A stretch of 64,000 nucleotides of DNA, from positions 186,001 to 250,000 of the IMG/VR virus record IMGVR_UViG_3300028654_000001; one strand, given 5' to 3'. Below are positions 1 through 64,000 of the stretch, in pieces. The translations under genes and the position numbers were made by a program. Every line of letters begins with the position of its first letter. The stretch's first letter is position 1. Below the pieces are notes generated by a model. It had not been told where the DNA came from and searched no databases. It saw nothing but the letters and a program-made list of their open reading frames with translations. This stretch comes from a virus.

Positions 1-327
1 GTTCAGGTGGGTAGTGTGGTGATCCATCAGGATAATCGGGGGGAGCATATCGCGATCCTACTCGACCTGGATGCTCAGTACGCGATGGCACTATTCTTCA
101 GCTCAGTGGCCTATGGGCTTTGCTCCCGTGAGGCCGCTCTTGAAGAATTAGCTTTAGCCGGATTCGTTTATACCAAGCAGACCTTCTTGTGCTTGGTTCA
201 CCGCCAGGCCAATGAGTTCTACCCTCACCAGGGGCTTGAGTTCCCAGCTCATAGAGTTCAAGCTCTCCGAAAGGAATTCGGGATTGACCGAGAGGCAATC
301 AGTGGGGTTAGGCCTCTTCAGCCTTGA
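1..327 (+). CDS. hypothetical protein, possibly truncated at window edge
   Basis: The frame is open to the first base of the window, with a GTG at 7 as the first visible start, so the true N-terminus may lie outside. The visible 106 residues have no motif I recognise. The gene converges on the next leftward gene and the two ends overlap by about 20 nt, the tight packing seen throughout the window. Function unknown. Confidence 0.55.
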   Translation, partial: VQVGSVVIHQDNRGEHIAILLDLDAQYAMALFFSSVAYGLCSREAALEELALAGFVYTKQTFLCLVHRQANEFYPHQGLEFPAHRVQALRKEFGIDREAISGVRPLQP

Positions 328-850
328 TGCGTGCTAAGTAGGCCGCGGCATTCTCAGGGGGTTCAGCTTCGTGGCTCTCGGAGATTACCTTCTTAGCCAT
401 AATGAGGGCCTCATTTTGGGTATCATATGGGATATCATCCCATAATGAGGTTCCGTCAATCTCATCAACGGTCTGAATGTAGATCTTACCTTGGTCATCG
501 TGGACAAGCCGTACTTCAACGTCAATGGCCGCTGGGTGTCCCTGATCTATCTGTTCTTGGTTGCAAGCATAAACGTAAGACCCAACTGTCGACCATTCAC
601 TCTCGATGATGACGGGTTCAGAGCCCTCTTCCTCAATAGTCTCCTCTTGGTACTCTAGGCTGGACTCTGGGACGAACAGACCCCGTTGCGGGCCGTTGTC
701 GGTCTCTATGGTTTCCTCCAGTTCAACAACATAGAACCAGAGGGGTACCAGGAACTGGATACCGAGAACGGTTCCAGGAAATAGTTGCCCTCCGTTGATA
801 ACATTCACGGGCTCATCAATTTCAAACTTTGGGTCGGCCATTAAATCCAT
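308..850 (-). CDS. hypothetical acidic protein
   Basis: About 180 residues, strongly acidic, ending in an Ala/Glu-rich tail. The frame extends further upstream, but ATG 850 (or ATG 841 three codons later) is preferred because the longer versions run into the gene at 874-1077. Last gene of a leftward set with 1071-1292 and 874-1077. No recognisable domain. Confidence 0.65.
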   Translation of the reverse strand: MDLMADPKFEIDEPVNVINGGQLFPGTVLGIQFLVPLWFYVVELEETIETDNGPQRGLFVPESSLEYQEETIEEEGSEPVIIESEWSTVGSYVYACNQEQIDQGHPAAIDVEVRLVHDDQGKIYIQTVDEIDGTSLWDDIPYDTQNEALIMAKKVISESHEAEPPENAAAYLARIKAEEA

Positions 851-873
851 ATTACGAATGAGGAGGAAGCATC

Positions 874-1077
874 TCAACCACTTTTTGATCTTTGATCGCG
901 TTTTCGTCTCCAAGGACTAATGTCAATGAAGGGCCAAAGTGGTATGGCCCCCTCTTCAATACCAACCCTCTCCGCGAATATGCAAGCATTCTCAGAGTAT
1001 ACTTCGTTCACAACCCTTGAAAACTTAGTGTTATCACTGCGTTGGAAGTTAATCTTGAAGGTTCTTATCCTCAACAT
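874..1077 (-). CDS. small hypothetical protein
   Basis: 67 residues with a basic tail (PWRRKRDQRSKSG). Its ATG overlaps the stop of 1071-1292 by 7 nt, which suggests translational coupling. No family recognised. It could be a chance ORF, but its position between two leftward genes without a gap favours a real gene. Confidence 0.5.
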   Translation of the reverse strand: MLRIRTFKINFQRSDNTKFSRVVNEVYSENACIFAERVGIEEGAIPLWPFIDISPWRRKRDQRSKSG

Positions 1078-1292
1078 TTGACAATCCTAGAGAATACAAA
1101 TCCGTCGGTTGATTCTGACAGTAGGAGCTTTTGACCAACAACCAGCTCAGGGTACTTCCGAACATCATCCTCAGTTATGGTGAAACTATATACATTATCC
1201 TCTTGGTTATCGGCTAAGCCCTGAAGGGCTCTGTCCCAAAATTCTGGGACATACCCTGGCTCACCTTCGAACTTACCTGACTCGCTACTCAT
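1071..1292 (-). CDS. small hypothetical protein
   Basis: 73 residues. A ribosome-binding site (GGAG) lies upstream of the ATG at 1292. The N-terminal half contains VPEFWDRA, faintly like the PEFWD stretch in the small protein at 5507-5686. Mixed alpha/beta composition with no known domain. Heads a short leftward set. Confidence 0.6.
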   Translation of the reverse strand: MSSESGKFEGEPGYVPEFWDRALQGLADNQEDNVYSFTITEDDVRKYPELVVGQKLLLSESTDGFVFSRIVKC

Positions 1293-1356
1293 TTCTAGCT
1301 CCTACCCAAGTATTACGTGTAGAAGATACTTTTCTCAACATTTTTCTCAACTTACC

Positions 1357-1362
1357 GGTGTT
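1357..1362 (+). promoter_or_regulatory. GGTGTT, variant of the GGTGTA element
   Basis: Plus strand, 10 nt before the ATG at 1373, the same spacing as the consensus sites elsewhere. Confidence 0.3.
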
Positions 1363-1372
1363 ATGAGACACC

Positions 1373-1603
1373 ATGGCTGACCTAGACGATGACGAAGATG
1401 TGGTACTCAAGGTTGGTGATCGGGTAAACCTCAACACAGAGGAGGGTCCCGATATGGTGGTCTCCAAAATAGAGATTGTTAATGGAGTATCAGCAGTATC
1501 CTGTATTTGGTTTGAAGATCATAGACCTGGCGGGAATGAGAGCCCAATCTGGGTTCTAAAAAAAGAAGTCTTCCCTCTTGAGGTATTGAGTATCCTAGAT
1601 TAG
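1373..1603 (+). CDS. DUF2158-like (YodC-type) small protein
   Basis: 76 residues with the pattern FKVGDxVxL...GPxMVVxxI...VxCxWF typical of the small YodC/DUF2158 family: LKVGDRVNLN near residue 12, GPDMVVSKIE near 25 and SCIWFED near 43. The biochemical role of that family is unknown; a small SH3-like beta fold is expected. Converges on 1604-1945 with no gap. Confidence 0.75.
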   Translation: MADLDDDEDVVLKVGDRVNLNTEEGPDMVVSKIEIVNGVSAVSCIWFEDHRPGGNESPIWVLKKEVFPLEVLSILD

Positions 1604-1945
1604 TTAGGGTTTCCATCCTTTCGGCGGTTTCCACCCGGCGGCGAGCGCTGTCTTAGCTACAGCCTTGATCCTTGTGAGAGCTGTTCGAGCCCCTGATTGA
1701 CTCTCCCACCAGAAACCGGTAGAATCATGGCCTTGAGTGTCCTGATCTCCTTCTTTGATGACCTGGAAACCGGCCTTCTCATAGGCCCAGTATTCACGGG
1801 AGTCTTGATCCTTCGGGACCTTATTAGAGGGCTCCCTCTTTGATTGACCAAGAAAACCTCCTGTATCAAATATATCATCATCCAATTGCCATTGGATTCG
1901 GAACTCTGCCTGTCGGTCCTCAACAACAACTAACTTATCAGCCAT
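1604..1945 (-). CDS. hypothetical protein
   Basis: 113 residues, rich in Trp and charged residues, ending WKPPKGWKP. A GTGTA-containing variant (CGTGTA) lies 9 nt before the ATG at 1945. The C-terminal AGWKP resembles the SGWKP near the end of 22736-23020, but the two are not clearly related. Function unknown. Confidence 0.65.
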   Translation of the reverse strand: MADKLVVVEDRQAEFRIQWQLDDDIFDTGGFLGQSKREPSNKVPKDQDSREYWAYEKAGFQVIKEGDQDTQGHDSTGFWWESQSGARTALTRIKAVAKTALAAGWKPPKGWKP

Positions 1946-1954
1946 AACCAGTAT

Positions 1955-1960
1955 TACACG
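1955..1960 (-). promoter_or_regulatory. CGTGTA, variant of the GGTGTA element
   Basis: Minus strand, 9 nt before the ATG of 1604-1945. Confidence 0.3.
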
Positions 1961-2018
1961 CTAGAAGCACGATCCCCACCAAAGTTTGCCAATAAAGTGT
2001 ACTACTCATATAGTCAGT

Positions 2019-2306
2019 ATGTCAAATCGGGAAAAGCTAGGCAAGGTTTGGTACAAGAGAGGGCGGGTTCTCAAGGAGAAGGACCTCAAGGACGGTCTCG
2101 TCATTTGGGCCAACCTTCACCTCTACAATCCGTACAACCCAGGCTTCAACTGTCCCATTGCCCTCCTATGGCACCAGAGACCCGGGGGCGGTTTCTGGAT
2201 TCTTGGCAACTTAGACTACGACTACGAGCCCATAGGGGACTCAGAAGAGGACTGTCACGTCGTGTTCCCCGAGGGGGAGCTGACCCTTTTCGAAGCGGTC
2301 AGATAG
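2019..2306 (+). CDS. hypothetical protein
   Basis: 95 residues from ATG 2019; an in-frame start 11 codons earlier is possible. The chosen start lies 17 nt after AGTGTA. Trp/Tyr-rich, with an acidic C-terminus. No domain recognised. Convergent with 2299-2793, ends overlapping by 8 nt. A second long frame over the same DNA looks like a shadow. Confidence 0.6.
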   Translation: MSNREKLGKVWYKRGRVLKEKDLKDGLVIWANLHLYNPYNPGFNCPIALLWHQRPGGGFWILGNLDYDYEPIGDSEEDCHVVFPEGELTLFEAVR

Positions 2307-2793
2307 CCTTTTTAGAACCATCCAGGTTGAGGGGCAGGTTCTTCTGCTCTGGAGTGTAGCTCCCGAGAGAGCTGCAGAACCGTTCAGCCTTTCGAAGGTT
2401 GTCGTTCAGGTCAGCCAACTCACGTTCTGTTTGCTTAACCCAAGAGAGCCTTAGATTAGACTCCTCTCTCAAGTTATTGGATACTTTACTAAATAAGTCT
2501 GCCACCACACTCGAGTAAACCTTGCCTGTTGTGGCTACTATCATCAGGTCTTCTCTAGTGGGACTCCAGAACTTCAGAGTCAGTTCCCAACAGTTTTGCT
2601 CCCTATCCCGCTTGGTGGTGAGCTGTGGGTATCTCCACTTGCGGTCATCTGGATTAGAAAGCATGTCCACCTGCCGGCTGAGAACCTCCAAAATACGATA
2701 AATAGCCTCTACCGAGGACTCTGCCCCGGGTAGGGTGTCTCGAAATAAATCCCAATACTCTTCAATGCTTTGCTCTTCTTTCGCTTCGTGCAT
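2299..2793 (-). CDS. hypothetical protein with N-terminal EEYWD motif
   Basis: 164 residues. The start at 2793 is chosen because GGTGTA lies 10 nt upstream. The N-terminus carries SIEEYWDLFRDTL, matching the starts of two proteins at 46.8 and 47.8 kb (VEEYWDDIR, IEEFWDAIR). The rest is mainly helical, with an LNDNLRKAERF coiled-coil-like stretch near the end. Function unknown; the shared N-terminus suggests a common partner. Confidence 0.7.
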   Translation of the reverse strand: MHEAKEEQSIEEYWDLFRDTLPGAESSVEAIYRILEVLSRQVDMLSNPDDRKWRYPQLTTKRDREQNCWELTLKFWSPTREDLMIVATTGKVYSSVVADLFSKVSNNLREESNLRLSWVKQTERELADLNDNLRKAERFCSSLGSYTPEQKNLPLNLDGSKKAI

Positions 2794-2803
2794 TTGAGTA
2801 TAA

Positions 2804-2809
2804 TACACC
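2804..2809 (-). promoter_or_regulatory. GGTGTA element
   Basis: Minus strand, 10 nt before the ATG at 2793. Confidence 0.5.
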
Positions 2810-2859
2810 AAAAGCCTATTGAAATTAGGTTGGATTGGTGTCTACTATTGATTATTACG

Positions 2860-3063
2860 ATGAAAGACCCTGGTAACCCTGACTTACTGCAGATGCATGT
2901 ACGGTACCAGTCAGCTTTGAGTGCCTATAAGGCGGCAAAAAGTGTGTTCAGATTAGCTAGGAAGGAGTTAAAATATTCTAGAATCTCTGAGTTGCGAGTT
3001 AAGAGAAAAGCGGCCAAGCGGAATCTTAGAAAAAGTACTGAGAACAGAGAACCTCATACGTAG
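2860..3063 (+). CDS. small very basic protein
   Basis: 67 residues with a helical, Lys/Arg-rich C-terminal half (KELKYSRISELRVKRKAAKR). The start at 2860 is preferred over one 30 codons upstream, which would extend across the divergent promoter region. The charge suggests nucleic-acid binding, but there is no specific motif. Confidence 0.55.
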   Translation: MKDPGNPDLLQMHVRYQSALSAYKAAKSVFRLARKELKYSRISELRVKRKAAKRNLRKSTENREPHT

Positions 3064-3074
3064 TAGTTAATGAC

Positions 3075-3566
3075 ATGGAAAACTCAAGCCTAAGACAAAC
3101 TAACCCCAATGCAGAACGCAACCCCTTGAACCATCAACCTGATGAATCGGGTATTGCCCAAGTTAGTATTGATGCAAGGGAAACAGTTCCTCCAACAACA
3201 ACCTCGAGGCTTCTAGCTCATGTTGAAGCTCTTCGATTACAGCAGAAGATGGTGGGGAACTTCATTGGAAGAACTCTTATGAAGAGTGTCCGGATTAATC
3301 CAGACTCTTGGAGCTTTGACCTTGTCCTCACACACCTTGATAAACCAGAAATCATCGAAGAGGTGGCTCAACTCATCGAAGCAGATCCTGGTAAGGTATC
3401 CATTCACATCTCACTGTGCTACGGAAGGTTCTTCCACGGCATCTTCGTTGACGGACATATCCAACGCAGTAAGGCTGCCAAGAAAACTCTCCAGACCATA
3501 CCCTGGTCCTACTTAGTCCAGACGATGATCGAAGAGCCGGAGGATACTACTTCGATCCTAGAGTAG
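3075..3566 (+). CDS. hypothetical protein
   Basis: 163 residues. About 45 polar, probably disordered N-terminal residues are followed by a folded segment with alternating helix and strand. No recognised motif. Head of a rightward run (3075-5298) that ends with pyrF. Confidence 0.65.
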   Translation: MENSSLRQTNPNAERNPLNHQPDESGIAQVSIDARETVPPTTTSRLLAHVEALRLQQKMVGNFIGRTLMKSVRINPDSWSFDLVLTHLDKPEIIEEVAQLIEADPGKVSIHISLCYGRFFHGIFVDGHIQRSKAAKKTLQTIPWSYLVQTMIEEPEDTTSILE

Positions 3567-3606
3567 ATCTGAGAGTGTATCTAAAGGGGCCTCTACAAGG
3601 TAACCT

Positions 3607-3948
3607 GTGAAAGACCGATTCGCGGCGGTAGCCGCAGTAACCAGGGCTCTGCTAAAAGGACTAGTAGTTCAAACGGAATACTTCTCCGTTGACCCTAATA
3701 AAGTAGTCCACTGGACTGAGATTGGAGGTGAGATCCTTATTCAGGGGTATGACTCATTTGACATGGCCAGCTTTTTCATAGAAATGCTAGGGTCTGATCG
3801 TCCAGAGTTGGCCCAGATAGCTGCAAGCGAAGCCCTAGAAGGAACAGCCCCCACGTATAAGCGTCCTGAGATTATCCACAACTCAGACCCCAATGAACTG
3901 TTTGAAGAGCCCTCAATCGAAAATATTCGGGTAAGAACTTTCCGATAG
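3607..3948 (+). CDS. hypothetical protein
   Basis: 113 residues from a GTG at 3607. The N-terminus RFAAVAAVTRALLKG looks like an amphipathic helix, somewhat like the LxxRVxxRF starts of other proteins here. The C-terminus is Arg-rich (IRVRTFR). No family recognised. Confidence 0.6.
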   Translation: MKDRFAAVAAVTRALLKGLVVQTEYFSVDPNKVVHWTEIGGEILIQGYDSFDMASFFIEMLGSDRPELAQIAASEALEGTAPTYKRPEIIHNSDPNELFEEPSIENIRVRTFR

Positions 3949-3987
3949 TAGCCCTCCAACACTAAGAGTTCACATCAATCACTGAGT

Positions 3988-4560
3988 ATGAGAACCTATC
4001 TCTCAATTGACCTAGACTTCTGGAATGACCTGAATGCAGCTGAGATAACCCTCTCCAGGCTCTTACTTCGGCGCGGAGATATCCCCGCTATAGCTGTGAT
4101 GAATCACCAACAACTACTCCAGAGTATCAACAGGTCTGGTGCAGACTTCCTAGTGAATGTTGACGAACATTCAGATCTGACCAATACCGATGTCAATATC
4201 TTCACATGCGGAACTTGGGTCTCTTACGTGAAGTGGAGAACCCAGGGGCAGTACCTTTGGGTTCGGAATCAACAGGGTACCAACCATGGGAACTGCAACC
4301 ATGGGCAAAAGTCCTGGAACACAGGTTCTGATTGGTACAGTACCAATACAATCTTTGCAACTCAGGAAGTGGATCTCCGTCAATACCTCAAAGACTGTGT
4401 TGGGATCGGTCTGTGTTTGAGCCCGTCATTCTGCGTATTCGGTGCAGAAGACTTGTTCAAGATGCTTGTTAAAGCATTCCACATCCCCTATAGGAAAGGG
4501 CAGGCTAACGAATACAATAACCTCCAATACAGACGCCCTCCGGATATCACAGCAGCATAG
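3988..4560 (+). CDS. UPF0489-like hypothetical protein
   Basis: 190 residues. LSIDLDFWND at the N-terminus, VMNHQQLL near residue 38 and NVDEHSDL near 57 form an Asp/His pattern like that of UPF0489/arginase-like phage proteins, which would fit a metal site. No enzyme activity is assigned to that family. The similarity is from memory and moderate. Lies just upstream of pyrF, which has its own GGTGTA element. Confidence 0.6.
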   Translation: MRTYLSIDLDFWNDLNAAEITLSRLLLRRGDIPAIAVMNHQQLLQSINRSGADFLVNVDEHSDLTNTDVNIFTCGTWVSYVKWRTQGQYLWVRNQQGTNHGNCNHGQKSWNTGSDWYSTNTIFATQEVDLRQYLKDCVGIGLCLSPSFCVFGAEDLFKMLVKAFHIPYRKGQANEYNNLQYRRPPDITAA

Positions 4561-4583
4561 GGCTTGATTTGTAACCCAGGTTC

Positions 4584-4589
4584 GGTGTA
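4584..4589 (+). promoter_or_regulatory. GGTGTA element
   Basis: Plus strand, 10 nt before the ATG of pyrF. Confidence 0.5.
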
Positions 4590-4599
4590 AAGGCTAGCC

Positions 4600-5298
4600 A
4601 TGCCTCAACCCCACGAGTATATCGCCTTTGCTCTTGATGTCCCTGATGCCAGTACGGCGGAGCGTTTCATTACGATCCTCGAGCCTTATGTGGGTGCCTT
4701 TAAGGTAGGTCTGGAATTATTCATAAATACCGGACGAACCTTCATGGAGTTGACCACCAACCCAATCATCCTGGACCTCAAGCTGAATGATATCCCAGAA
4801 ACAGTGGAGCGGGCGGTCAAGACCGGCGGAGACCGTGGTGTCAAGTTCATGACGATCCACGCCCAGCAGAGGAAGGCCCTGGAGAAGGCGGTTAAGGCGG
4901 CCGAACCCTTTGGGATCACACTCTTGATGGTCACCGTTCTTACTTCGATGTCCGAAGAGGACTACAAGGAGTTGGACTTCAACCCAAAGAACAACATCCA
5001 GAGCCGTGTCGGGAGCCTCGGTGCATTTGGGTATGATTGTGGCATACGAGGATTCGTTTGCTCTCCCCATGAAGTTAGGTCTCTGAGTCAGGTGATGCCT
5101 GGAGCCTTTTACCTCGTACCTGGGGTTCGCCCAGTAGGATCCTCAGTAGGTGATCAAAAGCGTGTCGGGACGCCCTCTCAAGCTGTCCTTGACGGAGCTA
5201 AGCTGATCGTTATCGGTCGACCCATTCGAGATGCCCAAGATCCGAAAGCTGCTGCTCAAGCTATTGCCGAAGAGATTCGAATCGGAACTGCTCACTAG
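4600..5298 (+). CDS. pyrF: orotidine 5'-phosphate decarboxylase
   Basis: Converts orotidine monophosphate to UMP, the last step of de novo pyrimidine synthesis. The 232 residues match the usual bacterial length. Visible: ALDVPD (residues 11-16), KVGLELF (35-41), the catalytic D59-x-K61-x-x-D64-I65 in LDLKLNDI, the barrel strand LMVTVLTSM, and the phosphate-binding end PGVRPVG...VIGRPI. All key residues are present, so activity is likely. The window also encodes pyrE (44403-44951), giving both final UMP steps, an unusual pair for a phage. Convergent with a leftward set, overlapping by 4 nt. Confidence 0.93.
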   Translation: MPQPHEYIAFALDVPDASTAERFITILEPYVGAFKVGLELFINTGRTFMELTTNPIILDLKLNDIPETVERAVKTGGDRGVKFMTIHAQQRKALEKAVKAAEPFGITLLMVTVLTSMSEEDYKELDFNPKNNIQSRVGSLGAFGYDCGIRGFVCSPHEVRSLSQVMPGAFYLVPGVRPVGSSVGDQKRVGTPSQAVLDGAKLIVIGRPIRDAQDPKAAAQAIAEEIRIGTAH

Positions 5299-5510
5299 TT
5301 GTTGGTATTGTCCATAATCCTAATCAGAATTTGATTAATCCGAACAAGAATGTCATTGCTAAGCTCATTCTTAGGGAGTTTGCACATGACCTGCATTATA
5401 AGGCGAGGTAACCCAGTCTTCCCTCTCTTGTGGAGGGATACTGCGAAATGATTAGCTTCATCATTGACTACTGATCTACAGATCTCCTCTAGTTGGAAGT
5501 CTGCTATCAT
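5295..5510 (-). CDS. small hypothetical protein
   Basis: 71 residues from ATG 5510, which overlaps the TGA of the upstream 59-residue gene (ATGA junction). A longer in-frame start near 5606 would lie wholly inside that gene and is less likely. Helical, with a CKLPKNELSNDILVRINQIL segment near the end. Function unknown; probably co-translated with 5507-5686. Confidence 0.55.
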   Translation of the reverse strand: MIADFQLEEICRSVVNDEANHFAVSLHKRGKTGLPRLIMQVMCKLPKNELSNDILVRINQILIRIMDNTNN

Positions 5511-5686
5511 GTAATGGCCTCTCGTATCTGCTTGCGCATACATTCCTCCGGGGTAATCCCATCCCTCGGAGTATCCCAGAATTCTGGGAACCCTGTATGA
5601 TTCCACAATAGATACCCAGCACTAGCATCGTCTAGGTGTTTGCCAAGCTTGGCAGCTTCATCCTTGACCGCTTCGAGCCATGTCAT
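5507..5686 (-). CDS. 59-residue protein inside the end of the upstream gene
   Basis: Starts ATG 5686 (MTWLEAVKDEAAKLGK) and stops at TGA 5507-5509. GGTGTA lies 10 nt upstream and the downstream gene starts at its stop, so it fits both local rules. It contains GFPEFWDTPRDGITPEE, reminiscent of the PEFWD stretch at 1071-1292. The first 29 nt overlap the 3' end of 5658-6329 in another frame. Function unknown. Confidence 0.6.
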   Translation of the reverse strand: MTWLEAVKDEAAKLGKHLDDASAGYLLWNHTGFPEFWDTPRDGITPEECMRKQIREAIT

Positions 5687-6329
5687 GATCCATTTCTACA
5701 CCGGGTAGCTCCCACGGTGCATACCCGTCGGTGAACTCGAGGTAGGGATCTGGAACCTTGATGCCTGGGTCATGAATGCCTTCAGACTTAATGTAGTAAT
5801 CCATGAACTTCCAGAAGTGGATACTGACTTGCTTTTTATCTAGTTGGCAGATCAACTTCCCTGGCTCATGCCCAACAACATCAAGGAGGGTTCCTGGGGG
5901 TAGACTAATGTCCTCACGATAATCAAAGCCCTGTCCTCGGCGCTCTTCATCCTGGTTGATGATGAACTCCTCCAACTTTCTGATCATCTGAACCTGTTTA
6001 CCCACTGCCTTGGAGAAAGCTATGTCGAGCTCGATGTCTCGAGCCCACTTGGGGAGAACCTTCTCAACCTCAGCATAGGCGGCGGCAATAGCTTCAACCC
6101 TACTCGGTGCAGTCACCCGAATACAACAATCCGTCTCCTCGTGCTCACCCCCTGGGTAGTCTTCCAAAGGGTGCACGTTGATCTCGATGGTCGCTCGAAA
6201 CTCATCGTCATTCCAGTTGGCACCAATCCCATAACCCAGAGTCTCCTCGAGGTGGTACGAAGTAAGACCCCTTCTGACGGGATTTAACAGATCTCGAATA
6301 CGCTTTCTGGCTTCAATAATATCTTGCAT
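5658..6329 (-). CDS. hypothetical acidic protein
   Basis: 223 residues, acidic, beginning MQDIIEARKRIRDLL. It has mixed alpha/beta character and no recognised motif. Divergent from the rightward gene at 6357, sharing a 27-nt intergenic space. Internal GGTGTA near its 3' end serves the overlapping small gene. Confidence 0.7.
   Translation of the reverse strand: MQDIIEARKRIRDLLNPVRRGLTSYHLEETLGYGIGANWNDDEFRATIEINVHPLEDYPGGEHEETDCCIRVTAPSRVEAIAAAYAEVEKVLPKWARDIELDIAFSKAVGKQVQMIRKLEEFIINQDEERRGQGFDYREDISLPPGTLLDVVGHEPGKLICQLDKKQVSIHFWKFMDYYIKSEGIHDPGIKVPDPYLEFTDGYAPWELPGVEMDHDMARSGQG
5697..5702 (-). promoter_or_regulatory. GGTGTA element inside a coding region
   Basis: Minus strand, 10 nt before the ATG at 5686, inside the 3' end of 5658-6329. 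It would give the small gene its own transcript. Confidence 0.45.
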
Positions 6330-6338
6330 CGGTCTTTT

Positions 6339-6344
6339 GGTGTA
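6339..6344 (+). promoter_or_regulatory. GGTGTA element
   Basis: Plus strand, 12 nt before the ATG at 6357. Confidence 0.5.
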
Positions 6345-6356
6345 TCACTGACCTAT

Positions 6357-6569
6357 ATGGAACGTCAAGACCGGGTTACTATTGTTGAAAAGGCCAAGTC
6401 AGTAGTTCAAATCCGTGAATTGATTCGAACGGGTTCTGACGAGGAGGGTAATCGACCATCCCCTCAAGTTCCTGAGTTTCGATATTCTTTCATTGTGTCT
6501 AGGTTAGATACCCGGTATGCTTCCAAAACTGAGTTCCAGCGGTTCGTGGGAAATAACCTCTCATGGTAA
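6357..6569 (+). CDS. small hypothetical protein
   Basis: 70 residues from ATG 6357, chosen from the GGTGTA spacing; the 11-codon-longer version would start inside the divergent gene. Charged, with no recognised motif. Its end overlaps the open frame of the next gene. Confidence 0.55.
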   Translation: MERQDRVTIVEKAKSVVQIRELIRTGSDEEGNRPSPQVPEFRYSFIVSRLDTRYASKTEFQRFVGNNLSW

Positions 6570-7029
6570 AACCCAGGGTAACCTTACCAAGGTCTCTAGC
6601 TTGGCTGTCCCGTCTGATCTCGTAGTGACTGTTCCCAAAGCCATCTGGGCTTATTGGGTAGGTGAAGGGGATGCCGCTGAGGAGCCAGAGAGTGGAGAGG
6701 AGTGGGCCTTCTTCGTCGGTGGGGCCAAGCCATCGATTGAATCTGGGGGACGTCTCTACATCGTTGCCTGGGGCAAGCTGAGGGGTTACTCACCGGTGAC
6801 TCGAGTCATCCGTCGAGAGGGAAGGGGTTGGGGAATCTGCCGCAAGGGCGGGGCCGTAGCCTGCACCATCGAAGAGGCTATCCCAGGGTTTCGGGGTTAT
6901 CGAAAGCGGTGGTGGTCAAAGAGTTCCGAGGTTCCCTTCCCCAAGTGGCGCACCGAAGGTGTGGACAAGAAACAGATTGAGATCTTGTTCAAGGCCGAGC
7001 GGGCCACTACTCGAAACTCAAGGTTCTAA
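6517..7029 (+). CDS. hypothetical protein, start uncertain
   Basis: Up to 170 residues. ATG 6517 would overlap the previous gene by 53 nt; TTG 6601 (giving LAVPSDLVVTVP) is an alternative. Trp/Gly-rich core including RLYIVAWGKLRGYSPV, then basic residues. The pattern resembles phage proteins of unknown function; no enzyme motif. Convergent with a 50-residue leftward ORF. Confidence 0.65.
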   Translation: MLPKLSSSGSWEITSHGKTQGNLTKVSSLAVPSDLVVTVPKAIWAYWVGEGDAAEEPESGEEWAFFVGGAKPSIESGGRLYIVAWGKLRGYSPVTRVIRREGRGWGICRKGGAVACTIEEAIPGFRGYRKRWWSKSSEVPFPKWRTEGVDKKQIEILFKAERATTRNSRF

Positions 7030-7178
7030 TCAGCGGGTAGTTGATGTCGATTCTCAAGTACGTTCGCGACTTTTGATCGTACTTGAATCTGATGTAGTAC
7101 ATGTCCTTGTAGGGTAACAAGGTGGCCTTCGACGACTACGAGAGTGTTAAGGGTCGGTACTTGAACGCAAGCGGGCAT
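7026..7178 (-). CDS. 50-residue ORF with strong Shine-Dalgarno
   Basis: ATG 7178 (MPACVQVPTLNTLVVVEG) is preceded by AAGGAGGAGG at a good distance, and the stop overlaps the end of 6517-7029. AGTGTA lies at 7197-7202 on the same strand. Against it: the composition is bland, and the opposite strand in one frame (7044-7205) reads protein-like text broken by three stops, so this may be the antisense of a decayed gene. Confidence 0.4.
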   Translation of the reverse strand: MPACVQVPTLNTLVVVEGHLVTLQGHVLHQIQVRSKVANVLENRHQLPAD

Positions 7179-7205
7179 AGAATCCTCCTCCTTAGGTACA
7201 CTTAG
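7044..7205 (+). pseudogene. possible decayed short gene
   Basis: One plus frame reads MSILKYVRDF, stop, SYLNLM, stop, YMSL, stop, then GNKVAFDDYESVKGRYLN to a final TAG at 7203-7205. The last 30 residues look like genuine protein. This could be a remnant with three nonsense mutations, or chance on the antisense of the 50-residue ORF. Two inverted repeats (7050-7089 and 7105-7122) lie inside. Confidence 0.25.
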
Positions 7206-7332
7206 GAAAGGACTAGTTATTTCTTAGCTCTTAAGAGTCTCAAGTTGAGGACCGGAGAGCCTAATCTCTTGATTTTAGCCGTAATCTACACTATATGCTA
7301 CCCAGCGAAGTCTCAACACAGAAAGTTCTTTT
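7206..7332. other. noncoding leader before deoxyribosyltransferase
   Basis: About 130 nt with no credible ORF. A longer in-frame start at 7245 for the downstream gene would add 34 residues unlike its family, so I treat this as untranslated. It contains the palindrome CTCTTAAGAG and ends in the GGTGTA element. Confidence 0.4.
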
Positions 7333-7338
7333 GGTGTA
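7333..7338 (+). promoter_or_regulatory. GGTGTA element
   Basis: Plus strand, 8 nt before the ATG at 7347. It supports the family-consistent start over the longer ORF. Confidence 0.55.
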
Positions 7339-7346
7339 ATAGTGGT

Positions 7347-7889
7347 ATGTCCTACAACCGAGTCTACCTAGCAGGCCCGGACGTATTCTTCCCAGATGCG
7401 GCCGAACGAGCAGCCAGGTTGAAAGAAATGTGCAGCAAACGAGGCTTGGTTGGTGTGTTCCCCTTGGATTCTGGGGTTAAGTTGCTCCAACCCGTTGAGC
7501 GAGAAGATAATGGTTACATCATTGCTTTTGAAAACATTAAGCTTATCGAAAGCTGCTGGGCTGTTCTCGCTAACATGTCCCCATTTCGTGGTCCCTCAAT
7601 GGATGTTGGGACAGCCTTTGAAATGGGTTACGGTCGAGCTCTTCGCATGAATGTGGTTGGTTACACTGATTCGAAAACTGAGTATAAAACTCGAGTCAAA
7701 GAAGACGGCCTACTCATTGAAAACTTTGGAATGATCGACAACTTGATGGTTCACTCGGCGGTCGCTGGGGACATCTTCGAGAATGTCGAGGACGCTATTG
7801 AGTATCTGGGTCATCTATTCAATGATGGTGAACCCACACAACCCATCGACAGACATAGCTATGCTTTCCTGCTAGAGACTGATACCTAA
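7347..7889 (+). CDS. nucleoside 2-deoxyribosyltransferase
   Basis: Family enzymes exchange or hydrolyse the base of deoxynucleosides. 180 residues from ATG 7347: RVYLAGPDVFFPDA at the N-terminus is the hallmark substrate loop; ENIKLIESCWAVLANMSPFRGPSMDVGTAFEMGYG carries the conserved Asp and the GTAFEMGY helix with its expected Glu. One of three deoxyribosyltransferase-like proteins here (also 33791 and 62246). It could serve base salvage or hypermodified nucleotide production. Confidence 0.88.
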   Translation: MSYNRVYLAGPDVFFPDAAERAARLKEMCSKRGLVGVFPLDSGVKLLQPVEREDNGYIIAFENIKLIESCWAVLANMSPFRGPSMDVGTAFEMGYGRALRMNVVGYTDSKTEYKTRVKEDGLLIENFGMIDNLMVHSAVAGDIFENVEDAIEYLGHLFNDGEPTQPIDRHSYAFLLETDT

Positions 7890-7910
7890 CTTATAGCCAG
7901 GTAAGAGGGT

Positions 7911-8645
7911 ATGTCTTCAGATCTCGAACTAGTAGAGCGAGTCAAGCGACGCTTCTTGGCTCATCAAGATCGCGCTAGTCGACGTCTAATTCCATTCGAT
8001 ATACTCAAAGTAAGCGAGTTAGCCAGAGAGATTACAGAAGAAGCTCTTGACTACTTGGAGCATCGTATCGACCCTGGTTCAACTCTAGGTTCAAGTGTAC
8101 GACCTAATGCCATTTGTGCATCTAAAATCATCAACCTGAAGACTGTCAAAGGGGATGACGTTGACTTCCTAGTTCAGGTTAGAGTTGGAAAGACCGCTCA
8201 TGGCGATAAAGCTACTCACGGGTACTATGATCATAGAGACAACACCATCGTAATTTACCTATCACCTTGGTTGAACTCAGACGATCTAAATGAGACTCGT
8301 AAGTACGATATTGTGAATGAGAACAAGAGTGTACTCATTCATGAAGTGACCCATGCCCTCGATGTCATTGACAACTACAAAAAGGAAGAGGGCACTGCTT
8401 ATTACAACAACCCTCATGAGATACGAGCATTCACCAGACAGATTGTTGATGAAGCTAGTAGGGTGTTGAAGGGTCTTCGCCTCACCTCACGAGCACTGAA
8501 GAGGCCTATGCCTCAAGGGTCTAAACTAGTAGAAGCGCTACTTGATGGATCAAAGACGTGGCGTGAGATTAAGAATAACTTGAACGACGCTAGCAACAAG
8601 TACATTCGTCAAGTGCTCGTCAATGAACTAGACCTCGTGGTGTAA
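7911..8645 (+). CDS. putative zinc metallopeptidase
   Basis: 244 residues. HEVTH at about 143-147 in VLIHEVTHALDVID is a zincin HExxH site; a later Glu in NNPHEIRAF (about 170) could be the third ligand, giving a gluzincin-like arrangement. The N-terminus DLELVERVKRRFLAH matches the LxxRVxxRF start seen at 18058 and 63558. Substrate unknown. No signal peptide, so cytoplasmic. Followed 9 nt later by the HD gene. Confidence 0.7.
   Translation: MSSDLELVERVKRRFLAHQDRASRRLIPFDILKVSELAREITEEALDYLEHRIDPGSTLGSSVRPNAICASKIINLKTVKGDDVDFLVQVRVGKTAHGDKATHGYYDHRDNTIVIYLSPWLNSDDLNETRKYDIVNENKSVLIHEVTHALDVIDNYKKEEGTAYYNNPHEIRAFTRQIVDEASRVLKGLRLTSRALKRPMPQGSKLVEALLDGSKTWREIKNNLNDASNKYIRQVLVNELDLVV
8639..8644 (+). 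promoter_or_regulatory. GGTGTA element overlapping a stop codon
   Basis: Plus strand, 9 nt before the ATG at 8654; its last bases form part of the TAA of the previous gene. Confidence 0.4.
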
Positions 8646-8653
8646 CCATAAGG

Positions 8654-9286
8654 ATGACGAGATACGGTGACTGGTCTCAGACCCTGACGGGTCGTCGATT
8701 CTATGTGTTTGACCCTCACCCGGATGACATCTTCATTGAGGACATTGCAGGATCAAGCTCTAAGATATGTCGTTTTAACGGTCACTCAACAGTTTTCTAC
8801 TCTGTGGCTCAGCATTGCGTTGTTGGTAGTTATATTATCGAAGAACGAACCAAGAACTTGCTGCTAGCCTTTGGGTTCTTGCTCCATGACTCAGGGGAGC
8901 CTTACGTTGGAGACATGACCCGACCTCTGAAGCTGATGCCAGAGATGGAAGCTTACCGGAATGCCGAACACAATATCAACCAAGTCCTAGCAAAGAAGTT
9001 CAAGGTTGATCTAACAGATCCTATCATCAAAGAAGTAGATGATGAGATGCTTGCCACTGAGCGAAAATACTTCATGGTTCCACTTGAAGGGTGGCACCTA
9101 AGGCGAGAACCACTGGACATCAAACTCAAACCGTGGACTTGGCAGAAATCTCAACGAGAGTACCTCAATCGATACTACGAGCTGTGTCTCCGATTGGATG
9201 GGTTCCCCAAGGTGGCCACCACCATTCTCAAGCACACTAAGTTGCTTAAGCTGTCAAACATAGCCTTCTCGTCAAGGAGTGGTTGA
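8654..9286 (+). CDS. HD-domain 5'-deoxynucleotidase (YfbR-like)
   Basis: 210 residues. FNGHSTVFYSVAQHCVV (about 41-57) and LLHDSGEPYVGDMTRPLK (HD about residues 77-78), plus a later Asp in EVDDEM, give the H...HD...D metal site of HD phosphohydrolases. This phage branch covers YfbR-type dNMP phosphatases and also DatZ-type dATP hydrolases, which I cannot separate by eye. It would act on cytoplasmic dNMP/dNTP pools. Confidence 0.85.
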   Translation: MTRYGDWSQTLTGRRFYVFDPHPDDIFIEDIAGSSSKICRFNGHSTVFYSVAQHCVVGSYIIEERTKNLLLAFGFLLHDSGEPYVGDMTRPLKLMPEMEAYRNAEHNINQVLAKKFKVDLTDPIIKEVDDEMLATERKYFMVPLEGWHLRREPLDIKLKPWTWQKSQREYLNRYYELCLRLDGFPKVATTILKHTKLLKLSNIAFSSRSG

Positions 9287-9516
9287 TGTCAAAAGCTTCT
9301 CGTAACAAGAAAGTTGCGTCTGTAAAGACGGTAGGCACTAACGATGTGGGGCTGAAGAAGATTAGTCAGATTGAGTTCCCACAGGCGTGGTTGGAAGCTC
9401 GAGACCGTGATCCTAGTCTACCAGAGACACCCCCGGATGGGATACCAGAGGAGGCCAAGCGGGTCATAACCATTCTTGTTCGCCAAGTGCTCAAACTGGA
9501 ATACGAATGGTCATAG
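9286..9516 (+). CDS. small hypothetical protein
   Basis: 76 residues. The ATG at 9286 overlaps the TGA of the HD gene (TGATG), suggesting coupled translation. Basic N-terminus, then a helical C-terminus EAKRVITILVRQVLKLEYEWS. No family recognised. Convergent with the receiver gene, overlapping by 6 nt. Confidence 0.65.
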   Translation: MSKASRNKKVASVKTVGTNDVGLKKISQIEFPQAWLEARDRDPSLPETPPDGIPEEAKRVITILVRQVLKLEYEWS

Positions 9517-9858
9517 GGGGCTCTTGAGAACTCTCATAATCAAGGATTCAAGGTCTTTGATATGGAACGGCTTTTCTAGTATGAATGGAAAACCCTTTTT
9601 CCCTGCCCAACCTGTTGTCAGAATAAATAGGTTCGTCAACTCAGGGTGATTCGTCTTGATCCAATCATAGAGGGAATCTGCATTCCCATCTGGCAGGCTG
9701 TAATCAGAGATAACTAAGTCGAAAGACTCCGTACTCAGCACTGTCTTAGTTTCAAGCAAGGAGCCAGTACTTCGCACTTCAAAACCATCCGCAGATAGGA
9801 TGGTTGTGAATAACCTCCGAACAACCGGCTCATCTTCGACTAAAAGTATGCGGGTCAC
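9511..9858 (-). CDS. stand-alone CheY-like response regulator receiver
   Basis: 115 residues from GTG 9858, one receiver domain only. Visible: LLVEDEP acidic pair (E8, D9), phospho-acceptor D52 in LVISDYSLPDG, Thr in FILTTGW, and Lys in EKPFH. All residues for phosphotransfer are present. There is no output domain, so it may tap host two-component signalling. A frameshifted paralogue lies at 10056-10399; stand-alone receivers are unusual in phages. Confidence 0.85.
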   Translation of the reverse strand: MTRILLVEDEPVVRRLFTTILSADGFEVRSTGSLLETKTVLSTESFDLVISDYSLPDGNADSLYDWIKTNHPELTNLFILTTGWAGKKGFPFILEKPFHIKDLESLIMRVLKSPL

Positions 9859-9944
9859 TCTCTCATATTTTAGAAGTTGTTTAAGGTGGTTAATGTTACA
9901 CTAGGCCACCAATTCATCAGTGTATTCATAACGGTAGGTTAATC

Positions 9945-10064
9945 GTGGAAGTTCCTGAGAAAGTAGTTTCAATTTGCAGAAGACTCGTACGAGCTGGCCA
10001 TCAAGGTTGGCTTGTAGGGGGTGCAGTGCGTGACTCCATCATGGGGGGGCCAAATCTACGATAG
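9945..10064 (+). pseudogene. 39-codon fragment of CCA-adding enzyme gene
   Basis: From GTG 9945 the frame reads MEVPEKVVSICRRL, then GWLVGGAVRDSIMGG, matching the start of the intact enzyme at 11441 (MKVPEKVHLICSTL, AWVVGGAVRDSLLG), then stops at 10062-10064. Homology ends in the G-run at 10042-10049. It lies between the two receiver copies, so it looks like the junction of an old duplication. Confidence 0.8.
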
Positions 10065-10399
10065 ATGACCCCTCATTGCCAACTTGATGATTTCAATGAG
10101 AGCGTCAATATGAAATGGCTTGGCCAAAAAGTAAGGAAATCCCTCGACCTCGGGCCACCCTGAGATTACAATGAACCTTTCCTTCATTGCCGGGTACTTA
10201 CCCAGAATCCACTTGTACAGGTCATCAGCAGATCCAGATCCAAGCCTCAAGTCTGAGACAACTAAGTCAATCAGCTCGTTATCTAGGAGTAGCTTGGCTT
10301 CGTCGAGGGTCGAAGCCGCCTCGACGATGTAGCCCGAAGAAAGGTGCAGAACATCTTTCTCAAAATGGGCTTGTCTTCCACCAATAGAACGTGTTTCAT
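10056..10399 (-). pseudogene. frameshifted CheY-like receiver
   Basis: Starting at ATG 10399, the frame gives MKHVLLVEDKPILRKMFCTF and then runs out of frame to a TAG. The other frame continues SSGYIVEAASTLDEAKLL...LVVSDLRLG...FIVISGW...LAKPFH to 10056. One base appears to be missing near 10335-10343 (TTTCTTCGGG). All receiver residues survive across the two pieces. It is a pseudogene unless frameshifting or a sequencing error is involved. Paralogue of 9511-9858. Confidence 0.75.
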
Positions 10400-10428
10400 A
10401 CTCTTTACTTCAGAGAAAATAGTTATGT

Positions 10429-11403
10429 CTAGGTAGTATCGGTTTGGTAAGACCACTGAAATCCCTTATATACCCTACCACTTTTACATAGTGACCTTAG
10501 GGTCATACCTGAGATACCGCATTTAGTGGTGGCTTCTTTGGAGCTTGAATACAACTCCATAGTATCAAGCCCAACTTTCTGAATCCTACGAACTCTGAAC
10601 TTGGCCATCGGGTAGTGAGCATGAGCATGTCTATTGTTTTCACTCTGAGTCGCCCACTCCAAGTTATCAGCCCTATTGTCTATTTTGTTGAGGTTCTGGT
10701 GGTTCACCGTTAGGTCAAGAGAGGTGAATCCTTCAGGAAGTGGTAAGAATGCTAATGCCACAAGACGATGGACTGAAACCTTGGACCCTGCTAGATCTAC
10801 AGTTAGATATGGGTCACCACTACCGTAGGTTACCCTACCGCCTTTCAATCGGACTCGACCTAGGGATGATACCTCAACAGTTTTGTCATTGAATTGTGTG
10901 TTAGCCCACCTCTCACCGGGTAGCTCTTTAGTAGCGTATGCCCACTTAACTCCATACGCTCCTCGAATCCTACCTTGACACGCTAGCCAGATACGGGAGT
11001 AATCATGCGGGATTGACCTTATTGAGGGCCACTCTTTGATAACCTGACCATTCTGATCAAGCTGTAGGACAGCCCTGGAACTAGTTTTTGATCCTGTTGA
11101 GCGGGCAAGCCTTCTGTGATCTCCAGTAGTTGCCCATTCAAGATTTCCTACTCGATTGTCCTTTGTATTCTGGTTCTTGTGGTGGACGATCATATCCTTT
11201 ATCGGAGAATTCCCTAGAAAAGTAAGTGCAACGAGCCTATGTACATGAATCGTGGTTTTCTTTCCGCCTACTGATAGTACAACACTATGGTACCTACCTG
11301 ATTTAGATCCTCTTAGCACATAACTGTCCGGGTTCCGTACTTGACCAGAATCCGATATCTCATACTTTTGAAAGGGTTCTGGTGCGCTTAGCCACTTTTC
11401 CAT
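10429..11403 (-). CDS. HNH endonuclease with duplicated NUMOD4-HNH unit
   Basis: About 324 residues from ATG 11403; a start at 11442 would overlap the divergent CCA gene. Two tandem units are visible. Each has a NUMOD4-like part (YEISDSGQVR; VEVSSLGRVR), then VHRLVALTFL or VHRLVALAFL, then an HNH core (VHHKNQNTKDNRVGNLEWAT; VNHQNLNKIDNRADNLEWAT). The C-terminal piece IQKVGLDTMELYSSSKEA...GISGMTLRSLCKSGRVYKGF is a DNA-binding NUMOD1-like helix. Family members nick or cut DNA and spread as homing genes; it sits inside the receiver/CCA duplication. Confidence 0.85.
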   Translation of the reverse strand: MEKWLSAPEPFQKYEISDSGQVRNPDSYVLRGSKSGRYHSVVLSVGGKKTTIHVHRLVALTFLGNSPIKDMIVHHKNQNTKDNRVGNLEWATTGDHRRLARSTGSKTSSRAVLQLDQNGQVIKEWPSIRSIPHDYSRIWLACQGRIRGAYGVKWAYATKELPGERWANTQFNDKTVEVSSLGRVRLKGGRVTYGSGDPYLTVDLAGSKVSVHRLVALAFLPLPEGFTSLDLTVNHQNLNKIDNRADNLEWATQSENNRHAHAHYPMAKFRVRRIQKVGLDTMELYSSSKEATTKCGISGMTLRSLCKSGRVYKGFQWSYQTDTT

Positions 11404-11440
11404 TGAATCCCTGCATTGAGTTGGGTACACTGGCCCTGCC

Positions 11441-12793
11441 ATGAAAGTCCCAGAGAAAGTTCATTTAATCTGCAGCACCCTAAAACAAGCAGGCTTTGAA
11501 GCTTGGGTTGTTGGTGGCGCAGTGAGAGACTCGCTCCTAGGTAAGGACGCCCATGACTTCGACTTAACTACTAACGCAAGACCTGAACTGATAAGTGGTT
11601 TATTCAGCCATGTCATTGAGACTGGCATTCAACATGGGACGGTTACTGTGATGTTGGAAGGTGAGGCCTACGAAGTCACCACCTTCCGTGGTGAGGGCGT
11701 CTATTCTGATGGTCGTCGACCTGATGAGATTCAATTCCTTGATCGAATAGACCAAGACTTAGCTAGGCGGGACTTCACTATGAATTCCATCGCCTATGAC
11801 CCAATTGGGAATGTATTTTGTGATCCATTCAACGGACGGTCTGACATTAGAACCAGAACCATCCGAGCTGTTGGGGATCCCGTGGAGAGATTCTCAGAGG
11901 ATGGCCTACGAAGTCTTCGAGCCCTGAGATTTATGGTTACCCTGGGTTTTGAGGTGGATTCTCAGACCTACAAGGCTATCCCCATAACCCTCGGGACCTA
12001 CTCAAAAGTAAGTGCTGAACGAGTTCGGGATGAGTGGTTCAAGATCATGACCGCCCATCTTCCTTCAGAAGCTTTTCGAGCTATGGCTTACACAGGGATG
12101 TTGAATATTACAGTCCCTGAGATGATCCCCATGATCAATTGTACCCAAAACCGGTATCATGGGTTCGATGTCTGGGAGCACAGCCTCGCCACCCTTGATG
12201 CCTGTCCAGAAGAGGACCTAGTCCTTCGGTGGGGTGCATTGTTCCATGATATCGGGAAACCAAGATCCAAAGGGGTCCACCCAGAGCACGGGGACGCTAC
12301 CTTCTACAATCATGAGAATATCGGAGCTGATATGGCTATCGATATTCTATCTAGACTGAAGTTGTCCAATGAAGATCAGGAGAGGATCACTCATCTAATC
12401 CGCCACCACTTCATTCGATACAATTCCGAGTGGTCACCGGCTACCATCCGCCGGTGGGTTCGCCGGGTTGGTCTCGATAATGTAACTAGCTTGTGCACCC
12501 TTGCACGCGCCGACATCTTCGGAAAAGGTCATGCCAAAGTTCAGTTGGAAGAAGATCTCATCAACGAACTGGAATCCAAGATTGCCAACATGAGAGTCAC
12601 CGAGGTGCTGCCCACCTCGACCAAAGTCCTTACGGTCAATGGACACGATGTTATGATCCACTTGGGCATTGGCCCAGGGCCAACTATCGGAAAGGTTCTA
12701 ACAGCCCTTCTCGAGCTCGTGACAGACAATCCAGAGGTCAATACTCGAGAGAACCTGTTGACACTGGCCGAGACAATAGTAGCATCTACTTAG
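11441..12793 (+). CDS. cca: CCA tRNA nucleotidyltransferase with HD domain
   Basis: Adds or repairs the 3' CCA of tRNAs. 450 residues. Class II nucleotidyltransferase head: VVGGAVRDSLLG (24-35), HDFDLTT metal-binding acids, EVTTFR, ARRDFTMNSIAYD and EDGLRSLRALRF. An HD domain follows (VWEHSLAT, LFHDIGKPRSKG, HENIGADM, HHFIRY), as in bacterial enzymes with phosphohydrolase activity. Complete by length. No tRNA gene is visible here, so it may maintain host tRNAs or tRNAs coded elsewhere. A 39-codon copy of its start lies at 9945. Confidence 0.92.
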   Translation: MKVPEKVHLICSTLKQAGFEAWVVGGAVRDSLLGKDAHDFDLTTNARPELISGLFSHVIETGIQHGTVTVMLEGEAYEVTTFRGEGVYSDGRRPDEIQFLDRIDQDLARRDFTMNSIAYDPIGNVFCDPFNGRSDIRTRTIRAVGDPVERFSEDGLRSLRALRFMVTLGFEVDSQTYKAIPITLGTYSKVSAERVRDEWFKIMTAHLPSEAFRAMAYTGMLNITVPEMIPMINCTQNRYHGFDVWEHSLATLDACPEEDLVLRWGALFHDIGKPRSKGVHPEHGDATFYNHENIGADMAIDILSRLKLSNEDQERITHLIRHHFIRYNSEWSPATIRRWVRRVGLDNVTSLCTLARADIFGKGHAKVQLEEDLINELESKIANMRVTEVLPTSTKVLTVNGHDVMIHLGIGPGPTIGKVLTALLELVTDNPEVNTRENLLTLAETIVAST

Positions 12794-12804
12794 GGCTAAA
12801 CTGA

Positions 12805-13557
12805 ATGCTAATTCTCGGAATAATGGCGATTATACTGGTACTAACCATCTGTGTATCCACCGTTGTTTATTTTCTTGGTAAATACCACAAGGCAAAGGAT
12901 GAGGCTGAGAAACAGAGGTTGAGAGCGGTATCCGCTGAGAATTCTGCTCGAGTGGCTGCTGGACAACGACCGATACCTGGGAGTGGGGTTGATGCTAGTG
13001 AATTAGCAGCTAGGTATAGAACACCTTCCCCACCTGAACCCCCTCCAAACAGAACTGAGTCAGGAAGAGTTTCAACCCGACCAAGGACACGGCCAAGATC
13101 TCGTCAAAGTATGGAGTCCTCTTTCACTGATCTATTCAGTAGCATGAGTGAGCAGATGACCCAAGTCTTTACTGGGGTGTCTCAAGCAGTGAGCGTGGTT
13201 AGTGAGCAAGCTACCCTCTCTGTAGCCATAGCTCGGGATGCTCAATCCCTATTGAATCTTGGGTTTGTTCAAGAAAATATTCAACTTGATCAAAGTCGGA
13301 GGTCTAACTTACAACACCTGAGTCTCATTCCTGGAGTATCCTCTCGAACGGTCACTGCACTACAGAGGCTTGAAACTTCGAATCGTATAGCTGAGCACCT
13401 TAACTGGGGGCGACTAGTAATCCAATTCATGCGTATGATTGACTCTGGTGGGATAACCTTCGAGAACGAGAACAAGGCTCCTGAACCAACTACTGCTAAG
13501 GAACCAGAGCCCGAGAAGCTACCTCCAACAAGGTTTGAGCGCGAGGATGTGATATGA
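12805..13557 (+). CDS. membrane-anchored protein with C-terminal TRFER tag
   Basis: 250 residues. One N-terminal membrane helix (about 3-26), then a charged coiled-coil-like stretch, a Pro/Arg-rich linker, and a helical domain (about 105-215) with FTDLFSSMSEQM and SVVSEQATLSVAIARDAQSLL. It ends LPPTRFEREDVI. TGA overlaps the next ATG (ATGA). First gene of a three-gene set, 12805-14824, all with membrane segments. Function unknown. Confidence 0.75.
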   Translation: MLILGIMAIILVLTICVSTVVYFLGKYHKAKDEAEKQRLRAVSAENSARVAAGQRPIPGSGVDASELAARYRTPSPPEPPPNRTESGRVSTRPRTRPRSRQSMESSFTDLFSSMSEQMTQVFTGVSQAVSVVSEQATLSVAIARDAQSLLNLGFVQENIQLDQSRRSNLQHLSLIPGVSSRTVTALQRLETSNRIAEHLNWGRLVIQFMRMIDSGGITFENENKAPEPTTAKEPEPEKLPPTRFEREDVI

Positions 13558-14603
13558 GACCATTGTTTGATGGATGGGCCTTGCTCGCCTTCCTGTTCTG
13601 GATGGGTTTCTGCTGGCTCCTCTGCGTACGAAGATTGTTCTGGGGTTCCTTGGTAAGGAACTTCATCACAAGTGTCTTCTTTGCAATCTCTGGTATTGCA
13701 CTCCTCTTCCTAGCAACTAGGCCTTGGATTAACACGGCCCACATCCCTCATGGAGTCAACTTTCCGCCCCCGAAGTACAATAGTGAGATCCTAAATCTTG
13801 TAGGATCAATGTGCCTGACTCTATCCCTCGCCATCAGGGTAGTAATTCAACCGATCCCTACGCCATGCCCAAGAGTCTTGGTTTCGGATGAGAACATATC
13901 TCACCTTAGAGGTACTTGGCACATCATTGATGAGGTCAGGGTTCGAGTGGGGGACATCGTAATCCTTATAAATCAGAATCGAGCTGTAGATAACGGAGCT
14001 TGGGAAGTCAGAAAGCCACCCTGGCGCAGACCTCAATCAAATCAGAAGGGCTACCATTCCTTTGGTTCTTGGTTCATTGCTAATTGTGGTAACAAGTATG
14101 CTCATACTCTATGGGTGGGATCATTATGCCGCAATGACATCATCGGTGAGGGTGAACTCGAGTGGAAGCAACTCGATCTAAACAGCAGAATACGAACTTT
14201 CGTGAGCCTCGAGATACCCTGCAGTATTGGTGAGACCGCCAAGTTCCTTCTTCGAGTAGGAGTACTTCCATACCAGATTCGATGCAATCTCCAAGAAGAA
14301 GCAGTTAGGGACCTTTTGCAAGCAGGACACATATCACCAACCTCAGTAGGTATCCTACTGCACAAGCCTGACCCTAATCGGAACTCTACTGAGTGGGGTC
14401 CTCGAGTCAAAGCGGTGATGAGGTTGCTCATTCACTCGGGTGAGTTTGAATACCCCAAGGAAGCCTACGAGAGTGCAGTAACTAATGGGTTCGAGCACCG
14501 TATGACTGAGACTGAGGTGAGGGCTGACTTCGAGGTTCGAGTTAGGAACGAAACCCCAGAACCTCGAACCCCGACTAGGTTCGAAAGAGATGAAGTGATA
14601 TGA
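13554..14603 (+). CDS. multi-spanning membrane protein with C-terminal TRFER tag
   Basis: 349 residues. Three hydrophobic segments within the first about 105 residues (ALLAFLFWMGFCWLL, FITSVFFAISGIALLFL, LVGSMCLTLSLAI). A soluble domain follows with VGDIVILINQNRAVDNGAWEV, a small beta module. It ends PRTPTRFERDEVI, nearly the same tag as the previous protein but in different codons. ATGA overlaps link it to both neighbours. Confidence 0.75.
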   Translation: MRPLFDGWALLAFLFWMGFCWLLCVRRLFWGSLVRNFITSVFFAISGIALLFLATRPWINTAHIPHGVNFPPPKYNSEILNLVGSMCLTLSLAIRVVIQPIPTPCPRVLVSDENISHLRGTWHIIDEVRVRVGDIVILINQNRAVDNGAWEVRKPPWRRPQSNQKGYHSFGSWFIANCGNKYAHTLWVGSLCRNDIIGEGELEWKQLDLNSRIRTFVSLEIPCSIGETAKFLLRVGVLPYQIRCNLQEEAVRDLLQAGHISPTSVGILLHKPDPNRNSTEWGPRVKAVMRLLIHSGEFEYPKEAYESAVTNGFEHRMTETEVRADFEVRVRNETPEPRTPTRFERDEVI

Positions 14604-14824
14604 GAGCCTCGAAGTCTGTACTTCAGGTTATGTTATTCCTGGTCATACTGCTATTGTTGTACTTGGAATTGCAACATGTTATTTTTAGGATCAACAAAAA
14701 GTCTGTAGCTACCACCACGGTACCGACTCCATCATCTGCCAAGGTAGTACCATGCGCTCCAAGTGCTACTGCTGATGTGAGAACCCAACATGAGGATAAA
14801 ACTAGCCTATCAGAAGATACCTGA
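14600..14824 (+). CDS. small single-pass membrane protein
   Basis: 74 residues: one hydrophobic helix (about 8-28, VLQVMLFLVILLLLYLEL) followed by a polar, Thr/Ser/Ala-rich tail. Start overlaps the previous stop. No TRFER tag. Could partner the two upstream membrane proteins. Holin-like size, but with no adjacent endolysin I do not assign that. Confidence 0.65.
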   Translation: MRASKSVLQVMLFLVILLLLYLELQHVIFRINKKSVATTTVPTPSSAKVVPCAPSATADVRTQHEDKTSLSEDT

Positions 14825-15425
14825 TACCCACAACTGCCCGCTCAAGAAATGCATAGCCTTTGAGAAGTACGATGGTACCAACATCCATTGGGTTGCACAG
14901 CCCGAGTGGGGTTGGGTAGACTACGGTACTCGTCGCGATCGATTCCCCTTCAATAACGGTGGAGATCAGAAGTTTGAGGAGGCTCATCCAGAACTATCTG
15001 GGGTTTCTAGGTTGTGGGACCCAGATAGTAAGCTAGAGCATTATTTGAGGGGTAACTACAGCTCTGCCCAAGAGATTGTGGTGTTCACGGAGTACTTTGG
15101 CCCTAACTCGTTTGCTGGGATGCACAAGCCTGGTGACAAAATGCAGCTGGTCATCTTTGATGTCCAGATTGATGGCAACCTTCTCCAACCGGAAGAGTTT
15201 ATCACTGCCTTCAAGGGCTTCAACATCGCTCAGGTTGTCTTCAAGGGCAAGTACTCAGGACAGTTATTTGTTGATGTCCGTAAGGGCAAGTACGGCGTGA
15301 AAGAGGGTGTAGTCGTCAAAGGTGTAGCCGACGGTAATATCTATATGGCCAAAATCAAGACGAACGAGTATCTTGAACGTCTGAAGAGTAAGTTTGGAGA
15401 TTCCTGGCAAGAATATTGGGAGTAG
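14790..15425 (+). CDS. RNA ligase family protein
   Basis: 211 residues. Nucleotidyltransferase motifs: K26-Y-D-G in FEKYDGTNIHW (motif I, adenylated Lys), YGTRRDRFP, EIVVFTEYFGPNSFAG (motif III region), FDVQIDG, KEGVVVKG (motif IV) and MAKIKT (motif V). Size fits a minimal Rnl2-like ligase. Its probable role is sealing nicked RNA such as cleaved tRNA, alongside the CCA enzyme and the 2H protein at 43783. Overlaps 14600-14824 by 35 nt. Confidence 0.88.
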   Translation: MRIKLAYQKIPDTHNCPLKKCIAFEKYDGTNIHWVAQPEWGWVDYGTRRDRFPFNNGGDQKFEEAHPELSGVSRLWDPDSKLEHYLRGNYSSAQEIVVFTEYFGPNSFAGMHKPGDKMQLVIFDVQIDGNLLQPEEFITAFKGFNIAQVVFKGKYSGQLFVDVRKGKYGVKEGVVVKGVADGNIYMAKIKTNEYLERLKSKFGDSWQEYWE

Positions 15426-15428
15426 GTT

Positions 15429-15779
15429 ATGCCAAAGAAAAGAGCAATTCTGGTTGGAACAGCAGAGCCGTTACCAAACCCACGCCCCCGGAAGAAGGTT
15501 AATCCAACTCCCCCAAGCCCCTTTGCCCCGGTACCTACCCTAGGCCCCTATGGCACCCGGGACAACCGGGAGAAGCTGATGTTATTCCTGCGAGGGTTCA
15601 AGGATGGGGCAGCAGCCACCGCCCACCGGCACCCAACAGAGTTGCCCTACCTAAAAGGGTACGAGGAAGGCTCAAGGGCACGGGCAGGGGCCGTACGAAT
15701 CTTCTGTGACGAGATTGGACACGACCCAATGCAAGACATCCTTCGGTGTAATACCGTGGATGCTACTGAGAATAGATGA
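15429..15779 (+). CDS. hypothetical protein with RMF-like repeats
   Basis: 116 residues. A Pro-rich, basic N-terminal 45 residues is followed by FLRGFKDGAAA and YLKGYEEGSRA, two Gly-aromatic-x-x-Gly helices like those in ribosome modulation factor and related small proteins. Function unknown. Starts 4 nt after the RNA ligase. Confidence 0.65.
   Translation: MPKKRAILVGTAEPLPNPRPRKKVNPTPPSPFAPVPTLGPYGTRDNREKLMLFLRGFKDGAAATAHRHPTELPYLKGYEEGSRARAGAVRIFCDEIGHDPMQDILRCNTVDATENR
15745..15750 (+). promoter_or_regulatory. GGTGTA element inside a coding region
   Basis: Plus strand, 9 nt before the ATG at 15760, inside the 3' end of 15429-15779. Confidence 0.45.
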
Positions 15780-16179
15780 TAACACCCTAGATCCGTCCGA
15801 GTTCAGAGATACTTTGGCCGTTCGGTTCGCACTTCCCCAGGAATGGGAGATGGAATCACGCGAGGGTATGGCTAGGTGTGGGGTTCTGTTGCGTGACGAA
15901 GTGAGCTTCCGAAGAAACACTTGGCTTCCGTTTGACATAACGGACATGTTTGAGGCCACTGTGTTCCTTCGTCAGGCTGCCCCAGAGGGGACTGATCGTA
16001 TCCAGTCCTGGGTTTACGAGGTCTACACTTGGTACCAGTCGCGGATGATGATCCCTTGGACGGTTACCTTGATCTACCACCCTGAAGGATGGCACTTCTG
16101 CTTTGGCCCTGCAGGACTCATCCAGGGCTTGAGGGTAATTCTTCCAGACTACATTCCACTATCGGGTCCTCAGACATAA
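15760..16179 (+). CDS. hypothetical protein
   Basis: 139 residues from ATG 15760, chosen for the GGTGTA spacing over a GTG at 15706. Trp-rich alpha/beta sequence (VYEVYTWYQSRMMIPWTV). No known family. Convergent with 16118-16519, overlapping by 62 nt, longer than typical here, so one 3' end may be read less than fully. Confidence 0.6.
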   Translation: MLLRIDDNTLDPSEFRDTLAVRFALPQEWEMESREGMARCGVLLRDEVSFRRNTWLPFDITDMFEATVFLRQAAPEGTDRIQSWVYEVYTWYQSRMMIPWTVTLIYHPEGWHFCFGPAGLIQGLRVILPDYIPLSGPQT

Positions 16180-16519
16180 CTCTCTGGAACCTGGTTTGGA
16201 CCCCACGTCGGCAATAAGCTGAGATTATCATGCTAGACATCTCATCTACGTGAGTTGCTCCGTGAACTTGCTCCATATGCTGAGCAAGTGGGGACCCAAG
16301 CCGGAGTCCCCACTTGTTGCGCAGGTACCTGCCCAAGGTATGGTGAAGCTCGGTCATTGCTGTCTTCTCGTTAGCCACACTGAGAAACAACCGAGTCTCC
16401 TCATTCAGCATACCATCAATTGCTTCAATTGCTTCATCAAGAGTAGTAGGATTAGGGTGCTCAATCCGAGTTGATGCGTGTAATGGGTAATCCTTGAGAG
16501 CCTTGTACTGAGGGATCAT
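16118..16519 (-). CDS. DUF6794-like protein with TRFQR tag variant
   Basis: 133 residues. LDEAIEAIDGMLNEETRLFLSVANEKTAMTELHHTLGRYLRNKWGL followed by DEMSSMIISAYCR matches the phage DUF6794 pattern (E...H..LG..LRN.WGL...DDMS). After it comes VQTRFQRVMSEDP, a variant of the TRFER peptide, then an acidic tail. The family has no known function. Confidence 0.7.
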   Translation of the reverse strand: MIPQYKALKDYPLHASTRIEHPNPTTLDEAIEAIDGMLNEETRLFLSVANEKTAMTELHHTLGRYLRNKWGLRLGSPLAQHMEQVHGATHVDEMSSMIISAYCRRGVQTRFQRVMSEDPIVECSLEELPSSPG

Positions 16520-17060
16520 CTAGCACCTCAAAAGGTGGATGACTAATGGTGGTAGTTTTTAATGGTTCTTCAATAAGAGGTTCAAACGCCACTCCTGGTG
16601 GATCACAGATGCAAGCCTGAAGTCTCTCTTTACAGGTCGCACAGTAACCACTGTCGCCGATTACCCTTCGAACAGGAGGTGGCGGGGTTATCTTACTCCG
16701 AACCATCTTAGGTAGGGGTTCTCCACAGTACGGACAGAACCTCGCCGGGGGCCGATCGAGGTAGTATCTCTGAGTACCATCCATGAACCACTTGAGTAGC
16801 TCACTGGAAGCATGAACCCTCCAATCACCATCCGCCGTATTGGAGTCGTAGTCCTTTGGAACGTAGAACTTCGTGTCGAGCCCTGAGTCGACTTCGAAGG
16901 TAATGACCGGGTACTTCTGAGCCGCCTCGCAACAGGTTGGTCTGATAGTCTTGCTGATGGCTTCCCAGACTCGCTGATCCACTAAGTGTTCCAGCTCCTG
17001 CTCTTCTTCCGTACTTAGCTCTCTTCGACCACGAAGTTCTTGAATTCTTTCGAAAGACAT
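16461..17060 (-). CDS. zinc-ribbon hypothetical protein
   Basis: 199 residues from ATG 17060. FCPYCGEPLP and CATCKERLQACIC give two Cys clusters, each likely binding zinc. The N-terminus has a Glu-rich helix (TEEEQELEHLV). The start is fixed by GGTGTA 12 nt upstream in a symmetric divergent arrangement with 17079. Function unknown; it may bind nucleic acid or a protein partner. Confidence 0.7.
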   Translation of the reverse strand: MSFERIQELRGRRELSTEEEQELEHLVDQRVWEAISKTIRPTCCEAAQKYPVITFEVDSGLDTKFYVPKDYDSNTADGDWRVHASSELLKWFMDGTQRYYLDRPPARFCPYCGEPLPKMVRSKITPPPPVRRVIGDSGYCATCKERLQACICDPPGVAFEPLIEEPLKTTTISHPPFEVLDDPSVQGSQGLPITRINSD

Positions 17061-17066
17061 GGTGTA
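17061..17066 (+). promoter_or_regulatory. GGTGTA element, plus half of divergent pair
   Basis: 12 nt before the ATG at 17079; directly abuts the start codon of the leftward gene at 17060. Confidence 0.5.
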
Positions 17067-17072
17067 ACAAGG

Positions 17073-17078
17073 TACACC
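17073..17078 (-). promoter_or_regulatory. GGTGTA element, minus half of divergent pair
   Basis: 12 nt before the ATG at 17060; mirrors 17061-17066, so the two start codons and elements form an imperfect palindrome at 17058-17081. Confidence 0.5.
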
Positions 17079-17537
17079 ATGATCCACGAGAAGTCGCCTG
17101 TAGTTTGGGAAAAACGATGGTTTGTTGTCGAGGTTGACGGGGATCTAGTCAAGAAGCAGTTCGAGTCTCACTTTATACAGGATCAGAACGGGTACTCAGT
17201 CAAACTGGGGTGTGTGAGGGACTTCGTGCCCGCCAGCAAGTGTTACGAAACTGAGCAAGCGGCCGACTCTAAGATTGCTGAATTAAAGAGCCTGATGGGT
17301 GTCCGCGAGGAGTTGGCCGAGTATGCTCACAACTGCTGGTCTCGCTGGATGAGGCACCTGTTCGGAAAGGGTGCCAAGAACCAGGATGGGTCACTCACGC
17401 TGCCCAGAGAGGTTGTGGAGCGGTGGCTACGCCAGATGAACACTCCTTACCAAGAGCTCACCGCTGAAGACAGAGTCTCTGATCAGAACGAAGCCCACAA
17501 GATTCTGGACCTAGTGGCAAAGAATGCCTCAATCTAG
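17079..17537 (+). CDS. hypothetical phage protein
   Basis: 152 residues from ATG 17079, the divergent-promoter start. The C-terminal part, HNCWSRWMRHLF...DGSLTLPREVVERWLRQMNTPYQELTAEDRVSDQNEA, follows a pattern common in phage proteins of unknown role (W..WM, DGS, RW.RQM.T.Y.EL...E..SD). Convergent with 17540. Confidence 0.7.
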   Translation: MIHEKSPVVWEKRWFVVEVDGDLVKKQFESHFIQDQNGYSVKLGCVRDFVPASKCYETEQAADSKIAELKSLMGVREELAEYAHNCWSRWMRHLFGKGAKNQDGSLTLPREVVERWLRQMNTPYQELTAEDRVSDQNEAHKILDLVAKNASI

Positions 17538-17539
17538 GG

Positions 17540-18058
17540 TCATCTGTGTTGAGACTTCATTAGCTTGACGGTAGCATTGAAGGCTACCAACCAAAACTTG
17601 CTTTTACCAGCCCTCTTGGACTTCACAAGTTGAGATTTGTTGAGCTCTACTGGACTCAAGTCAAGAGCTTCTCGTATGCCATCCACTGTAGCATCAAATT
17701 CGGCTAAGCTTTCCGGAGTAGCTTCGTCGCTGACGGTATACTGTTGAAGGGTTGCCGTTGTCTCCAGGTCACCAATAGTTATGAATGTCTTTAGCTTACC
17801 CCCAATTCGATCTGTGGTGATATTAGCCTGACCTCGATAGTCCCCTGTTGCCTTCTTCTCGTCATCTGTACTATGGAGTTGATACTTCAGAGGCGGTACG
17901 TCGAAGTTCAGCTTTGAGAGATCGTACGCAGAGGATAGGTAATCAAAGTCCTCAGACAGCTTAAACTTCATCAACAGCCCATTCTCAATCACAATTCTTT
18001 GAAGTGAAGAGGCGGCGGTAAACCTACGAACGACGCGGGCTATGATTTCGAGATCCAT
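17540..18058 (-). CDS. hypothetical protein with LxxRVxxRF N-terminus
   Basis: 172 residues. The N-terminus DLEIIARVVRRFTAAS matches those of 7911 (DLELVERVKRRFLAH) and 63558 (DLHLIQRVASKWSSK). The rest is beta-rich with a basic C-terminus. No enzyme motif. The shared start suggests a targeting or docking helix. Confidence 0.65.
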   Translation of the reverse strand: MDLEIIARVVRRFTAASSLQRIVIENGLLMKFKLSEDFDYLSSAYDLSKLNFDVPPLKYQLHSTDDEKKATGDYRGQANITTDRIGGKLKTFITIGDLETTATLQQYTVSDEATPESLAEFDATVDGIREALDLSPVELNKSQLVKSKRAGKSKFWLVAFNATVKLMKSQHR

Positions 18059-18109
18059 GGTTTGACCTAGTGGCTCAGGTAGTCCCGAACCACTAGGATC
18101 ATCAAAGGA

Positions 18110-18430
18110 TCATCGAGGGCATGGAATGCCGCTAGCGGCTCGACTCCTCTCGAACTCAAGCTTGGCCTCAGCTTCCTCCTCAGGAGAGAGCTTCCCTCCA
18201 AAACAACCACCGTCCATGAGGTCTTTTACTGTCATGCCATCAGGAAGCATGTCCTCAAGCAAGAACAAGCCCTTGGTCTTGGTACCGTCATCATCTTCGA
18301 GTGTTGACTCAACGTAAAGGTGCGGGTACCCATTCTTGTCGAGGACTAATTGCCATCGACCATCCTCGGGCTTGATGCAGCCCTGAGCTTCAGGATCATT
18401 ATTGTAACGGCCTATTATGACGTTTTGCAT
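18110..18430 (-). CDS. hypothetical phage protein
   Basis: 106 residues from ATG 18430; longer in-frame starts (18505, 18475) are possible but lie outside the conserved part. MQNVIIGRYNNDPEAQGCIKPEDGRWQLVLDKNGYPHLYVE is a recognisable conserved phage start, followed by GLFLLEDMLPDGMTVKDLM and a Gly-rich FGGKLSPEEE. Function unknown. Confidence 0.65.
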   Translation of the reverse strand: MQNVIIGRYNNDPEAQGCIKPEDGRWQLVLDKNGYPHLYVESTLEDDDGTKTKGLFLLEDMLPDGMTVKDLMDGGCFGGKLSPEEEAEAKLEFERSRAASGIPCPR

Positions 18431-18531
18431 CTGAATGACTCTATTCTCGGAAGGTTTGAACCAACCGGAAGTCATCCACTTCACGGTGCCGGTACCATAA
18501 TTCATTGGGCAGGCCCCGTCAAGAACTTTTT

Positions 18532-18537
18532 GGTGTA
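18532..18537 (+). promoter_or_regulatory. GGTGTA element
   Basis: Plus strand, 10 nt before the ATG at 18548; resolves a start that would otherwise be placed 198 nt upstream. Confidence 0.5.
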
Positions 18538-18547
18538 CTTAGGACGT

Positions 18548-18925
18548 ATGAAGCCGGGTGAGGTAATCGCAGAAGGTCTACTCGGCTTCTATGCCTGTGC
18601 TGTCCTCAACGATCTCGAGAAGATGGTGGTCTTACCCTCTGTTGTACTCGAGTCCGTCAAGGACAACTCAGGGGTAACCCCCGAATGGCCCCTTGGGGTC
18701 TATGTCCTGTTCACTGAGGATGGGGTCCTTCTTGGAATACACGGTAAGAACAAAGAGGGGGAGATACTCGACAGGTATAGTTTCTTTGACCTCGACGAGG
18801 ACACAATCCCGGATCTTGGTGAAGATATCTGGAACCTGTGGAAGGTCCTTCGTGAGGCCTCTGATGAGTTGGTCGAGGCCAACTATCAGGCTTTACTGAA
18901 GCAGACTCTGGAGTCTGAAAATTGA
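18548..18925 (+). CDS. hypothetical acidic protein
   Basis: 125 residues from ATG 18548 (MKPGEVIAEGLLGF). The frame is open upstream but runs antisense through 18110-18430. Acidic alpha/beta protein with no known family. TGA overlaps the next ATG, starting a run of four rightward genes to 20082, three of them with TRFER tags. Confidence 0.6.
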   Translation: MKPGEVIAEGLLGFYACAVLNDLEKMVVLPSVVLESVKDNSGVTPEWPLGVYVLFTEDGVLLGIHGKNKEGEILDRYSFFDLDEDTIPDLGEDIWNLWKVLREASDELVEANYQALLKQTLESEN

Positions 18926-19392
18926 TGCTTACAGTAGCTGACGTCATACCGACTGCAGAGGTTGGACAGTATTGGGTACATACCTTTCCCCTGTACATGT
19001 TTCGAGTTATAGCCGTTGATGTACAACAGTGGCAGTTCACCCTTGTCACTTGGATTGTCGGAGGGGTCCCTGAAGAGGATAGTTACTATATCGGGTATGA
19101 TACTTTTAAGGGATGCCGTAGACTTCACAACTCTGTAGTAATTGATCCCCATGCACTTAGCCTCAAGGAGATCCCTCGAACTGGAGACATTTTAGTTTTC
19201 CCAAGTGGGGAGTTGGTTTTCGTGGTTACCGATGGATCCCTAGTAACCCTGTACCATGATGGGGTTGTACCCAAAGACCCAGCTGTACTTTCCAAGCTTA
19301 AGCTATTTCAACGTGGCCCAGTCGACCCGAACCTAAAACCCACAACCAGATTCGAACGAGTGTTAGGTGATCATGCCCTTGACCCAGACTGA
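18922..19392 (+). CDS. beta-rich protein with C-terminal TRFER tag
   Basis: 156 residues made of short beta modules: VGQYWVHTFPLYMFRVIAVD and TGDILVFPSGELVFVVTDGSLVTLY. It ends TTRFERVLGDHALDPD. It resembles the adjacent 19373-19840 protein in layout (two modules, linker, tag). ATGA overlap with the previous gene. Function unknown. Confidence 0.7.
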   Translation: MMLTVADVIPTAEVGQYWVHTFPLYMFRVIAVDVQQWQFTLVTWIVGGVPEEDSYYIGYDTFKGCRRLHNSVVIDPHALSLKEIPRTGDILVFPSGELVFVVTDGSLVTLYHDGVVPKDPAVLSKLKLFQRGPVDPNLKPTTRFERVLGDHALDPD

Positions 19393-19840
19393 TATATTCC
19401 CGGTGATGCAACCCGATCAGTGGTGGGCTCAAACCAGAACCCTTGGATTAGTACATATCTTGGCCATAGATCAACAGGTTGGCCCAGAGAGATGCTTTGA
19501 AATGGAGGTTTGGGCACCTGATGAACTACCTGGGAATAAGTGGCATTGGAATCGGGGACTTGGGCCTCCAAATGAATCACTCCTCTGGTTCAGGTCCAAG
19601 GTGGATGTCAAGCATCCAATTGAAAAGTATAGGATTGGAACGGTCTACATTTCAGCGGTGAACCACCAGCTATTCTTCTTAGCTATCATCCACGGAGAGG
19701 TTTGGATACTCGCCGATTGGGAGGTTACGGACACAGATCTTCAGAAGTCCTATGTGTTTCAACCAGCCCAGAAGGATCCAACTGAGTTGCATGACACTAG
19801 GTTGGAAAGGGTTCTGAACGAGGAGCACTCACCGACTTGA
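19373..19840 (+). CDS. beta-rich protein with C-terminal TRLER tag
   Basis: 155 residues from ATG 19373 (GTG 19367 is an alternative). Modules PDQWWAQTRTLGLVHILAID and YRIGTVYISAVNHQLFFLAIIHGEVWIL parallel those of the preceding protein; it ends DTRLERVLNEEHSPT. The tag has Leu in place of Phe. Likely a diverged tandem duplicate of 18922-19392. Confidence 0.7.
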   Translation: MPLTQTDIFPVMQPDQWWAQTRTLGLVHILAIDQQVGPERCFEMEVWAPDELPGNKWHWNRGLGPPNESLLWFRSKVDVKHPIEKYRIGTVYISAVNHQLFFLAIIHGEVWILADWEVTDTDLQKSYVFQPAQKDPTELHDTRLERVLNEEHSPT

Positions 19841-20082
19841 CACCTGTAGTTATAAGTGGTACTGCCACCTACATGGATATACCCCAAAGAGGCGTTCACC
19901 ACCTTCTCCACACGCTGTGGACAAAAGCCGTAGGTACTGAGAATTACAACAAGAATGAGTGGAAGCAGCTGGCTGCTTACCTGTATGCTCTTATGGCCGA
20001 CCCTATGGCTTCCCAGAATATCATTGAAGTCGACAGGATACTTCAACCACCGACGCGGTTCGAGCGGGAGCCGGTGATCTAA
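19837..20082 (+). CDS. small protein with C-terminal TRFER tag
   Basis: 81 residues from a TTG at 19837 that overlaps the previous TGA. It ends QPPTRFEREPVI, the same nine-residue form as four other proteins. A short helical body (NEWKQLAAYLYALMAD) lies between. If the TTG is wrong, the next start is ATG 19873. Confidence 0.6.
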   Translation: MTPVVISGTATYMDIPQRGVHHLLHTLWTKAVGTENYNKNEWKQLAAYLYALMADPMASQNIIEVDRILQPPTRFEREPVI

Positions 20083-20621
20083 GTTAGCTCCACCTGATCA
20101 TATAGCTTGAATCTCGGGTCAGTATAGGACGTAATCGAAGCCATTTCTTCAGGGAAAGGCTTCCTCGATACTGTCAAGAAGTCTGTGTAGCAGATGAGAG
20201 TGTTGCGGCGATCTGGAAGATACTCTGCTTTTCTTTTGAGTAGGTATTGGAACATCTCCGGTGTCCCGCACGCGGTACCATCAGTGTTTTTTCCTAAGTA
20301 GATAACCACTCGCGACCGCTTCAGGATCGGAACAAGACCTGTGTCATGATTAGGGGGCCAGCTGATGAAGGCAACATCAATAGGGTCGTCCTGGACATCT
20401 CGGAAGAGAACCTGACGAAACTCTATCCCCTCTGGGATACTCATGAATCTTACTGGATCCTTGTCAATAGCTATAACCTTCGAGGCTCCAAGACGTAGAA
20501 GCTCGCAAGATACATATAGGTTAGCGGCTCCGAAATCGTGAACTACCTGTCCACGTACGAAGTGTTCAACGAGTTGTGCTTGGGCTTGATTCAGGACACC
20601 GTACGGCATGGAGCTGTCCAA
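20079..20621 (-). CDS. class I SAM-dependent methyltransferase-like protein
   Basis: 180 residues. HDFGAANLYVSCELLRLGASKVIAIDKDP (about 34-62) matches motifs I and II of the Rossmann methyltransferase fold (D-x-G, then an acidic residue after strand 2), and IDVAFISWPPN could be the motif IV position (S-W-P-P, like the DPPY/NPPY of base methylases). The usual GxGxG is degenerate (GAANL). Substrate unknown, possibly nucleic acid. Convergent with 19837-20082. Confidence 0.6.
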   Translation of the reverse strand: MDSSMPYGVLNQAQAQLVEHFVRGQVVHDFGAANLYVSCELLRLGASKVIAIDKDPVRFMSIPEGIEFRQVLFRDVQDDPIDVAFISWPPNHDTGLVPILKRSRVVIYLGKNTDGTACGTPEMFQYLLKRKAEYLPDRRNTLICYTDFLTVSRKPFPEEMASITSYTDPRFKLYDQVELT

Positions 20622-20679
20622 TTAGACAGGAAGATGTCTCCCAAATCAAGATATTTTAGGTTCCAAATCTGCTCTAGGA

Positions 20680-21039
20680 CTACTTTTGTTGATGATCTGC
20701 AGTCCCCATAGGCGGAAGATCATCTAAGTCACAGTCATCGCAATCTTTCTGACCGGACTCTATACAGTGGAGGGCAAGAAACTTACGCTCTATTCTGACT
20801 ATCCTTGAACTCTGTTGACCTATTGCAGTGATTATCTGAACCTGACTATCCAATACATTAGTGACCAATGCTCGCATGTCCCCTAACGCTGAAAGGTCTG
20901 CTCGAATCCCCTTAAGTTCGGCTATTATTGTTCGAAGGAGTGTATTCCCAGCAAGTGAGCTGAGCTCTGAATCATTGAAGGTAGCAGAGTCTGGTGCCTC
21001 CAACTCAGACGGATCTGTTTTTTTGTCGTTTTCCGGCAT
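20680..21039 (-). CDS. hypothetical helical protein
   Basis: 119 residues. A helical, coiled-coil-like core (TLLRTIIAELKGIRADLSALGDMRALVTNVLDSQVQIITAIG) is followed by HCIESGQKDCDDCDL, a Cys/Asp cluster that might bind a metal. No family recognised. Confidence 0.6.
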   Translation of the reverse strand: MPENDKKTDPSELEAPDSATFNDSELSSLAGNTLLRTIIAELKGIRADLSALGDMRALVTNVLDSQVQIITAIGQQSSRIVRIERKFLALHCIESGQKDCDDCDLDDLPPMGTADHQQK

Positions 21040-21067
21040 AATGTGTCGGCGAACCCAATCCTAGGGG

Positions 21068-21538
21068 ATGGTTAGAAAAGCCGTCTCCTACCCTATAAAA
21101 ACCCATCGGGAATTTATCAAGTCCTACGGTAGTTTAGAGGTGGTTGGTGTAGCTGTAGGTATGGCTGAATGGATCGATTTAGTGGCTATGATCATCGACA
21201 TCCAAGTTCATGTTCAAGAGACCGGAGACAAGATCCTAGCTTGGGATCACTTTGAGACCATGGAAAACCCTACCAACCCCCTAATCCCAGGGTATCCAGT
21301 CATGGGATTCATCGCCAGTAAGTCCTATCAAAAAGTGGAGACCGACTTCAATGGGGACTGGATGATATCTAACCATAACGTGAAAAGAAGTCTAGACTCA
21401 CTTGATGACGATGGAAAGGAGTTATTAGATCAGATCCGCTCCCAATGCACTGGACGATTTAACACGCGCAATATATGCAAGTTTCTGAATGGTGAGCCTT
21501 TAGCTGAAACTGTGAGTAGAATGAACGCAGAGTACTAA
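21068..21538 (+). CDS. hypothetical protein
   Basis: 156 residues, beginning with a basic segment and a hydrophobic stretch VGVAVGMAEWIDLVAMIIDI. No recognised motif. Followed by a 194-nt untranslated region with strong predicted RNA structure. Confidence 0.6.
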   Translation: MVRKAVSYPIKTHREFIKSYGSLEVVGVAVGMAEWIDLVAMIIDIQVHVQETGDKILAWDHFETMENPTNPLIPGYPVMGFIASKSYQKVETDFNGDWMISNHNVKRSLDSLDDDGKELLDQIRSQCTGRFNTRNICKFLNGEPLAETVSRMNAEY

Positions 21539-21732
21539 GATATTAGCTGGTGCTTGTAATAACAGTATATCTAACTTAATAACTAATTGAGCTTCTTTAA
21601 GGTAGTCTAGTATCGCTCCTTGGGGTATATAGCCATTGAATCAGGTTACTGCCTACCGCTGTAGCCATGGCTTGATTCAAACTTCCGACGCTTCGGAAGT
21701 CTGCTGTGAAGTGCTGTGAAGGAGCTAATTAC
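21539..21732 (+). other. structured untranslated region
   Basis: 194 nt with no ORF. It contains a nested helix and a perfect 8-bp hairpin (separate entry) and ends in a Shine-Dalgarno, GAAGGAG, 8 nt before ATG 21733. No GGTGTA is present, so this gene is expressed by a different route. Confidence 0.5.
21636..21700 (+). ncRNA. candidate structured RNA or leader element
   Basis: TTGAATCA (21636-21643) pairs with TGATTCAA (21673-21680), enclosing GGTTAC (21644-21649) paired with GTAGCC (21661-21666, one G-U). Directly after, ACTTCCGA (21681-21688) pairs with TCGGAAGT (21693-21700) around a CGCT loop. Three coaxial helices within 65 nt suggest a leader RNA, riboswitch or small RNA. It is not a tRNA: no T-arm or CCA. 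Confidence 0.4.
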
Positions 21733-22710
21733 ATGACTAAAGATCCCTCTGATAAGGATCCATCGTTTGGCAGTGAGGCCGCCAGGGTTGCTTCAAGCTA
21801 TCTAGTTCAAAGGGTAGCCCCTGAAATCTGTAAAGGATTTGTAGACCACCTGCTTAAACACGGTGAGTTGGATGTTACGACTCACAATAATAAGGCGGCC
21901 AGGAGTAGGGCCAGGAACAACTACATTCGCTGGGCTCATTGGATGGAGCTAGCAATGTTCTCTCAAGTGGTACCCAATGAGACCGCTTCAGATAAAAGCT
22001 CTGAGCTTGTGAAGAATTCGGTTCCGACTGACCCTATTGAAGCTGAGATCCACAGGGAGAAACATTCTAGATCCGATACTAAGCTCAAAGTAGTAAGCTC
22101 CACTCCCCCACCACCTAAAGAAACCGAGCAAAGTTACGATAATGACCCCTCTTTAGGTTTAGAGATTGATAAGTCGAACCAAGCTCTAATCAATCAGCGT
22201 AACTTCTTGACGGAACTCTGCAAAGAAGCTTCCTCTCTTTTGGATTCCCTTATCGAGGATAGTGGTAAGTTGGGGATCTCTGAACTCAGATACCCCCCAA
22301 TAATCATCACACACAGCGGTCTACGAGCTGTCTTGGTCCGATCCATCACTGTGGTAAAAAATGGAACGGTATACAAGTGTGACTACAAAACAGGGGGTAA
22401 TGCAATCACCCGTCACAACTCTGATATGATCGTACTGAGAGACAACAAGAAACTCATTAGGTCTAATCAAAAACAGCCAGGGTATATCGAAGGTAGAAAC
22501 GAACAATTTGTCAAGGGGATGGAGTACAAGAATGGGGCTGTCTACAGTGGCTACTTGATGGCTGATGGAAAGGAACAGTTCAAGTATGCTGTTCACTATC
22601 AGCTTCAAGACGGTGAAGTTGTACAGGTAGATGCCAAGCGGTGTCGAGAGGTGGAAGACCTTCTTTCCACTGGACAAGACCCAGCTCTGTCATTTAAGAA
22701 GGCCAGTTAG
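21733..22710 (+). CDS. hypothetical protein
   Basis: 325 residues from ATG 21733, preceded by a clear GAAGGAG. The N-terminal helical domain includes NNKAARSRARNNYIRWAHWMELAMF, then a polar linker (about 95-145), then a mixed C-terminal domain (about 150-325) with VVKNGTVYKCDYKTGGNAITRHN. No family recognised. Its long structured leader distinguishes it from neighbours. Confidence 0.65.
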   Translation: MTKDPSDKDPSFGSEAARVASSYLVQRVAPEICKGFVDHLLKHGELDVTTHNNKAARSRARNNYIRWAHWMELAMFSQVVPNETASDKSSELVKNSVPTDPIEAEIHREKHSRSDTKLKVVSSTPPPPKETEQSYDNDPSLGLEIDKSNQALINQRNFLTELCKEASSLLDSLIEDSGKLGISELRYPPIIITHSGLRAVLVRSITVVKNGTVYKCDYKTGGNAITRHNSDMIVLRDNKKLIRSNQKQPGYIEGRNEQFVKGMEYKNGAVYSGYLMADGKEQFKYAVHYQLQDGEVVQVDAKRCREVEDLLSTGQDPALSFKKAS

Positions 22711-22719
22711 TTAGTAAAA

Positions 22720-22725
22720 GGTGTA
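22720..22725 (+). promoter_or_regulatory. GGTGTA element
   Basis: Plus strand, 10 nt before the ATG at 22736. Confidence 0.5.
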
Positions 22726-22735
22726 GGATACCCGC

Positions 22736-23020
22736 ATGGGTATCCCTGTAAAGAAAAGCAGAAGTCTCGAGGTCGATAAGGTTCGGTTCCGTTTCATGAT
22801 CAAAGATGGACCGATCACCCCAAACCCATCCGACCGAGAGATCTTCCTTACCGTGCAGGAGGACGCAGACTCCCCAGGACGCGTCCTCCGTGTTACCCTG
22901 CCTCATGGACATGAAGTGACCCCTGAGACCGTCCGTAGGCTCGTACGTCAAGCACTAACCTCCGGTTGGAAACCCTCCGACCGTGGCGGTCCCTTCACCC
23001 TTGAGAAGTACGTTCTGTGA
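22736..23020 (+). CDS. conserved phage hypothetical protein
   Basis: 94 residues. The C-terminal half, LTVQEDADSPGRVLRVTLPHG...VTPETVRRLVRQALTSGWKPSDRGGPF, matches a pattern I associate with small phage proteins of unknown function (VQED.D.PGR.L, V.P..VRRL...AL.SGW.P..RG.PF). Stop overlaps the next GTG. Confidence 0.75.
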   Translation: MGIPVKKSRSLEVDKVRFRFMIKDGPITPNPSDREIFLTVQEDADSPGRVLRVTLPHGHEVTPETVRRLVRQALTSGWKPSDRGGPFTLEKYVL

Positions 23021-23676
23021 GTACTAAAGTATACATAGCCTACAAGGTACATAAAAGTGCCAACATGTGGGATATAGTACATGACATTCGAATACAGGGC
23101 ACCGAGAATGTAAAAGCAGCCCTCATCAAGTTTGGCAATATCCATCTACCGGAGGTTCAAGAAGACACAGATCTGTTCAAGGCAGCACTTGAGCGTTGCT
23201 CTCATTACGGCCGCTCTAAAGAGGTAACCTGGTGGATAGCCAGGACTCAGGTCGCAACTGAGATCATCAAGCGTTGCTACAGAATTAACTCGACCAGCTC
23301 TCTTAGGGGTCCCTACAACTTTGATGTCTCAGTAGGTTTTCGTCAGTATAAAGGCCGAATATACGTCATCCCTTATTGCGATTGGACTATGGGGAAGGTA
23401 CTAGACTTTCTGAAACATGACCCAAGACTTACAGATTTCCACTATCAAAATCAGACGGACAAACCAAAGTCCATATCTGAGAAGTCTTGGGATCGAAGAG
23501 CAGAAGTTTGGGATGGAATGGACAAAGAAGGAAGGTTTCAAGACGTTCTTTGCCTGGATATCTGCAGGTTCGATATGTACTGGCAGTTTGACCCCTATCA
23601 TAGTCTAGTCGAAGAAATATTGAGAAGGGACACAGCCAAAGGTGTAGATCCAGAGCCTACCGGGAGTAACCAATGA
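23017..23676 (+). CDS. hypothetical protein
   Basis: 219 residues from GTG 23017 (GTGA overlap). MSTKVYIAYKVHKSANMWDIVHDIR is the type of start seen in a phage family of unknown role. Aromatic-rich alpha/beta body and a polar tail. Overlaps thymidine kinase by 4 nt, so the two are probably translated together. Confidence 0.7.
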   Translation: MSTKVYIAYKVHKSANMWDIVHDIRIQGTENVKAALIKFGNIHLPEVQEDTDLFKAALERCSHYGRSKEVTWWIARTQVATEIIKRCYRINSTSSLRGPYNFDVSVGFRQYKGRIYVIPYCDWTMGKVLDFLKHDPRLTDFHYQNQTDKPKSISEKSWDRRAEVWDGMDKEGRFQDVLCLDICRFDMYWQFDPYHSLVEEILRRDTAKGVDPEPTGSNQ

Positions 23677-24206
23677 GAGTCGGACGTCTGCGTGTACTAA
23701 CTGGCCCAATGTTCTCAAATAAGACAGAGAACCTGATTGCCATGGCAAGATCCATGAACGAGGATGAGCGAGGAATCTACAAGCCCATCACCGATACTCG
23801 ACATGGGGACGGAATAATCGAGTCTCATAAAGGCACCACTATCCCAGCTCTCTGGACTGACTTGGATTTATTAGACGTCGAAACTGATGGGGTTTCACAG
23901 ATATTTGTTGATGAAGCTCAGTTCCTGAATGAGTCAGCTGTAAAGCAGATTCAGACCTTTCTAAGAGCTGGAATCAACATCACCCTCTCAGGTTTAGATC
24001 TGGATTACAGGGGGCTCCCATTTGGGATAATGCCGGTGCTTCTAGCCTATGCTGATGTTGTTCTGAAACTAACAGCTACCTGTTCAATCTGTGGTGGCGT
24101 TTCTAATAGAACCCATCGTAAAGTTCAATCAGACGAGCTAATACTGATCGGTGGAGATGAGTCCTACGATACTCGTTGCCTGATCTGCTATCCGATTGAA
24201 TCTTGA
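23673..24206 (+). CDS. tdk: thymidine kinase (type II)
   Basis: Phosphorylates thymidine to dTMP for DNA synthesis. 177 residues. P-loop GPMFSNKT (11-18; the usual second Gly is Asn), DEAQF (80-84, catalytic Glu), GLDLDYRG (the GLD-D-R-G loop), LLAYADVVLKLTATC, and zinc Cys pairs CSICGG and CLIC. Complete by length. The Asn in the P-loop is a small departure from G-K-[ST] but is not clearly inactivating. Confidence 0.93.
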   Translation: MRVGRLRVLTGPMFSNKTENLIAMARSMNEDERGIYKPITDTRHGDGIIESHKGTTIPALWTDLDLLDVETDGVSQIFVDEAQFLNESAVKQIQTFLRAGINITLSGLDLDYRGLPFGIMPVLLAYADVVLKLTATCSICGGVSNRTHRKVQSDELILIGGDESYDTRCLICYPIES

Positions 24207-24424
24207 CTTGGAGGGAACCTAGTCACACACGGGCCAGGTAGGCTACTGTCGTTAGTGATTCGTTCGACCCTCACTTTTAACTTGCTCACCTCGCTTGATT
24301 CTGGCATCTCAGCATACACAGATTCAAGATGAGGCAGGCAGAATACTACCTCAATGCGGTGATCTCCTAGGTCATAGATCAATAAGTAATCCGCTGGCTG
24401 ACCGCAGAGAATACACGTTGGCAT
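24188..24424 (-). CDS. small zinc-finger-like protein
   Basis: 78 residues: CILCGQPAD at the N-terminus, then CLPHLESVY, which together could coordinate one zinc (CxxC...CxxH). Convergent with thymidine kinase, overlapping by 19 nt. Function unknown. Confidence 0.6.
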   Translation of the reverse strand: MPTCILCGQPADYLLIYDLGDHRIEVVFCLPHLESVYAEMPESSEVSKLKVRVERITNDSSLPGPCVTRFPPSQDSIG

Positions 24425-24443
24425 TTGTTAACTGACAGGCTAA

Positions 24444-24746
24444 TTAGGAGTTATTGATCCGATCAAACCGAGTAGGTGGCTTATCCGTATACATAGTGGA
24501 CTGCGTGGTCCTTGCCACGTCTACGGAGGGTGGCTCTTCCTCCTCAACCTCTTCCTCCTCCACCTCAGGTTCCACTTGGTTGATGATCATAGGTTGTTGC
24601 GCAAAATTTGCGAGTAAGGCTTTCCACCCAAGAAGAATGTGGTTGGAGATAGTAGCTAGCAGATTGTAGGTAGATCCAATAACAACAATCACTATAAATG
24701 TAGCTAATCCTGGGTTGGCATGAACCCATATCCAGACCTGACTCAT
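24444..24746 (-). CDS. single-pass membrane protein with C-terminal TRFDR tag
   Basis: 100 residues from ATG 24746 (longer GTG start at 24767 possible). One membrane helix (PGLATFIVIVVIGSTYNLLATI), then an acidic linker (VEPEVEEEEVEEEEPP), ending KPPTRFDRINNS. The acidic linker followed by the tag resembles the arrangement in 12805-13557. Confidence 0.65.
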   Translation of the reverse strand: MSQVWIWVHANPGLATFIVIVVIGSTYNLLATISNHILLGWKALLANFAQQPMIINQVEPEVEEEEVEEEEPPSVDVARTTQSTMYTDKPPTRFDRINNS

Positions 24747-24777
24747 CACGGGGACAGTATACCCCAATTTGGGTATC

Positions 24778-24783
24778 GGTGTA
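24778..24783 (+). promoter_or_regulatory. GGTGTA element, longer spacing
   Basis: Plus strand, 23 nt before the ATG of the ParB-like gene; spacing is longer than the usual 8-12 nt. Confidence 0.35.
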
Positions 24784-24806
24784 ACTAGATTGCTGGACCA
24801 ACTAGC

Positions 24807-26780
24807 ATGGATAAGATTGAACTTAGAAAAGTAGGGGACTTAGTTCCGCACCCATTCAATTTGAAGTACTTCTTGGAACCATCAGCTGATCCAAGCTTCT
24901 TGGCAATTCGAGAGTCCATTGCAAGGGAAGGAATTCAAGAGCCGCTTATAATCAAGGCTGATGGGACCATCCTCTCAGGTAACCTACGGTATGCAGGGTT
25001 AGTTTGGTCTCTCGCTGAAAAGTTTAAGAATGCTCCTAATATCAAGAAGCTCGTTAATGAGTCTCTGGTTCCAATTAGGATACACGCTGAATTTGCCAGT
25101 GAAGCTGATGAGGTTCTCTATCTTATCAGGTCAAACTTGGATCGACGCCAATTCACTCAGGAGCGAAAAGCAGCCATCTGGGACTTGTGGAGAAGCGAGT
25201 ATGAATCCCTAACTAAGAGGAAGCCTGGGCGACCAAAGGCTGATGCTCCAAAGGTTGAGAGCCCAAAGGATGTAGCTGCAAAGCTAGGGATCACAGTAAA
25301 GTCTGCTGATGCTCTAGTCGTTGTCAAGAACAGTCCGCTTGTTCCTCAATCGATCCGAATGAGGGTGTTCAATGAAAAGATTTCAGCAAACATCGTAGCT
25401 AAAGCTGTTGCATTCGCCGAAGAGGAAGCCGCTAGAGAACAGAGGGATCCTGTTCAAGTTGATGTGCTTAGGTATCTAGAGAACCCGCCTCCCAAGAAAT
25501 TCTCAGATACCCTTCAAGAGACCATCTCCAAACCTACTCCTGAAAAGCCTACTGTAGTCAAACCCGTCATTGAGAAACCTACTGAAAAGCCTACTGTAGT
25601 CAAGAAAGCTATCCCTGTAGAACCCGCTCCTATCCCTGACCCTGAACCTTCCTTCGAAGACGTTCTGGTTCAAGTAGAGGAACCCCAGGTATCTACTGTA
25701 GAGGTTGTTGAAACCTCCCCTGACGAGTCAGAGATTGCTGCCTCTGTACCTCCTGCCGTCGAGACTGACGAGCCCTCAGTTAGCGAGCCTGAATTACCTG
25801 AGTACTACCCAGCAACAGATGAGATTGACGAATCCGAGCTATTGTTCGACGCTGGGTTAGACCCCACTGATCCTTCTGGAAGCGGAACCCCAGATCCGCT
25901 TCAGTTACCAGAGACCCCCGGGTTTATAGATCTCCACACTGAGTACCCCATCAGTGAGATCAAAATCGATAACAACCCGGAGAAGCTGGAATCTTGGAAA
26001 GAAGCCTTCCTCAGAGACCAGCTAGCTCCAGCGAATACCCCGGAGCCCTCCAACTACGACAAGGCTATCGAAGTTCTAACCGAGCAGGCCGTTGAGAATC
26101 GTGTGGCCAGCGCTAGGAAGATCATCGAAGCCTTGCTTGGGGAAGTCATTCTCAATGAGAACATTACTGGCAATCTTGTAGGGCTCCACAAGAGCCTGGA
26201 TACCTTCCTTAAAGATATTGGAGCCATCTCCAACGTAGCACCAGCCGAGCAGAACCCCTACCTCTCTGGCTTGCCAACGGACATCAAAGGGCAACTCCTT
26301 CTAAGCCAGTCCTTCGTCAGTGGCATCACCGAGGTGGATGATCCAGAGGAGACTCGAGACTTACTATTGAACATTATTCAAGATGCCAAAGTCTCCGTCA
26401 ACAACCTGACCAACTCCAAACGCTCCCTTGAGCCCAATGGGTTGTTCTGTGTGGATTGTCTAGCACCTCAATTCAAGACAATTCACGGAGATGTCTGTGA
26501 GAACGGTCATGGTGGAGCCCCTGGGATCACAGATGCCCAGATGCAGCAGGAGAAAGCTAAGAGACAAGCTAAGAGTGAGCCTCCTAAAGTGACCCCTGTC
26601 GAAGATATTGACTTCGACAATATTGACTTGAGCGATGACCCCGTACCCACCTCCTCAGATCTGAAAGAATCAGATCTGGACGATCTTGCAACAAGCATCC
26701 TGTCATCACACCCACCGAAGGGGGACCCTGTGGTAGATATCCTTGAAGAATTCTCGGATGTACTTGGCGGATTGGTGTAG
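24807..26780 (+). CDS. ParB-like protein with long disordered region
   Basis: 657 residues. The N-terminal 75 match a ParB/Srx-type nuclease or CTPase fold (VGDLVPHPFN, GIQEPLIIKADGTILSGNLRYAG). A helical region with LDRRQFTQERKAAIWDLW and a helix-turn-helix-like stretch (VAAKLGITVKSADALVVV) follows. Residues about 225-390 are Pro/Glu-rich and repetitive (EKPTVVKP and EKPTVVKK). The C-terminal third is helical with a zinc-ribbon-like CVDCLAP...CENGH near 560. Might bind phage or host DNA. Lies directly before an AAA ATPase. Confidence 0.75.
   Translation: MDKIELRKVGDLVPHPFNLKYFLEPSADPSFLAIRESIAREGIQEPLIIKADGTILSGNLRYAGLVWSLAEKFKNAPNIKKLVNESLVPIRIHAEFASEADEVLYLIRSNLDRRQFTQERKAAIWDLWRSEYESLTKRKPGRPKADAPKVESPKDVAAKLGITVKSADALVVVKNSPLVPQSIRMRVFNEKISANIVAKAVAFAEEEAAREQRDPVQVDVLRYLENPPPKKFSDTLQETISKPTPEKPTVVKPVIEKPTEKPTVVKKAIPVEPAPIPDPEPSFEDVLVQVEEPQVSTVEVVETSPDESEIAASVPPAVETDEPSVSEPELPEYYPATDEIDESELLFDAGLDPTDPSGSGTPDPLQLPETPGFIDLHTEYPISEIKIDNNPEKLESWKEAFLRDQLAPANTPEPSNYDKAIEVLTEQAVENRVASARKIIEALLGEVILNENITGNLVGLHKSLDTFLKDIGAISNVAPAEQNPYLSGLPTDIKGQLLLSQSFVSGITEVDDPEETRDLLLNIIQDAKVSVNNLTNSKRSLEPNGLFCVDCLAPQFKTIHGDVCENGHGGAPGITDAQMQQEKAKRQAKSEPPKVTPVEDIDFDNIDLSDDPVPTSSDLKESDLDDLATSILSSHPPKGDPVVDILEEFSDVLGGLV
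26774..26779 (+). promoter_or_regulatory. GGTGTA over a stop codon, longer spacing
   Basis: Plus strand, 24 nt before the ATG at 26804; may simply encode the final Val-stop of the ParB-like protein. Confidence 0.2.
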
Positions 26781-26803
26781 TCATCTAGGCACAGAAGCCT
26801 AAA

Positions 26804-28042
26804 ATGACTACAGCTCTTGCACGACCTAAGTTTTCGTGGAGGAAAGTTCTCGCTTTCGCGACTGATATCCTCCAAAAGCTTCCGAATCGAAGTGATGGGG
26901 TTCTGGCTATCATTGTCAAGTCTCTTTCCATTGTTGACTCATTCAACGTCCAAATGAACAAGGGTAAGTCAACTGCCCTGTTCGACTTCTTCGGCGATCT
27001 AGACTTGATTGAGGTAACCAATGCCCAGTTTGTCAGCTTGTTCTACTCAACAGGACTGAGGGACAGCTTCAAGATCATCAAATTCGAGATGGGGGATTAT
27101 GTAGAGATCGTGAGAGCCGAACACACTGGGATCGGTACTCTCTACTTCGTTGAGTGGCACTGGGGAAGTAAACCAGAACCTTCTGCTGACTTCTGGCATA
27201 CCAAGGGGTTCAACTTTGAGAAAGCTCTCGAGGTACTTTGGGACAAGTTCCACGGACGCCTCCATCTAGGGATCACCCAAGACCGAAGTGGGGAGCTCAA
27301 GTCAACCTATTCGGAGATTCCCGAGCCAAAAGATCCACTCTTAGGGAAGACCGCGGCCGTCCTTGACGAGTTCAAGGAGCAACACCTACTCTACATGAAG
27401 GATAAGATCCCGAGAACCTATCTGTTCTGCGGAAAGCAGGGGATCGGTAAGACATGCTTCTGTCTTCGACTCTCTCAACTCACCGGCGGTCGAACTCTGC
27501 GCATTGATGCCTGTGGGATCACCTCGGTTGGAGTCAAGGACCTAGACTTCATCATCAATGGTCTGTGCCCTAACTTCCTAATCGTGGATGACATCGACCG
27601 AGCTCCGGAATTGGAGAAGTCCCTCCCAACCCTGTTCTCAATCCTCTCAGACTTCAAGTGCAAGCACCCCAATGTCACCGTGGCCTTGACCATCAATGAC
27701 ATCACTAAACTTGACCCAGCCCTTCTGAGGCCAGGTCGTATTGATGAGATCATCGAGTTTGAACCACCCGATGAAGAAGAGCGTAGTCAAATTCTTGAGG
27801 GGTATCTGAAAGAGTTCGAGGTAGCCACTGAGGTAGACCTGAAGAGGATCGCTGAGTCTACTGAGGGGTTAACCGCCGCCTACCTTCGAGAAGTAGCCCT
27901 TCAACTCCGGTATCGCCCCCAAGAGAGAGTATTGAAGGTCATCAACCGGATGAACGATCTTGCCAGCGCCAAAGAGGAAAAGAAGAAAGAAACTAAGTGT
28001 AGCGAACCCGTTGGAAACTCGGCCCGCGCGACTCCGGTGTAA
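26804..28042 (+). CDS. BCS1-like AAA ATPase
   Basis: 412 residues. The N-terminal ~190 residues have no known motif. AAA domain: Walker A GKQGIGKT (about 211-218), Walker B FLIVDDIDRA, sensor 1 ALTIND and the Arg-rich LDPALLRPGRIDEIIEF of BCS1/FtsH-type AAA proteins. Such ATPases remodel or thread proteins. Its pairing with a ParB-like gene and a second AAA gene at 39654 is notable. C-terminus Lys/Glu-rich. Confidence 0.85.
   Translation: MTTALARPKFSWRKVLAFATDILQKLPNRSDGVLAIIVKSLSIVDSFNVQMNKGKSTALFDFFGDLDLIEVTNAQFVSLFYSTGLRDSFKIIKFEMGDYVEIVRAEHTGIGTLYFVEWHWGSKPEPSADFWHTKGFNFEKALEVLWDKFHGRLHLGITQDRSGELKSTYSEIPEPKDPLLGKTAAVLDEFKEQHLLYMKDKIPRTYLFCGKQGIGKTCFCLRLSQLTGGRTLRIDACGITSVGVKDLDFIINGLCPNFLIVDDIDRAPELEKSLPTLFSILSDFKCKHPNVTVALTINDITKLDPALLRPGRIDEIIEFEPPDEEERSQILEGYLKEFEVATEVDLKRIAESTEGLTAAYLREVALQLRYRPQERVLKVINRMNDLASAKEEKKKETKCSEPVGNSARATPV
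28036..28041 (+). promoter_or_regulatory. GGTGTA element overlapping a stop codon
   Basis: Plus strand, 9 nt before the ATG at 28051. Confidence 0.4.
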
Positions 28043-28050
28043 TTAGGGCC

Positions 28051-28344
28051 ATGACTCCCGATAAGATTATGACGGCTTGTCATAAGTACAAGGAACTCCT
28101 CTTTGGATACCAGCCCATTAGCTTCCCAACAGCAGAGATGATCCCAGCCCTTGAAAGGGATTGCCGAGACTACAACAGGGAAAGTAGTCTTCAACACGCC
28201 ATGTGGATGTGCACTGCCATAGAGGAGCAGGTGAAAAATGGTAAGTGCTCCAAAGCCGAACGCTGGCTATGCTTCATTCAAGGGGTTCTCTGGATGAACG
28301 GGATCTGCAGCATCGATGAGATGAGAGACGATAATCGGGATTAG
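28051..28344 (+). CDS. conserved phage hypothetical protein
   Basis: 97 residues. MTPDKIMTACHKYKELL, LQHAMWMCTAIEEQV and KAERWLCFIQGVLWMNGICSIDEMRDDN follow a pattern seen in small helical phage proteins (HA.WMC..I......K..RWL.FIQG.LW..G...I.E....N). No known function. Confidence 0.75.
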   Translation: MTPDKIMTACHKYKELLFGYQPISFPTAEMIPALERDCRDYNRESSLQHAMWMCTAIEEQVKNGKCSKAERWLCFIQGVLWMNGICSIDEMRDDNRD

Positions 28345-29471
28345 GTAGCAGCTGCTATAGCTGATTTCCTGCTTTTACCCCTACGAATTAGGGAGATATT
28401 AGAGTGATGAGTCTTGTATATCTTTGCAAGGTGAGTTCCCGGTAAGGAACTGGCTAGTATCTCCTGAACCTCATTATCTGTAAGTTTGGTGGCATAGTGG
28501 GTTTCACCACGAGGTCGACTCTCAGGGTGCAAACGAGACCCAGAGCGATCCCCACGTGGGACTCGCTCTGGGTTGGTAATAGAACTATGTCTCCCTTTCC
28601 TAGACATATCTATCATATTGTCTAGTTGAGTCCCCTCAAATAAGTGGTCTGGGTTGGCACAGCTCCTATTATCACACTTGTGGAGCGCAAACATTCCTGG
28701 GAGCAACTTACGCCCAAGCTTGGCTTCTAGTACTATACTGGTGACCCTACGTGTCTTTCTATTCACCCCTATCAAACCATACCTGTCATTACTTGAACCA
28801 GTACAAGTCCAACAACGGCCTAATTCCTCACGTAGTGTAGGCCCATTAATGTTCAGGTGCTGGATCAAAACTTCCGCAATTCGCATTCCGTGGAAGTATG
28901 CTGATTGTTCTTTCAAAACTTGAAGCTCCGCTGACACAACTACTTGCGGATTCAGAAGGTGCTTCCAAGTTAAACCCTTACAGATCTTTTGAATACAACT
29001 CTTGTTTACTCCAAACTTAGTGGCAAGCCACTGATAGCTCTCATGACTAATACGAATTTCCTGAATCATGTCTGCAGTGAGCTTAGAGTTCGAATTACCA
29101 GACCCACCCCTACTTTGAAGCACTTGCCTACAACACCTGCCCTTGGTGACCTTATCCACCATATTGTCTCTTGTTGTGCCTTCGAACAAGTGACTCGGTT
29201 CAAAACATGAGGGGTTGTCGCACCTGTGACATGAGAGCATACCAGAAGTAAGAGGGCGTTTTAGCTTGGCTTCCAATACCAAACGACTAGCCTGGTAGTG
29301 ATTTCTACCGATCATTACCCGGTAACGCTCACCGATCCGACTACTAGACTTTTCTAAGCACGGGCCTAAATCCTGTCGTACAACTACCTCAATCAGATTG
29401 TAAGTGATCCGATCCGCCAGAGCACGACCATGATAGATCATGGTCATATTGTAAATGTTTTGGATACTCAT
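28341..29471 (-). CDS. double HNH endonuclease
   Basis: About 376 residues from ATG 29471; a longer frame to 29567 would cover the hairpin at 29500-29531. Two tandem HNH units: LEAKLKRPLTSGMLSCHRCDNPSCFEPSHLFEG and LEAKLGRKLLPGMFALHKCDNRSCANPDHLFEG, each with the HxCDNxxCxxPxHLF core of phage HNH nucleases, and each followed by a helix-turn-helix-like segment (MIQEIRISHESYQWLATKFGV; VQEILASSLPGTHLAKIY). Likely a homing endonuclease. Confidence 0.85.
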   Translation of the reverse strand: MSIQNIYNMTMIYHGRALADRITYNLIEVVVRQDLGPCLEKSSSRIGERYRVMIGRNHYQASRLVLEAKLKRPLTSGMLSCHRCDNPSCFEPSHLFEGTTRDNMVDKVTKGRCCRQVLQSRGGSGNSNSKLTADMIQEIRISHESYQWLATKFGVNKSCIQKICKGLTWKHLLNPQVVVSAELQVLKEQSAYFHGMRIAEVLIQHLNINGPTLREELGRCWTCTGSSNDRYGLIGVNRKTRRVTSIVLEAKLGRKLLPGMFALHKCDNRSCANPDHLFEGTQLDNMIDMSRKGRHSSITNPERVPRGDRSGSRLHPESRPRGETHYATKLTDNEVQEILASSLPGTHLAKIYKTHHSNISLIRRGKSRKSAIAAAT

Positions 29472-29499
29472 TGGCTCTAATAGATAGACATTAAATGAA

Positions 29500-29531
29500 G
29501 TATATGGTTTAGGGGTACCTAAACCATATAC
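29500..29531. terminator. perfect 14-bp inverted repeat
   Basis: GTATATGGTTTAGG (29500-29513) and CCTAAACCATATAC (29518-29531) around a 4-nt loop. It lies just after the peptidase stop and before the HNH start on the minus strand. Continuing leftward, the minus strand reads TTCATTTAATG, a weak U-tract. It could be a terminator or a regulatory hairpin. Confidence 0.5.
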
Positions 29532-29547
29532 CACACTGCCGATTTTA

Positions 29548-30561
29548 CTACAATGCTTCGGTAACAATCACCCAGAAGTCTGAACACAGGTTTGTGTTCT
29601 TGATGTAGTCATAACTGGCCCAATAATAGCCATTTAGCCCCCAATCAACTCCCCATGAATTGCGTACCAAGAAGGCACCCTTGGAGTTCGCTCTAAAGGG
29701 GTTGATCATGTTATCATTATATCCGACAAGGCATTGCGCGTGTCCGCCTTGGAGTTGCTCAGACGAACTTGGGAGATCCAAGAAGCCCTTAGTAGCCATG
29801 TCCTGGGACATGAAGTAGTCATAAACCTGAAACCCATAACCCACGAGCAAACCAGAGGCAATAGAGGCCTTCATTGTCGCTAGATCACCATCCGTAATAG
29901 AGTGGTAACTAGTGATCTTCTTGGCTGAGGCTGCTGTCCAGATTGCTTGAGGGGGCTTGACCGTAAACTTGGTAATATCATACGGCCAGGATGCCTCATC
30001 TGCGCAACCGTACTGGGCACCAGCTTTGATAGTGTCACGAATTGTCGCCCCTGAGTCCTCATTGACTGTGTTTTCTATAGTCCTAGTAACGTAGTACTCA
30101 AACAACCTGCTGACCTGGATCAGCTTCGTGGGAGTCGGCGTTGGGGTTGGTGTAGGAGTCGGCGTTGGAGCTGGTGTAGGAGTCGGCGTTGGAGCTGGTG
30201 GGGGTGTAACCGTTGTTAGGTAAGAGATCACCCCAGATGCAGATACTGTAATACCAGATACTGTAACCGTTGCCCCTGCTGCCATAGCGGAGCCAACAAT
30301 GGACTTTTTAGCACCCTTGCTGATCTCATCCGCTTCAACCATTCCGGCGAACATATTGGCGGTACAAGATCCAAGTTGCCCTTGATCCTCAATCGTGCTG
30401 CAGCCTGACCTGAGGTCAACAGAAGTAGGGGCTGCTGTTAGCAACCCTTGAGGTAATTTAACTCGGAATGCTTCATCCCGAGCGTCAAAGGTTTGTTTTC
30501 TCCATCCACCAAGGTGAACTTGGCGAACAGAACCGTCATGAGTGTGGTGTGCTCTGAGCAT
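29548..30561 (-). CDS. papain-like cysteine peptidase with Pro-Thr repeat insert
   Basis: 337 residues. C1A triad: C66 in EDQGQLGSCTA, His in GGHAQCLVGY (about 284) and Asn in VRNSWGVDWG (about 309), plus SRLFEYYVTR. Between the Cys helix and RLFEYY sits an insert of about 80 residues: a Val/Ser-rich stretch and a Pro-Thr repeat (about 117-144). No signal peptide or propeptide is evident. Cys, His and Asn are all present, so it should be active. Target unknown. Confidence 0.85.
   Translation of the reverse strand: MLRAHHTHDGSVRQVHLGGWRKQTFDARDEAFRVKLPQGLLTAAPTSVDLRSGCSTIEDQGQLGSCTANMFAGMVEADEISKGAKKSIVGSAMAAGATVTVSGITVSASGVISYLTTVTPPPAPTPTPTPAPTPTPTPTPTPTPTKLIQVSRLFEYYVTRTIENTVNEDSGATIRDTIKAGAQYGCADEASWPYDITKFTVKPPQAIWTAASAKKITSYHSITDGDLATMKASIASGLLVGYGFQVYDYFMSQDMATKGFLDLPSSSEQLQGGHAQCLVGYNDNMINPFRANSKGAFLVRNSWGVDWGLNGYYWASYDYIKNTNLCSDFWVIVTEAL
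30118..30205. repeat. short tandem repeat coding Pro-Thr linker
   Basis: A roughly 30-nt unit (GGAGTCGGCGTTGG plus a variable end), repeated about three times and made of GGTGT/GGAGT hexamer-like subunits. It encodes the Pro-Thr linker of the peptidase on the minus strand. Likely to vary in copy number. Confidence 0.6.
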
Positions 30562-30595
30562 ACCCCAGAGGGGTAATAAGTGGATTAGTATCTGA

Positions 30596-31156
30596 CTATT
30601 TTTTCACGTTTGAGCTAACCTCAAAGGCTGCCCACGCCTCACTCAGCCCCATGAGTTCCGGATGGAACCCGAGCTCCAACATCTCATCATAAGCATCGTC
30701 TTTTGGCATATCCCCAGAGAGAACTCGATGTCGACCAATCAAGTACCCAGTTCGGTCATGGCCATGGGTGCAATGAACTAGAACCCCATCCCTCTTCAGG
30801 ATGATGAAATCGGCTTGAGCCACCTTCTCTGGATCAGGCTTTAGAAATGTATTCGTGAAGTCATTGATGATATCCTTGTCCCCATCAGGTTGAATACTCA
30901 GGACGTAGACCCACAACCCAACAGAAGTAGCGCCAGAGTCACTACCCTCGGATTCGAAGTTCAGTTTGACAACTACGTTGATCCCTAGCCCCTTTAGATA
31001 CCTCCAATCATCGATACTCTGAGGCTGCCCTGATCTCCAAACCCCTGGCTTCACCTGAATTAGGTTCGGAATGTTGTGCGAGTAAACTGTCTTTTTCCCG
31101 ATGACAGCTAAGATCCAAATCCAGATAGTGTGAAAGAACTTCTTGATGCTTGCCAT
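30596..31156 (-). CDS. dual-specificity / tyrosine phosphatase-like protein
   Basis: 186 residues. A hydrophobic N-terminal helix (residues 7-20, FFHTIWIWILAVIG) suggests a membrane anchor or signal. VWRSGQPQ (40-46) and VHCTHGHDRTG (127-137) give the HCxxGxxR signature with C129 and R135, typical of bacterial DSP/PTP-like phosphatases. Could dephosphorylate proteins or RNA 5' ends. Confidence 0.82.
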   Translation of the reverse strand: MASIKKFFHTIWIWILAVIGKKTVYSHNIPNLIQVKPGVWRSGQPQSIDDWRYLKGLGINVVVKLNFESEGSDSGATSVGLWVYVLSIQPDGDKDIINDFTNTFLKPDPEKVAQADFIILKRDGVLVHCTHGHDRTGYLIGRHRVLSGDMPKDDAYDEMLELGFHPELMGLSEAWAAFEVSSNVKK

Positions 31157-31185
31157 TCCATGGCATTTTGATAAGAATATTAGTA

Positions 31186-31434
31186 ATGAACCGGTTTACC
31201 CGAATCCTGAGTGAGAGTCACCTGCCCTATGATATGAGGCAAACAAGGATTGTCTACCTCAAGCTATACGATGATTGTAGGGTAGGGGACCCCGGAGTTA
31301 GAGATACACTCAACCCATGTGACTACTTCAAATATGGTACCGCCAGCGGTGATTGTGAATCCGATGGCCACTACATGTGCAAGGAATGTAAGTGTCTGAC
31401 ACCACTCAAGGCAGGGCGAGCACTTTCAGAGTAG
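31186..31434 (+). CDS. small Cys-containing protein
   Basis: 82 residues from ATG 31186; an earlier in-frame start at 31150 would overlap the divergent phosphatase. CDYFKYG...CESDGHYMCKECKCL gives clustered Cys that may bind zinc. Convergent with the HAD gene, overlapping by 29 nt. Function unknown. Confidence 0.55.
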   Translation: MNRFTRILSESHLPYDMRQTRIVYLKLYDDCRVGDPGVRDTLNPCDYFKYGTASGDCESDGHYMCKECKCLTPLKAGRALSE

Positions 31435-31951
31435 GCTCAATGTGGGTTGAGGATAAACCCCTTGCATAGTCGGTCTTGATCAGATGATCCTTCAAGTAAT
31501 CCATATCATCATCATCGTCAAGAATGACAAAATGATCGACTGGATTCCGGTCCATCCACTCTTGGATCTCGTGCCCTCGACAGGTATGGTCCCACCGATC
31601 TAGGTTGGTGGCCGTCATATCAACGATATCGCCTTGAAACCCCTTGAACTTCAGTATCCTTTCAAGGGCTTCCAAAGGATGACTGTATCTCCACGAAGAT
31701 GAGATCACTACTTTAGCCCCAGACTTAGCTAGGATCTCATTAAGAACAACGACTGCCTTTGTGTCGATGCTGAGGATACTATTTAGGATTGTCGACCGAG
31801 GACAAGGTGGATCAAAGAGATATCCAAGGTCACACGCTAATTCGAACTCAACTGGATTCGGAGTGGTGTCCGCTTTGATAGTCTTTAGGTGCTTTGATGA
31901 GTTGAGTACCCCGTCCAGATCAAGAAATAGTATACTAGTGTACTGTGCCAT
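31406..31951 (-). CDS. HAD-superfamily hydrolase
   Basis: 181 residues. Motif I LFLDLDGVLNS (D11, D13), motif II VVISSSWR, and motif IV HFVILDDDDDMDYL. This HAD branch occurs in phage and RNA-repair-associated phosphatases. Likely a phosphatase; substrate unknown. The start is supported by GGTGTA 12 nt upstream. Confidence 0.82.
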   Translation of the reverse strand: MAQYTSILFLDLDGVLNSSKHLKTIKADTTPNPVEFELACDLGYLFDPPCPRSTILNSILSIDTKAVVVLNEILAKSGAKVVISSSWRYSHPLEALERILKFKGFQGDIVDMTATNLDRWDHTCRGHEIQEWMDRNPVDHFVILDDDDDMDYLKDHLIKTDYARGLSSTHIEPTLKVLALP

Positions 31952-31963
31952 CTAGTAATCAAG

Positions 31964-31969
31964 TACACC
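31964..31969 (-). promoter_or_regulatory. GGTGTA element
   Basis: Minus strand, 12 nt before the ATG of the HAD gene. Confidence 0.5.
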
Positions 31970-32003
31970 TCACATCAGAAAGTTTTTATGACAAACACTT
32001 GGC

Positions 32004-32141
32004 ATGAAGACTATAATTGTTACAGTGCTACTTTCCTGCTCTTTACTTAGTTGCTCAAAAACCAAAGCACCTGAAAGCCCAGTAACCGCTCAAACACAAA
32101 GGTCTGATGCTGATGCTGGTGCTGACGCTGACGTTGAGTAA
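32004..32141 (+). CDS. 45-residue lipoprotein
   Basis: MKTIIVTVLLSCSLLSCSK: basic start, hydrophobic core, and a lipobox LLSC with the lipidated Cys at residue 17 (an alternative Cys at 12). The mature part is short and acidic, with Asp-Ala repeats from GATGCT/GACGCT codons. Phage lipoproteins this small can act in superinfection exclusion or lysis inhibition, but that is inference. Followed by a strong hairpin. Confidence 0.65.
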   Translation: MKTIIVTVLLSCSLLSCSKTKAPESPVTAQTQRSDADAGADADVE

Positions 32142-32149
32142 TAAACAAT

Positions 32150-32184
32150 CGGGTCAGGGGAGCCACAACATCCCCCCTGACCCG
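32150..32184. terminator. bidirectional hairpin between convergent genes
   Basis: CGGGTCAGGGG (32150-32160) pairs with CCCCTGACCCG (32174-32184), an 11-bp GC-rich stem with a 13-nt loop, placed between the lipoprotein gene and the leftward gene ending at 32196. There is no U-run on the plus side, so efficiency there is uncertain; the minus side continues GATTGTTTATTA. Confidence 0.6.
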
Positions 32185-32195
32185 ACCGAGAGCTT

Positions 32196-32564
32196 CTAGC
32201 GTCGACGAGAAGATCTACTACGAGCCTTCGGCTCTGCCTTTGCTCTTGGGGCCACAGGAAGTTTTACGGCTCTCTTCTGATGAGACCGTCTTGGGGAAAC
32301 TTCAGCCTCTGGTTCAGTTGTTGGAGCAAATGGAATCTTTGGAGTTCGTCGAGCTATAGAAACTGGATCAGTACCAATATTGACTCGAGATCCAGCTTTA
32401 CTACCTCTACGTTCCTCCCCTATGAGCCTAGCTATCTGAATGGTTAGAGCAACCGGATCCAAGACATTTGGAGAACTTACGGGACTAATCTTTCGCTCCC
32501 GATATACGTCCACAGCTTCGGCTAAATCTTGGGAAACTTGTTGCGCTTCTCGACTCAACGGCAT
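32196..32564 (-). CDS. small basic protein
   Basis: 122 residues from ATG 32564, preceded by a near-perfect AGGAGG. Helical N-terminus (LSREAQQVSQDLAEAVDVYRE), a central helix, then a basic tail ending KARSRSSRRR, suited to nucleic-acid binding. TATAGT lies just upstream on the same strand. No family recognised. Confidence 0.65.
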   Translation of the reverse strand: MPLSREAQQVSQDLAEAVDVYRERKISPVSSPNVLDPVALTIQIARLIGEERRGSKAGSRVNIGTDPVSIARRTPKIPFAPTTEPEAEVSPRRSHQKRAVKLPVAPRAKAEPKARSRSSRRR

Positions 32565-32652
32565 GATTCCTCCTACTATACTCTTTAGAATCCGGTGGAA
32601 ACTACACCAGAAGCACCGAGTTTGCATCAAGTTTTTGCAAGACCACCAAAAA

Positions 32653-32658
32653 GGTGTA
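32653..32658 (+). promoter_or_regulatory. GGTGTA element
   Basis: Plus strand, 10 nt before the GTG at 32669. Confidence 0.5.
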
Positions 32659-32668
32659 AGCTTAGCTC

Positions 32669-33076
32669 GTGGCTTCCCCTCTTTTCAACTCTCAGAATCG
32701 CCCTCGGGCGGCTTCCCACTTAGCCGAGATTGACTTCGGCCGACTGGAAAAGTCTCGTAAAGAGAGCGGGAACGTCATCATAACCTACGAGACTTGCCCG
32801 GGTATTTTCCTACTGGCCTATGAGCAGGTTCATAATAGGAGCATCACATTTGCTCCGTTCCCAGTACCGAAGTACTGGGAACGACATGTGACCAGGGTTC
32901 ACTTACTGGTACCCGCTCCAGGCTCAATCAATCTCAAGAATGGGTCCCAAGTTACAACTATACCGGAGGATAGTGTAGCCCATGTTCTAGGGGCCATCCA
33001 GTATGTGCTAGAACAAGGTGGGTTCCAGGTAGTACTAGGTGCTCCAACTCGATTTGAACGAGCCGACGTGATTTAG
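32669..33076 (+). CDS. protein with C-terminal TRFER tag
   Basis: 135 residues from GTG 32669. Beta-rich core (NVIITYETCPGIFLLAYEQ; VHLLVPAPGSINLKNG), ending GAPTRFERADVI. Convergent with the NADAR gene, overlapping by 42 nt. Function unknown. Confidence 0.7.
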   Translation: MASPLFNSQNRPRAASHLAEIDFGRLEKSRKESGNVIITYETCPGIFLLAYEQVHNRSITFAPFPVPKYWERHVTRVHLLVPAPGSINLKNGSQVTTIPEDSVAHVLGAIQYVLEQGGFQVVLGAPTRFERADVI

Positions 33077-33598
33077 ACGAATAATCTTACGGACTGCCAT
33101 GAGAATCTTCCCCAACCGATTGACTCCAGTCTTTGAGCTTCCCCATCCCCAATAGGGATCGTGGACAGTACTCTCGATAATTGGACTTTCTCCGGTGCTC
33201 AAAAGAACCAACTGGCAGCTCTCATTCTGATCGAACTTGGATAGAACTACCCCGAACATTGCCCAATCTTTGACAAGGTTAATGACCTTGCTCGGACCAC
33301 GTCCATCATCTACAAGGTTATCGAAGTCCGGGTGCTCGTTTGTCCTGATAAATGGAGAATCCCAATCTTCCCGTAAGGGAAGGGTCCTATCTCGTCCGAT
33401 GGTGGCTGCAGCCATAGGATTGGCAGCGTTATGAATCCGATCAACTAAGTCCATCCGATGTGGGAAGAACTTCATTGCCTGAAAAGAAGCTTCTGAGGTC
33501 TTCCACTTACGACCCATAAACATAAGGCCATGCCTTGAAAAGTTTGAGAAACATCCGTAGGGTATCTCCTTTGGTGAATAAAATAGTACTAGTTCCAT
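33035..33598 (-). CDS. NADAR domain protein (YbiA-like)
   Basis: 187 residues. LFYSPKEIPYGCFSNFSRHGLMFMGRKWKTSEASFQAMKF, AANPMAAATIGRDRTLPLREDW and LLSTGESPIIESTVHDPYWGWG are the main NADAR motifs. NADAR enzymes cleave N-glycosidic bonds of ADP-ribose-type substrates; some reverse ADP-ribosylation of guanine in DNA and act as antitoxins or phage countermeasures to DarT-type toxins. Start supported by GGTGTA 9 nt upstream. Confidence 0.88.
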   Translation of the reverse strand: MELVLFYSPKEIPYGCFSNFSRHGLMFMGRKWKTSEASFQAMKFFPHRMDLVDRIHNAANPMAAATIGRDRTLPLREDWDSPFIRTNEHPDFDNLVDDGRGPSKVINLVKDWAMFGVVLSKFDQNESCQLVLLSTGESPIIESTVHDPYWGWGSSKTGVNRLGKILMAVRKIIRLNHVGSFKSSWST

Positions 33599-33607
33599 AT
33601 TTTTGAG

Positions 33608-33613
33608 TACACC
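33608..33613 (-). promoter_or_regulatory. GGTGTA element
   Basis: Minus strand, 9 nt before the ATG of the NADAR gene. A second copy lies at 33650-33655. Confidence 0.5.
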
Positions 33614-33790
33614 GAGTAGAAAGTTGTTTACTTCAGCCTACCGTTGATGTACACCTAGACCTTAGGCGGCTCTAGAGAGGACCTTCTGCTCCGCCCCCCT
33701 CAAGACAGAGGGTCTCCTAGGGCCGTCAATTATTTTGGTATTTAGAGGGATACATTTGTCCAGAAATGAGTGTACCCTGATTTAGGTAAA
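33614..33790. other. divergent noncoding region
   Basis: About 180 nt between NADAR and the deoxyribosyltransferase-like gene. It holds a second minus-strand GGTGTA (33650-33655), which has no start codon at the usual distance, and an imperfect hairpin (GACCTTCTG with CAGAGGGTC, about 33680-33717). No ORF. It may be a tandem promoter or encode a short RNA. Confidence 0.4.
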
Positions 33791-34276
33791 ATGCTCTGCG
33801 TCGGATTATTCGGAACTTGTGACAAGCATAAATGGAGAGATCCATTTATGGAGAAGTACGATGAGCTGGGAATCCCCTACTTCAATCCGATGGTCGACAA
33901 TTGGCACGCGGGGCTTGTACCACTTGAAGCTCAGCACTTGGCCGAAGATGAGATCATCATGTTCCCGATCCTCGGGTGGTCCTATGCTGAGGGCAGCCTT
34001 TCAGAGATGGGTTTTGGACCATTGAAGGCTATGCGCCAGAACAGTAATCGAAGCTTTGTGTACTTCATCGAGACAGTTCTCCACGAGAGGTTAACTGATC
34101 CAGAGCGATGTGAGGCATCACTCCGAGCTAGGGAGCTCCTCATTGGTCACCTAAAAGAGTTGGGTGCACCCAACATCTACCTTGTGCAGAGTCTCGAGCA
34201 AGCTCTCGAGACCACCATTGATCTCTATGGTGTACACAAGAAGATGAGTGAGTTGCACAATGCCTCAGCTGGATAG
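33791..34276 (+). CDS. nucleoside 2-deoxyribosyltransferase-like protein
   Basis: 161 residues from ATG 33791; an in-frame GTG at 33770 is possible. LCVGLFGTCDKHKWRDPFMEKYDELGIPYFNPMVDNW followed by EDEIIMFPILGWSYAEGSLSEMGFG resembles the NDT-like family (G-G/T, W-R-D, NP-V, W, and a late S-x-x-E). Family members act on nucleosides or nucleotides. Paralogue-like to 7347 and the N-terminus of 62246. Confidence 0.75.
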   Translation: MLCVGLFGTCDKHKWRDPFMEKYDELGIPYFNPMVDNWHAGLVPLEAQHLAEDEIIMFPILGWSYAEGSLSEMGFGPLKAMRQNSNRSFVYFIETVLHERLTDPERCEASLRARELLIGHLKELGAPNIYLVQSLEQALETTIDLYGVHKKMSELHNASAG

Positions 34277-34277
34277 A

Positions 34278-34293
34278 CTAGGTCAAGACCTAG
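34278..34293. repeat. short palindrome after gene end
   Basis: CTAGGTCAAGACCTAG immediately downstream of the previous stop; could form a 6-bp hairpin. No U-tract, so termination is uncertain. Confidence 0.3.
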
Positions 34294-34362
34294 AAGATCA
34301 GCGCCAACTCTGTAAACGCCCGATGACTTAAGAGACAGCGCGGACGAAACGGATAAGGCCTC

Positions 34363-34368
34363 GGTGTA
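34363..34368 (+). promoter_or_regulatory. GGTGTA element
   Basis: Plus strand, 9 nt before the GTG at 34378. Confidence 0.5.
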
Positions 34369-34377
34369 CTTGGGGGA

Positions 34378-34845
34378 GTGGCAACCCCTAGCATCGACGA
34401 TCCTTACCGTATACTAGCTTCATACGCTCTCCGTAAGCCACCTGAGGTTCTACCTAGCTCTGTTATTTTCGAGGCTAGGAAGAGGGCAAAGCAAGTATGT
34501 GGTTATGACCCACCACTATTGGATAGATTTCTCAGCTTCTATACAGACGTTGAACCTCACATAAGTGTCACAGCTGAGGATGCCGTACGGGCTGAGAAAC
34601 TACTTCGGTGTATCTGGAGGGGTGATGTCGATGAGGCCTATGATCCAACCCCTGGTACCTACCAGCATTTCAAGGGAAACTTCTACACAGTACAATCGAT
34701 AGCCAAGCTCCTACAAGGGCCAAAAGAAGAGCTGGCTGTTGTGTACGGAAATGATGATGGAACGTTTGTTAGACCCCTACGAGAGTGGGTTGAGTTAGTA
34801 CTTTGGCCTGATGGTGAATACCATCCTAGATTCAAGAGACAGTAG
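34378..34845 (+). CDS. protein with C-terminal DUF1653 domain
   Basis: 155 residues from GTG 34378. The C-terminal ~50 residues, PGTYQHFKGNFYTVQSIAKLL...ELAVVYGNDDGTFVRPLREWVE...PRFKRQ, match DUF1653 (G.Y.H.KG..Y.V..IA....E..VVY....G...VRP...F......PRF). Such domains are small beta barrels of unknown role. Its final PRFKRQ is a faint echo of the TRFER tag. N-terminal part is helical. Confidence 0.75.
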   Translation: MATPSIDDPYRILASYALRKPPEVLPSSVIFEARKRAKQVCGYDPPLLDRFLSFYTDVEPHISVTAEDAVRAEKLLRCIWRGDVDEAYDPTPGTYQHFKGNFYTVQSIAKLLQGPKEELAVVYGNDDGTFVRPLREWVELVLWPDGEYHPRFKRQ

Positions 34846-34847
34846 TT

Positions 34848-35597
34848 ATGCCAGCTGGAGCCTTTTGGCGCCTTCAGTACAGAGATGGCCTAGATCACAG
34901 AATTCAAGCTCGGGCTGATAGGCAAAGGTTTGCCCAAGACAGGAACGTCCTCACAGCCATTACTCGCTACCACGAGGGCGCTTTCGTTCTGGAGGTTCAG
35001 CTTGTCGATGATGCGGAGTCTACCTTCGATGGGAGTCTTCACGAGCTCTACAATCGACAGCAGTCCATTCGAAACCCACCGCCAGTGACTAGGACCATCT
35101 CCTCCTTAGCTAGATGGGGAAACACACCTGATTCAAATGGGATGGTCATAGATCCCCAAGTCAGGGAGAACATCATCAGTCAGTACATCCAAAGCTCAGG
35201 GGGTCGTCAACGATTGGCCCAGGCGATGGTAGCCCCTCTCCGAACACGACTAGACTACTCGGGGATGGCAAGACGGGTATTCATGGTTGAACCTCTCCAA
35301 GGAGGGGCCTTGCCCACCTACGACAAGGACATGGTCAGTGACTTCAACCCGCCCGACTGGGTCGACGCTGGCACGTGGGTCAAGAGTGACGATAAATACG
35401 CGATTATTGTGGCCACCGAGCCGAAGAATACCGAAAGCCTACCCTTCAACTCGGCTATAGTTGAATACCAGGTCTGGAGGGATTACGGGCCTCCAAAGAG
35501 GCTTGACGCGGAAACCTTCTGTAAGTACTGGTTACCATCCGAGACTCCAGCAGAGCCTAGAACCCGATTCGAACGAATTCTGATGGACGATGATTGA
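34848..35597 (+). CDS. protein with beta module and C-terminal TRFER tag
   Basis: 249 residues. The C-terminal module PDWVDAGTWVKSDDKYAIIVATEP...ETFCKYWLP resembles modules in 36294 and 38736 (DxW..G...Y.V......F...W.P). It ends PRTRFERILMDDD. The N-terminal 160 residues are unknown. Overlaps the next ATG by 8 nt, so probably co-translated. Confidence 0.72.
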   Translation: MPAGAFWRLQYRDGLDHRIQARADRQRFAQDRNVLTAITRYHEGAFVLEVQLVDDAESTFDGSLHELYNRQQSIRNPPPVTRTISSLARWGNTPDSNGMVIDPQVRENIISQYIQSSGGRQRLAQAMVAPLRTRLDYSGMARRVFMVEPLQGGALPTYDKDMVSDFNPPDWVDAGTWVKSDDKYAIIVATEPKNTESLPFNSAIVEYQVWRDYGPPKRLDAETFCKYWLPSETPAEPRTRFERILMDDD

Positions 35598-35931
35598 AAC
35601 CCCACTTATCGATCTACCTACCGTGAGTAAGGGAAGACGGTTGGTTCAGGTCATCCTGGCCATACTAAAAACCCATCCCGAGGGGATCACAGAGGTTGGT
35701 CTCCACAAGGATGACTTCTGGATCTTGCTGGACATGCTCGGGTATTCATGTTCAACTGCAGTCGTGACCCTGCACAAGGTCAAGGTGTTTACTGATAATA
35801 CCAAGCAGGATATGCTTAGTATCCGAGCAAGTGGTGGTAGTTCCAAGGTCTTTATCGAGGATATCTGGGTGATCCTACATCCAGAAGAGGAAACCCGACT
35901 TCACCGCGTACTGAGGGAGGGAGTAATTTGA
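35590..35931 (+). CDS. small protein with C-terminal TRLHR tag variant
   Basis: 113 residues. Helical N-terminal part (RRLVQVILAILKTHPEGITEVGLHKDDFWILLDMLG) suggests a winged helix; it ends EETRLHRVLREGVI, a diverged TRFER peptide with His for Glu. Stop abuts the next ATG. Confidence 0.65.
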   Translation: MIETPLIDLPTVSKGRRLVQVILAILKTHPEGITEVGLHKDDFWILLDMLGYSCSTAVVTLHKVKVFTDNTKQDMLSIRASGGSSKVFIEDIWVILHPEEETRLHRVLREGVI

Positions 35932-36297
35932 ATGATGAGGGTTCTGATCATTGATTCATACGCCAAGGAAGAAGCAGACAAGGTAGTCAAGTTTGCGTTC
36001 CGCCCAGAGAATCTTTACCGTCCAGGGACTACCGCCAGGATCCCAGGAAATGTGAGGAAGCATATCCTTGTACTCGGGGACTACAAGATAGTCTTCTCGT
36101 TGACACGAGATCCTCAAACTGGTGAGGTTTTCAGACACCTCTCAATGTCGGTTCCAACTCTAGGGGCCTTCCCACACCCTGCAGCGATAACCGAGGTCAT
36201 CGACCTATTTGGATTCAAGGGGGGTTTGTGTAACTGTCAACTCGATGCAAATAGAGTTGATAATTGCATCACAGTAGCTCAGAACCTCGAATCTTAG
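35932..36297 (+). CDS. hypothetical protein
   Basis: 121 residues (ATG 35932 or 35935). Alpha/beta protein, ILVLGDYKIVFSLTRDPQTGEVFRHLSMSV in the middle. No tag. Third gene of the 34848-36297 run. Convergent with 36294-36680, overlapping by 4 nt. Function unknown. Confidence 0.65.
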   Translation: MMRVLIIDSYAKEEADKVVKFAFRPENLYRPGTTARIPGNVRKHILVLGDYKIVFSLTRDPQTGEVFRHLSMSVPTLGAFPHPAAITEVIDLFGFKGGLCNCQLDANRVDNCITVAQNLES

Positions 36298-36680
36298 ATC
36301 ACATCCTCCCTCTCAAATCGAGTTGGAGGGAGTTTTTCTTCTACCACCTTCTCTCTTTTGCGACTTAGGACCTGTGGCTTTGGGGCTGGACGCCACTTAT
36401 CTAGGACATCTTTTAACCAACGAGAGATGGCTGACTTCGGGTTACCTTCACGTTCGAAGTGGATGTAGTTGTTCCCACCTGAAACTACCCGTATACCTGT
36501 TATTACGAACACAGGCATATCATAGGGTGTAGGGTTTTCGGGCAGGTTACGACAAACCCAATCAGGTCCTTCAGGGAATAGTGAGGTAATCTTGGATGGT
36601 GGAAGTGGGATTATCTTACTCCCCACTGCAACCCAACTATCATCCTTTGGAGCTTTCCAGGGGTCTTTGATCCGAGGCAT
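36294..36680 (-). CDS. beta module protein with C-terminal TRFER tag
   Basis: 128 residues. One module DDSWVAVGSKIIPL...PVFVITGIRVVSGGNNYIHFE...WLKDVLDKWRPAP, then a basic linker and KLPPTRFEREDVI. The last nine residues are identical to the tag of 12805-13557. Start lies in a palindromic divergent promoter shared with 36714. Confidence 0.72.
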   Translation of the reverse strand: MPRIKDPWKAPKDDSWVAVGSKIIPLPPSKITSLFPEGPDWVCRNLPENPTPYDMPVFVITGIRVVSGGNNYIHFEREGNPKSAISRWLKDVLDKWRPAPKPQVLSRKREKVVEEKLPPTRFEREDVI

Positions 36681-36690
36681 TAGTTACCAC

Positions 36691-36696
36691 TACACC
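36691..36696 (-). promoter_or_regulatory. GGTGTA element, minus half of palindrome
   Basis: 10 nt before the ATG at 36680. Confidence 0.55.
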
Positions 36697-36702
36697 GGTG
36701 TA
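36697..36702 (+). promoter_or_regulatory. GGTGTA element, plus half of palindrome
   Basis: 11 nt before the ATG at 36714; abuts the minus-strand copy back to back. Confidence 0.55.
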
Positions 36703-36713
36703 AGTGGTAACTA

Positions 36714-37754
36714 ATGCCAACGTGGAGGATTGAGTACCCTAGCCTACTTGCAAACGATAGAACACAGCTATACGCCGAGTGGGCTCTCATCCGAAACGAT
36801 CCTATGCTGACAAACTGTGAGACTACAGAAAGTCAGGACAACCCAATAACGATACTTACAGCCTCTTTCCTTGGGTTTGGCCCTGAGAACCCCGCGGTCT
36901 CAGAGATTATCCGAAGGCGAGGGATCCTACAACTTCCTGTCAACATCCAGATGCCGCTTATAGTATCCCGTCTGGCATCCAACAGTGAAGGTAGGTATGA
37001 GGTCGTTAGGGATGACCAACCCAGGTTCGGTGATGGCAGGCATTCGAGACCAGACAGGTTGCGAGGACACACCATTAACGCGATCATGTTTGATGTTGAG
37101 GCTTCGTTCAATAGTGGGATCCCACTACATCCTGGGGATCTTGTCGGAGTGGATCCCGCTACTGGATTAGTTATCCGTGAGGGTTTGTCCTTACTCTCGA
37201 CTCCTCCCGTTGGGATTGTAGCTGGGGTTGATATCGCAGTTGGTAGTGATCGATCTGAGATTACCCTGGCTCGGAGAAGGTTCCCAGAAGATGCTGATAG
37301 AGCTTTCAGGCAAGAGTTCATGGGGGAATTCCCAGAAGAAGGCTCCCCGGTTAGAACTGAGCTGACAGTCCTCGCTGCGGATCCCCCAAGAGCCCCCATT
37401 GGGTTCACGGTGCATGAGCGGATTGGAATGGCAGTCATCAACCCACGTACAATCGAACGGATTCAGGCAACTAGGGTTAACGTACCCCTATTCGAACTTG
37501 AGAATAACCCACAAATCAACCTGAGTGACATACGAGAACGAAGACTTGACCTGATCGAGCGTTCGGTGCACTCGATCCAAGAACAAGAGGATCGGGAGAT
37601 CTTGGCCGCACTCGAGGGTACCTTCACGAACCAGCCGAGGCCTCCAGTGACCCCGACCCCAGTGGTGGCACCTGAACCTGTGGAGGAGAACTTCATCCGT
37701 AGAACCCGCTTCGAGCGTATCCTTGATGATACAGATGAACTGTACCCACTCTAA
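36714..37754 (+). CDS. large TRFER-tagged protein
   Basis: 346 residues, beta-rich. The middle contains HPGDLVGVDPATGLVIREG and VGIVAGVDIAVGSDRSEITLARR, a structural-protein-like beta pattern. A helical Arg/Glu-rich segment (about 240-305) is followed by a Pro linker and RRTRFERILDDTDELYPL. It could be virion-associated, but no family is recognised. Confidence 0.72.
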   Translation: MPTWRIEYPSLLANDRTQLYAEWALIRNDPMLTNCETTESQDNPITILTASFLGFGPENPAVSEIIRRRGILQLPVNIQMPLIVSRLASNSEGRYEVVRDDQPRFGDGRHSRPDRLRGHTINAIMFDVEASFNSGIPLHPGDLVGVDPATGLVIREGLSLLSTPPVGIVAGVDIAVGSDRSEITLARRRFPEDADRAFRQEFMGEFPEEGSPVRTELTVLAADPPRAPIGFTVHERIGMAVINPRTIERIQATRVNVPLFELENNPQINLSDIRERRLDLIERSVHSIQEQEDREILAALEGTFTNQPRPPVTPTPVVAPEPVEENFIRRTRFERILDDTDELYPL

Positions 37755-38290
37755 GTAGGATTTAGGATCGATCCTTCTGCAACAGCTTCAGTAGCCTCCA
37801 GAGCTTCCTTGGCTACCCCTCTAGATTTGATGGTAATTAAACCGGTGGCTGTACGGGTACCCGTTCTATGAACTCGATGCATCACCCCCTTGTGCACGTA
37901 AGTTCGTTCGGGTAGCATTCGAGTCCAAACCGCGATAAGTCTCTCTCCGAGCCCCCTGACGGTCAGGGTTGACCCTTTGAGGAGTTCTTGGTCAAGAGGT
38001 TCAATCCCAGGGCACTCGCCTTCTATGTCCTCCAGAGGTTCACCATTGAGTGCTTCCCCCAATGAGATTAACCCAACCTCAATGGTTGGATACTTACCAG
38101 ACGGTCCAGTTGGAGTTAGAACTAGAGCGATTCTTTTTCCTTCTGCTCGTACTTCCAGTGTAGATCCTTGTAGAATGGCCCTGTCAACGAGATCAACCTC
38201 TCGGTCAAGACGATCGAACCTAGAAGTTACCTGGCCTGTAGCAGGCTCGGTAACCTCAATGTCGTGGTCAAAACGGGTCATTTCAGGCAT
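37751..38290 (-). CDS. protein with N-terminal TRFDH and SRFDR motifs
   Basis: 179 residues. It begins MPEMTRFDHDIEV and has TSRFDRLDREV at residues 22-32: two copies of the tag at the N-terminus rather than the C-terminus. Two related repeats follow: LQGSTLEVRAEGKRIALVLTP and LKGSTLTVRGLGERLIAVWTR. The position shift argues for a transplantable linear motif. Confidence 0.68.
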   Translation of the reverse strand: MPEMTRFDHDIEVTEPATGQVTSRFDRLDREVDLVDRAILQGSTLEVRAEGKRIALVLTPTGPSGKYPTIEVGLISLGEALNGEPLEDIEGECPGIEPLDQELLKGSTLTVRGLGERLIAVWTRMLPERTYVHKGVMHRVHRTGTRTATGLITIKSRGVAKEALEATEAVAEGSILNPT

Positions 38291-38302
38291 TTTGGCTCAC
38301 TA

Positions 38303-38734
38303 ATGGCAACACCCTACTGCCCACAGCCGACGGATCAACCGGTGGACCCTAGCACACTACCGTGGATTCTGAACTTGAATGACATGAGATTCTCGCATGT
38401 TGAGGAGTTAGTATTTGTATGCTGGGCTAATACTATAGAAGAATTGAAGGAATTCGTCAATCGGGAAACCGTTGAGTACTACAAGGATGATAAGTGGGGG
38501 AAAACATTCAGAAAATACGGACCCATTGAGTGGTTTAATCGACCCTGGGACTATGATGAGAGCAAGCACTTTCTGCAAGTACCACCAACCTTAATTGCAT
38601 ACGGAGTCATGGAGTACCGAAACCCGATAGTTGTGAACCTCCCGAGTATCCAAGACCTGGTTTCTAGAGCTCAGTATGAAAACCCACAACCGGCTACGCG
38701 GCTCGAACGAATAGCCTTCAATATGGTGGAATAA
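38303..38734 (+). CDS. protein with C-terminal TRLER tag
   Basis: 143 residues from ATG 38303; an in-frame start at 38264 would overlap the divergent gene. Trp/aromatic-rich body; ends QPATRLERIAFNMVE. No domain recognised. 1-nt gap to the next gene. Confidence 0.65.
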   Translation: MATPYCPQPTDQPVDPSTLPWILNLNDMRFSHVEELVFVCWANTIEELKEFVNRETVEYYKDDKWGKTFRKYGPIEWFNRPWDYDESKHFLQVPPTLIAYGVMEYRNPIVVNLPSIQDLVSRAQYENPQPATRLERIAFNMVE

Positions 38735-38735
38735 T

Positions 38736-39611
38736 ATGCCACTTCCAGATTGGGCTATCCTTGGATCCGTTATCTACCCACGGCCGCGTGATTCATATAT
38801 TAGAATCATAAGGGAATCTGGGGCTATCATAGTATATGCACTTCGAGAAGAGGTGCAGTTGAATCAGAACCATGTGGTATTCAGCGTAGACTCTGAAACT
38901 CTAGAGCATAACTGGATGCCACTTTCAGAAGCTGCACCCTTGTTTTCTGACTCAACTTATGGGCCAATGCCCTCCTGGTTTACAATTGGCTCGCGAATTA
39001 TTCAAAACCACAACAATCTGACTTACATAATCCTCTCTTTTGACCCTATCCGCTGGTCAATGACTGCAACATTAGAAGACGAAGTGAGTCCAACCAACTT
39101 CACGGTGACAAACTTCATTAGACATTGGAGACCCGCTAGCTCAATCACAGAGCAGAAACCCACTACGAATGTCACTAATATCGTTCAAGGTAGGGTTCAA
39201 GTTGCCCCAGATTGGTTGTATCCGGGGAAGTTCCTTAGAAGGAAAGTGAATCCAAATCACGTGTTTGTGGTCTCAAGCCTAGACCCAAGACGTTTCGTTG
39301 CAGTACTGACTAGACTGGATAGCCTAAGGCCGATGGTTCTTGGATCGATCTTTGAAGAAGCTGATTATTGCCGTATCGATGAACAGTTCACTCAAGTCGA
39401 CAGTACAGGGAGCCCAGCAGCTGAGTATACGTGCAAGAAGTGCGGTGAAACCGGCGAGAGAGACTACGACGCTGAGGAGAGACGAGCCAGCATCGACACT
39501 GTTAGGGCTTATACCTGCAAGAGGGGTCACACCTGGTACTTCGTGGCGGGTACCGATCAAGATGGTAAGCCAGCCAATCCAAGTAGATTTGAGCGTGATA
39601 TCGGCATTTAG
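38736..39611 (+). CDS. three-module beta protein with zinc ribbon and SRFER tag
   Basis: 291 residues. Three related modules: PDWAILGSVIYPRPRDSYIRII (residues 3-24), PSWFTIGSRIIQNHNNLTYIIL (about 80-101) and PDWLYPGKFLRRKVNPNHVFVV (about 158-179), each ending near a Trp-Pro or Leu-x-x. A zinc ribbon YTCKKCGETG...YTCKRGHTW follows (about 228-270), then NPSRFERDIGI. A clear example of module plus tag. Confidence 0.75.
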   Translation: MPLPDWAILGSVIYPRPRDSYIRIIRESGAIIVYALREEVQLNQNHVVFSVDSETLEHNWMPLSEAAPLFSDSTYGPMPSWFTIGSRIIQNHNNLTYIILSFDPIRWSMTATLEDEVSPTNFTVTNFIRHWRPASSITEQKPTTNVTNIVQGRVQVAPDWLYPGKFLRRKVNPNHVFVVSSLDPRRFVAVLTRLDSLRPMVLGSIFEEADYCRIDEQFTQVDSTGSPAAEYTCKKCGETGERDYDAEERRASIDTVRAYTCKRGHTWYFVAGTDQDGKPANPSRFERDIGI

Positions 39612-39632
39612 TAGTATTCTTTTTATAGTTTT

Positions 39633-39638
39633 GGTGTA
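39633..39638 (+). promoter_or_regulatory. GGTGTA element
   Basis: Plus strand, 15 nt before the ATG at 39654. TATAG precedes it. Confidence 0.45.
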
Positions 39639-39653
39639 GTGTTCACTGCCATT

Positions 39654-40838
39654 ATGCAAAAGAAGCCGATTGTGAAGTCCACACCGAACAAGAAACCTAG
39701 CTGGTGGAACGCCCTTAACCTAGAATCACTAGATAGGTACAGTGATATGGCCCGGATGGTCATAGATCACGCTGTAACATCCGGAAAAACGGTATTCTCT
39801 GGGAATTGTAAGGGCAACCTGGAAGATGCTGATCAGGAAGACGCTTTCGAAGCTTTCGTTCAGGCATTGGTAGACGGCATTCAGGGTTACGTCAGCTTCA
39901 CCCATGCTCCTCCATTCGGCCGTGGGGCACTTGAAACTTGGGTGCTATGGGAAGGTGGATCGATTACCATCAAAATGGGTCTTGACAAAAAGGTCATGGT
40001 CAGTGTTGTAGCCCTTGGTTCCGAGGATTATGCAAATATTGCAGGGATTCTTGGTGGGTACCTGATTCCAGATAATGTCCGTCAACCGGTATACTCCCTG
40101 GCTAACGGAAATAATGGGATCGAAATCATGGAAGTCGGTCTAGCAGGAGAGTATCTAGAACGAGAGAACTACGTGCAGGAAGTTCTCGACGGTTTCGAGT
40201 ACATCATTGAGGAGATCAGAAGAGAGAGTCCAATCGGTCGTCTATCCATTATCTATGGGGATCCTGGTAGCGGGAAAACATACTTGATTCGTGGAATTAT
40301 CAACGAAATTCCAGATGCTATCTTCGTCCTAGTACCCTGCCACCTCGTTGAAGACTTGGCTGGCCCTCAACTGGTACCTATGTTGATTAGGGCGAGAAGC
40401 TTAGCAGGTACCAATAACCCCATTGTCCTGATTATCGAAGACGCGGACAGGGCCCTAGTACCTAGAGAAGAAGGTTCCCTGGCGGCTATCTCCTCTTTGT
40501 TGAATGTATCGGATGGTATCCTTGGCCGTACCCTAAATCTCAGGGTAATCTGTACAACCAATGCAAAGTTGGAGGATATCGATCCAGCCTTAAAACGGGC
40601 AGGTCGTCTATCTGTACAACTCAACATCGGACTTCTACCACTTGAAAAGTGTCAGGAGATCTACAGTAGACTCATGGACGGAGCTGAAGCATTATTCAGC
40701 GAACCCTTACCACTAGCTGAGATCTACCGATTTGTGAGTACCGAAAAGTTCGCCGACTCCGACGAGGACACTGACGAGAGTGAGGACGATGATGACGAGG
40801 ACGATGATGACGAGGACGATGATGATGACGAGGAATAA
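39654..40838 (+). CDS. AAA ATPase with polyacidic tail
   Basis: 394 residues from ATG 39654; GTG 39639 is an alternative but leaves no room after GGTGTA. Walker A GDPGSGKT (about 202-209), Walker B VLIIEDADRAL, sensor 1 VICTTNAKLEDIDPALKRAGR. The last 25-30 residues are almost all Asp/Glu. Same AAA branch as 26804. Could unfold or remodel proteins; the acidic tail might bind basic or DNA-binding partners. Confidence 0.85.
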   Translation: MQKKPIVKSTPNKKPSWWNALNLESLDRYSDMARMVIDHAVTSGKTVFSGNCKGNLEDADQEDAFEAFVQALVDGIQGYVSFTHAPPFGRGALETWVLWEGGSITIKMGLDKKVMVSVVALGSEDYANIAGILGGYLIPDNVRQPVYSLANGNNGIEIMEVGLAGEYLERENYVQEVLDGFEYIIEEIRRESPIGRLSIIYGDPGSGKTYLIRGIINEIPDAIFVLVPCHLVEDLAGPQLVPMLIRARSLAGTNNPIVLIIEDADRALVPREEGSLAAISSLLNVSDGILGRTLNLRVICTTNAKLEDIDPALKRAGRLSVQLNIGLLPLEKCQEIYSRLMDGAEALFSEPLPLAEIYRFVSTEKFADSDEDTDESEDDDDEDDDDEDDDDDEE

Positions 40839-41138
40839 GTGGCCCCAAGGAAGATCACTGACCTAACCCTTCTGAACTCACTCCTTGATGCCGGAAAGTC
40901 TAGGCTAACCCAAGGCGAACTCAAGGCCTTCTCATCCATGTTGGAAGGCCTTGAAGGAGGCCAGTTCGTTAACCTATCCAAGGGCCAGCGCGAGTGGGTT
41001 GAGAAAAAGTATTACGAACTCGGAATGGATCGGGCGTACCTCAGCCAGGCCCCACCTATCCGTAAACCAGTCATTAGGTTCAAGACCACCACACCTATTT
41101 GGGAACAACCTAAACAATTGAGACCGCCTGGTAGGTAA
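40839..41138 (+). CDS. small conserved phage protein
   Basis: 99 residues from GTG 40839, directly after the AAA stop, probably co-translated. LTQGELKAFSSMLEGLEGGQFVNLSKGQREWVEKKYYELGMD is a pattern I have seen in small phage proteins (LT..E..AF..ML..L......LS..QR.WVE..Y..L). Function unknown. Confidence 0.7.
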   Translation: MAPRKITDLTLLNSLLDAGKSRLTQGELKAFSSMLEGLEGGQFVNLSKGQREWVEKKYYELGMDRAYLSQAPPIRKPVIRFKTTTPIWEQPKQLRPPGR

Positions 41139-41142
41139 GCCC

Positions 41143-41718
41143 GTGGGTTGTTCACTCCTCTTTAGAAGAGCAATACTAGTTGAGGTAGCCCCTTGGTTAC
41201 ACAGTAGTTGCCAGCTTGTGGTTGCTTATGGCGGTGGTCAAATCACTGTCCATAGGTATGACCCCTACAGCATGATTGAAGAGGATTCCAGGATAGTAGG
41301 GAGATCTATCAACCTCCCTATTCGTCACTACTACTACGTTGACACTACAGAACAGGGGTACTACTTCTATGTTGACATTCAGGGTAACATACTCGAGTTC
41401 GATAACTCAACGTTTTTTGACTTAGCTCGAATGAGCAATGACCCAAGTCTAGGGTATGGTCACGAACCGATAATAGGAGTCCTTAGATCAAACCCTGTTA
41501 GGCCAACGAGGTTCGAGCGAATCCTTAGAGAGAATGAAATCTGGGAAGATTACCGCCCCACCCCAAAGCCAATCCAAGAAACCAGGAAAACTGAAGTCAC
41601 TGAAGCTGATCTAGCAGCTATCTTCAACAAGCCCCAAAAGTTGATTGCAGATGCTCCTAAACCCATGGACATTGATATCCTCAAGTGCATGGAAGAGGTA
41701 TTAGGTAAGACCTCTTAG
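41143..41718 (+). CDS. protein with internal TRFER motif
   Basis: 191 residues from GTG 41143. A beta-rich domain (RHYYYVDTTEQGYYFYVDIQGNILEF) is followed by RPTRFERILRENEIWEDY (about residues 121-138) and then a 50-residue tail containing VTEADLAAIFNKPQ. Here the motif is internal, so the free C-terminus is not needed. Confidence 0.68.
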   Translation: MGCSLLFRRAILVEVAPWLHSSCQLVVAYGGGQITVHRYDPYSMIEEDSRIVGRSINLPIRHYYYVDTTEQGYYFYVDIQGNILEFDNSTFFDLARMSNDPSLGYGHEPIIGVLRSNPVRPTRFERILRENEIWEDYRPTPKPIQETRKTEVTEADLAAIFNKPQKLIADAPKPMDIDILKCMEEVLGKTS

Positions 41719-41723
41719 GTGTA
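41718..41723 (+). promoter_or_regulatory. GGTGTA element
   Basis: Plus strand, 11 nt before the ATG at 41735, overlapping the previous TAG by one base. Confidence 0.45.
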
Positions 41724-41734
41724 ATGAGGGTGCT

Positions 41735-42670
41735 ATGTTGTTCAGATTAGATAACCCACGCTTCATTATGAATGCGCAGGAATTTCCTGCGAATGTGGTT
41801 TTCTATTGCCTGGCTTACCAGGATTGCACAGGAGATCTGATTGTAAACTACACTGAACCGTCTACCTCCAGACGAGTAACTGACTCTATTACTCCAACTA
41901 GGAGTCTTCCTATATTCCCTGGGATGACCGTTCACGAGTATGTAGCCCCCTTCACTGACTTACATGACAATCTAGGAAGGCGCGGATCCACTATCGGATT
42001 CAACTTCGTGGCTCGGAGTTCATTCAGGGCCGCGGGGGCTAATTACGGTGTCAGAACCCTGGACATCATAATGATCTTCCCTGTCATTGGCGGGGGGATC
42101 ATCAGAATTCAAGCTGGTGGACAGGATTGGGATGTAGCCAACCCAACGTTTGACCCTCATGCTCCAGTACCGGGTCTTAGCACCCGATATGACGGCTCTG
42201 GAAGAATGGACGAATATGTCAGTGGGCCAGCTGGTATCGACAATCGAAGAGTCCCAGACGATGTCATGATTAATGCATACCAGAGGTCCCACCGCGGGTA
42301 TGTAGGGAACACAGATGAGATTGAACGTCGAAGGACTGCACGGTTGGCCAACTTTGACCTACAAGAGGTCACCGAAGAGCAACGGATACAAGAGGCTCAG
42401 ACTCCTCCACAAGAAGCTGGACCGCGGATAGCCTTGTCAGCTACCGAGATTCGAAGACAGGAACGGCTAGCTCAGATTCAGGCCGCTGAAGCTCGACAAT
42501 TAGGTCAGTTAGCAAACCCACTGACACCGGCGGTATCCGGACTGATACTCGGGAATGAACCACGCCCACAACGTGAAGTTAATCTAGTCATGCCGGTAGA
42601 ACGAGCTCCTAAGGCTCCCCCAAAGACTAGGCTCGAGAGAGCTGCAGCCGATGATGAAGATGAAGATTGA
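41735..42670 (+). CDS. large TRLER-tagged protein
   Basis: 311 residues. Beta-rich N-terminal 150, then Gly/Arg-rich and helical Gln/Ala-rich segments, a Pro-rich linker, and PPKTRLERAAADDEDED at the end. Like 36714, it may be structural. Function unknown. Confidence 0.7.
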   Translation: MLFRLDNPRFIMNAQEFPANVVFYCLAYQDCTGDLIVNYTEPSTSRRVTDSITPTRSLPIFPGMTVHEYVAPFTDLHDNLGRRGSTIGFNFVARSSFRAAGANYGVRTLDIIMIFPVIGGGIIRIQAGGQDWDVANPTFDPHAPVPGLSTRYDGSGRMDEYVSGPAGIDNRRVPDDVMINAYQRSHRGYVGNTDEIERRRTARLANFDLQEVTEEQRIQEAQTPPQEAGPRIALSATEIRRQERLAQIQAAEARQLGQLANPLTPAVSGLILGNEPRPQREVNLVMPVERAPKAPPKTRLERAAADDEDED

Positions 42671-42721
42671 TTGAATTCCATATTCGTGTTATCTGATTCA
42701 GTCTTTCCGGTGGAGTGAAAA

Positions 42722-43240
42722 ATGAGACTTCCAAGAGGGTTGTACCCACTACTAGCTGAAATCAGGATCACCATCCGACACATCATCGGGGTCAGCTTAC
42801 GTAAGATCTCAGACCTTCTCTTGTACGACTTAGAAACACCTTCTAAAGTCAATACCCAGCCTGAGGTTACCGTAGACACCGCTCCTGCTGAGGCTGGACC
42901 ACCCCCGACAAGGGTCAGGGATAGGAGCGGGTATGATCCCATGAATCATGGGGCAGTACCCTCAGCTCTCTACGGTGCACTGACCATCCTACGCCGACAT
43001 GGTCATGAAACATGCCTAACCGTCAATCAAATCCTTGAGGAAATAGAGGCTACTGATTCAACTCTTCGCAAGGGTTTGAAGGTAATGGAGGAAAAAGGCG
43101 TTATGGGGCATCGAGGTGCCCCAGCAGAGTTCTATATTCTAGATGAAGAGAAGGCTACTGCCTACCTCCAAGAGTTCGAAGAGCGTGGTGTACCTCTTTT
43201 CTTAAAGGATCCCAGGGAAGAGAACCTGGGCCTGCACTAA
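42722..43240 (+). CDS. winged-helix-like protein
   Basis: 172 residues. ALYGALTILRRHGHETCLTVNQILEEIEATDSTLRKGLKVMEEKGVMGHRGAPAEFYIL (about 80-138) has the helix-helix-recognition helix-wing layout of a winged HTH. The N-terminus is basic. GTGGAG precedes the ATG. A possible transcription regulator. The internal PPTRVRDRS is only a weak look-alike of the tag. Confidence 0.65.
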   Translation: MRLPRGLYPLLAEIRITIRHIIGVSLRKISDLLLYDLETPSKVNTQPEVTVDTAPAEAGPPPTRVRDRSGYDPMNHGAVPSALYGALTILRRHGHETCLTVNQILEEIEATDSTLRKGLKVMEEKGVMGHRGAPAEFYILDEEKATAYLQEFEERGVPLFLKDPREENLGLH

Positions 43241-43245
43241 CTCTC

Positions 43246-43773
43246 TCAAGTCTGGTGAGGGTTTTCATCTTGGGTAACCCTCTCAAATATTGTAAAATGA
43301 ATCCTAGGGGCCTGTGGTCCCCTTAGGGTCAAAAGTTGATTAAGGCTTTCAGTTAGGTGGTTAATTCCATCTACTAGCCCTCTGCGCTCCTCATTATTAA
43401 CTATCAAACCCCTACGGATAACATCTTCAGCTTCTCTGAAAATGTTGACCGCCCTTAGGTTACTCTGCACTTCGATCACATTTCCGAGTAGGGCACTGTA
43501 GCTAGACCCAACATAAGCAGGAAGACACTCGATGTCACCTACACATTCTTTACACTCTTCATCACCCCTATTCTCAAAGTAATCAATGATTACTTGAGGG
43601 GTTGGAGCTTTCAAAGTCGAGTGGAAGTAGAGCTTCAAAAACTCGAATATTCTATAATCAGCCGGCCGATCCCACTCAATGTTTGAACTCAAAAGTTCCA
43701 GGATGTTCGCTATCAGGTCCTCTTGAGAGGGGCTCCCAAAGTCGATAACTGAACGGAGCGCTCTTCTTGGCAT
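43246..43773 (-). CDS. hypothetical protein
   Basis: 175 residues, helical, with CKECVGDIECLP in the middle (possible metal site). No family recognised. Start supported by GGTGTA 10 nt upstream. Confidence 0.65.
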   Translation of the reverse strand: MPRRALRSVIDFGSPSQEDLIANILELLSSNIEWDRPADYRIFEFLKLYFHSTLKAPTPQVIIDYFENRGDEECKECVGDIECLPAYVGSSYSALLGNVIEVQSNLRAVNIFREAEDVIRRGLIVNNEERRGLVDGINHLTESLNQLLTLRGPQAPRIHFTIFERVTQDENPHQT

Positions 43774-43782
43774 AGAAAAGTA

Positions 43783-44343
43783 CTACACCAAAAATGGAAA
43801 GCGTACTCTAGCTTGCACTAACTTACGATATAGAGCTTCTTTACCAGGCATTGAGAACGGTAGCGTGGTGAATATCTTGTCGTCACCAGAGTCACCACCC
43901 CACAGTACCATCTCGTATGCGGCCCATTCAAATGGTCCAACAGCCACTGACTCTATGGGCTCTTCTGCGTAAGCTAGACACACATGAGGCTTGTAAGTTG
44001 GGTACTTCTTAGAGTACCCAACTTTTGCTTTATCCAAAGAACTGCATAGATCCTCTTGAAAACTCATTAACTCTGAGCTAACAACAGATCCAATGATTGG
44101 AACACCCTCATCGCCTTTCGGAAAGCAGATAACCTCTTCAATGAGTAGTTGAATAGGTTTGGTGCGAGCTGCCACTTCATAGGCCACTACAATAGCTTTT
44201 GAGATGTGATCAATAGGAACTTTACTGCCCAAGTGTACGCAGGTTATGTGTTTTTCGTCCCGAGGTACGGGCTCTCCAGGAACCTGAATCTGGCTCAGGA
44301 GACGCGATACTTCGTGAGGAACTTTAATCCCGATGAAGGCCAT
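43783..44343 (-). CDS. 2'-5' RNA ligase / 2H phosphoesterase-like protein
   Basis: 186 residues. First HxT motif KHITCVHL (32-34), second YKPHVCLAY (about 124-132) where the usual Thr/Ser is Cys. The spacing and beta pattern fit the LigT/2H fold. Family members open cyclic phosphates on RNA ends or cleave 2'-5' bonds, including oligoadenylate signals. The altered second motif leaves activity uncertain. Divergent from pyrE. Confidence 0.78.
   Translation of the reverse strand: MAFIGIKVPHEVSRLLSQIQVPGEPVPRDEKHITCVHLGSKVPIDHISKAIVVAYEVAARTKPIQLLIEEVICFPKGDEGVPIIGSVVSSELMSFQEDLCSSLDKAKVGYSKKYPTYKPHVCLAYAEEPIESVAVGPFEWAAYEMVLWGGDSGDDKIFTTLPFSMPGKEALYRKLVQARVRFPFLV
43784..43789 (-). promoter_or_regulatory. 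GGTGTA element
   Basis: Minus strand, 10 nt before the ATG at 43773, overlapping the 3' end of the 2H gene. Confidence 0.45.
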
Positions 44344-44387
44344 TCACTACCTCAACTTGATAAGAGGAATTTCTCACTCTAACTTCA

Positions 44388-44393
44388 GGTGTA
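44388..44393 (+). promoter_or_regulatory. GGTGTA element
   Basis: Plus strand, 9 nt before the ATG of pyrE. Confidence 0.5.
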
Positions 44394-44402
44394 ATAAACG
44401 AC

Positions 44403-44951
44403 ATGTCAGAATCACAAGTAACTAAGATCCTTCAAAAACATTCAGTCTTACGAACAACCCCTGACAAGCCCTTCATACTAAAGTCTGGGAAGCAATCTCT
44501 TGTCTACGTCGACGTTAGAATCACTGCCCTCAGTCATGAAGGGATCTGGGTACTAGCCCCCTTCATCTATGAGTACGTAGTCCGGTTCCCAAACGTTGGT
44601 TTGGTAGCTGGTGTTGCCATTGGCGGATGCCCCTTGGCCACCGGAGTCTCAATGTACTCCTCCACTCGAGGACAGAACTTGAACGCGCTCTACGTGAGGC
44701 CTGAGGCCAAGGACCATGGAACCGGCAAGCTTGTCGAGGGATCCTTCAAACCCGGCGACGAGGTTATCCTTGTCGAGGATGTGGTCACCTCTGGAGGGTC
44801 CTCCGTGAAAGCTATCAAAGCACTTCAGGAAGCCGGACTTCAGGTCAAAGCGGTGGTGGCCGTTCTTGACAGAGAAGAGGGGGGCAGAGCTCTCATCGAA
44901 CCACTCTGTGAGTTTCACTCTCTTACAACTCTAATTCAATTAACGTCCTAA
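44403..44951 (+). CDS. pyrE: orotate phosphoribosyltransferase
   Basis: Joins orotate and PRPP to give OMP, the step before pyrF. 182 residues. FILKSGKQSLVYVDVR near the N-terminus, GLVAGVAIGGCPLATGVSMY and the PRPP loop VILVEDVVTSGGSSVKAI (about 121-138) are diagnostic. Length is slightly short of E. coli PyrE but complete by motif. Could be an adenine-type transferase, but the FxLxSG start favours orotate. Confidence 0.88.
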   Translation: MSESQVTKILQKHSVLRTTPDKPFILKSGKQSLVYVDVRITALSHEGIWVLAPFIYEYVVRFPNVGLVAGVAIGGCPLATGVSMYSSTRGQNLNALYVRPEAKDHGTGKLVEGSFKPGDEVILVEDVVTSGGSSVKAIKALQEAGLQVKAVVAVLDREEGGRALIEPLCEFHSLTTLIQLTS

Positions 44952-45093
44952 TGGATAACCTACCCTAGTGCACCAAGTAGCTAAACCTAGGGGGTCGCAC
45001 ACATTTTTTTAGGGCCGATACATGGAAAGTTAGGTACCGGCCCTAAAAATAGCTGAGAATCAGGGTCCTCAAACGTAGTACTTTTTGAGGCAC
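44952..45093. other. structured noncoding region
   Basis: 142 nt with no ORF. TTTTTAGGGCCG (45006-45017) pairs perfectly with CGGCCCTAAAAA (45038-45049) around a 20-nt loop. CCTCAAA and TTTGAGG (about 45067-45090) form a second hairpin just before ATG 45094, which could sequester the start region. Confidence 0.5.
45006..45049. repeat. perfect 12-bp inverted repeat
   Basis: The U-run precedes the stem on both strands and the A-run follows, opposite to an intrinsic terminator. It may be a leader structure, RNase site or protein-binding site. Confidence 0.6.
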
Positions 45094-45306
45094 ATGAGCT
45101 CAGAAAGTATCATAAGTTTCCGCGCAGTTAGACGAATAGCTAAGCTTTGGGGAGTCCCCCCTTACCGCGTGGATGTCAGAGTTGACCTGGCCAACTGTAG
45201 ATTGATGGCCACTCTCGATGGAAACCCTCCAGATCAAGAAAAGATATCTATATTAGAAAATGACGTCCTTGAATCCACTAGACAAATGAGAAAGTCGATG
45301 AACTAA
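45094..45306 (+). CDS. small hypothetical protein
   Basis: 70 residues from ATG 45094; an in-frame TTG at 45085 is possible. SFRAVRRIAKLWG at the N-terminus, then YRVDVRVDLANCRLMATLDG. It is loosely similar to the next protein. Its last base is shared with the next gene start. Confidence 0.6.
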   Translation: MSSESIISFRAVRRIAKLWGVPPYRVDVRVDLANCRLMATLDGNPPDQEKISILENDVLESTRQMRKSMN

Positions 45307-45566
45307 TGCCCACGAAACCCTCTAAGGCTTTTCGAGTAGAAACCCGAGTTGACACGTTCGATGCCTCTTACCAGACATTTCGAGTCAAGTTAGGTATCCG
45401 TAATGCAGCAATAGAAGCCCTCCGAGAAGCCGTAGGCCCTACTACGATAACACCAGTGCTCGGTGGGTTCGAGATAGTTTGCAGAGGGGTATTAGAGATG
45501 TCGGACGATAATGAAAACTCTTTCCTGGAAGCTGCGCGTAGAGTAGCCTCCAAGTTTAGAAGGTGA
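45306..45566 (+). CDS. small hypothetical protein
   Basis: 86 residues; the ATG overlaps the previous TAA. FRVETRVDTFDASYQTFRVKLG resembles the beta hairpin of 45094-45306, so the pair may be diverged duplicates. C-terminus FLEAARRVASKFRR is an amphipathic basic helix. Leads into coaD. Confidence 0.65.
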   Translation: MPTKPSKAFRVETRVDTFDASYQTFRVKLGIRNAAIEALREAVGPTTITPVLGGFEIVCRGVLEMSDDNENSFLEAARRVASKFRR

Positions 45567-45571
45567 GCACT

Positions 45572-46087
45572 ATGCCAGAAAAGTCTGCTGAACTGTTGGA
45601 ATTTGATCCACATATCGCGGTTTACGCTGGCAGTTTTGATCCACCTACCAATGGGCACCAAGATCTCATCCTTAGGGCTAGTCGTCAATTCAGTACAGTT
45701 TACGTAGGTATTGGCATAAATTCGGCGAAGAAACCCTTCTTCATACCAGGAGACCGCAAACGGCTCCTCGAGATACTTTGCTCAGGACTAAGCAATGTGA
45801 AGGTAGACCTCTTCAATGGACTCCTAGTCAAGTACTGCGAGCAAGTTCGAGCTGGCGTTATTATCCGCGGGTTCAGGTCAGTCTCAGACTTTGAGGCTGA
45901 GTTAGCCATTGCACATGTAAATGCCCAACAACAACCTAGAATCGAAACCTTCTTCTTAGCTGCTAAGCCTGAGCATACCTTCATCTCTTCCTCCGTAGTC
46001 CGTGAGCTGGATAGACATGACGGGAATCTCGAGTACTATGTTCACCCTGAAGTGGCTCAAGCCATGAGGAAGAAGGCTAGTGGGTAA
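45572..46087 (+). CDS. coaD: phosphopantetheine adenylyltransferase
   Basis: Transfers AMP to 4'-phosphopantetheine, the penultimate step of coenzyme A synthesis. 171 residues from ATG 45572, preceded by AAGGTGA. GSFDPPTNGH (20-29, nucleotide-binding TxGH), VYVGIGINSAKKPFF, VIIRGFRSVSDFEAELAIAHVN and FISSSVVREL (ISSS-x-VR) cover all PPAT motifs, and the length matches bacterial CoaD (about 160). A NadD-type role is less likely given RG-R-DFE-E. Rare in phages. Confidence 0.88.
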   Translation: MPEKSAELLEFDPHIAVYAGSFDPPTNGHQDLILRASRQFSTVYVGIGINSAKKPFFIPGDRKRLLEILCSGLSNVKVDLFNGLLVKYCEQVRAGVIIRGFRSVSDFEAELAIAHVNAQQQPRIETFFLAAKPEHTFISSSVVRELDRHDGNLEYYVHPEVAQAMRKKASG

Positions 46088-46382
46088 TAAGCCTCTGACT
46101 GAACGTGACTATGAGGTCCTTGGTGAACTCGTGCATCAGTCCAAGGACGGTGAGTGGTTGCGCCCAATGGATGTAGGTGGTTTTGACGGATCTCACCACT
46201 CAGCTACCCTGAACAATCTTGTCAGCCACGGTATGGCTGAACTAACGTGGTTCGGAAAACCTTGGCAGCCTCGCTTACACAAAAGGTACAGGGTAACCAA
46301 AAATGGAGAAGCTCTGTACCAAGAGTACAAGTTGAAGAAGCAAGCGGCTAGATCAGATCCTCTTCATCTAGTAAAGCGTTGA
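46080..46382 (+). CDS. winged-helix-like small protein
   Basis: 100 residues from GTG 46080, overlapping coaD by 8 nt. LTERDYEVLGELVHQSKDGEWLRPMDVGG...HSATLNNLVSHGMAELTW...RYRVTKNGEALYQEY has the layout of a winged HTH of the MarR/PadR type. May be a transcription factor, or a shortened regulatory domain. Convergent with 46348. Confidence 0.65.
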   Translation: MGNKPLTERDYEVLGELVHQSKDGEWLRPMDVGGFDGSHHSATLNNLVSHGMAELTWFGKPWQPRLHKRYRVTKNGEALYQEYKLKKQAARSDPLHLVKR

Positions 46383-46842
46383 TTCTATCAAAGCGAGTGG
46401 GTTGAACACTTGGGTTAACCCCATTAAATAGTGGGGTTTGGGTTCCTAGATTAGAGAAAACCCATCGAACTGGAGTACTCGGGTTTACCAGGATAGAGGT
46501 GCCAAATACGATGAAAGTAACCTCAAAGTTTACCCTCAGGATCTCTAGAACGAGATTGTCCCAACCTTTACCCTCTTTAATTATGGTAAAGTCAAAGGCA
46601 AAGGCGGTCCCTCTTTTTGAGTCTAGATATGAACGAGCCTCATACTCACCTGGTGCATAGATTCTAATCGGTTTTGATTCCTTGATACCACTTACGCGCC
46701 ACTTGCGGGTGGGGTTGCGATCAACCCTGACGATAGATGGAGTCCAGGTCGGTTCAGGCCCTCTCCCTAATATGATCTGTGGAGTGTTCCACTTGATCTT
46801 ATCAACCCAGACATCTGGACGGGATAGGTCAATTTGAATCAA
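46348..46842 (-). CDS. protein with C-terminal TRFDR tag
   Basis: 164 residues, beta-rich (VRWVFSNLG, FEVTFIVFGTSILV). It ends QPTRFDRINALLDEEDLI, a longer form with an acidic end. Its start overlaps the stop of 46839-47756 by 4 nt. Last gene of the leftward operon 49821-46348. Confidence 0.7.
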   Translation of the reverse strand: MIQIDLSRPDVWVDKIKWNTPQIILGRGPEPTWTPSIVRVDRNPTRKWRVSGIKESKPIRIYAPGEYEARSYLDSKRGTAFAFDFTIIKEGKGWDNLVLEILRVNFEVTFIVFGTSILVNPSTPVRWVFSNLGTQTPLFNGVNPSVQPTRFDRINALLDEEDLI

Positions 46843-47756
46843 GTGTGTCCCTTACCGGAGGGTTTGCTCCAGGCTGCACCCTTCTTGAATCGAACTAGCA
46901 ATCTTGGATGAACCTCCTTTAGCTGAGCTTTATCCTCATCCGAGCCACGCCAACCAAGGAGTAGATTCAGAGGGCATCCAATAGAAACCCAACGATCCAA
47001 AGCTAGGATTATTTCGTTGATCCCTTCTGCCTTATCTAGAGTCAGTTTTCCGATCTCACCGAGGAATAGGATGAATTCTTCTATGAGTTGGTTGTCCTTG
47101 GCTAGACTGAGAATGAACAACAGTAGATCCATCCGCTCGTTACTCTGGACGTCCCCCTTCACACCTGTCTTCAACTTAAAGCTAGTCGGGTCACTCAAAG
47201 TACCCTCAACCCATCGACCGAGTGCCTCAATATTCTCTTCTATTGAGGGTATTGACTGTCGCTCCTGAGCCTCAAATCTAATCTCCACGAGGGCCGTGTA
47301 AAATTCAGTCAGACGCGAGGATTTCCTTCCAACAAGGTCTTTGAGGTATGAGGTCAGTACTAGCTCTCTATGAGCCACTAGGCACCAAAGGAGGTCCCAT
47401 CCAAATGGGTTCATACTAGGATGCGGAGGTCGGAAAGACAAGGTGTTTCTCACACGAAACTTTGATGGAACTCGCATCTGACGGATACTGTTCAGCAGAT
47501 GTCCGACCGGATCTCCAGAACCCTGTAATCCAGGATCCCTTAGTAAGGTCTCACTCGGCAAACCTAGTTCTAAAGCCTCTACAGTTAGACTCGCGTTAGC
47601 ACCAGGGATCACCCTAAAGGTTTCCCTTGAGGTAGACTGAAGGTTGGTACCCCATTCAATCAAGCGATCTATTGTGTAAGATGGGTTTTTCAAGTACTTA
47701 GCCCGTTCCGGCTTTATCCGGATATCATCCCAGTACTCTTCGACTGAATGGGTCAT
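46839..47756 (-). CDS. hypothetical protein with EEYWD N-terminus
   Basis: 305 residues. The N-terminus SVEEYWDDIRIKPER parallels 47753 and 2299. Leu-rich helical body (DLLLFILSLAKDNQLIEEFILFLGEIGKL) and CPLNLLLGWRGSDEDKAQLKE near the end. Overlaps both neighbours by 4 nt. Function unknown. Confidence 0.7.
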   Translation of the reverse strand: MTHSVEEYWDDIRIKPERAKYLKNPSYTIDRLIEWGTNLQSTSRETFRVIPGANASLTVEALELGLPSETLLRDPGLQGSGDPVGHLLNSIRQMRVPSKFRVRNTLSFRPPHPSMNPFGWDLLWCLVAHRELVLTSYLKDLVGRKSSRLTEFYTALVEIRFEAQERQSIPSIEENIEALGRWVEGTLSDPTSFKLKTGVKGDVQSNERMDLLLFILSLAKDNQLIEEFILFLGEIGKLTLDKAEGINEIILALDRWVSIGCPLNLLLGWRGSDEDKAQLKEVHPRLLVRFKKGAAWSKPSGKGHT

Positions 47757-48361
47757 ATCGTGAATAACTCTCTCAATCGAAAACTAATGGGGCCGTCGTT
47801 CCTGTGTCTATCAAGCTGGAATGAGATGATTAACTTTCCATCTGAGTCTCTCTCTAAAACATAATCATGGTCTAGGTCGCTGTCTCGATACAGAGCCTCA
47901 AGAGTCAACAACGCTTGCAGACCTGTCCCTCTACTTCCGTTACTTTCGATCAGCCGTGCAAGGATCCTATCAATAATTGACCTAGGTAGAGCTCGAAGGA
48001 ACTCCTTCACCTCAACAGCTGGCATCGAAGGAACCTCAAGAAATAGCTGAATCAGTACACTCGAGTCCTTCTTCCGTTGTTCCACCATCAAAGTCTTCAG
48101 TAACTCGCGGGAGAACTCGGTCAGGATCTGCGTGAGATAGTAGACGAAGTTACCCCTTGAGTTGGGGTCTGGGGCTAGGTGATCAAGTGCCTGGTTGCAC
48201 TTGGTGTACATAGTACTCGGAAACTTAACCACCATCTCTGCGATGGCATCACTGATCACTGACTCTGGTCCGCTATCCTCCTCTATGGGTTTGACTTGGA
48301 TTCGTTCAAGTCGAATAGCATCCCAAAACTCTTCTATCTCCTCTATGTTTTGAACCGGCAT
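47753..48361 (-). CDS. hypothetical protein with EEFWD N-terminus
   Basis: 202 residues. The N-terminus NIEEIEEFWDAIRLERIQVKP is followed by an all-helical Leu-rich body with several LL and ALDHLA-type repeats, somewhat HEAT-like. Same N-terminal motif as 46839 and 2299. Function unknown. Confidence 0.7.
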   Translation of the reverse strand: MPVQNIEEIEEFWDAIRLERIQVKPIEEDSGPESVISDAIAEMVVKFPSTMYTKCNQALDHLAPDPNSRGNFVYYLTQILTEFSRELLKTLMVEQRKKDSSVLIQLFLEVPSMPAVEVKEFLRALPRSIIDRILARLIESNGSRGTGLQALLTLEALYRDSDLDHDYVLERDSDGKLIISFQLDRHRNDGPISFRLRELFTI

Positions 48362-48362
48362 C

Positions 48363-48818
48363 TCAAGTTAGCCCCTTACTCAACCATTCAGGGAGTGGGT
48401 CTTGAGATGAGTAACCGATCGCCACCCACCTATTCGGTTCTGGTATGGAAAATATATGGTTCACTCGAGTTTCTGGCAAGTGAAGTGACTCAAGTAACTT
48501 TCTGGCAATGATACTGGACTTCTTTCGGCTATCCAGATTAGGTAGCTTCTTCACACATCCTGTGAAGTTCTTAGCCATCAGATGAACTCTCTCAATTACT
48601 GCTTTACGTAGATCTTTAGGTACGATCACATGTACTCGATTACAAGAACCGTTATCAGCTACACGTGAGATAGCTAGGATGAGGGTTGCATCAATACTCT
48701 CTGGATCATTCTCCTTCGAGGATACACCATGGGTTTTTGGATTCTGATACAGAGACGTCTGTAACTCTGTTACAACAGGGCCTACAAACAGCTGGTGCAA
48801 CTTCAGTGGTGTCATCAT
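48363..48818 (-). CDS. hypothetical protein
   Basis: 151 residues, starting MMTPLKLHQLFVGPVV. The middle has VHVIVPKDLRKAVIERVHLMAKNF and a basic LDSRKKSSIIARKLL. No recognised family. 1-nt gap to the downstream gene at 48361. Confidence 0.65.
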   Translation of the reverse strand: MMTPLKLHQLFVGPVVTELQTSLYQNPKTHGVSSKENDPESIDATLILAISRVADNGSCNRVHVIVPKDLRKAVIERVHLMAKNFTGCVKKLPNLDSRKKSSIIARKLLESLHLPETRVNHIFSIPEPNRWVAIGYSSQDPLPEWLSKGLT

Positions 48819-48865
48819 GCTCCCAAAGGGGATACACCAGAGACCGTCTAAGGCATCGACTTGTG

Positions 48866-49114
48866 CTAATTTTTTGGCAAACTTCTAACTGGGAAGACCG
48901 TTAGTGCCGGCAAGTCTTTTGATTCAACCCATTCTTCAAAGGCTCGATATAATGCAGTAAACGCGATTGGAGAGGCTCGTTCTAGGGTCAACCGAATCCT
49001 GAGAACTTGAAGATCTTCAGTTGGTATCCAATTGCGACGAACTACTTGCTCAGCAAAGTCCCCAATTAGGTCAGTTCGATATCGTTGAACCGATAGCCAA
49101 GAGAGGAAGTTCAA
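48866..49114 (-). CDS. YozE-SAM-like small protein
   Basis: 82 residues. FLSWLSVQRYRTDLIGDFAEQVV followed by an Ala/Leu-rich helix and FEEWVES matches the YozE/SAM-like fold pattern (F..WL..Q..R.D.IGD.A.D). The role of that fold is unknown. Overlaps 49111-49821 by 4 nt. Confidence 0.68.
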   Translation of the reverse strand: MNFLSWLSVQRYRTDLIGDFAEQVVRRNWIPTEDLQVLRIRLTLERASPIAFTALYRAFEEWVESKDLPALTVFPVRSLPKN

Positions 49115-49821
49115 GCCTCGCCCCTTTTCGGCTCGGTTAGAGAAAAGATTCGTTCTCTATGAAGTTGGAAGATAGGCTTCACAGGGTCCTTCTTCGCCCC
49201 TTCATGATCTATCCAACGTAACCACTTTGCCTCATCTGATCTGAAACTAGTAGCACACCACTTAGCTAGAAGCTCAGCTGACCCGAAAGTTGTGGAAACT
49301 GGACGACCCTCAGGGGGTTCGAACTCCCAAAGCTGCCAAGCATCTCCAGACGGAGGTTCAATTGGTTGCCATTCTTCGTATAGGTTGATCCCTCTGTAGA
49401 GGCGCTGAACAGCTGGGTTCTGATTGGGGATTGTTTGAGTTCCTGCGCAGAGATCACACAAACCCCATACACCTCTTCGTCGAGCTCGGATCTCAATGAG
49501 GTAGGACCTAATCAATGGGGAGTCAGCTGACCAATTTCTATTCTGAAGTTTGGTAACTTCAGTCAAGTCCATTCCACTTTGCTTAGCTGCTACGAGTTCT
49601 AGTTTTGTAAGTCGACTAGCCCATTTCTTGAATGTGAAGTACAGTTTAGTACACTCTTCGTTCAGCCCAGTACCGTGACAGAGGGGACATGGAATTGGAC
49701 CAGGCCACGGGTTGATGTACCCGTTCCAAACCTGACCTATAGGCCAATCGAATTCAAATGGAACTCGTTTTATGAACCATCGCTGACTCACAACTGGCTT
49801 CAAATATAAGGGCTTTTTCAA
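49111..49821 (-). CDS. protein with DnaJ-type zinc finger
   Basis: 236 residues. PCPLCHGTGLN (about 44-54) and LCDLCAGTQ give the CxxCxGxG repeats of the DnaJ cysteine-rich domain. LYEEWQPIEPPSGDAWQLWEFEPPEGRPVSTTFGSAELLAKWCA is a conserved phage module found downstream of such fingers. First gene of the leftward operon. A J-domain gene lies far away at 63558. Confidence 0.78.
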   Translation of the reverse strand: MKKPLYLKPVVSQRWFIKRVPFEFDWPIGQVWNGYINPWPGPIPCPLCHGTGLNEECTKLYFTFKKWASRLTKLELVAAKQSGMDLTEVTKLQNRNWSADSPLIRSYLIEIRARRRGVWGLCDLCAGTQTIPNQNPAVQRLYRGINLYEEWQPIEPPSGDAWQLWEFEPPEGRPVSTTFGSAELLAKWCATSFRSDEAKWLRWIDHEGAKKDPVKPIFQLHRERIFSLTEPKRGEA

Positions 49822-49835
49822 TGAATACTGATCTC

Positions 49836-49841
49836 GGTGTA
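49836..49841 (+). promoter_or_regulatory. GGTGTA element
   Basis: Plus strand, 11 nt before a GTG at 49853 that opens a 59-codon ORF. Confidence 0.45.
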
Positions 49842-49852
49842 GTTAGCAGTAC

Positions 49853-50032
49853 GTGAGAACCTTCTCAAATTATACCAACCCTATAATTGTAGCCAAGTGT
49901 AACCTTAGGTACTACCTAATCTGTCGCTTAGGGTTCCGGCCTGTGTCTATGAGAATACAGGGTGTAAGTTTTGTTAGCAGCCTAATTGAGCAAGAGGCTG
50001 AATCGGTGATCTTTAATAAGTTCTATCAGTAG
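49853..50032 (+). CDS. 59-residue ORF predicted from GGTGTA
   Basis: GTG 49853 to TAG 50030-50032: RTFSNYTNPIIVAKCNLRYY, then LICRLGFRPVSMRIQGVSF, then SLIEQEAESVIFNKFYQ. The start lies at the canonical distance from GGTGTA in what otherwise seems a noncoding gap. It is below common length cut-offs. A terminator-like structure follows at 50087-50149. No homology recognised, so moderate confidence. Confidence 0.45.
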   Translation: MRTFSNYTNPIIVAKCNLRYYLICRLGFRPVSMRIQGVSFVSSLIEQEAESVIFNKFYQ

Positions 50033-50086
50033 CAATTACTAACTGAATATGATGACTTCCCACTGGTGGCTTGTTAGATCTATCTA

Positions 50087-50149
50087 TAATTAGGCTTGGT
50101 GCTCTAGTGAGTTAGGTTGACCAAAGGTCAGGGGGCCTAATTACTTTTT
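50087..50149 (+). terminator. terminator-like structure
   Basis: TAATTAGGC (50087-50095) pairs with GCCTAATTA (50135-50143), enclosing an inner TGACC/GGTCA hairpin (50118-50130), and CTTTTT follows at 50144-50149. It could end the 59-codon gene or be a small RNA with its own terminator. Confidence 0.5.
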
Positions 50150-50151
50150 GA

Positions 50152-50302
50152 TTGACTGCAGCTATTATGTGACTATCGTGCAGGACTATTTCAAGGAGGG
50201 CTGAACATATCCAGATAACTGCTCCGAATCCCTTTATTCTATGGAACTAACCAGTGTGGCTCTCACCGAGATGGGGGGCTACCTGAAAAAGGAGTCAATG
50301 CC
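50152..50302 (+). other. leader of lysozyme-like gene
   Basis: TTGACT (50152-50157), 16 nt, TATCGT (50174-50179) resembles a host sigma-70 promoter, about 120 nt before the gene. A good AAGGAGG (about 50191) has no start codon after it. A 24-codon ORF (ATG 50241 to 50315) overlaps the downstream start. No other gene is seen. Confidence 0.4.
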
Positions 50303-51100
50303 TTGGAACAGGTAATTGCTTGGATCGTATCACTCATCACCTCTGTGGCCCCAGTGGGTCGAAAACAATTCATCCCTGAAGCTACAGAAAGCACCGAAGA
50401 AACCGAAGCCCGCTACTATTCGATTGCCTCCGATGCAATGAGTGTGGCTTATGATCCACAAGAAAAACCGCTGTTTTCAGGCAGTCACGGTAGGGCCCGT
50501 ACAATTACGGTTCTGCTAGCGACAGACCTGTATGAGAGCTCATTCAGGAAAGATGTAGACTTCGGTCTCGGAAAGCTTTCCAAGGGCGACGGTGGTAAGT
50601 CATGGTGCTTGAATCAAATTAACCTTGGCAAAGCTGATGCAGAAGGGAACACTCCGTACAGAATCATCGTCACTGTTGGGGGTGGGTACAAGTTCACAAC
50701 AAAACCTGACGAAGGTTGGAGTGGAACTGACTTAGTACAAGATCGTAAAAAGTGTTTCTACGCAGCTCTAGCTATCATCAGGTCCTCGTTTGCTGCTACC
50801 TCCAGTTTACCACTTGAGGATAGATTGAAGGTTTACGCAAGTGGCAGTCTTGACAAGGGTGAGGAAGCTAGCCGTCGTAGAATGGGTTTAGCTATGAGGT
50901 GGATGACGGTAAAAGCACCAAACTTCCGTGATGCTGATGTGCTTCAGTGGGTTGAGTCACAGCAAGATCAAGATAACCAGCCAAGTGGTATCGACATGAA
51001 CTTGCCAGTAGCGGAGATCACAAGGCACCCTATGCTCGTAGCCACTGGCGTGTACATGGCAGTCCCTCGGTTACCATCATTTGGCGGTACGGCTCTGTAG
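50303..51100 (+). CDS. lysozyme-like hypothetical protein
   Basis: 265 residues from TTG 50303, chosen because AAGGAG lies 8 nt upstream and no ATG or GTG is available nearby. The region from LATDLYESSFRKDVDFGLGK through GDGGKSWCLNQINLG to GWSGTDLVQDRKKCFYAALAIIRSSF, ending LKVYASGSLDKGEEASRRRMGLAMRWM, fits phage transglycosylase-like proteins (catalytic Glu in YESSF, W-C-L-x-Q). An N-terminal hydrophobic stretch (VIAWIVSLITSVAPV) could be a signal. Probably cell-wall acting. Confidence 0.6.
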   Translation: MEQVIAWIVSLITSVAPVGRKQFIPEATESTEETEARYYSIASDAMSVAYDPQEKPLFSGSHGRARTITVLLATDLYESSFRKDVDFGLGKLSKGDGGKSWCLNQINLGKADAEGNTPYRIIVTVGGGYKFTTKPDEGWSGTDLVQDRKKCFYAALAIIRSSFAATSSLPLEDRLKVYASGSLDKGEEASRRRMGLAMRWMTVKAPNFRDADVLQWVESQQDQDNQPSGIDMNLPVAEITRHPMLVATGVYMAVPRLPSFGGTAL

Positions 51101-51141
51101 TAGTGATTCCTTTTATCTGCAAGTCCGATAGGAGAACTTCA

Positions 51142-51654
51142 ATGGCTATGCCGAGTCAGGAACTGTCAGAACTAAAGTCTAGAGTACTCGTTGCAGTACG
51201 AACTGGAACCAACATTGCTCGAGTATCGGACTACCTCATCAGTCTCATTCGAGAAGCTGGATCCTCCTTACCAGAGCGGCCAAAGAGCGATACTGACACT
51301 GAGTACTTGTACTCAGTAATCATTGCAATCGAGTCGAAGAGGAAGAATCAAGAGTTATCACAGGTTCAGGTGACAGAAGATCCTGAGCCAACCATTGTAG
51401 AAGATGTAGCTCCTGTCATCCCAGAACCTATCAAGGCGACAGAATCTGAAGATGTTACTGTCACTCCAGAACCTATCGAACTGGAAGAGACTCCTGTTGC
51501 CTCAGAGATCACAACAGTAGAAGAACTGGACTCAGCAGAAGTTAATCCAACTGACAACAAAGAAGCGGTGGAGTTAGCTCCAGAACACTCCGAAAGTACC
51601 CACAAGACCAAGGGTGGGAAACAACCTAAGAAGAATAAGAAGCAACTCTCTTAG
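51142..51654 (+). CDS. acidic low-complexity protein
   Basis: 170 residues from ATG 51142, with AGGAG at a good distance; a GTG at 51103 is possible. The middle is a Pro/Glu/Val repeat region (PEPTIVEDVAPVIPEPIKA, VTPEPIELEETPVAS), and the C-terminus is very basic (KGGKQPKKNKKQLS). Probably extended and disordered; may bind a partner by charge. Confidence 0.6.
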   Translation: MAMPSQELSELKSRVLVAVRTGTNIARVSDYLISLIREAGSSLPERPKSDTDTEYLYSVIIAIESKRKNQELSQVQVTEDPEPTIVEDVAPVIPEPIKATESEDVTVTPEPIELEETPVASEITTVEELDSAEVNPTDNKEAVELAPEHSESTHKTKGGKQPKKNKKQLS

Positions 51655-52379
51655 GCTACTGTCTCAGCCCCATTCGAATCATCTTCAATGTTGAATGGGG
51701 CTTGGATCACATCATCAAGACTCTGATCCATTGTGAGTGCTACCAAGTTTGAGATCCGAGTCTTCTGATCATCGGTTAGTTCTGGAGGAGTCGTATAGTC
51801 CACATTCAATTGCGAAATGGTGTGGAACACCGATGTTAGGGTCTTAGTATAGGCCAACTCATCGGCCGTATAGTATCCTTGGGAACGCAGTAGGTGAGAG
51901 AACTGAGCTGGATCACCAGTAAGCACCGCTGGCCATGACCTAGCAAACCGCTTGTTGAGTAACCCTATGTAGTCGACAGCCCCATCAACTAGAGTGTTGA
52001 AGGCCCTAAATCGACATCCTGGGTGCTTTGGGTAGAACCAGATGATGGACGTCCCATCACCACGATCCTGAGTCACCCTGGCAGTAGCAGGGGCCGCAGT
52101 GGCCATTGCATGAGCTGTGGCTGTCTTCAGAATCTCGTTGCAGGCAAAGTAGCAATAGTCGTGGCCATCCCCCTCGACCGACTTCACATTTCCGAAATTA
52201 AAATTCCACATTGCCTTACACCAGCCAGTTTCCAAAGCAACCTGGCTAGCTAACACCCAAACGGACTCTTTTTTTGGGACTTCTCCAAACAAGTGAATCC
52301 AAGCCTCGTACAGAGCTCGAATAAACAGTTCTTTGCTGACAGGAGTCTTCTCGGCAATGAGTTCGGAGGGCATACCCAA
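51651..52379 (-). CDS. glucosaminidase / lysozyme-like endolysin candidate
   Basis: 242 residues. ELFIRALYEAWIHLFGEVPKKESVWVLASQVALETGWCKAMWNFNFGNVK (catalytic Glu in ALETGW), FRAFNTLVDGAVDYIGLLNKRF, then LLRSQGYYTADELAYTKTLTSVF, follow the FlgJ-type N-acetylglucosaminidase fold. No signal peptide, so it would need a holin or act in the virion. Next to two other possible lysis genes. Confidence 0.8.
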   Translation of the reverse strand: MGMPSELIAEKTPVSKELFIRALYEAWIHLFGEVPKKESVWVLASQVALETGWCKAMWNFNFGNVKSVEGDGHDYCYFACNEILKTATAHAMATAAPATARVTQDRGDGTSIIWFYPKHPGCRFRAFNTLVDGAVDYIGLLNKRFARSWPAVLTGDPAQFSHLLRSQGYYTADELAYTKTLTSVFHTISQLNVDYTTPPELTDDQKTRISNLVALTMDQSLDDVIQAPFNIEDDSNGAETVA

Positions 52380-52410
52380 GAGCGGGTATAGATAGACTAC
52401 CTATCGGTTT

Positions 52411-52435
52411 GACATAAGAGAGGCCCTCTTATGTC
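52411..52435 (+). promoter_or_regulatory. hairpin overlapping the start codon of the broken ORF
   Basis: GACATAAGAG (52411-52420) pairs perfectly with CTCTTATGTC (52426-52435), whose ATG is the start at 52431. The stem would hide the initiation codon. It may be a translational control element or a terminator for the preceding region. Confidence 0.5.
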
Positions 52436-52934
52436 AAATTCAAGTGACACCTTCGTTACACTAGTCAAAAAGTACGTTGGCTGCTCGCTTCACGTACGGA
52501 AGGACGACCTTGCAACTTTAGTATGTCGAGGGGTGGATGACCCGGATTAATCGGTTCTCATCAAGACGAACTGTGGTATGTTCGCCTTAGGAGTCATGCA
52601 TGAAGCTGGGGTTGTTCATGACTTACTAGGCCAAAAGTACAAGTCAGGAATGGCCATCTCCTGGGTACGAACCATCGGCAAAGACTTGAAGGCTCTCAAC
52701 AAGTATGTCAGTGGTACAGCCCTCAAGGCTGGGTGTCTGATGCACTACTACACACCCGGGAAAAATGACAACCACGTTGAGTGGCTCCTCTCGGACATGG
52801 ATGACCAGGGTTGTGCTGAGCATGGAGGTGGTGGTAGGACCGACAACGCTATCACCACCGGAGAAGGTGACGTACTCGTCAACTACGGGAGGGCTCTTCA
52901 GGAGTGGTTAGATCCGGACATGCTACTCCCGTAG
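52431..52934 (+). pseudogene. peptidase-like ORF interrupted by in-frame TAA
   Basis: ATG 52431 opens MSNSSDTFVTLVKKYVG, CSLHVRKDDLATLVCRGVDDPD, then TAA at 52548-52550. The same frame continues SVLIKTNCGMFALGVMHEAGV to 52934 with no further stop. The TNCGMFALGV part with Cys looks like the catalytic segment of phage cell-wall cysteine peptidases, and LMHYYTPGKNDNHVEWLL may hold the His. It is a nonsense mutation, a reassembly error or readthrough. An internal start at 52578 would give 118 residues lacking the N-terminus. Confidence 0.55.
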
Positions 52935-53121
52935 CCTCAACTCTAGCTCGGGCCTCCCTCATCCTTGGTAGCAGGTAGTCTTCAACATAAGTTGCTACGA
53001 AGTTCACAAGCAACAGCCCGGAGACCCAAAGCTCTTGCCCTTTACTGTTGACGATCTGGACCTCTCCAGACAAGTCAGAGTTGTAGTTGATGTGACCATC
53101 TGGATGCTCGAAGTGATGCAC
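52879..53121 (-). CDS. small hypothetical protein
   Basis: 80 residues from GTG 53121 (MHHFEHPDGHINYNSDLSG). GEVQIVNSKGQELWVSGLLLVNFVATYVEDYLLPRM is a strand-helix pattern, with a disordered C-terminus. Convergent with the interrupted peptidase-like ORF, overlapping by 56 nt. Confidence 0.55.
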   Translation of the reverse strand: MHHFEHPDGHINYNSDLSGEVQIVNSKGQELWVSGLLLVNFVATYVEDYLLPRMREARARVEATGVACPDLTTPEEPSRS

Positions 53122-53138
53122 TTTTAGAACCCCTCAAG

Positions 53139-54278
53139 TTAGGAAGCGGTCTTGTACCGCTTCCCCTCTCGGATATCGGTTGAGCTGATATCAAAGTCAC
53201 ATTGAAGTCTATGACACCTGAGGTTTGGTGGACAGGGAAAGTCCATCAAGGTCTTCATAACCCCGTCCAATCGACGGTCAGCTATAGTCAGACCTGTACA
53301 AGTTTCTGTGAAGATCTTGGCCTGCTCCTCGATAGTGATCCCCCATCGTTTAGCATCAAAAAGAGTTTCTAAGCTATCGGCACCCAAGAGGATCTCTATT
53401 CCAGGGAGATGTTTTGCCTTGTCCACATAGTAAGGGGCGCCCCAAGTTATGTAGACATTCCTACCCTGCAGCATCTTGGCTCGCTTGAGGATGTCCCAAG
53501 GCTTGAGAGGATTCTTGTGCGGGGGCTCGGCTTCCAGGGTGAAGGCAACAGGGCCTCCTACCTGGTCAATGTACCCGTCAGCCAGACCAAAGTGCCCAAA
53601 GTGTGGTGGGTTGAAAGATCCCGGAAGCAAGGCCCCGCGCCTCCGATACTCATCCTTGGGAAACTCCAGGAGTCTCTTGCCTGTACTCGAGAAGTAAGGT
53701 CGGCGACGAAGTCGTTCTTCAGACAGGACTTCAGCCCTACCATTGCGGAACTCTTCGATGCACCCCTCAGGTAGGTCTAGGCCAGTGATGAAAGTATTGG
53801 TGGCATCCTTGATGGAACTGATCAGGAGAGCGTTACAGATCTGACCGTCCAGGTGCCTTCTTTCGGCTCCAACTCCCTTAACCAGCTTGACATAGGTCAA
53901 GGTAGCTTTGTACTCTTGGAAGGTTGCCACGAAGATTCGGTGGTCTCCCTTATGGGCTGTAGTGCTCGCTGTGACCGCACAGACTCCGATCCCAATAGCT
54001 GGGGCCCCTTCATATTGGTACGCTCTGTAGAAGGCATCCATAGCGAAGTCCATGGCCGTCCCTTCGTTGGCATAACCGTCTGGAGAGAACCCAAGAAAGT
54101 TGTCAATGTCCTCCTTGGCATACGGCATATGACAACCAACTAGTACATCTGAGACCCCCGGTACATCCCAAATGTGACCAAAAGTCCCGGCACCCGCCAT
54201 ACCGGCAATGCAGAGCCGTACTTTCTTGGTTGGAAGGAAGTCTACTGAATCAAGTGATTGTAGTTGGGGTAGTGGCAT
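53139..54278 (-). CDS. nadD: CinA/PncC-like domain fused to NMN adenylyltransferase
   Basis: 379 residues. Residues 1-170 resemble the CinA/PncC nicotinamide-mononucleotide deamidase fold (IAGMAGAGTFGHIWDVPGVSDVLVGCHMPY; AIGIGVCAVTAS; KGDHRIFVATF). From about 216, GSFNPPHFGH (HxGH), LLGADSLETLFDAKRW and ISSTDIREGKR (S-S-T-x-x-R) are clear NadD/NMNAT motifs. It would make NAD or its deamido form. Same neighbourhood as NAMPT at 58054 and NrtR-like Nudix at 59452. Confidence 0.85.
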   Translation of the reverse strand: MPLPQLQSLDSVDFLPTKKVRLCIAGMAGAGTFGHIWDVPGVSDVLVGCHMPYAKEDIDNFLGFSPDGYANEGTAMDFAMDAFYRAYQYEGAPAIGIGVCAVTASTTAHKGDHRIFVATFQEYKATLTYVKLVKGVGAERRHLDGQICNALLISSIKDATNTFITGLDLPEGCIEEFRNGRAEVLSEERLRRRPYFSSTGKRLLEFPKDEYRRRGALLPGSFNPPHFGHFGLADGYIDQVGGPVAFTLEAEPPHKNPLKPWDILKRAKMLQGRNVYITWGAPYYVDKAKHLPGIEILLGADSLETLFDAKRWGITIEEQAKIFTETCTGLTIADRRLDGVMKTLMDFPCPPNLRCHRLQCDFDISSTDIREGKRYKTAS

Positions 54279-54282
54279 ACTT

Positions 54283-55326
54283 TCAGCTTCCTGCTGCTAC
54301 GAGTTTAGGTTCAGCATTCTTCCTCAAAAGACTGCAAAAAGAACCTGGTACCTCAAATGGCCTGAAGGTAGGCTTCCCGACGAGGCTCTTGAGCAGGTTG
54401 TCAAAAGCCTCGTGAACATCATCTGCCTTGGAGGGCCTCATTCTTCTCTCTGGGTTCAGACAGATCTTGAGTAGGTTTTGGATCTCTCGGGGTACCGCAT
54501 CAGGCATCTCGTTGGTTTTAACGTCTCCGCCGAGAATAGCAACCATACACTTGACGGCCATATAGATGTCGGTCGCTTCCGAAGCTTCCTTTTTTTCTGG
54601 TACCTCAGGCGGGTAGTAGTCAGCATACCTAGTGATGAGTACGCGAATTCTGGTCATACCAGAGTAGATTGAATCAGCGGGATCAGGCTCGCCAACGGGT
54701 CTACTCCCATGAGGAGTGTCCTCTAGTGCCCGCTCTCTAGTAGAGGCCGAGTAGCACCAATCGATGAGCTTGGCGCCGTGGTTCTGACCAAACAACAGGA
54801 TGTGAGGGGGGAGAACTGCCCCATGCAGGAAACCATTCTTGTGCGCCCACCATAGGCCAACCAGGGTTCTCTTGAACATCCAAGCCATGTCCCGATAGTC
54901 AATCCCTTTTGGGTAGGCTCTAAGAACATCATCAATGGTGAAGTAGTCGGGTATCAATGAAAGGATGTTCCCCCTCTGTCCCCGAGAGTCAAACCCTCCG
55001 TAGCTAGTTGGATAGTAGAGGTTGAACTTGGACCAATCCGGATCCGTTGATGTTAGTCCATTCAGGACTTGGCTCTCCCTGATCAATAAATCGTTGTTAC
55101 TTGGATCCGAGCAGATCCTAACGATGACCGGAACCTCAACCACATCATCATCGTCATCCTCTAGAATGTGATCAAAGCGAGTCCGAGGCCCTGCGTGCTT
55201 GACAGGAGTTTTTGGAGCTGGGTTCTCATCCTTGTAAGTCCCCTGGTAAAGGTTGCAGAGATCACCCTCCATCAACCGAGCCCCAAACGTCACGCTCTTC
55301 TTGTCACCAAGAGCTAGCGTCGGCAT
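54283..55326 (-). CDS. protein-kinase-like pseudokinase with TRFDH motif
   Basis: 347 residues. WWAHKNGFLHGAVLPPHILLFG (about 155-176) is the HRD-loop region, but the Asp of HRD/KxxN is lost (HGAVLPPH); KLIDWCYSAST replaces DFG with DWC; the C-lobe helices and ATDIYMAVKCMVAIL are kept. The N-lobe contains RTRFDHILEDDDDDVVEV (about 48-65). Probably catalytically dead or much altered. Overlaps the start of purA by 13 nt. Confidence 0.72.
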   Translation of the reverse strand: MPTLALGDKKSVTFGARLMEGDLCNLYQGTYKDENPAPKTPVKHAGPRTRFDHILEDDDDDVVEVPVIVRICSDPSNNDLLIRESQVLNGLTSTDPDWSKFNLYYPTSYGGFDSRGQRGNILSLIPDYFTIDDVLRAYPKGIDYRDMAWMFKRTLVGLWWAHKNGFLHGAVLPPHILLFGQNHGAKLIDWCYSASTRERALEDTPHGSRPVGEPDPADSIYSGMTRIRVLITRYADYYPPEVPEKKEASEATDIYMAVKCMVAILGGDVKTNEMPDAVPREIQNLLKICLNPERRMRPSKADDVHEAFDNLLKSLVGKPTFRPFEVPGSFCSLLRKNAEPKLVAAGS

Positions 55327-56693
55327 GTTAGTTCTTTGTCATCAGCGGTTGACCCATACGAGAAAATAGTGACAGGAGCTCTCATAGTTTTAGTTATTCC
55401 AGATATTAGACGATCTGTATTCTTAAGGGTAGTGAAAACTGGCTCAGCATAGATATCTAAGAAGTGAGAGTAGGGGATCCCATCCTTATCGAAGTACTTT
55501 TTGAGGTATTGGTAGGCTTCCCAAGTATTTGCGTCGAGGAGTATCTTGTAGAAAGGCTTGGTCGAACAGTCGTACCGTAAGCAGACTTTTTGTGGGCCGT
55601 GGATGTGGTCGAGGTGATTGAGGGCTATCTCATCCAACCCACCAAGAACTTCGCGGGCGTATCTGGCCATAACGAAGTCGTAGTAACCTACCCGGAAGGC
55701 ACCTTGCCACTCTCCTTGAGTGTTATGCTCTACTAATCTGGCATCTGGGTCCTCCGATGGGAAGGGTCCAGTCCCGTGCCGCGTAAGATAGGTTCGAGTA
55801 ACCCACATCCTGGTCACCTTTCCAGAGAACCCCTTGAGTAGTTCTAGGGCGTTGTGGAAAGTGCAGTTGCTCCAAGTAGAGTGAGGGTGGAACCCGTACT
55901 CCTCGTCCAGAAGTACTCCTTGAGCCCCCTCGAATAGGGTGACCCCTGATTCGAGAGCCTTGGTTAGGTAGTCTTGGTTGACTACCCTGACCCCTGCCTT
56001 GTCGATTAGGTGGTAGTAGTTCTCCATGAAGTACTCGACCAAAGTTCTGTCCCTGAGCATGTCATATTCGAACATGAGCCTTCGAGTCATATCCACGGAT
56101 AACTCAACGGGTAGGTCGTCCAAAAGGGGGGTCGTCTCCTCCAACTTTCTCTGACGAATAACTTCAAGTTTGTCCTTGATGACTGATGGCTTTCGGAAGT
56201 CCCTCATCCGAATAGCACCCTCCGGATCTTGTATTGAGTCTGAGACAGTTTCCCCAATACCCATGCCACATGACCCGTGGCGCCCAAACCCAACACTCTT
56301 ACAGGTAAAGAGAGCCTCTCGGTGCAGCTCTCGAAGGCGGTTAGTCGCCATGTGGAAAGGAGTGGTGACTAGGGCCATCTCATCAATGGCCAACCTTTGG
56401 TAGGCGTCGGTCACCCCAAGAGTTTCAAGGTGCTCCTCTTCGTATTGGAGAAGAAGCGGGTTCACCACCATGTAACGGCTAAGGTAAGTCTCCGCGCCGG
56501 CAAGAGTACCCGAACTAAACTGGGAAAAACAATGAGTTTTACCGTCTCTTAGGACTACATGATGGGCAGCTTGAGCACCACCATTAAAACGAACTACAGT
56601 GTGAGACCCCTCCCTACGAGTAAGGTAGTCTACTACACTACCCTTCCCTTCGTCCCCAAACCCCAATCCAACAACGATCCATACCTTAGCCAT
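55314..56693 (-). CDS. purA: adenylosuccinate synthetase-like enzyme
   Basis: Couples IMP and aspartate in AMP synthesis. 459 residues. GLGFGDEGKGSVVDYLTR (9-26) keeps the catalytic Asp of GDEGKG, and GMGIGETVSDS, LFEGAQGVLLDEEYG and VTRTYLTRHGTGPFP follow PurA motifs. But NNAGHT is replaced by GGAQAAHHVV, so substrate may differ. A PurZ role (2-aminoadenine) is less likely because the Asp is intact, but it cannot be excluded. Leftward gene, followed by the pseudokinase. Confidence 0.82.
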   Translation of the reverse strand: MAKVWIVVGLGFGDEGKGSVVDYLTRREGSHTVVRFNGGAQAAHHVVLRDGKTHCFSQFSSGTLAGAETYLSRYMVVNPLLLQYEEEHLETLGVTDAYQRLAIDEMALVTTPFHMATNRLRELHREALFTCKSVGFGRHGSCGMGIGETVSDSIQDPEGAIRMRDFRKPSVIKDKLEVIRQRKLEETTPLLDDLPVELSVDMTRRLMFEYDMLRDRTLVEYFMENYYHLIDKAGVRVVNQDYLTKALESGVTLFEGAQGVLLDEEYGFHPHSTWSNCTFHNALELLKGFSGKVTRMWVTRTYLTRHGTGPFPSEDPDARLVEHNTQGEWQGAFRVGYYDFVMARYAREVLGGLDEIALNHLDHIHGPQKVCLRYDCSTKPFYKILLDANTWEAYQYLKKYFDKDGIPYSHFLDIYAEPVFTTLKNTDRLISGITKTMRAPVTIFSYGSTADDKELTCRR

Positions 56694-56725
56694 GGAATTT
56701 CACCGAAGTGCTTCAAATAAATGAG

Positions 56726-56761
56726 CAGTAGTTCGATATAAAGAGAAATACCGAACTACTG
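56726..56761. terminator. perfect 10-bp inverted repeat
   Basis: CAGTAGTTCG (56726-56735) pairs with CGAACTACTG (56752-56761), between the vWA gene stop and the purA start on the minus strand. Continuing leftward the minus strand reads CTCATTTATTTG, a weak U-tract. A terminator or purA leader hairpin. Confidence 0.5.
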
Positions 56762-56775
56762 TTATGTTATGCAAA

Positions 56776-57744
56776 TTACAGTCTTTGGATCTTCGGGGGT
56801 TTTCCTGGGTCCACTCCCTTGGCCTTGGCCAAGTCCACCAATGAGGATGCTATCTTGTTCGAGACCAATTGAGAGGTTCCGGTAGCCTCGAGAGCTGCCT
56901 TGGCCCCATCAACGGTTACGACCTTCTCACAGACACCCATCGTGGTTGCAATGAGCTCACAGATGTCCTCCTCATCTTGAAGGAGCAGGACATTCTCTGG
57001 CCCAAGTAACTTCTTCCAAGCATCCTGGATCTTGGTATCACGACCATGGTTGGTGTGCTGGGGTATGATGTAGAAGACGTTGTACCGTTGCTGACACTCC
57101 TTGATGATGTCAGCAGTTGGTATCTCAGCTACTTCCATTGTCTCTCCGAAGAGAGTTTTGACCGACTCACGTCTTACCGCCGGATGCGCGTACTCATCAC
57201 CAATGATGAATAAGTAGCCCTTTTTCTGTCGTTTCTCCCAACAGTCGATCTTGGTATGTCGAGCGAAGAAGTAGATGGCATTCTGGTAGGACTCACCGTT
57301 GTTACCCCCACCGTTACCCTCGAGCCAGAAGGACTCGAGGTCTTCATCCATCCGGTTGTCACTCTCGAATTGACCAAACTGAGCTGAGCCTCGGTCTGAG
57401 AACTCATCCCCGACAGCCCCAAACAAGATCTGAGTATCTGGAATACCAACTTTGCCAATTAGGCCGTGTAGCTTAGGGAGTTTCCCGTGAGCTACACGAG
57501 GTACCGACTCCATTGACCCAGTGACATCCAGGATAATCCCAACTGCAATTGAGTTTGGGTGCTCCAATGAGTCACAAGACTCGCGTATTGCCACCCCAAG
57601 TGGATTCAGACGTGGGTGAACATTCTGCTGGTCCCGTGGTTTTGACGCCTGTGCAGCGTGGTGTGCAAAGGTTGGCTGACCAGTCTGTTGACGAGTCGTG
57701 CTCCTTTGTTGATAGAAATCATGACTCCAACTTCCGCCTCCCAT
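56776..57744 (-). CDS. von Willebrand factor A-like protein
   Basis: 322 residues. GIILDVTGSMES (D73-x-T75-x-S77) is a MIDAS-like metal site (DxTxS form of DxSxS), and LFIIGDEYAHPA supplies a later acidic residue. The N-terminus MGGGSWSHDFYQQRS closely matches MGGGFWTDDFYTLMS of the small tagged protein at 57801. vWA proteins usually pair with MoxR-type AAA ATPases; two AAA proteins are in the window. Target unknown. Confidence 0.78.
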   Translation of the reverse strand: MGGGSWSHDFYQQRSTTRQQTGQPTFAHHAAQASKPRDQQNVHPRLNPLGVAIRESCDSLEHPNSIAVGIILDVTGSMESVPRVAHGKLPKLHGLIGKVGIPDTQILFGAVGDEFSDRGSAQFGQFESDNRMDEDLESFWLEGNGGGNNGESYQNAIYFFARHTKIDCWEKRQKKGYLFIIGDEYAHPAVRRESVKTLFGETMEVAEIPTADIIKECQQRYNVFYIIPQHTNHGRDTKIQDAWKKLLGPENVLLLQDEEDICELIATTMGVCEKVVTVDGAKAALEATGTSQLVSNKIASSLVDLAKAKGVDPGKPPKIQRL

Positions 57745-57800
57745 GAGAGACCTCTACTTTCCTTCATGTTTACTGTTAGAACAACTCGTTGTGGTCTGAT

Positions 57801-58046
57801 CTAATCTTCATCGTCTCTAAGAATCCGATCGAACCGAGTACTCCCAAGAAGCGTTGTACTCGGTTTACTAGACACCGATGGCACTTCATCGGTGTCTAGA
57901 ATTCGATCGAATCGAGTTGGTCGAGAAGTACTTTGGGTATCTGGTACTTGACTCCGAATAGGCTCTACACCCGCTTGACTTTTAGGCTCTTGTTTTCTAC
58001 GAGACATAAGAGTGTAGAAGTCATCTGTCCAAAAACCGCCGCCCAT
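57801..58046 (-). CDS. small protein with two TRFDR tags and MGGG N-terminus
   Basis: 81 residues, almost entirely disordered. MGGGFWTDDFYTLMS at the N-terminus (as in the vWA protein), then SRPTRFDRILDTDEV and, ending the protein, GSTRFDRILRDDED. It looks like a bare adaptor linking the MGGG partner to two tag-binding sites. Most informative small gene of the tag family. Confidence 0.75.
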   Translation of the reverse strand: MGGGFWTDDFYTLMSRRKQEPKSQAGVEPIRSQVPDTQSTSRPTRFDRILDTDEVPSVSSKPSTTLLGSTRFDRILRDDED

Positions 58047-58053
58047 AAGCCTC

Positions 58054-59442
58054 TTAGACCCGTGAAAGATTCTTCTCTGAATTCTTTCGAACTTCTGAGA
58101 ACTTCATGTCACGTATGAGCTTGCCGTTTTCGAAGACAACCTGAAGCACGTCTGACTTGGTTGACCCAGCTGGAACCGACTTGAACTCCCCACCTTCCAT
58201 AATGAGGCTCAGTCGCCCCGACTTTGAAACCTTGCCTGGATCAGTAACAGGATCTTTGAACACGGGCACGGTTGCCCCTGTATCAGTTGTGATCTCCGAG
58301 CACTTCAGAGCCCACTTCTGGGTATCGCGATCCAACTGCTGAAGTAAGCCGCCGCCCATACCGAAGGCAATGTTCGAGGTTGAGTACTTGTGAGCCGTTA
58401 TTGTGGCAAGGATCTCACGAAGTGAGTCAATGTTGATGCCGTCACCTTGAATGAGCTTGAAGTAGGGGGGAAGAACCTTGAACCCACGCATGTTCCTGGT
58501 CATCCCAAGCTTGTTCTCAAGTGTCTGTAGGCACCGAAGAACCATTGCGGGTGGATCCCCTGAATCAGGTCGGATCACCAAGCAACCACCAGAATTCTTT
58601 ACCTGATCAAGGAGCTCTCCGCACCACATGTTCTCGATAACATTGAAGATATCGTAACTATCCGACACACAGGCAACGACCTTGTCCTTTTTCAGGAACT
58701 GAGTGATCATGTTGCGGTAGGCGAGGAGCTCTCGTTCACGGCCCCACGAAGTAATGCTCGAATGCTCAGCCGCTGGGATTGAGAATCCGGCCATGGGCTC
58801 ACCATAGAAAGCCCTAGCAAACATGATCCCTTCGAGGGTATCGGTACCCCTGAAGTTCACGAGATGGCTCATACCTCCGATGCCAGCCGATTCATGTGAG
58901 CTGACCCCTCGGGCTCCGAAGTCGTGCAGCTTGAAGTAGATCTCGGCCCAAGGATCGTTGGCTGTCTCCAATAGGTGCTCGAGAATGACTCGCTTGCAGT
59001 AGTAGGACTGGGTGGCCACCGTACTCGGGTACCATGTGCGAACAATCTGAGCTTCTAACCAACTGGCTGCCCAGAAGGTATCAGCGCCGCCGGTGCTCTC
59101 CAATGATAGGACAATGTTCCGGGTTGGAACCTCCAGACCCTCAGGCACCGCCTTGATCCTCACAGGCCAGTACCCACCGTTGGCCACTATTTTCCCAAAA
59201 CCTTCTGCATTGAATGGCTCCCCATGAGCCTCCAGAACCTCCTTGGCTTCGACAACATCCGCGTCCGTGATGGGTGTCGTAAGGTATTCCTTGATCAGGT
59301 ACTGCAGTCCAAAGAAAATTGTAGATCCGAACTTACCACCCCGTGACTCCATGTAATCGTACATCCCAGTGGTGCTCGGTGGGTAAGTCAGCCAATGGGC
59401 TGACTTATAACTGTCTGTATTTAATATTGGATTGAATCTCAT
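58054..59442 (-). CDS. nadV: nicotinamide phosphoribosyltransferase
   Basis: Joins nicotinamide and PRPP to NMN. 462 residues. FKLHDFGARGVSSHES, SIPAAEHSSITSWG, CLVIRPDSGDPP, IQGDGINI and NIAFGMGGGLLQQLDRDTQKWALK are the catalytic and substrate residues of NAMPT. Complete. With the NMNAT at 53139 it forms a two-step NAD salvage path from nicotinamide, a set that some phages use to rebuild NAD under host defence. GAGGAC precedes the ATG. Confidence 0.93.
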   Translation of the reverse strand: MRFNPILNTDSYKSAHWLTYPPSTTGMYDYMESRGGKFGSTIFFGLQYLIKEYLTTPITDADVVEAKEVLEAHGEPFNAEGFGKIVANGGYWPVRIKAVPEGLEVPTRNIVLSLESTGGADTFWAASWLEAQIVRTWYPSTVATQSYYCKRVILEHLLETANDPWAEIYFKLHDFGARGVSSHESAGIGGMSHLVNFRGTDTLEGIMFARAFYGEPMAGFSIPAAEHSSITSWGRERELLAYRNMITQFLKKDKVVACVSDSYDIFNVIENMWCGELLDQVKNSGGCLVIRPDSGDPPAMVLRCLQTLENKLGMTRNMRGFKVLPPYFKLIQGDGINIDSLREILATITAHKYSTSNIAFGMGGGLLQQLDRDTQKWALKCSEITTDTGATVPVFKDPVTDPGKVSKSGRLSLIMEGGEFKSVPAGSTKSDVLQVVFENGKLIRDMKFSEVRKNSEKNLSRV

Positions 59443-59451
59443 CTTGTCCTC

Positions 59452-60183
59452 TCATAACTCGAAGTTAAAACCGCTTTGAACTGCTTTATCGTACTTCTTC
59501 TGGTCAAATCTGTAAAGTTGGGCAGGCCTGCCTAGTTTAGGATGGATTGCACCACCGACCCCAACTAGGATGCCCATGAGGATAATTCGGCGTCTGAAGT
59601 TACCCTTATCAAGCTTCTTCTGAAGGATCGCTTCGTATAACTGTTGCAACTGCCCGAGAGTGAACGTCGTCGGTAGCAGGTTGAAACCTATTGGAGCGTA
59701 TCTGATCTTCCCTTGAAGTCGGTTAAGGGCTAACTCTAGGATCTTCTTGTGATCAAAAGCCAACTTCATTCGACTCAGCTTATTAACTGAAGTCCAGACA
59801 GCCAGGTCTGCATCGTCCCCGCCGACGATATCTTCGTAGTCGGTTTTTCTAACCAAGGCGAAGTAAGCAACTGAGATGACTCTCCCGCGTGGATCACGAA
59901 ATGGATCTCCAAAGGTATAGAGTTGTTCCAGATACTCGAAACGGGCTCCGGTCTCCTCTTCTACCTCGCGTACAACAGCTGCTTCTAAGCTCTCATTACC
60001 CCCAATGTTGACGTAACCCCCTGGAAGTGCCCAGTGATGTTTGAAAGGGTCCCTAGCCCGTCGAATTAGAAGAACCTTGAGTGGGTTGTCCTCGTCACTT
60101 GGATCAAAGCCGAATACAATTCCATCTACGGTAAGGGCTGACATCGGCCAATCGTAAACGAACCTCTTCTTTTCTTTGGTCAC
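59452..60183 (-). CDS. NrtR-like Nudix protein with winged helix
   Basis: 243 residues from GTG 60183. Nudix box GGYVNIGGNESLEAAVVREVEEETG (about 56-80) has the REVEEETG core. The C-terminal region TFTLGQLQQLYEAILQKKLDKGNFRRRII...GRPAQLYRF is the winged helix of NrtR-type regulators. NrtR senses ADP-ribose or NAD and represses NAD salvage genes. Next to NAMPT, this fits a local regulator or a phosphohydrolase of ADP-ribose. Confidence 0.86.
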   Translation of the reverse strand: MTKEKKRFVYDWPMSALTVDGIVFGFDPSDEDNPLKVLLIRRARDPFKHHWALPGGYVNIGGNESLEAAVVREVEEETGARFEYLEQLYTFGDPFRDPRGRVISVAYFALVRKTDYEDIVGGDDADLAVWTSVNKLSRMKLAFDHKKILELALNRLQGKIRYAPIGFNLLPTTFTLGQLQQLYEAILQKKLDKGNFRRRIILMGILVGVGGAIHPKLGRPAQLYRFDQKKYDKAVQSGFNFEL

Positions 60184-60524
60184 TTGTCAATCCCCAGAAA
60201 CTTCTTAGTAATTGATGCAGCCTCAACCATTGGAATCTTTCTGTGTGAAACGGTTCTGTTGAGCTTTGGCCTGAAGTACACGATGCAGGCCATCTCTAGC
60301 AGGTCTAAGTCAGCCTCTGGGTCAACTCTTCGTATGAAGATCTGATCGAATTCCTTTGACTTATGCCTGACTATAGCTGAATGAACGCTAATTGATTGAC
60401 CTATATACATCAACTCCCCTAATAGGAATAGAAAATAAATCACAGAGGTTCTATACACCTCGACTTCTTCAAGGAGTTTTGCCTCAACCTCCTCGGTTAC
60501 TACCTTCCGTATGATCTTGGCCAT
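60180..60524 (-). CDS. GIY-YIG-like nuclease domain protein
   Basis: 114 residues. VIYFLFLLGELMYIGQSISVHSAIVRHKSKEFDQIFIRRV...LEMACIVYFRPKLNR fits the GIY-YIG pattern (Y-F-L...YIG-Q-S...R..H..K.FD......E...I..F.P.LN), with Gly-Tyr spacing altered. Might nick DNA or RNA. Overlaps the Nudix gene by 4 nt. Confidence 0.65.
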   Translation of the reverse strand: MAKIIRKVVTEEVEAKLLEEVEVYRTSVIYFLFLLGELMYIGQSISVHSAIVRHKSKEFDQIFIRRVDPEADLDLLEMACIVYFRPKLNRTVSHRKIPMVEAASITKKFLGIDK

Positions 60525-60640
60525 CCGTGGTCGGATACTTATAGTAGAAGTGACAATAAGTCAAGGTAGAAAAGAATATTTCTGTAACCAGTTGTAATCA
60601 TTACGGTTAACCAAATGACTCTCACATTTTTGACATACTT

Positions 60641-60646
60641 GGTGTA
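60641..60646 (+). promoter_or_regulatory. GGTGTA element
   Basis: Plus strand, 10 nt before the ATG at 60657. Confidence 0.5.
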
Positions 60647-60656
60647 AAGGTGCCAA

Positions 60657-61118
60657 ATGCCAGTGCAAAGGCGAGGGCGTGCGGTTGACTTTGTAAAGGA
60701 AATCCTGAACCACGAGCACAGAGACTGGGTTCGATCCGATGACCCAAGCACTTCCAGTTGGGGCTTCGAGTGTCGGATTTGCAAATCCCGCTACCTAATA
60801 GCCATCGAAGCCTTCCGATACCAAGGGGGCGACCGCTACTCGAATGCTCTCCGAGATTGTGCAATGGATCCGAGAAAGGATCCATTGGAGACAGTTCTTG
60901 GGTTCGATTGTATCGCCTGTCATACGACTGAGGGCGTCAAACTGGAACCTTCAAGAACTCAATATGGTACAACGTATCCTCGAACGAGGTTCGAACGAAT
61001 ACTTGACCCTGAGCCAGAAGATCCTAACATCGACATCCCTCTCTGCCGAAGTTGCGCAGAGGATCATCATTCGTACTGGGATGAAATGTGGCAGATGGTT
61101 CGATATGATCAGATGTGA
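60657..61118 (+). CDS. zinc-binding protein with internal TRFER motif
   Basis: 153 residues. FECRICKSRYL, FDCIACHTTEG and PLCRSCAEDHH form Cys clusters likely to bind zinc. Between the second and third lies YPRTRFERILDPEPEDPNID (about 107-126), an internal tag followed by acidic residues. Function unknown. Confidence 0.7.
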   Translation: MPVQRRGRAVDFVKEILNHEHRDWVRSDDPSTSSWGFECRICKSRYLIAIEAFRYQGGDRYSNALRDCAMDPRKDPLETVLGFDCIACHTTEGVKLEPSRTQYGTTYPRTRFERILDPEPEDPNIDIPLCRSCAEDHHSYWDEMWQMVRYDQM

Positions 61119-61126
61119 GGAAGCAA

Positions 61127-61468
61127 ATGAAAGAAGTTAGGTATTTCACCTGCGAAACTGTCAGTGAGGCTAAGTGGTCCCTAATCGCAGAGGATCACCG
61201 ACCTCGCCTTGATGTCCGCTTCTTCGGACTGAGACGGGACATCGAGGGTCGCCCCGAGGAAGAGGTCTACCAGGTCAAAGACCCAAACTATGCAAAACTT
61301 TACCAGGAGATCAACAACCAAACTCCTGGCAGCTACGTCTTCAGGAAGTTCAAACTTACCCAAGCCGAGTGGTGCTGGATTCGCGGCGTCATCCACAGCC
61401 TGATGTGTGACAACGCTACCTCGGTACCAATCGAGGCTATCTTAGTGGGGGACTCAAAGGCTCTTTAG
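61127..61468 (+). CDS. hypothetical protein
   Basis: 113 residues from ATG 61127, with TGAGGA just upstream; a GTG at 61115 is also in frame. Alpha/beta protein with FKLTQAEWCWIRGVIHSLMCDNA near the end. No family recognised. Convergent with dNMP kinase, overlapping by 15 nt. Confidence 0.65.
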   Translation: MKEVRYFTCETVSEAKWSLIAEDHRPRLDVRFFGLRRDIEGRPEEEVYQVKDPNYAKLYQEINNQTPGSYVFRKFKLTQAEWCWIRGVIHSLMCDNATSVPIEAILVGDSKAL

Positions 61469-62236
61469 TCCTTCAACCATCTTGTCGACCCGAGCCCAAA
61501 GATCGGTGAGGGTCGAGTTGTTGTCCAATACCCAATCGAAGTCATCGTCATGTAGGGAAAGTAAATCATTCTCACTCTTGTGATCTGGGGATACTTTGAT
61601 CTCTTTGACCTTCCGCTTCACACGGACAAGCTTTCCACCAGCTTTGCGAACGGCCTCAGCTTCATTCTGATATCGTAGGTCGGTGAGTACCACGTCTGTA
61701 CGAGGTACTCCAATGAGGACCGGGCCTCCCTTGATCCCAGAGCAATGAAAGTTTGGGTTACTTGAGTGACGGGCTTCAGCAAGTTGGTAGAGTCCCAGCT
61801 TCTGGTCGTACCCAAACTTGCCGGTAGCCAGCCTGTTGGTCATACGGATAGCGTACTCCGCCCAGATAGGCTCGTAGCACTCATTGCGCCCCCACCCGTC
61901 ACCCAAGGTTTGGAGAGCGTGCCTGACCGTCAAGCAAACTTGAGTATGGTCCTCAGCGGAATGAACTAAGGGACTTCCTCCGAAGATAGTTCTGGGGTAC
62001 CTCGGATCTTCCTTGTTCCGATTCTCACTCGGACCCCACAACTGGTCATCAGTGAAATCAAACACATCTTTCAGGATACGCTTAAGGGGATCAGCAAAAG
62101 CAATCGGAACATAGTTGTGGGCTTGAACTAGCTGTCTAGCAGCTTCGTCCTTACCCGCACCGGCGCTACCTCTCTTACGGGAGAGCCCATTGAACCAACC
62201 AGCCTCAGTGGTGAGACCCGAGATAGCTATCAACAT
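61454..62236 (-). CDS. deoxynucleoside monophosphate kinase (T4 gp1-like)
   Basis: 260 residues. Strand 1 ISGL is separated by an unusual ~14-residue insert from the P-loop GSAGAGKDEAA (23-33). IAFADPLKRILKDVFDFTDDQLWGP and TVRHALQTLGDGWGR are characteristic of phage dNMP kinases, and VVLTDLRYQNEAEAVRKAGGKLVRVKR is the later nucleotide-fold part. Supplies dNDPs for phage DNA. Start supported by GGTGTA. Confidence 0.88.
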   Translation of the reverse strand: MLIAISGLTTEAGWFNGLSRKRGSAGAGKDEAARQLVQAHNYVPIAFADPLKRILKDVFDFTDDQLWGPSENRNKEDPRYPRTIFGGSPLVHSAEDHTQVCLTVRHALQTLGDGWGRNECYEPIWAEYAIRMTNRLATGKFGYDQKLGLYQLAEARHSSNPNFHCSGIKGGPVLIGVPRTDVVLTDLRYQNEAEAVRKAGGKLVRVKRKVKEIKVSPDHKSENDLLSLHDDDFDWVLDNNSTLTDLWARVDKMVEGLKSL

Positions 62237-62245
62237 GTACTCGGA

Positions 62246-63493
62246 CTACACCGAGTAAGGGACGAGGCCTTCGTCTGAGTTCAATATAGACCAAAGGATC
62301 ATTCCTAGTGTAGACCAATCTACACTAGTCTTATCTATAGACGAGGAATCATTGACCAAGTCCCTAAGCTTGATTACCTCAACGTAGGTTTTCTCTGTGT
62401 CAACCTCTATACCGAAAGTCTCTCCGGATTGAGCTATTCCCATAAGGTGGTCTCGCTCAGCCTTAGTGATCCTCCCGTAGAACAACGTGCTTGTGTGAGC
62501 TGATAGAGTACCTGCCAGCTGCAAGGTACCCAGCTCCTTGAGTCGAGCTGGGTCTATGGTGAAAGAGGTTTCCTCGTGGAGCTCTTCGAGGGCCACTTTC
62601 TTGGTCTCCCCTTTATCTTCCTTGGCGCTCCCACCTGGTAGCTCAATAATATACCCTGTATTAGTCCTAGCCGGGCTTCTAAACTCTTTTACCAAGAGAA
62701 CCTCAGTATCCCACAGATGCTTGAGACCCTCTTCCTCAGGACGGTAGAGAAGCGCTACAGATGAGACGTCTGAACGTCCGAACACGAACTCATTTTTCTT
62801 GGCCCTTTGTTCGGCTGCAATCCAAACATTGACATGAAGGCACCAGCAAAAGACTTTGTCCATCTGCTGTCCCACCCGGAATGTCCAAAGGACTCGAGCA
62901 CTGTCCAGGCGGTTGCCAGCGGCCGTCTGGGACTTATACCACCTCTGGAAGGTGGTGTCCTTCCAGACGAGCAAGGGTACCTGAGCTTCGCCGCCGACTC
63001 GTAGGGAACCCTCTCCCAGGCTCTTGACGGCATCCTCGAGGGTGGTGTCCAGTGTCGAGTAGTTGGCCACCTTCAACTTGGTAGCCATGTGCTGAATGTA
63101 TTGAACCTTCTGAGCATCAGGTGGGGTACCAAGAATCACCTTCCCTGTGTCTGCCCAGACTCCGAATTCGACATTGGTTGTAAGACCTGGGAGAGTATTC
63201 AGATCTCGAGGAATCCAGAAAACAATCACATCAGCCATATTCAGTGCGGAGGTTTCCCACTCAACCTGGTCGACGTAATCTCCGAACACTTTTCCATCAC
63301 GAGGTTCCGGAACAAATACGTGACCATCGAACCCAAGCTTCTCAAGTAGTTCGAGGGCTTCGGGTCTCCAACTCTTGGTTTCCTTATCCCTAGGTGTAGG
63401 CCCCGCCAAAAACAGACTCTTCACAACCTCTGTGGGAAGATCCTCTTTAGCATAGACCACCTTCATGCCCGACTTCCATGTCTCTGGATTCAT
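62246..63493 (-). CDS. deoxyribosyltransferase-Nudix fusion
   Basis: 415 residues. SLFLAGPTPRDKETKSWRPEAL...VPEPRDG...WETSALNMADVIVFWIPRD...TNVEFGVWADTGKVILGTPP (about 27-135) is a nucleoside 2-deoxyribosyltransferase-like domain. An unassigned middle (about 175-265) is followed by a Nudix domain (about 275-400) with LPGGSAKEDKGETKKVALEELHEETSF, in which the usual Arg of REUxEE is changed. The joined activities suggest processing of a modified nucleotide. Fusion proteins of this type occur in large phages. Confidence 0.82.
   Translation of the reverse strand: MNPETWKSGMKVVYAKEDLPTEVVKSLFLAGPTPRDKETKSWRPEALELLEKLGFDGHVFVPEPRDGKVFGDYVDQVEWETSALNMADVIVFWIPRDLNTLPGLTTNVEFGVWADTGKVILGTPPDAQKVQYIQHMATKLKVANYSTLDTTLEDAVKSLGEGSLRVGGEAQVPLLVWKDTTFQRWYKSQTAAGNRLDSARVLWTFRVGQQMDKVFCWCLHVNVWIAAEQRAKKNEFVFGRSDVSSVALLYRPEEEGLKHLWDTEVLLVKEFRSPARTNTGYIIELPGGSAKEDKGETKKVALEELHEETSFTIDPARLKELGTLQLAGTLSAHTSTLFYGRITKAERDHLMGIAQSGETFGIEVDTEKTYVEVIKLRDLVNDSSSIDKTSVDWSTLGMILWSILNSDEGLVPYSV
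62247..62252 (-). promoter_or_regulatory. GGTGTA element
   Basis: Minus strand, 10 nt before the ATG at 62236; lies within the 3' end of the next upstream gene. Confidence 0.5.
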
Positions 63494-63503
63494 GGTCCAG
63501 AAT

Positions 63504-63509
63504 TACACC
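63504..63509 (-). promoter_or_regulatory. GGTGTA element
   Basis: Minus strand, 10 nt before the ATG at 63493. Confidence 0.5.
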
Positions 63510-63557
63510 GGAAGTTGGGTACCTAGTTTACTAAACCCCTTATCGGAGTGTTCAAGC

Positions 63558-64000
63558 ATGGCATCGGACCTCCACCTAATCCAACGGGTAGCATCAAAGT
63601 GGTCGAGTAAGGATTTTGAGTCAAGGTATGCCCGCCTTCTGCTTTCGATGTCAAGGGATCAAGCCAAAAAGGTCCTTGGTTTCCCTCCAAATGCTAACCC
63701 ATCAGAAAGTGAAATTACCAAGAACTATAGGGAGTTGGCTCTTAGGAACCACCCTGATCGTGGTGGTGATCTTGACACAATGGTGGAGATCAATGTTGCC
63801 AAGGATGTGCTGACCGGAAAGGCTCAGGAACGTTGGCAACCAGAGCCGAGCCCAGAGCGTACTAAATACAAGCCACCCCCACGTCCAGAGGCAGCCTACA
63901 CAGTGAAAGGGGTTCCATTTGCCGCCGCTTGGTCTGGAGCAGGGGTCCCAAGTGGCACTGATTGGAAGTTCGTCAGTGAGCAAGTTAGCTTGTACAGTAA
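63558..64000 (+). CDS. J-domain protein, truncated at window edge
   Basis: From ATG 63558, the frame is open to the last base (147 residues seen). N-terminus DLHLIQRVASKWSSKDFESRYARLL, the shared LxxRVxxRF-type start. Then a J-domain: ARLLLSMSRDQAKKVLGFPPNANPSESEITKNYRELALRNHPDRGGDLDTMVEINVAKDVL, with the HPD motif that stimulates Hsp70. The remainder is Pro-rich and unassigned. Likely recruits host DnaK. Confidence 0.8.
   Translation, partial: MASDLHLIQRVASKWSSKDFESRYARLLLSMSRDQAKKVLGFPPNANPSESEITKNYRELALRNHPDRGGDLDTMVEINVAKDVLTGKAQERWQPEPSPERTKYKPPPRPEAAYTVKGVPFAAAWSGAGVPSGTDWKFVSEQVSLYS

Follow-up and report, generated by a model that had tools for sequence, protein, structure and literature searches.

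Cargo-loading peptides of encapsulins are located at the C-terminus and load cargo into an HK97-fold shell, with one or few cargoes being usual. In phage T4, the clamp epitopes of the unrelated proteins gp43, gp55 and gp33 are short, C-terminal, hydrophobic and acidic, are interchangeable, and are preceded by a divergent unstructured linker (PMC2988020). The T4 capsid targeting sequence (CTS) is an address of about ten residues that brings several dissimilar, poorly conserved small proteins into one structure (PMC9026906). The PicA import of chimalliviruses is a phage-coded sorting of many proteins with species-specific recognition rules, in which the cargo is recognised via surface residues and no terminal signal is used (PMC12908238).

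The peptide tag described here is, like the CTS, a short address on otherwise dissimilar proteins. The CTS sits at the N-terminus and is removed by the prohead protease, whereas the tag is C-terminal. It also differs from the chimallivirus cargo signals in being terminal. T4 has three proteins with clamp epitopes, whereas 67 tagged proteins are found in one phage here, and the tag core has two arginines and a T/S-x-x-E/D pattern. No PhiKZ-type RNA polymerase (beta-prime, PF04998) was found in the record studied here (G000) or in G010, G042, G053 and G062, with 14 of 14 controls matching, and a divergent subunit could escape this search.

The window is the whole stretch of 64,000 nucleotides analysed, and it comes from an IMG/VR phage record of 512,571 bases, about 378 kb of which was read. 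In the part read, a C-terminal (P)[TS]R[FL][EDQ]R tag is present on 67 proteins, about one-seventh of those sampled and mostly unrelated to one another. The 64 proteins with a strict tag represent at least 51 sequence families by blastp, of which 7 have more than one member (paralogues among the tagged proteins). The sequence-only reading described the hosts of the motif as unlike each other; at genome scale some of them are paralogous. Over 472 called genes (97,497 amino acids), TRFER occurs 31 times against a shuffled mean of 0.07, 28 of these copies being within the last 20 residues, and it does not occur in the same set of proteins reversed; the strict regex of the sequence-only reading gives 35 matches against 0.19 for the shuffled genes. 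At the DNA level, the TRFER pattern has 50 matches in the whole record and its reversed counterpart has none. A chance origin is rejected, since the shuffles, the reversed proteins and the reversed DNA pattern are all far below the observed counts. All motif positions listed in the sequence-only reading were recovered in the window, the comparison with a shuffled proteome that it had proposed places the motif far above expectation, and the motif, now confirmed, extends far beyond the window.

Most copies are strictly C-terminal, with 4–9 residues following the final arginine in 61 of the 67 tags, and take the form (P)-[TS]-R-[FL]-[ED]-R-[IV]-L-x-[DE] or, at the stop codon, (P)TRFER-x-[DE]-V-I. 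The tag is a short, proline-capped segment on a variable linker, probably helical and with T/S-x-x-E/D as its capping box. The AlphaFold2 models of two tagged proteins are of low confidence (pLDDT 44 and 42), and in one of these the tag forms a short helix that begins after the threonine, in the other it is coil. Some tagged proteins have one to three predicted transmembrane (TM) segments. No shared promoter for the tagged genes was found among the only 13 usable upstream regions.

On the plus strand of the window, gene 12805-13557 (one predicted TM segment) ends in PTRFEREDVI (13525-13554), and its G013 orthologue (L095:10476-11306) keeps PTRFERDPVI. Gene 13554-14603, with three predicted TM segments, ends in PTRFERDEVI (14571-14600), where the G013 orthologue ends in PTRFERDAVV behind a linker of 1/16 identity. 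Further C-terminal copies on this strand are TTRFERVLGDHALDPD (19342-19389; gene 18922-19392); DTRLERVLNEEHSPT, containing DTRLER (19793-19837; gene 19367-19840; TRLER in the orthologue); PTRFEREPVI (20050-20079; gene 19837-20082; orthologue PTRFQRDEVV); PTRFERADVI (33044-33073; gene 32669-33076; orthologue PSRFERADVI); ETRLHRVLREGVI, containing ETRLHR (35890-35928; gene 35590-35931; orthologue TRFHRILWDEVI); ATRLERIAFNMVE, containing ATRLER (38693-38731; gene 38264-38734; orthologue PTRFERIAFNMVK); PSRFERDIGI (39579-39608; gene 38736-39611; orthologue PTRFERDIGI); and KTRLERAAADDEDED, containing KTRLER (42623-42667; gene 41735-42670; orthologue KTRLERISEDTEED). On the minus strand, PTRFDRINNS (24447-24476; gene 24444-24767) and PTRFEREDVI (36297-36326; gene 36294-36680) are both retained letter for letter in the orthologues, with linker identities of 3/16 and 2/16, respectively. 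PTRFDRINALLDEEDLI (46351-46401; gene 46348-46842) corresponds to LTRFDRINALLEDD in the orthologue, and the near-C-terminal QTRFQR (16121-16198) of gene 16118-16519 (DUF6794, E=6e-19) is kept in that of G013.

A few copies are placed otherwise. The protein of the minus-strand gene 37751-38290 begins MPEMTRFDH...TSRFDR and so has two N-terminal copies, MTRFDH (38264-38281; LTRFDH in the orthologue) and TSRFDR (38210-38227; SRFER in the G013 orthologue). ORF 57801-58046, on the same strand, carries PTRFDR (57903-57920) and a second, C-terminal copy, STRFDR (57825-57842), and its counterpart in G017 (L102:5308-5511) has PTRFERILNED. Internal copies are PTRFER (41503-41520, plus strand; gene 41143-41718), RTRFER (60981-60998, plus strand; gene 60657-61118), which is conserved in G017 (L102:8138-8602), and RTRFDH followed by ILEDDDDD, RTRFDHILEDDDDD (55168-55185, minus strand), in the kinase-like gene 54283-55326, with KTRFDHILEDDD in the G017 orthologue.

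The same ends on many genes could also have spread by duplication, or with a mobile DNA cassette inserted at the ends of genes, with the peptide having no function. The seven multi-member families show that some tagged proteins are paralogues, and captured capsid pieces, described below, demonstrate gene shuffling. However, codons vary freely between the tag copies of the record, and phages that carry the tag range from 48 to 65% GC. Across 18 pairs of orthologues taken from co-linear relatives, moreover, the identity is 89% in the tag, 44% in the preceding linker and 59% in the protein bodies, and of 90 tag codons 51 have changed synonymously and 10 non-synonymously. Since the tag outlasts its linker while its codons change synonymously, the peptide is the level under selection; the sequence-only reading had judged from the differing codons that the peptide, not the DNA, seems conserved, and its check for loss in orthologues found the tag retained where the linker diverges. 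The codon diversity among copies and the orthologue codons lead us to reject a DNA-level repeat, and duplication or a cassette, already disfavoured by these two tests, is hardly credible. Proteins exclusive to G013 or G014 carry the tag too.

Other huge phages, whose major capsid proteins are 92-98% identical, have drifted tags, [TS]RF[DE]R and then T-x-W-[DE]-[HQR]-L. The drifted tag is found in 24 of 143 sampled genes of G042 (0.48 in shuffles), in 7 of G053 and in 5 of G062 (0.04 in shuffles for each), and weaker forms occur in G023, G027, G040, G050, G051, G059 and G063. In a more distant huge phage, G010, the stop is preceded by [VI]ME[ST], and [VIL]M[ED][ST] ends 23 called genes against 0.04 expected; in G054 the dialect is SLFDLAMSGELDD and TDLFDNL. 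No EDVI-type tag was found in 84,980 genomes. The IL-type gave nine matches there, each single, and those within ORFs lie at least 26 residues from the ORF end; no bacterial or archaeal genome has a set comparable to the phage tags. TRFER in G002 and G004 is a chance match within a zinc-ribbon protein, and the pattern matches in L107-L110, G016 and bacterial contigs are not C-terminal tags. The sampled parts of phage G and Tunturi_5, which are relatives in culture, show no tag, and neither do those of LR745208 and G009.

Because unrelated proteins share the peptide and relatives use drifted versions of it, the tag looks like a protein address label. We consider it likely that the peptide serves the whole lineage as a C-terminal docking tag whose shared reader coevolves with it, and we are slightly more confident that a single partner reads it. 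This common partner would recognise the tag on accessory proteins that number in the dozens and are otherwise unrelated, all from one huge-phage lineage, and would change along with that lineage. The sequence-only reading had likewise proposed a docking or sorting signal recognised by a phage-coded hub: the signal gains from peptide-level conservation, unrelated hosts, orthologue retention and lineage drift, but for the hub there are candidates only.

The phage DNA sliding clamp is one such candidate. The tag would then bind the clamp in the manner of the C-terminal epitopes of T4 gp43, gp55 and gp33, and recruit dozens of proteins to replicating DNA. A RecA/UvsX-like protein (L016:8766-9425) is tagged, a weak DnaN-like candidate protein exists (L022:759-2000, E=0.006), and the G054 dialect resembles T4-type epitopes. 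The anatomy of the tag also matches that of the T4 epitope (PMC2988020): it is short, hydrophobic and acidic, interchangeable, and lies at the very end of the protein after a divergent linker. The DNA polymerase C-termini, however, ignore the local tag dialect, in contrast to T4, and have a different conserved ending in 14 relatives; the G000 look-alike VNLFKVLMDD is part of this ending and was rejected as a model of the tag. Membrane-spanning and capsid-mosaic proteins would also be unexpected as clamp clients, and we regard the clamp as an unlikely reader.

Equally unlikely is a degron or unfolding handle for a phage or host AAA+ ATPase, by which early accessory proteins or their bound partners would be removed on schedule. 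C-terminal degrons are a known class, and the tag is C-terminal. The phages encode several AAA ATPases, including one that has a long acidic tail and whose gene lies among the tagged genes of the window (39639-40838, plus strand; Pfam AAA, 7.9e-14). Homologues of this candidate reader occur in seven tag-bearing phages, but its co-occurrence with the tag is imperfect, the AAA family not being found in tag-bearing G023, G053, G062 and G010, and it was rejected as the reader. No proteasome- or HslV-type peptidase (PF00227) was found in 25 records, in which a host protease would not show, and to our knowledge the acidic motif with two arginines is unlike known ssrA or ClpX tags. Both the clamp and an unfoldase of the AAA+ type nevertheless stay live rivals as reader. 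A papain-like cysteine protease (29548-30561) that processes or reads the tag is far less probable. It is 91-95% identical between the window and G013, occurs in 14 records including G010, and is missing in G009, LR745208, phage G and Tunturi_5, all of them tag-less. It was dropped as reader when the predicted lack of tags failed in protease-free G059 and G063, which carry W-type tags, although these records may be fragments.

Rearranged pieces of capsid protein are embedded in tagged proteins of seven phages, each ending in the local tag. In the window, the plus-strand gene 34848-35597 (phrog_2522 major head protein, E=2e-9) contains a segment (35145-35330) with homology to the first 62 residues of this same phage's major capsid protein (blastp 48% over 62 amino acids, E about 1e-16) and ends in RTRFERILMDDD (35559-35594), of which relatives have local forms. 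Gene 36714-37754, on the same strand, contains segments homologous to residues 245-289 (37347-37478; 56% over 45 amino acids) and 85-136 (37473-37616; 48% over 52 amino acids; phrog_2522, E=3.8e-8), the capsid order being permuted with the 85-136 segment behind the 245-289 segment. It ends in RTRFERILDDTDELYPL (37701-37751), which is eroded to PIRFTRILEDEWYPL in the G013 orthologue. Local ends elsewhere are RTRFQRILDDDD in G013, PSRFDRVLEMAA in G042, DYFDRLLDEDLF and NVWQRLMEEEDLF in G050, TWHERLLIESLLID in G051, SWWEYLDESF in G059 and MVLYVMES in G010. Only a few of the tagged proteins have recognisable capsid pieces. A search for segments of further core proteins, terminase among them, left a convincing case only for the capsid protein and one RecA-like protein; the terminase-like bits in 36714-37754 are at noise level.

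In other phages the host is known to sense capsid protein, and the permuted pieces in several phages might be decoys or poisons against host capsid sensors, satellites or rival phages, gathered by the tag. This would account for just a handful of tagged proteins, and we find it a shade less probable than the clamp or the unfoldase.

The recurrence of rearranged capsid pieces in tagged proteins points weakly to a variable head-assembly component (scaffold, core or protease-scaffold) as the reader, which is our best guess, if a doubtful one. Tagged accessory proteins would ride on or in the growing head. The virion-core version of the sequence-only reading is indirectly supported by the same capsid pieces in seven phages, but several findings tell against it. 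Tagged proteins with one to three predicted TM segments are hard to place inside a head. Nearly all tag copies are C-terminal, unlike the N-terminal T4 CTS; RVAxR[YF], a distinct motif at the N-terminus of further proteins in this phage, a topoisomerase IB among them, is more CTS-like and a better candidate for capsid targeting. At loci picked for capsid similarity, the median identity is 93.8% for the capsid protein, 69% for the portal and 49% for the protease. The capsid protein cannot simply be the reader, because it is nearly invariant while the tag changes; compared with encapsulins (PMC8346489), it varies too little to coevolve with the tag dialects.

Put together in its fullest form, which we offer tentatively as somewhat less than an even bet, the docking tag would let a huge-phage lineage sort more than one-tenth of the proteins sampled to a single site made by the phage, be it a compartment, a scaffold or the growing head. 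Label and reader would coevolve into lineage-specific dialects (TRFER, TxW[DE]HL, VMES), and genes that are new or captured, shuffled capsid pieces among them, would join by gaining the local label. Most small genes of huge phages are without an assigned function, and here one peptide groups at least 51 unrelated families in one phage and provides a direct handle for fishing out the reader. If confirmed, this would be a case of a phage using a short address label at protein ends on a very large scale, in contrast to nucleus-forming phages, where import relies on surface residues, and it would open host-takeover cargo, compartments or the loading of heads in these phages to testing.

The window spans bases 186001-250000 of a 512,571-base IMG/VR virus record. 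This record (G000; other G numbers denote related huge-phage records, and L numbers stretches read from such records, with coordinates counted within the stretch) encodes a terminase, a portal and a head maturation protease. Its major capsid protein (L018:3571-4440; phrog_2522, E=3e-52; Pfam Phage_capsid, E=1.7e-6) shares 39% identity with its counterpart in cultured phage G and 84% with the one in the uncultured 485-kb phage LR745208. The annotated phage collection contains no similar DNA. The analysis covered about 378 kb of G000 in stretches, together with stretches from about 20 related records, and genes were called with our own codon-usage script. Within the window, a PurZ-like adenylosuccinate synthetase (2-aminoadenine DNA), together with NAMPT, an NrtR-like NUDIX regulator and a cytidylyltransferase, which make up an NAD salvage set, occupy 55314-56693, 58054-59442, 59452-60183 and 53139-54278. 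ParB-like proteins are encoded at 24807-26780 in the window, at L010:18073-18924 and, in G013, at L094:5144-6328 and L096:3675-5222; those of the window, L010 and L096 share a different C-terminal ending, DPVxDILxEFxxVL. The DNA polymerase at L016:15843-19988 has an insertion of ~420 residues (about 688-1106), possibly an intein, that is absent from its relatives. The hexamer GGTGTA (CGGTGTAC) is enriched 5' of untagged, non-structural G000 genes (37 regions against 4.6 expected), and could be a phage promoter element.

All copies of the TRFER peptide listed in the sequence-only reading were located in the window, and the peptide exceeds chance in the wider proteome: TRFER occurs 31 times in 472 called genes of G000, against 0.07 expected from shuffled proteins and 0 in reversed ones, with 28 of the 31 copies inside the final 20 residues. 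The corresponding DNA pattern gives 50 matches in the whole record and its reversal none. C-terminally tagged proteins, close variants included, number 67 (median 131 aa). Once the tags are removed, blastp groups the 64 strict ones in 51 families, the largest being a zinc-type family of five members. Over these 64 tags the residue counts are P 42, T 60 (S 4), R 64, F 57 (L 7), E 55 (D 6) and R 64, and the core is followed by I/V-L-x-D/E, or by x-D/E-V-I at the stop. The T-x-x-E pattern is compatible with a helix capping box; in AlphaFold2 models of two tagged proteins, both of low confidence, the tag forms a helix beginning after the Thr in one. Tags are dense at 1-140 kb, 166-250 kb and 287-289 kb of G000, and none occurs in those parts of 340-450 kb that were covered, where structural and replication genes lie. 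No paper with the TRFER peptide turned up among the open-access papers searched.

Co-linearity with much of the window is seen in two relatives, G013 (71 kb) and G017 (11 kb), whose orthologues are mostly 45-90% identical. Across 18 orthologue pairs, the five core residues are retained at 89% identity, compared with 44% for the preceding 16 residues and 59% for the bodies, and the 90 tag codons comprise 29 unchanged, 51 synonymously changed and 10 residue-changing ones. The proposal that the peptide and not the DNA is conserved is thereby upheld, and the codon comparison indicates that selection acts on the tag peptide, not on its DNA. In four tagged proteins of G013 and two of G014, the tag is the sole recognisable likeness to any G000 protein.

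No receptor for the tag was found. Our first guess is that the tag is read in head assembly, because pieces of the capsid protein occur in tagged proteins: that at 34848-35597 of the window carries a copy of residues 1-62, and in that at 36714-37754 residues 245-289 come before residues 85-136, a permuted order. However, the tagged set also includes membrane proteins (transmembrane segments predicted by simple hydropathy), and other proteins bear an N-terminal motif, RVAxR[YF], that resembles the T4 capsid targeting sequence (PMC9026906) more than the tag does. Across phages with differing tags, median identity is 94% for the capsid protein, by whose similarity the loci were picked, 69% for the portal, 49% for the protease and 48% for a neighbouring head protein. 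Since it is so nearly constant where tags differ, the capsid protein itself seems an unlikely reader; a variable head protein is a possible one. A papain-like protease co-occurred with tags but failed a prediction test as reader, and an AAA ATPase amid the tagged gene cluster co-occurs with tags only partially. The papain-like cysteine protease of the window (29548-30561) adjoins a homing endonuclease, is about the most conserved window protein (91-95% identity to G013) and has homologues in 14 of the 23 records examined.

The N-terminal peptide, approximately L-x-L-R-V-A-x-R-[YF], lies inside the first 20 residues of its carriers, which include a topoisomerase IB-like protein. It occurs 16 times in G000 against 3.0 in shuffles, and also in G010, G054 and G062; carriers of this type are at L018:14860-15906, L018:18512-18904, L019:734-1924, L019:10564-11433, L019:12437-13207, L010:2318-3595 and window 17540-18058. 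It may be a capsid-targeting propeptide. For the tag, the closest anatomical analogue is the C-terminal clamp-binding epitope common to three T4 proteins (PMC2988020), yet the polymerase C-termini of these phages do not follow the tag's local forms. Nucleus-forming phages import proteins without a terminal signal (PMC12908238), and the polymerase family marking such phages was not found in the records searched.

Many large IMG/VR contigs (>40 huge-phage loci) encode a capsid protein of 91-99% identity, and the C-termini of a panel drawn from such capsid-similar contigs were searched either with no motif set beforehand or with widened patterns. G042 (435 kb, 65% GC) has PRFDREEVI, PTRFEREDPV and similar ends in 24 of 143 sampled genes, and G023 and G027 have [TS]RF[DE]R. 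G053 and G062 carry TAWDHL, TIWDHLLKD and SLWERLGEDE; similar but sparser W-type ends occur in G059, G063, G040, G050 and G051, and G054 has a possible SLFD-type tag. As these patterns were widened after inspection of the data, the small W-type counts (5-7 per phage against 0.04-0.5) carry less weight than those for TRFER and VMES. G010 is more distant, with 45% identity in the terminase and 78% in the capsid protein, and showed none of the above forms; 23 of its called genes terminate in [VIL]M[ED][ST] precisely at the stop, against 0.04 expected. In this 393-kb relative (L078-L081, L125-L131), about 38 small ORFs have [VI]xx[VI]ME[ST] at the exact stop. G009, LR745208, phage G and Tunturi_5 gave no strong tag in the sampled parts, which is weak evidence of absence given that relatives were read in stretches and several records are possibly fragments. 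A search of 84,980 bacterial and archaeal genomes gave no EDVI form and nine single matches of the IL form; of these nine, three lay in reading frames, none near a C-terminus.

Capsid-piece proteins of several other phages end in each phage's own form, RTRFQRILDDDD in G013, PSRFDRVLEMAA in G042, DYFDRLLDEDLF and NVWQRLMEEEDLF in two proteins of G050, TWHERLLIESLLID in G051, SWWEYLDESF in G059 and MVLYVMES in G010, so that what accompanies them is the tag form of the phage at hand and no single sequence. The G062 capsid-piece protein has no local tag at its end, and the tag is absent from proteins with the capsid A-domain piece only or with a capsid piece directly at the C-terminus. Small proteins of other huge phages (L375, L378, L381 and L385; 79-125 aa) end in a capsid segment of about residues 31-62, RKTFLVExLPDG.... 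The local forms have a common shape, [ST]-x-[FW]-[DE]-x-[LI] with acidic residues after it, to which the VMES ending may be unrelated. Compared across these phages, the C-termini indicate that the tag characterises the lineage and comes in dialects.
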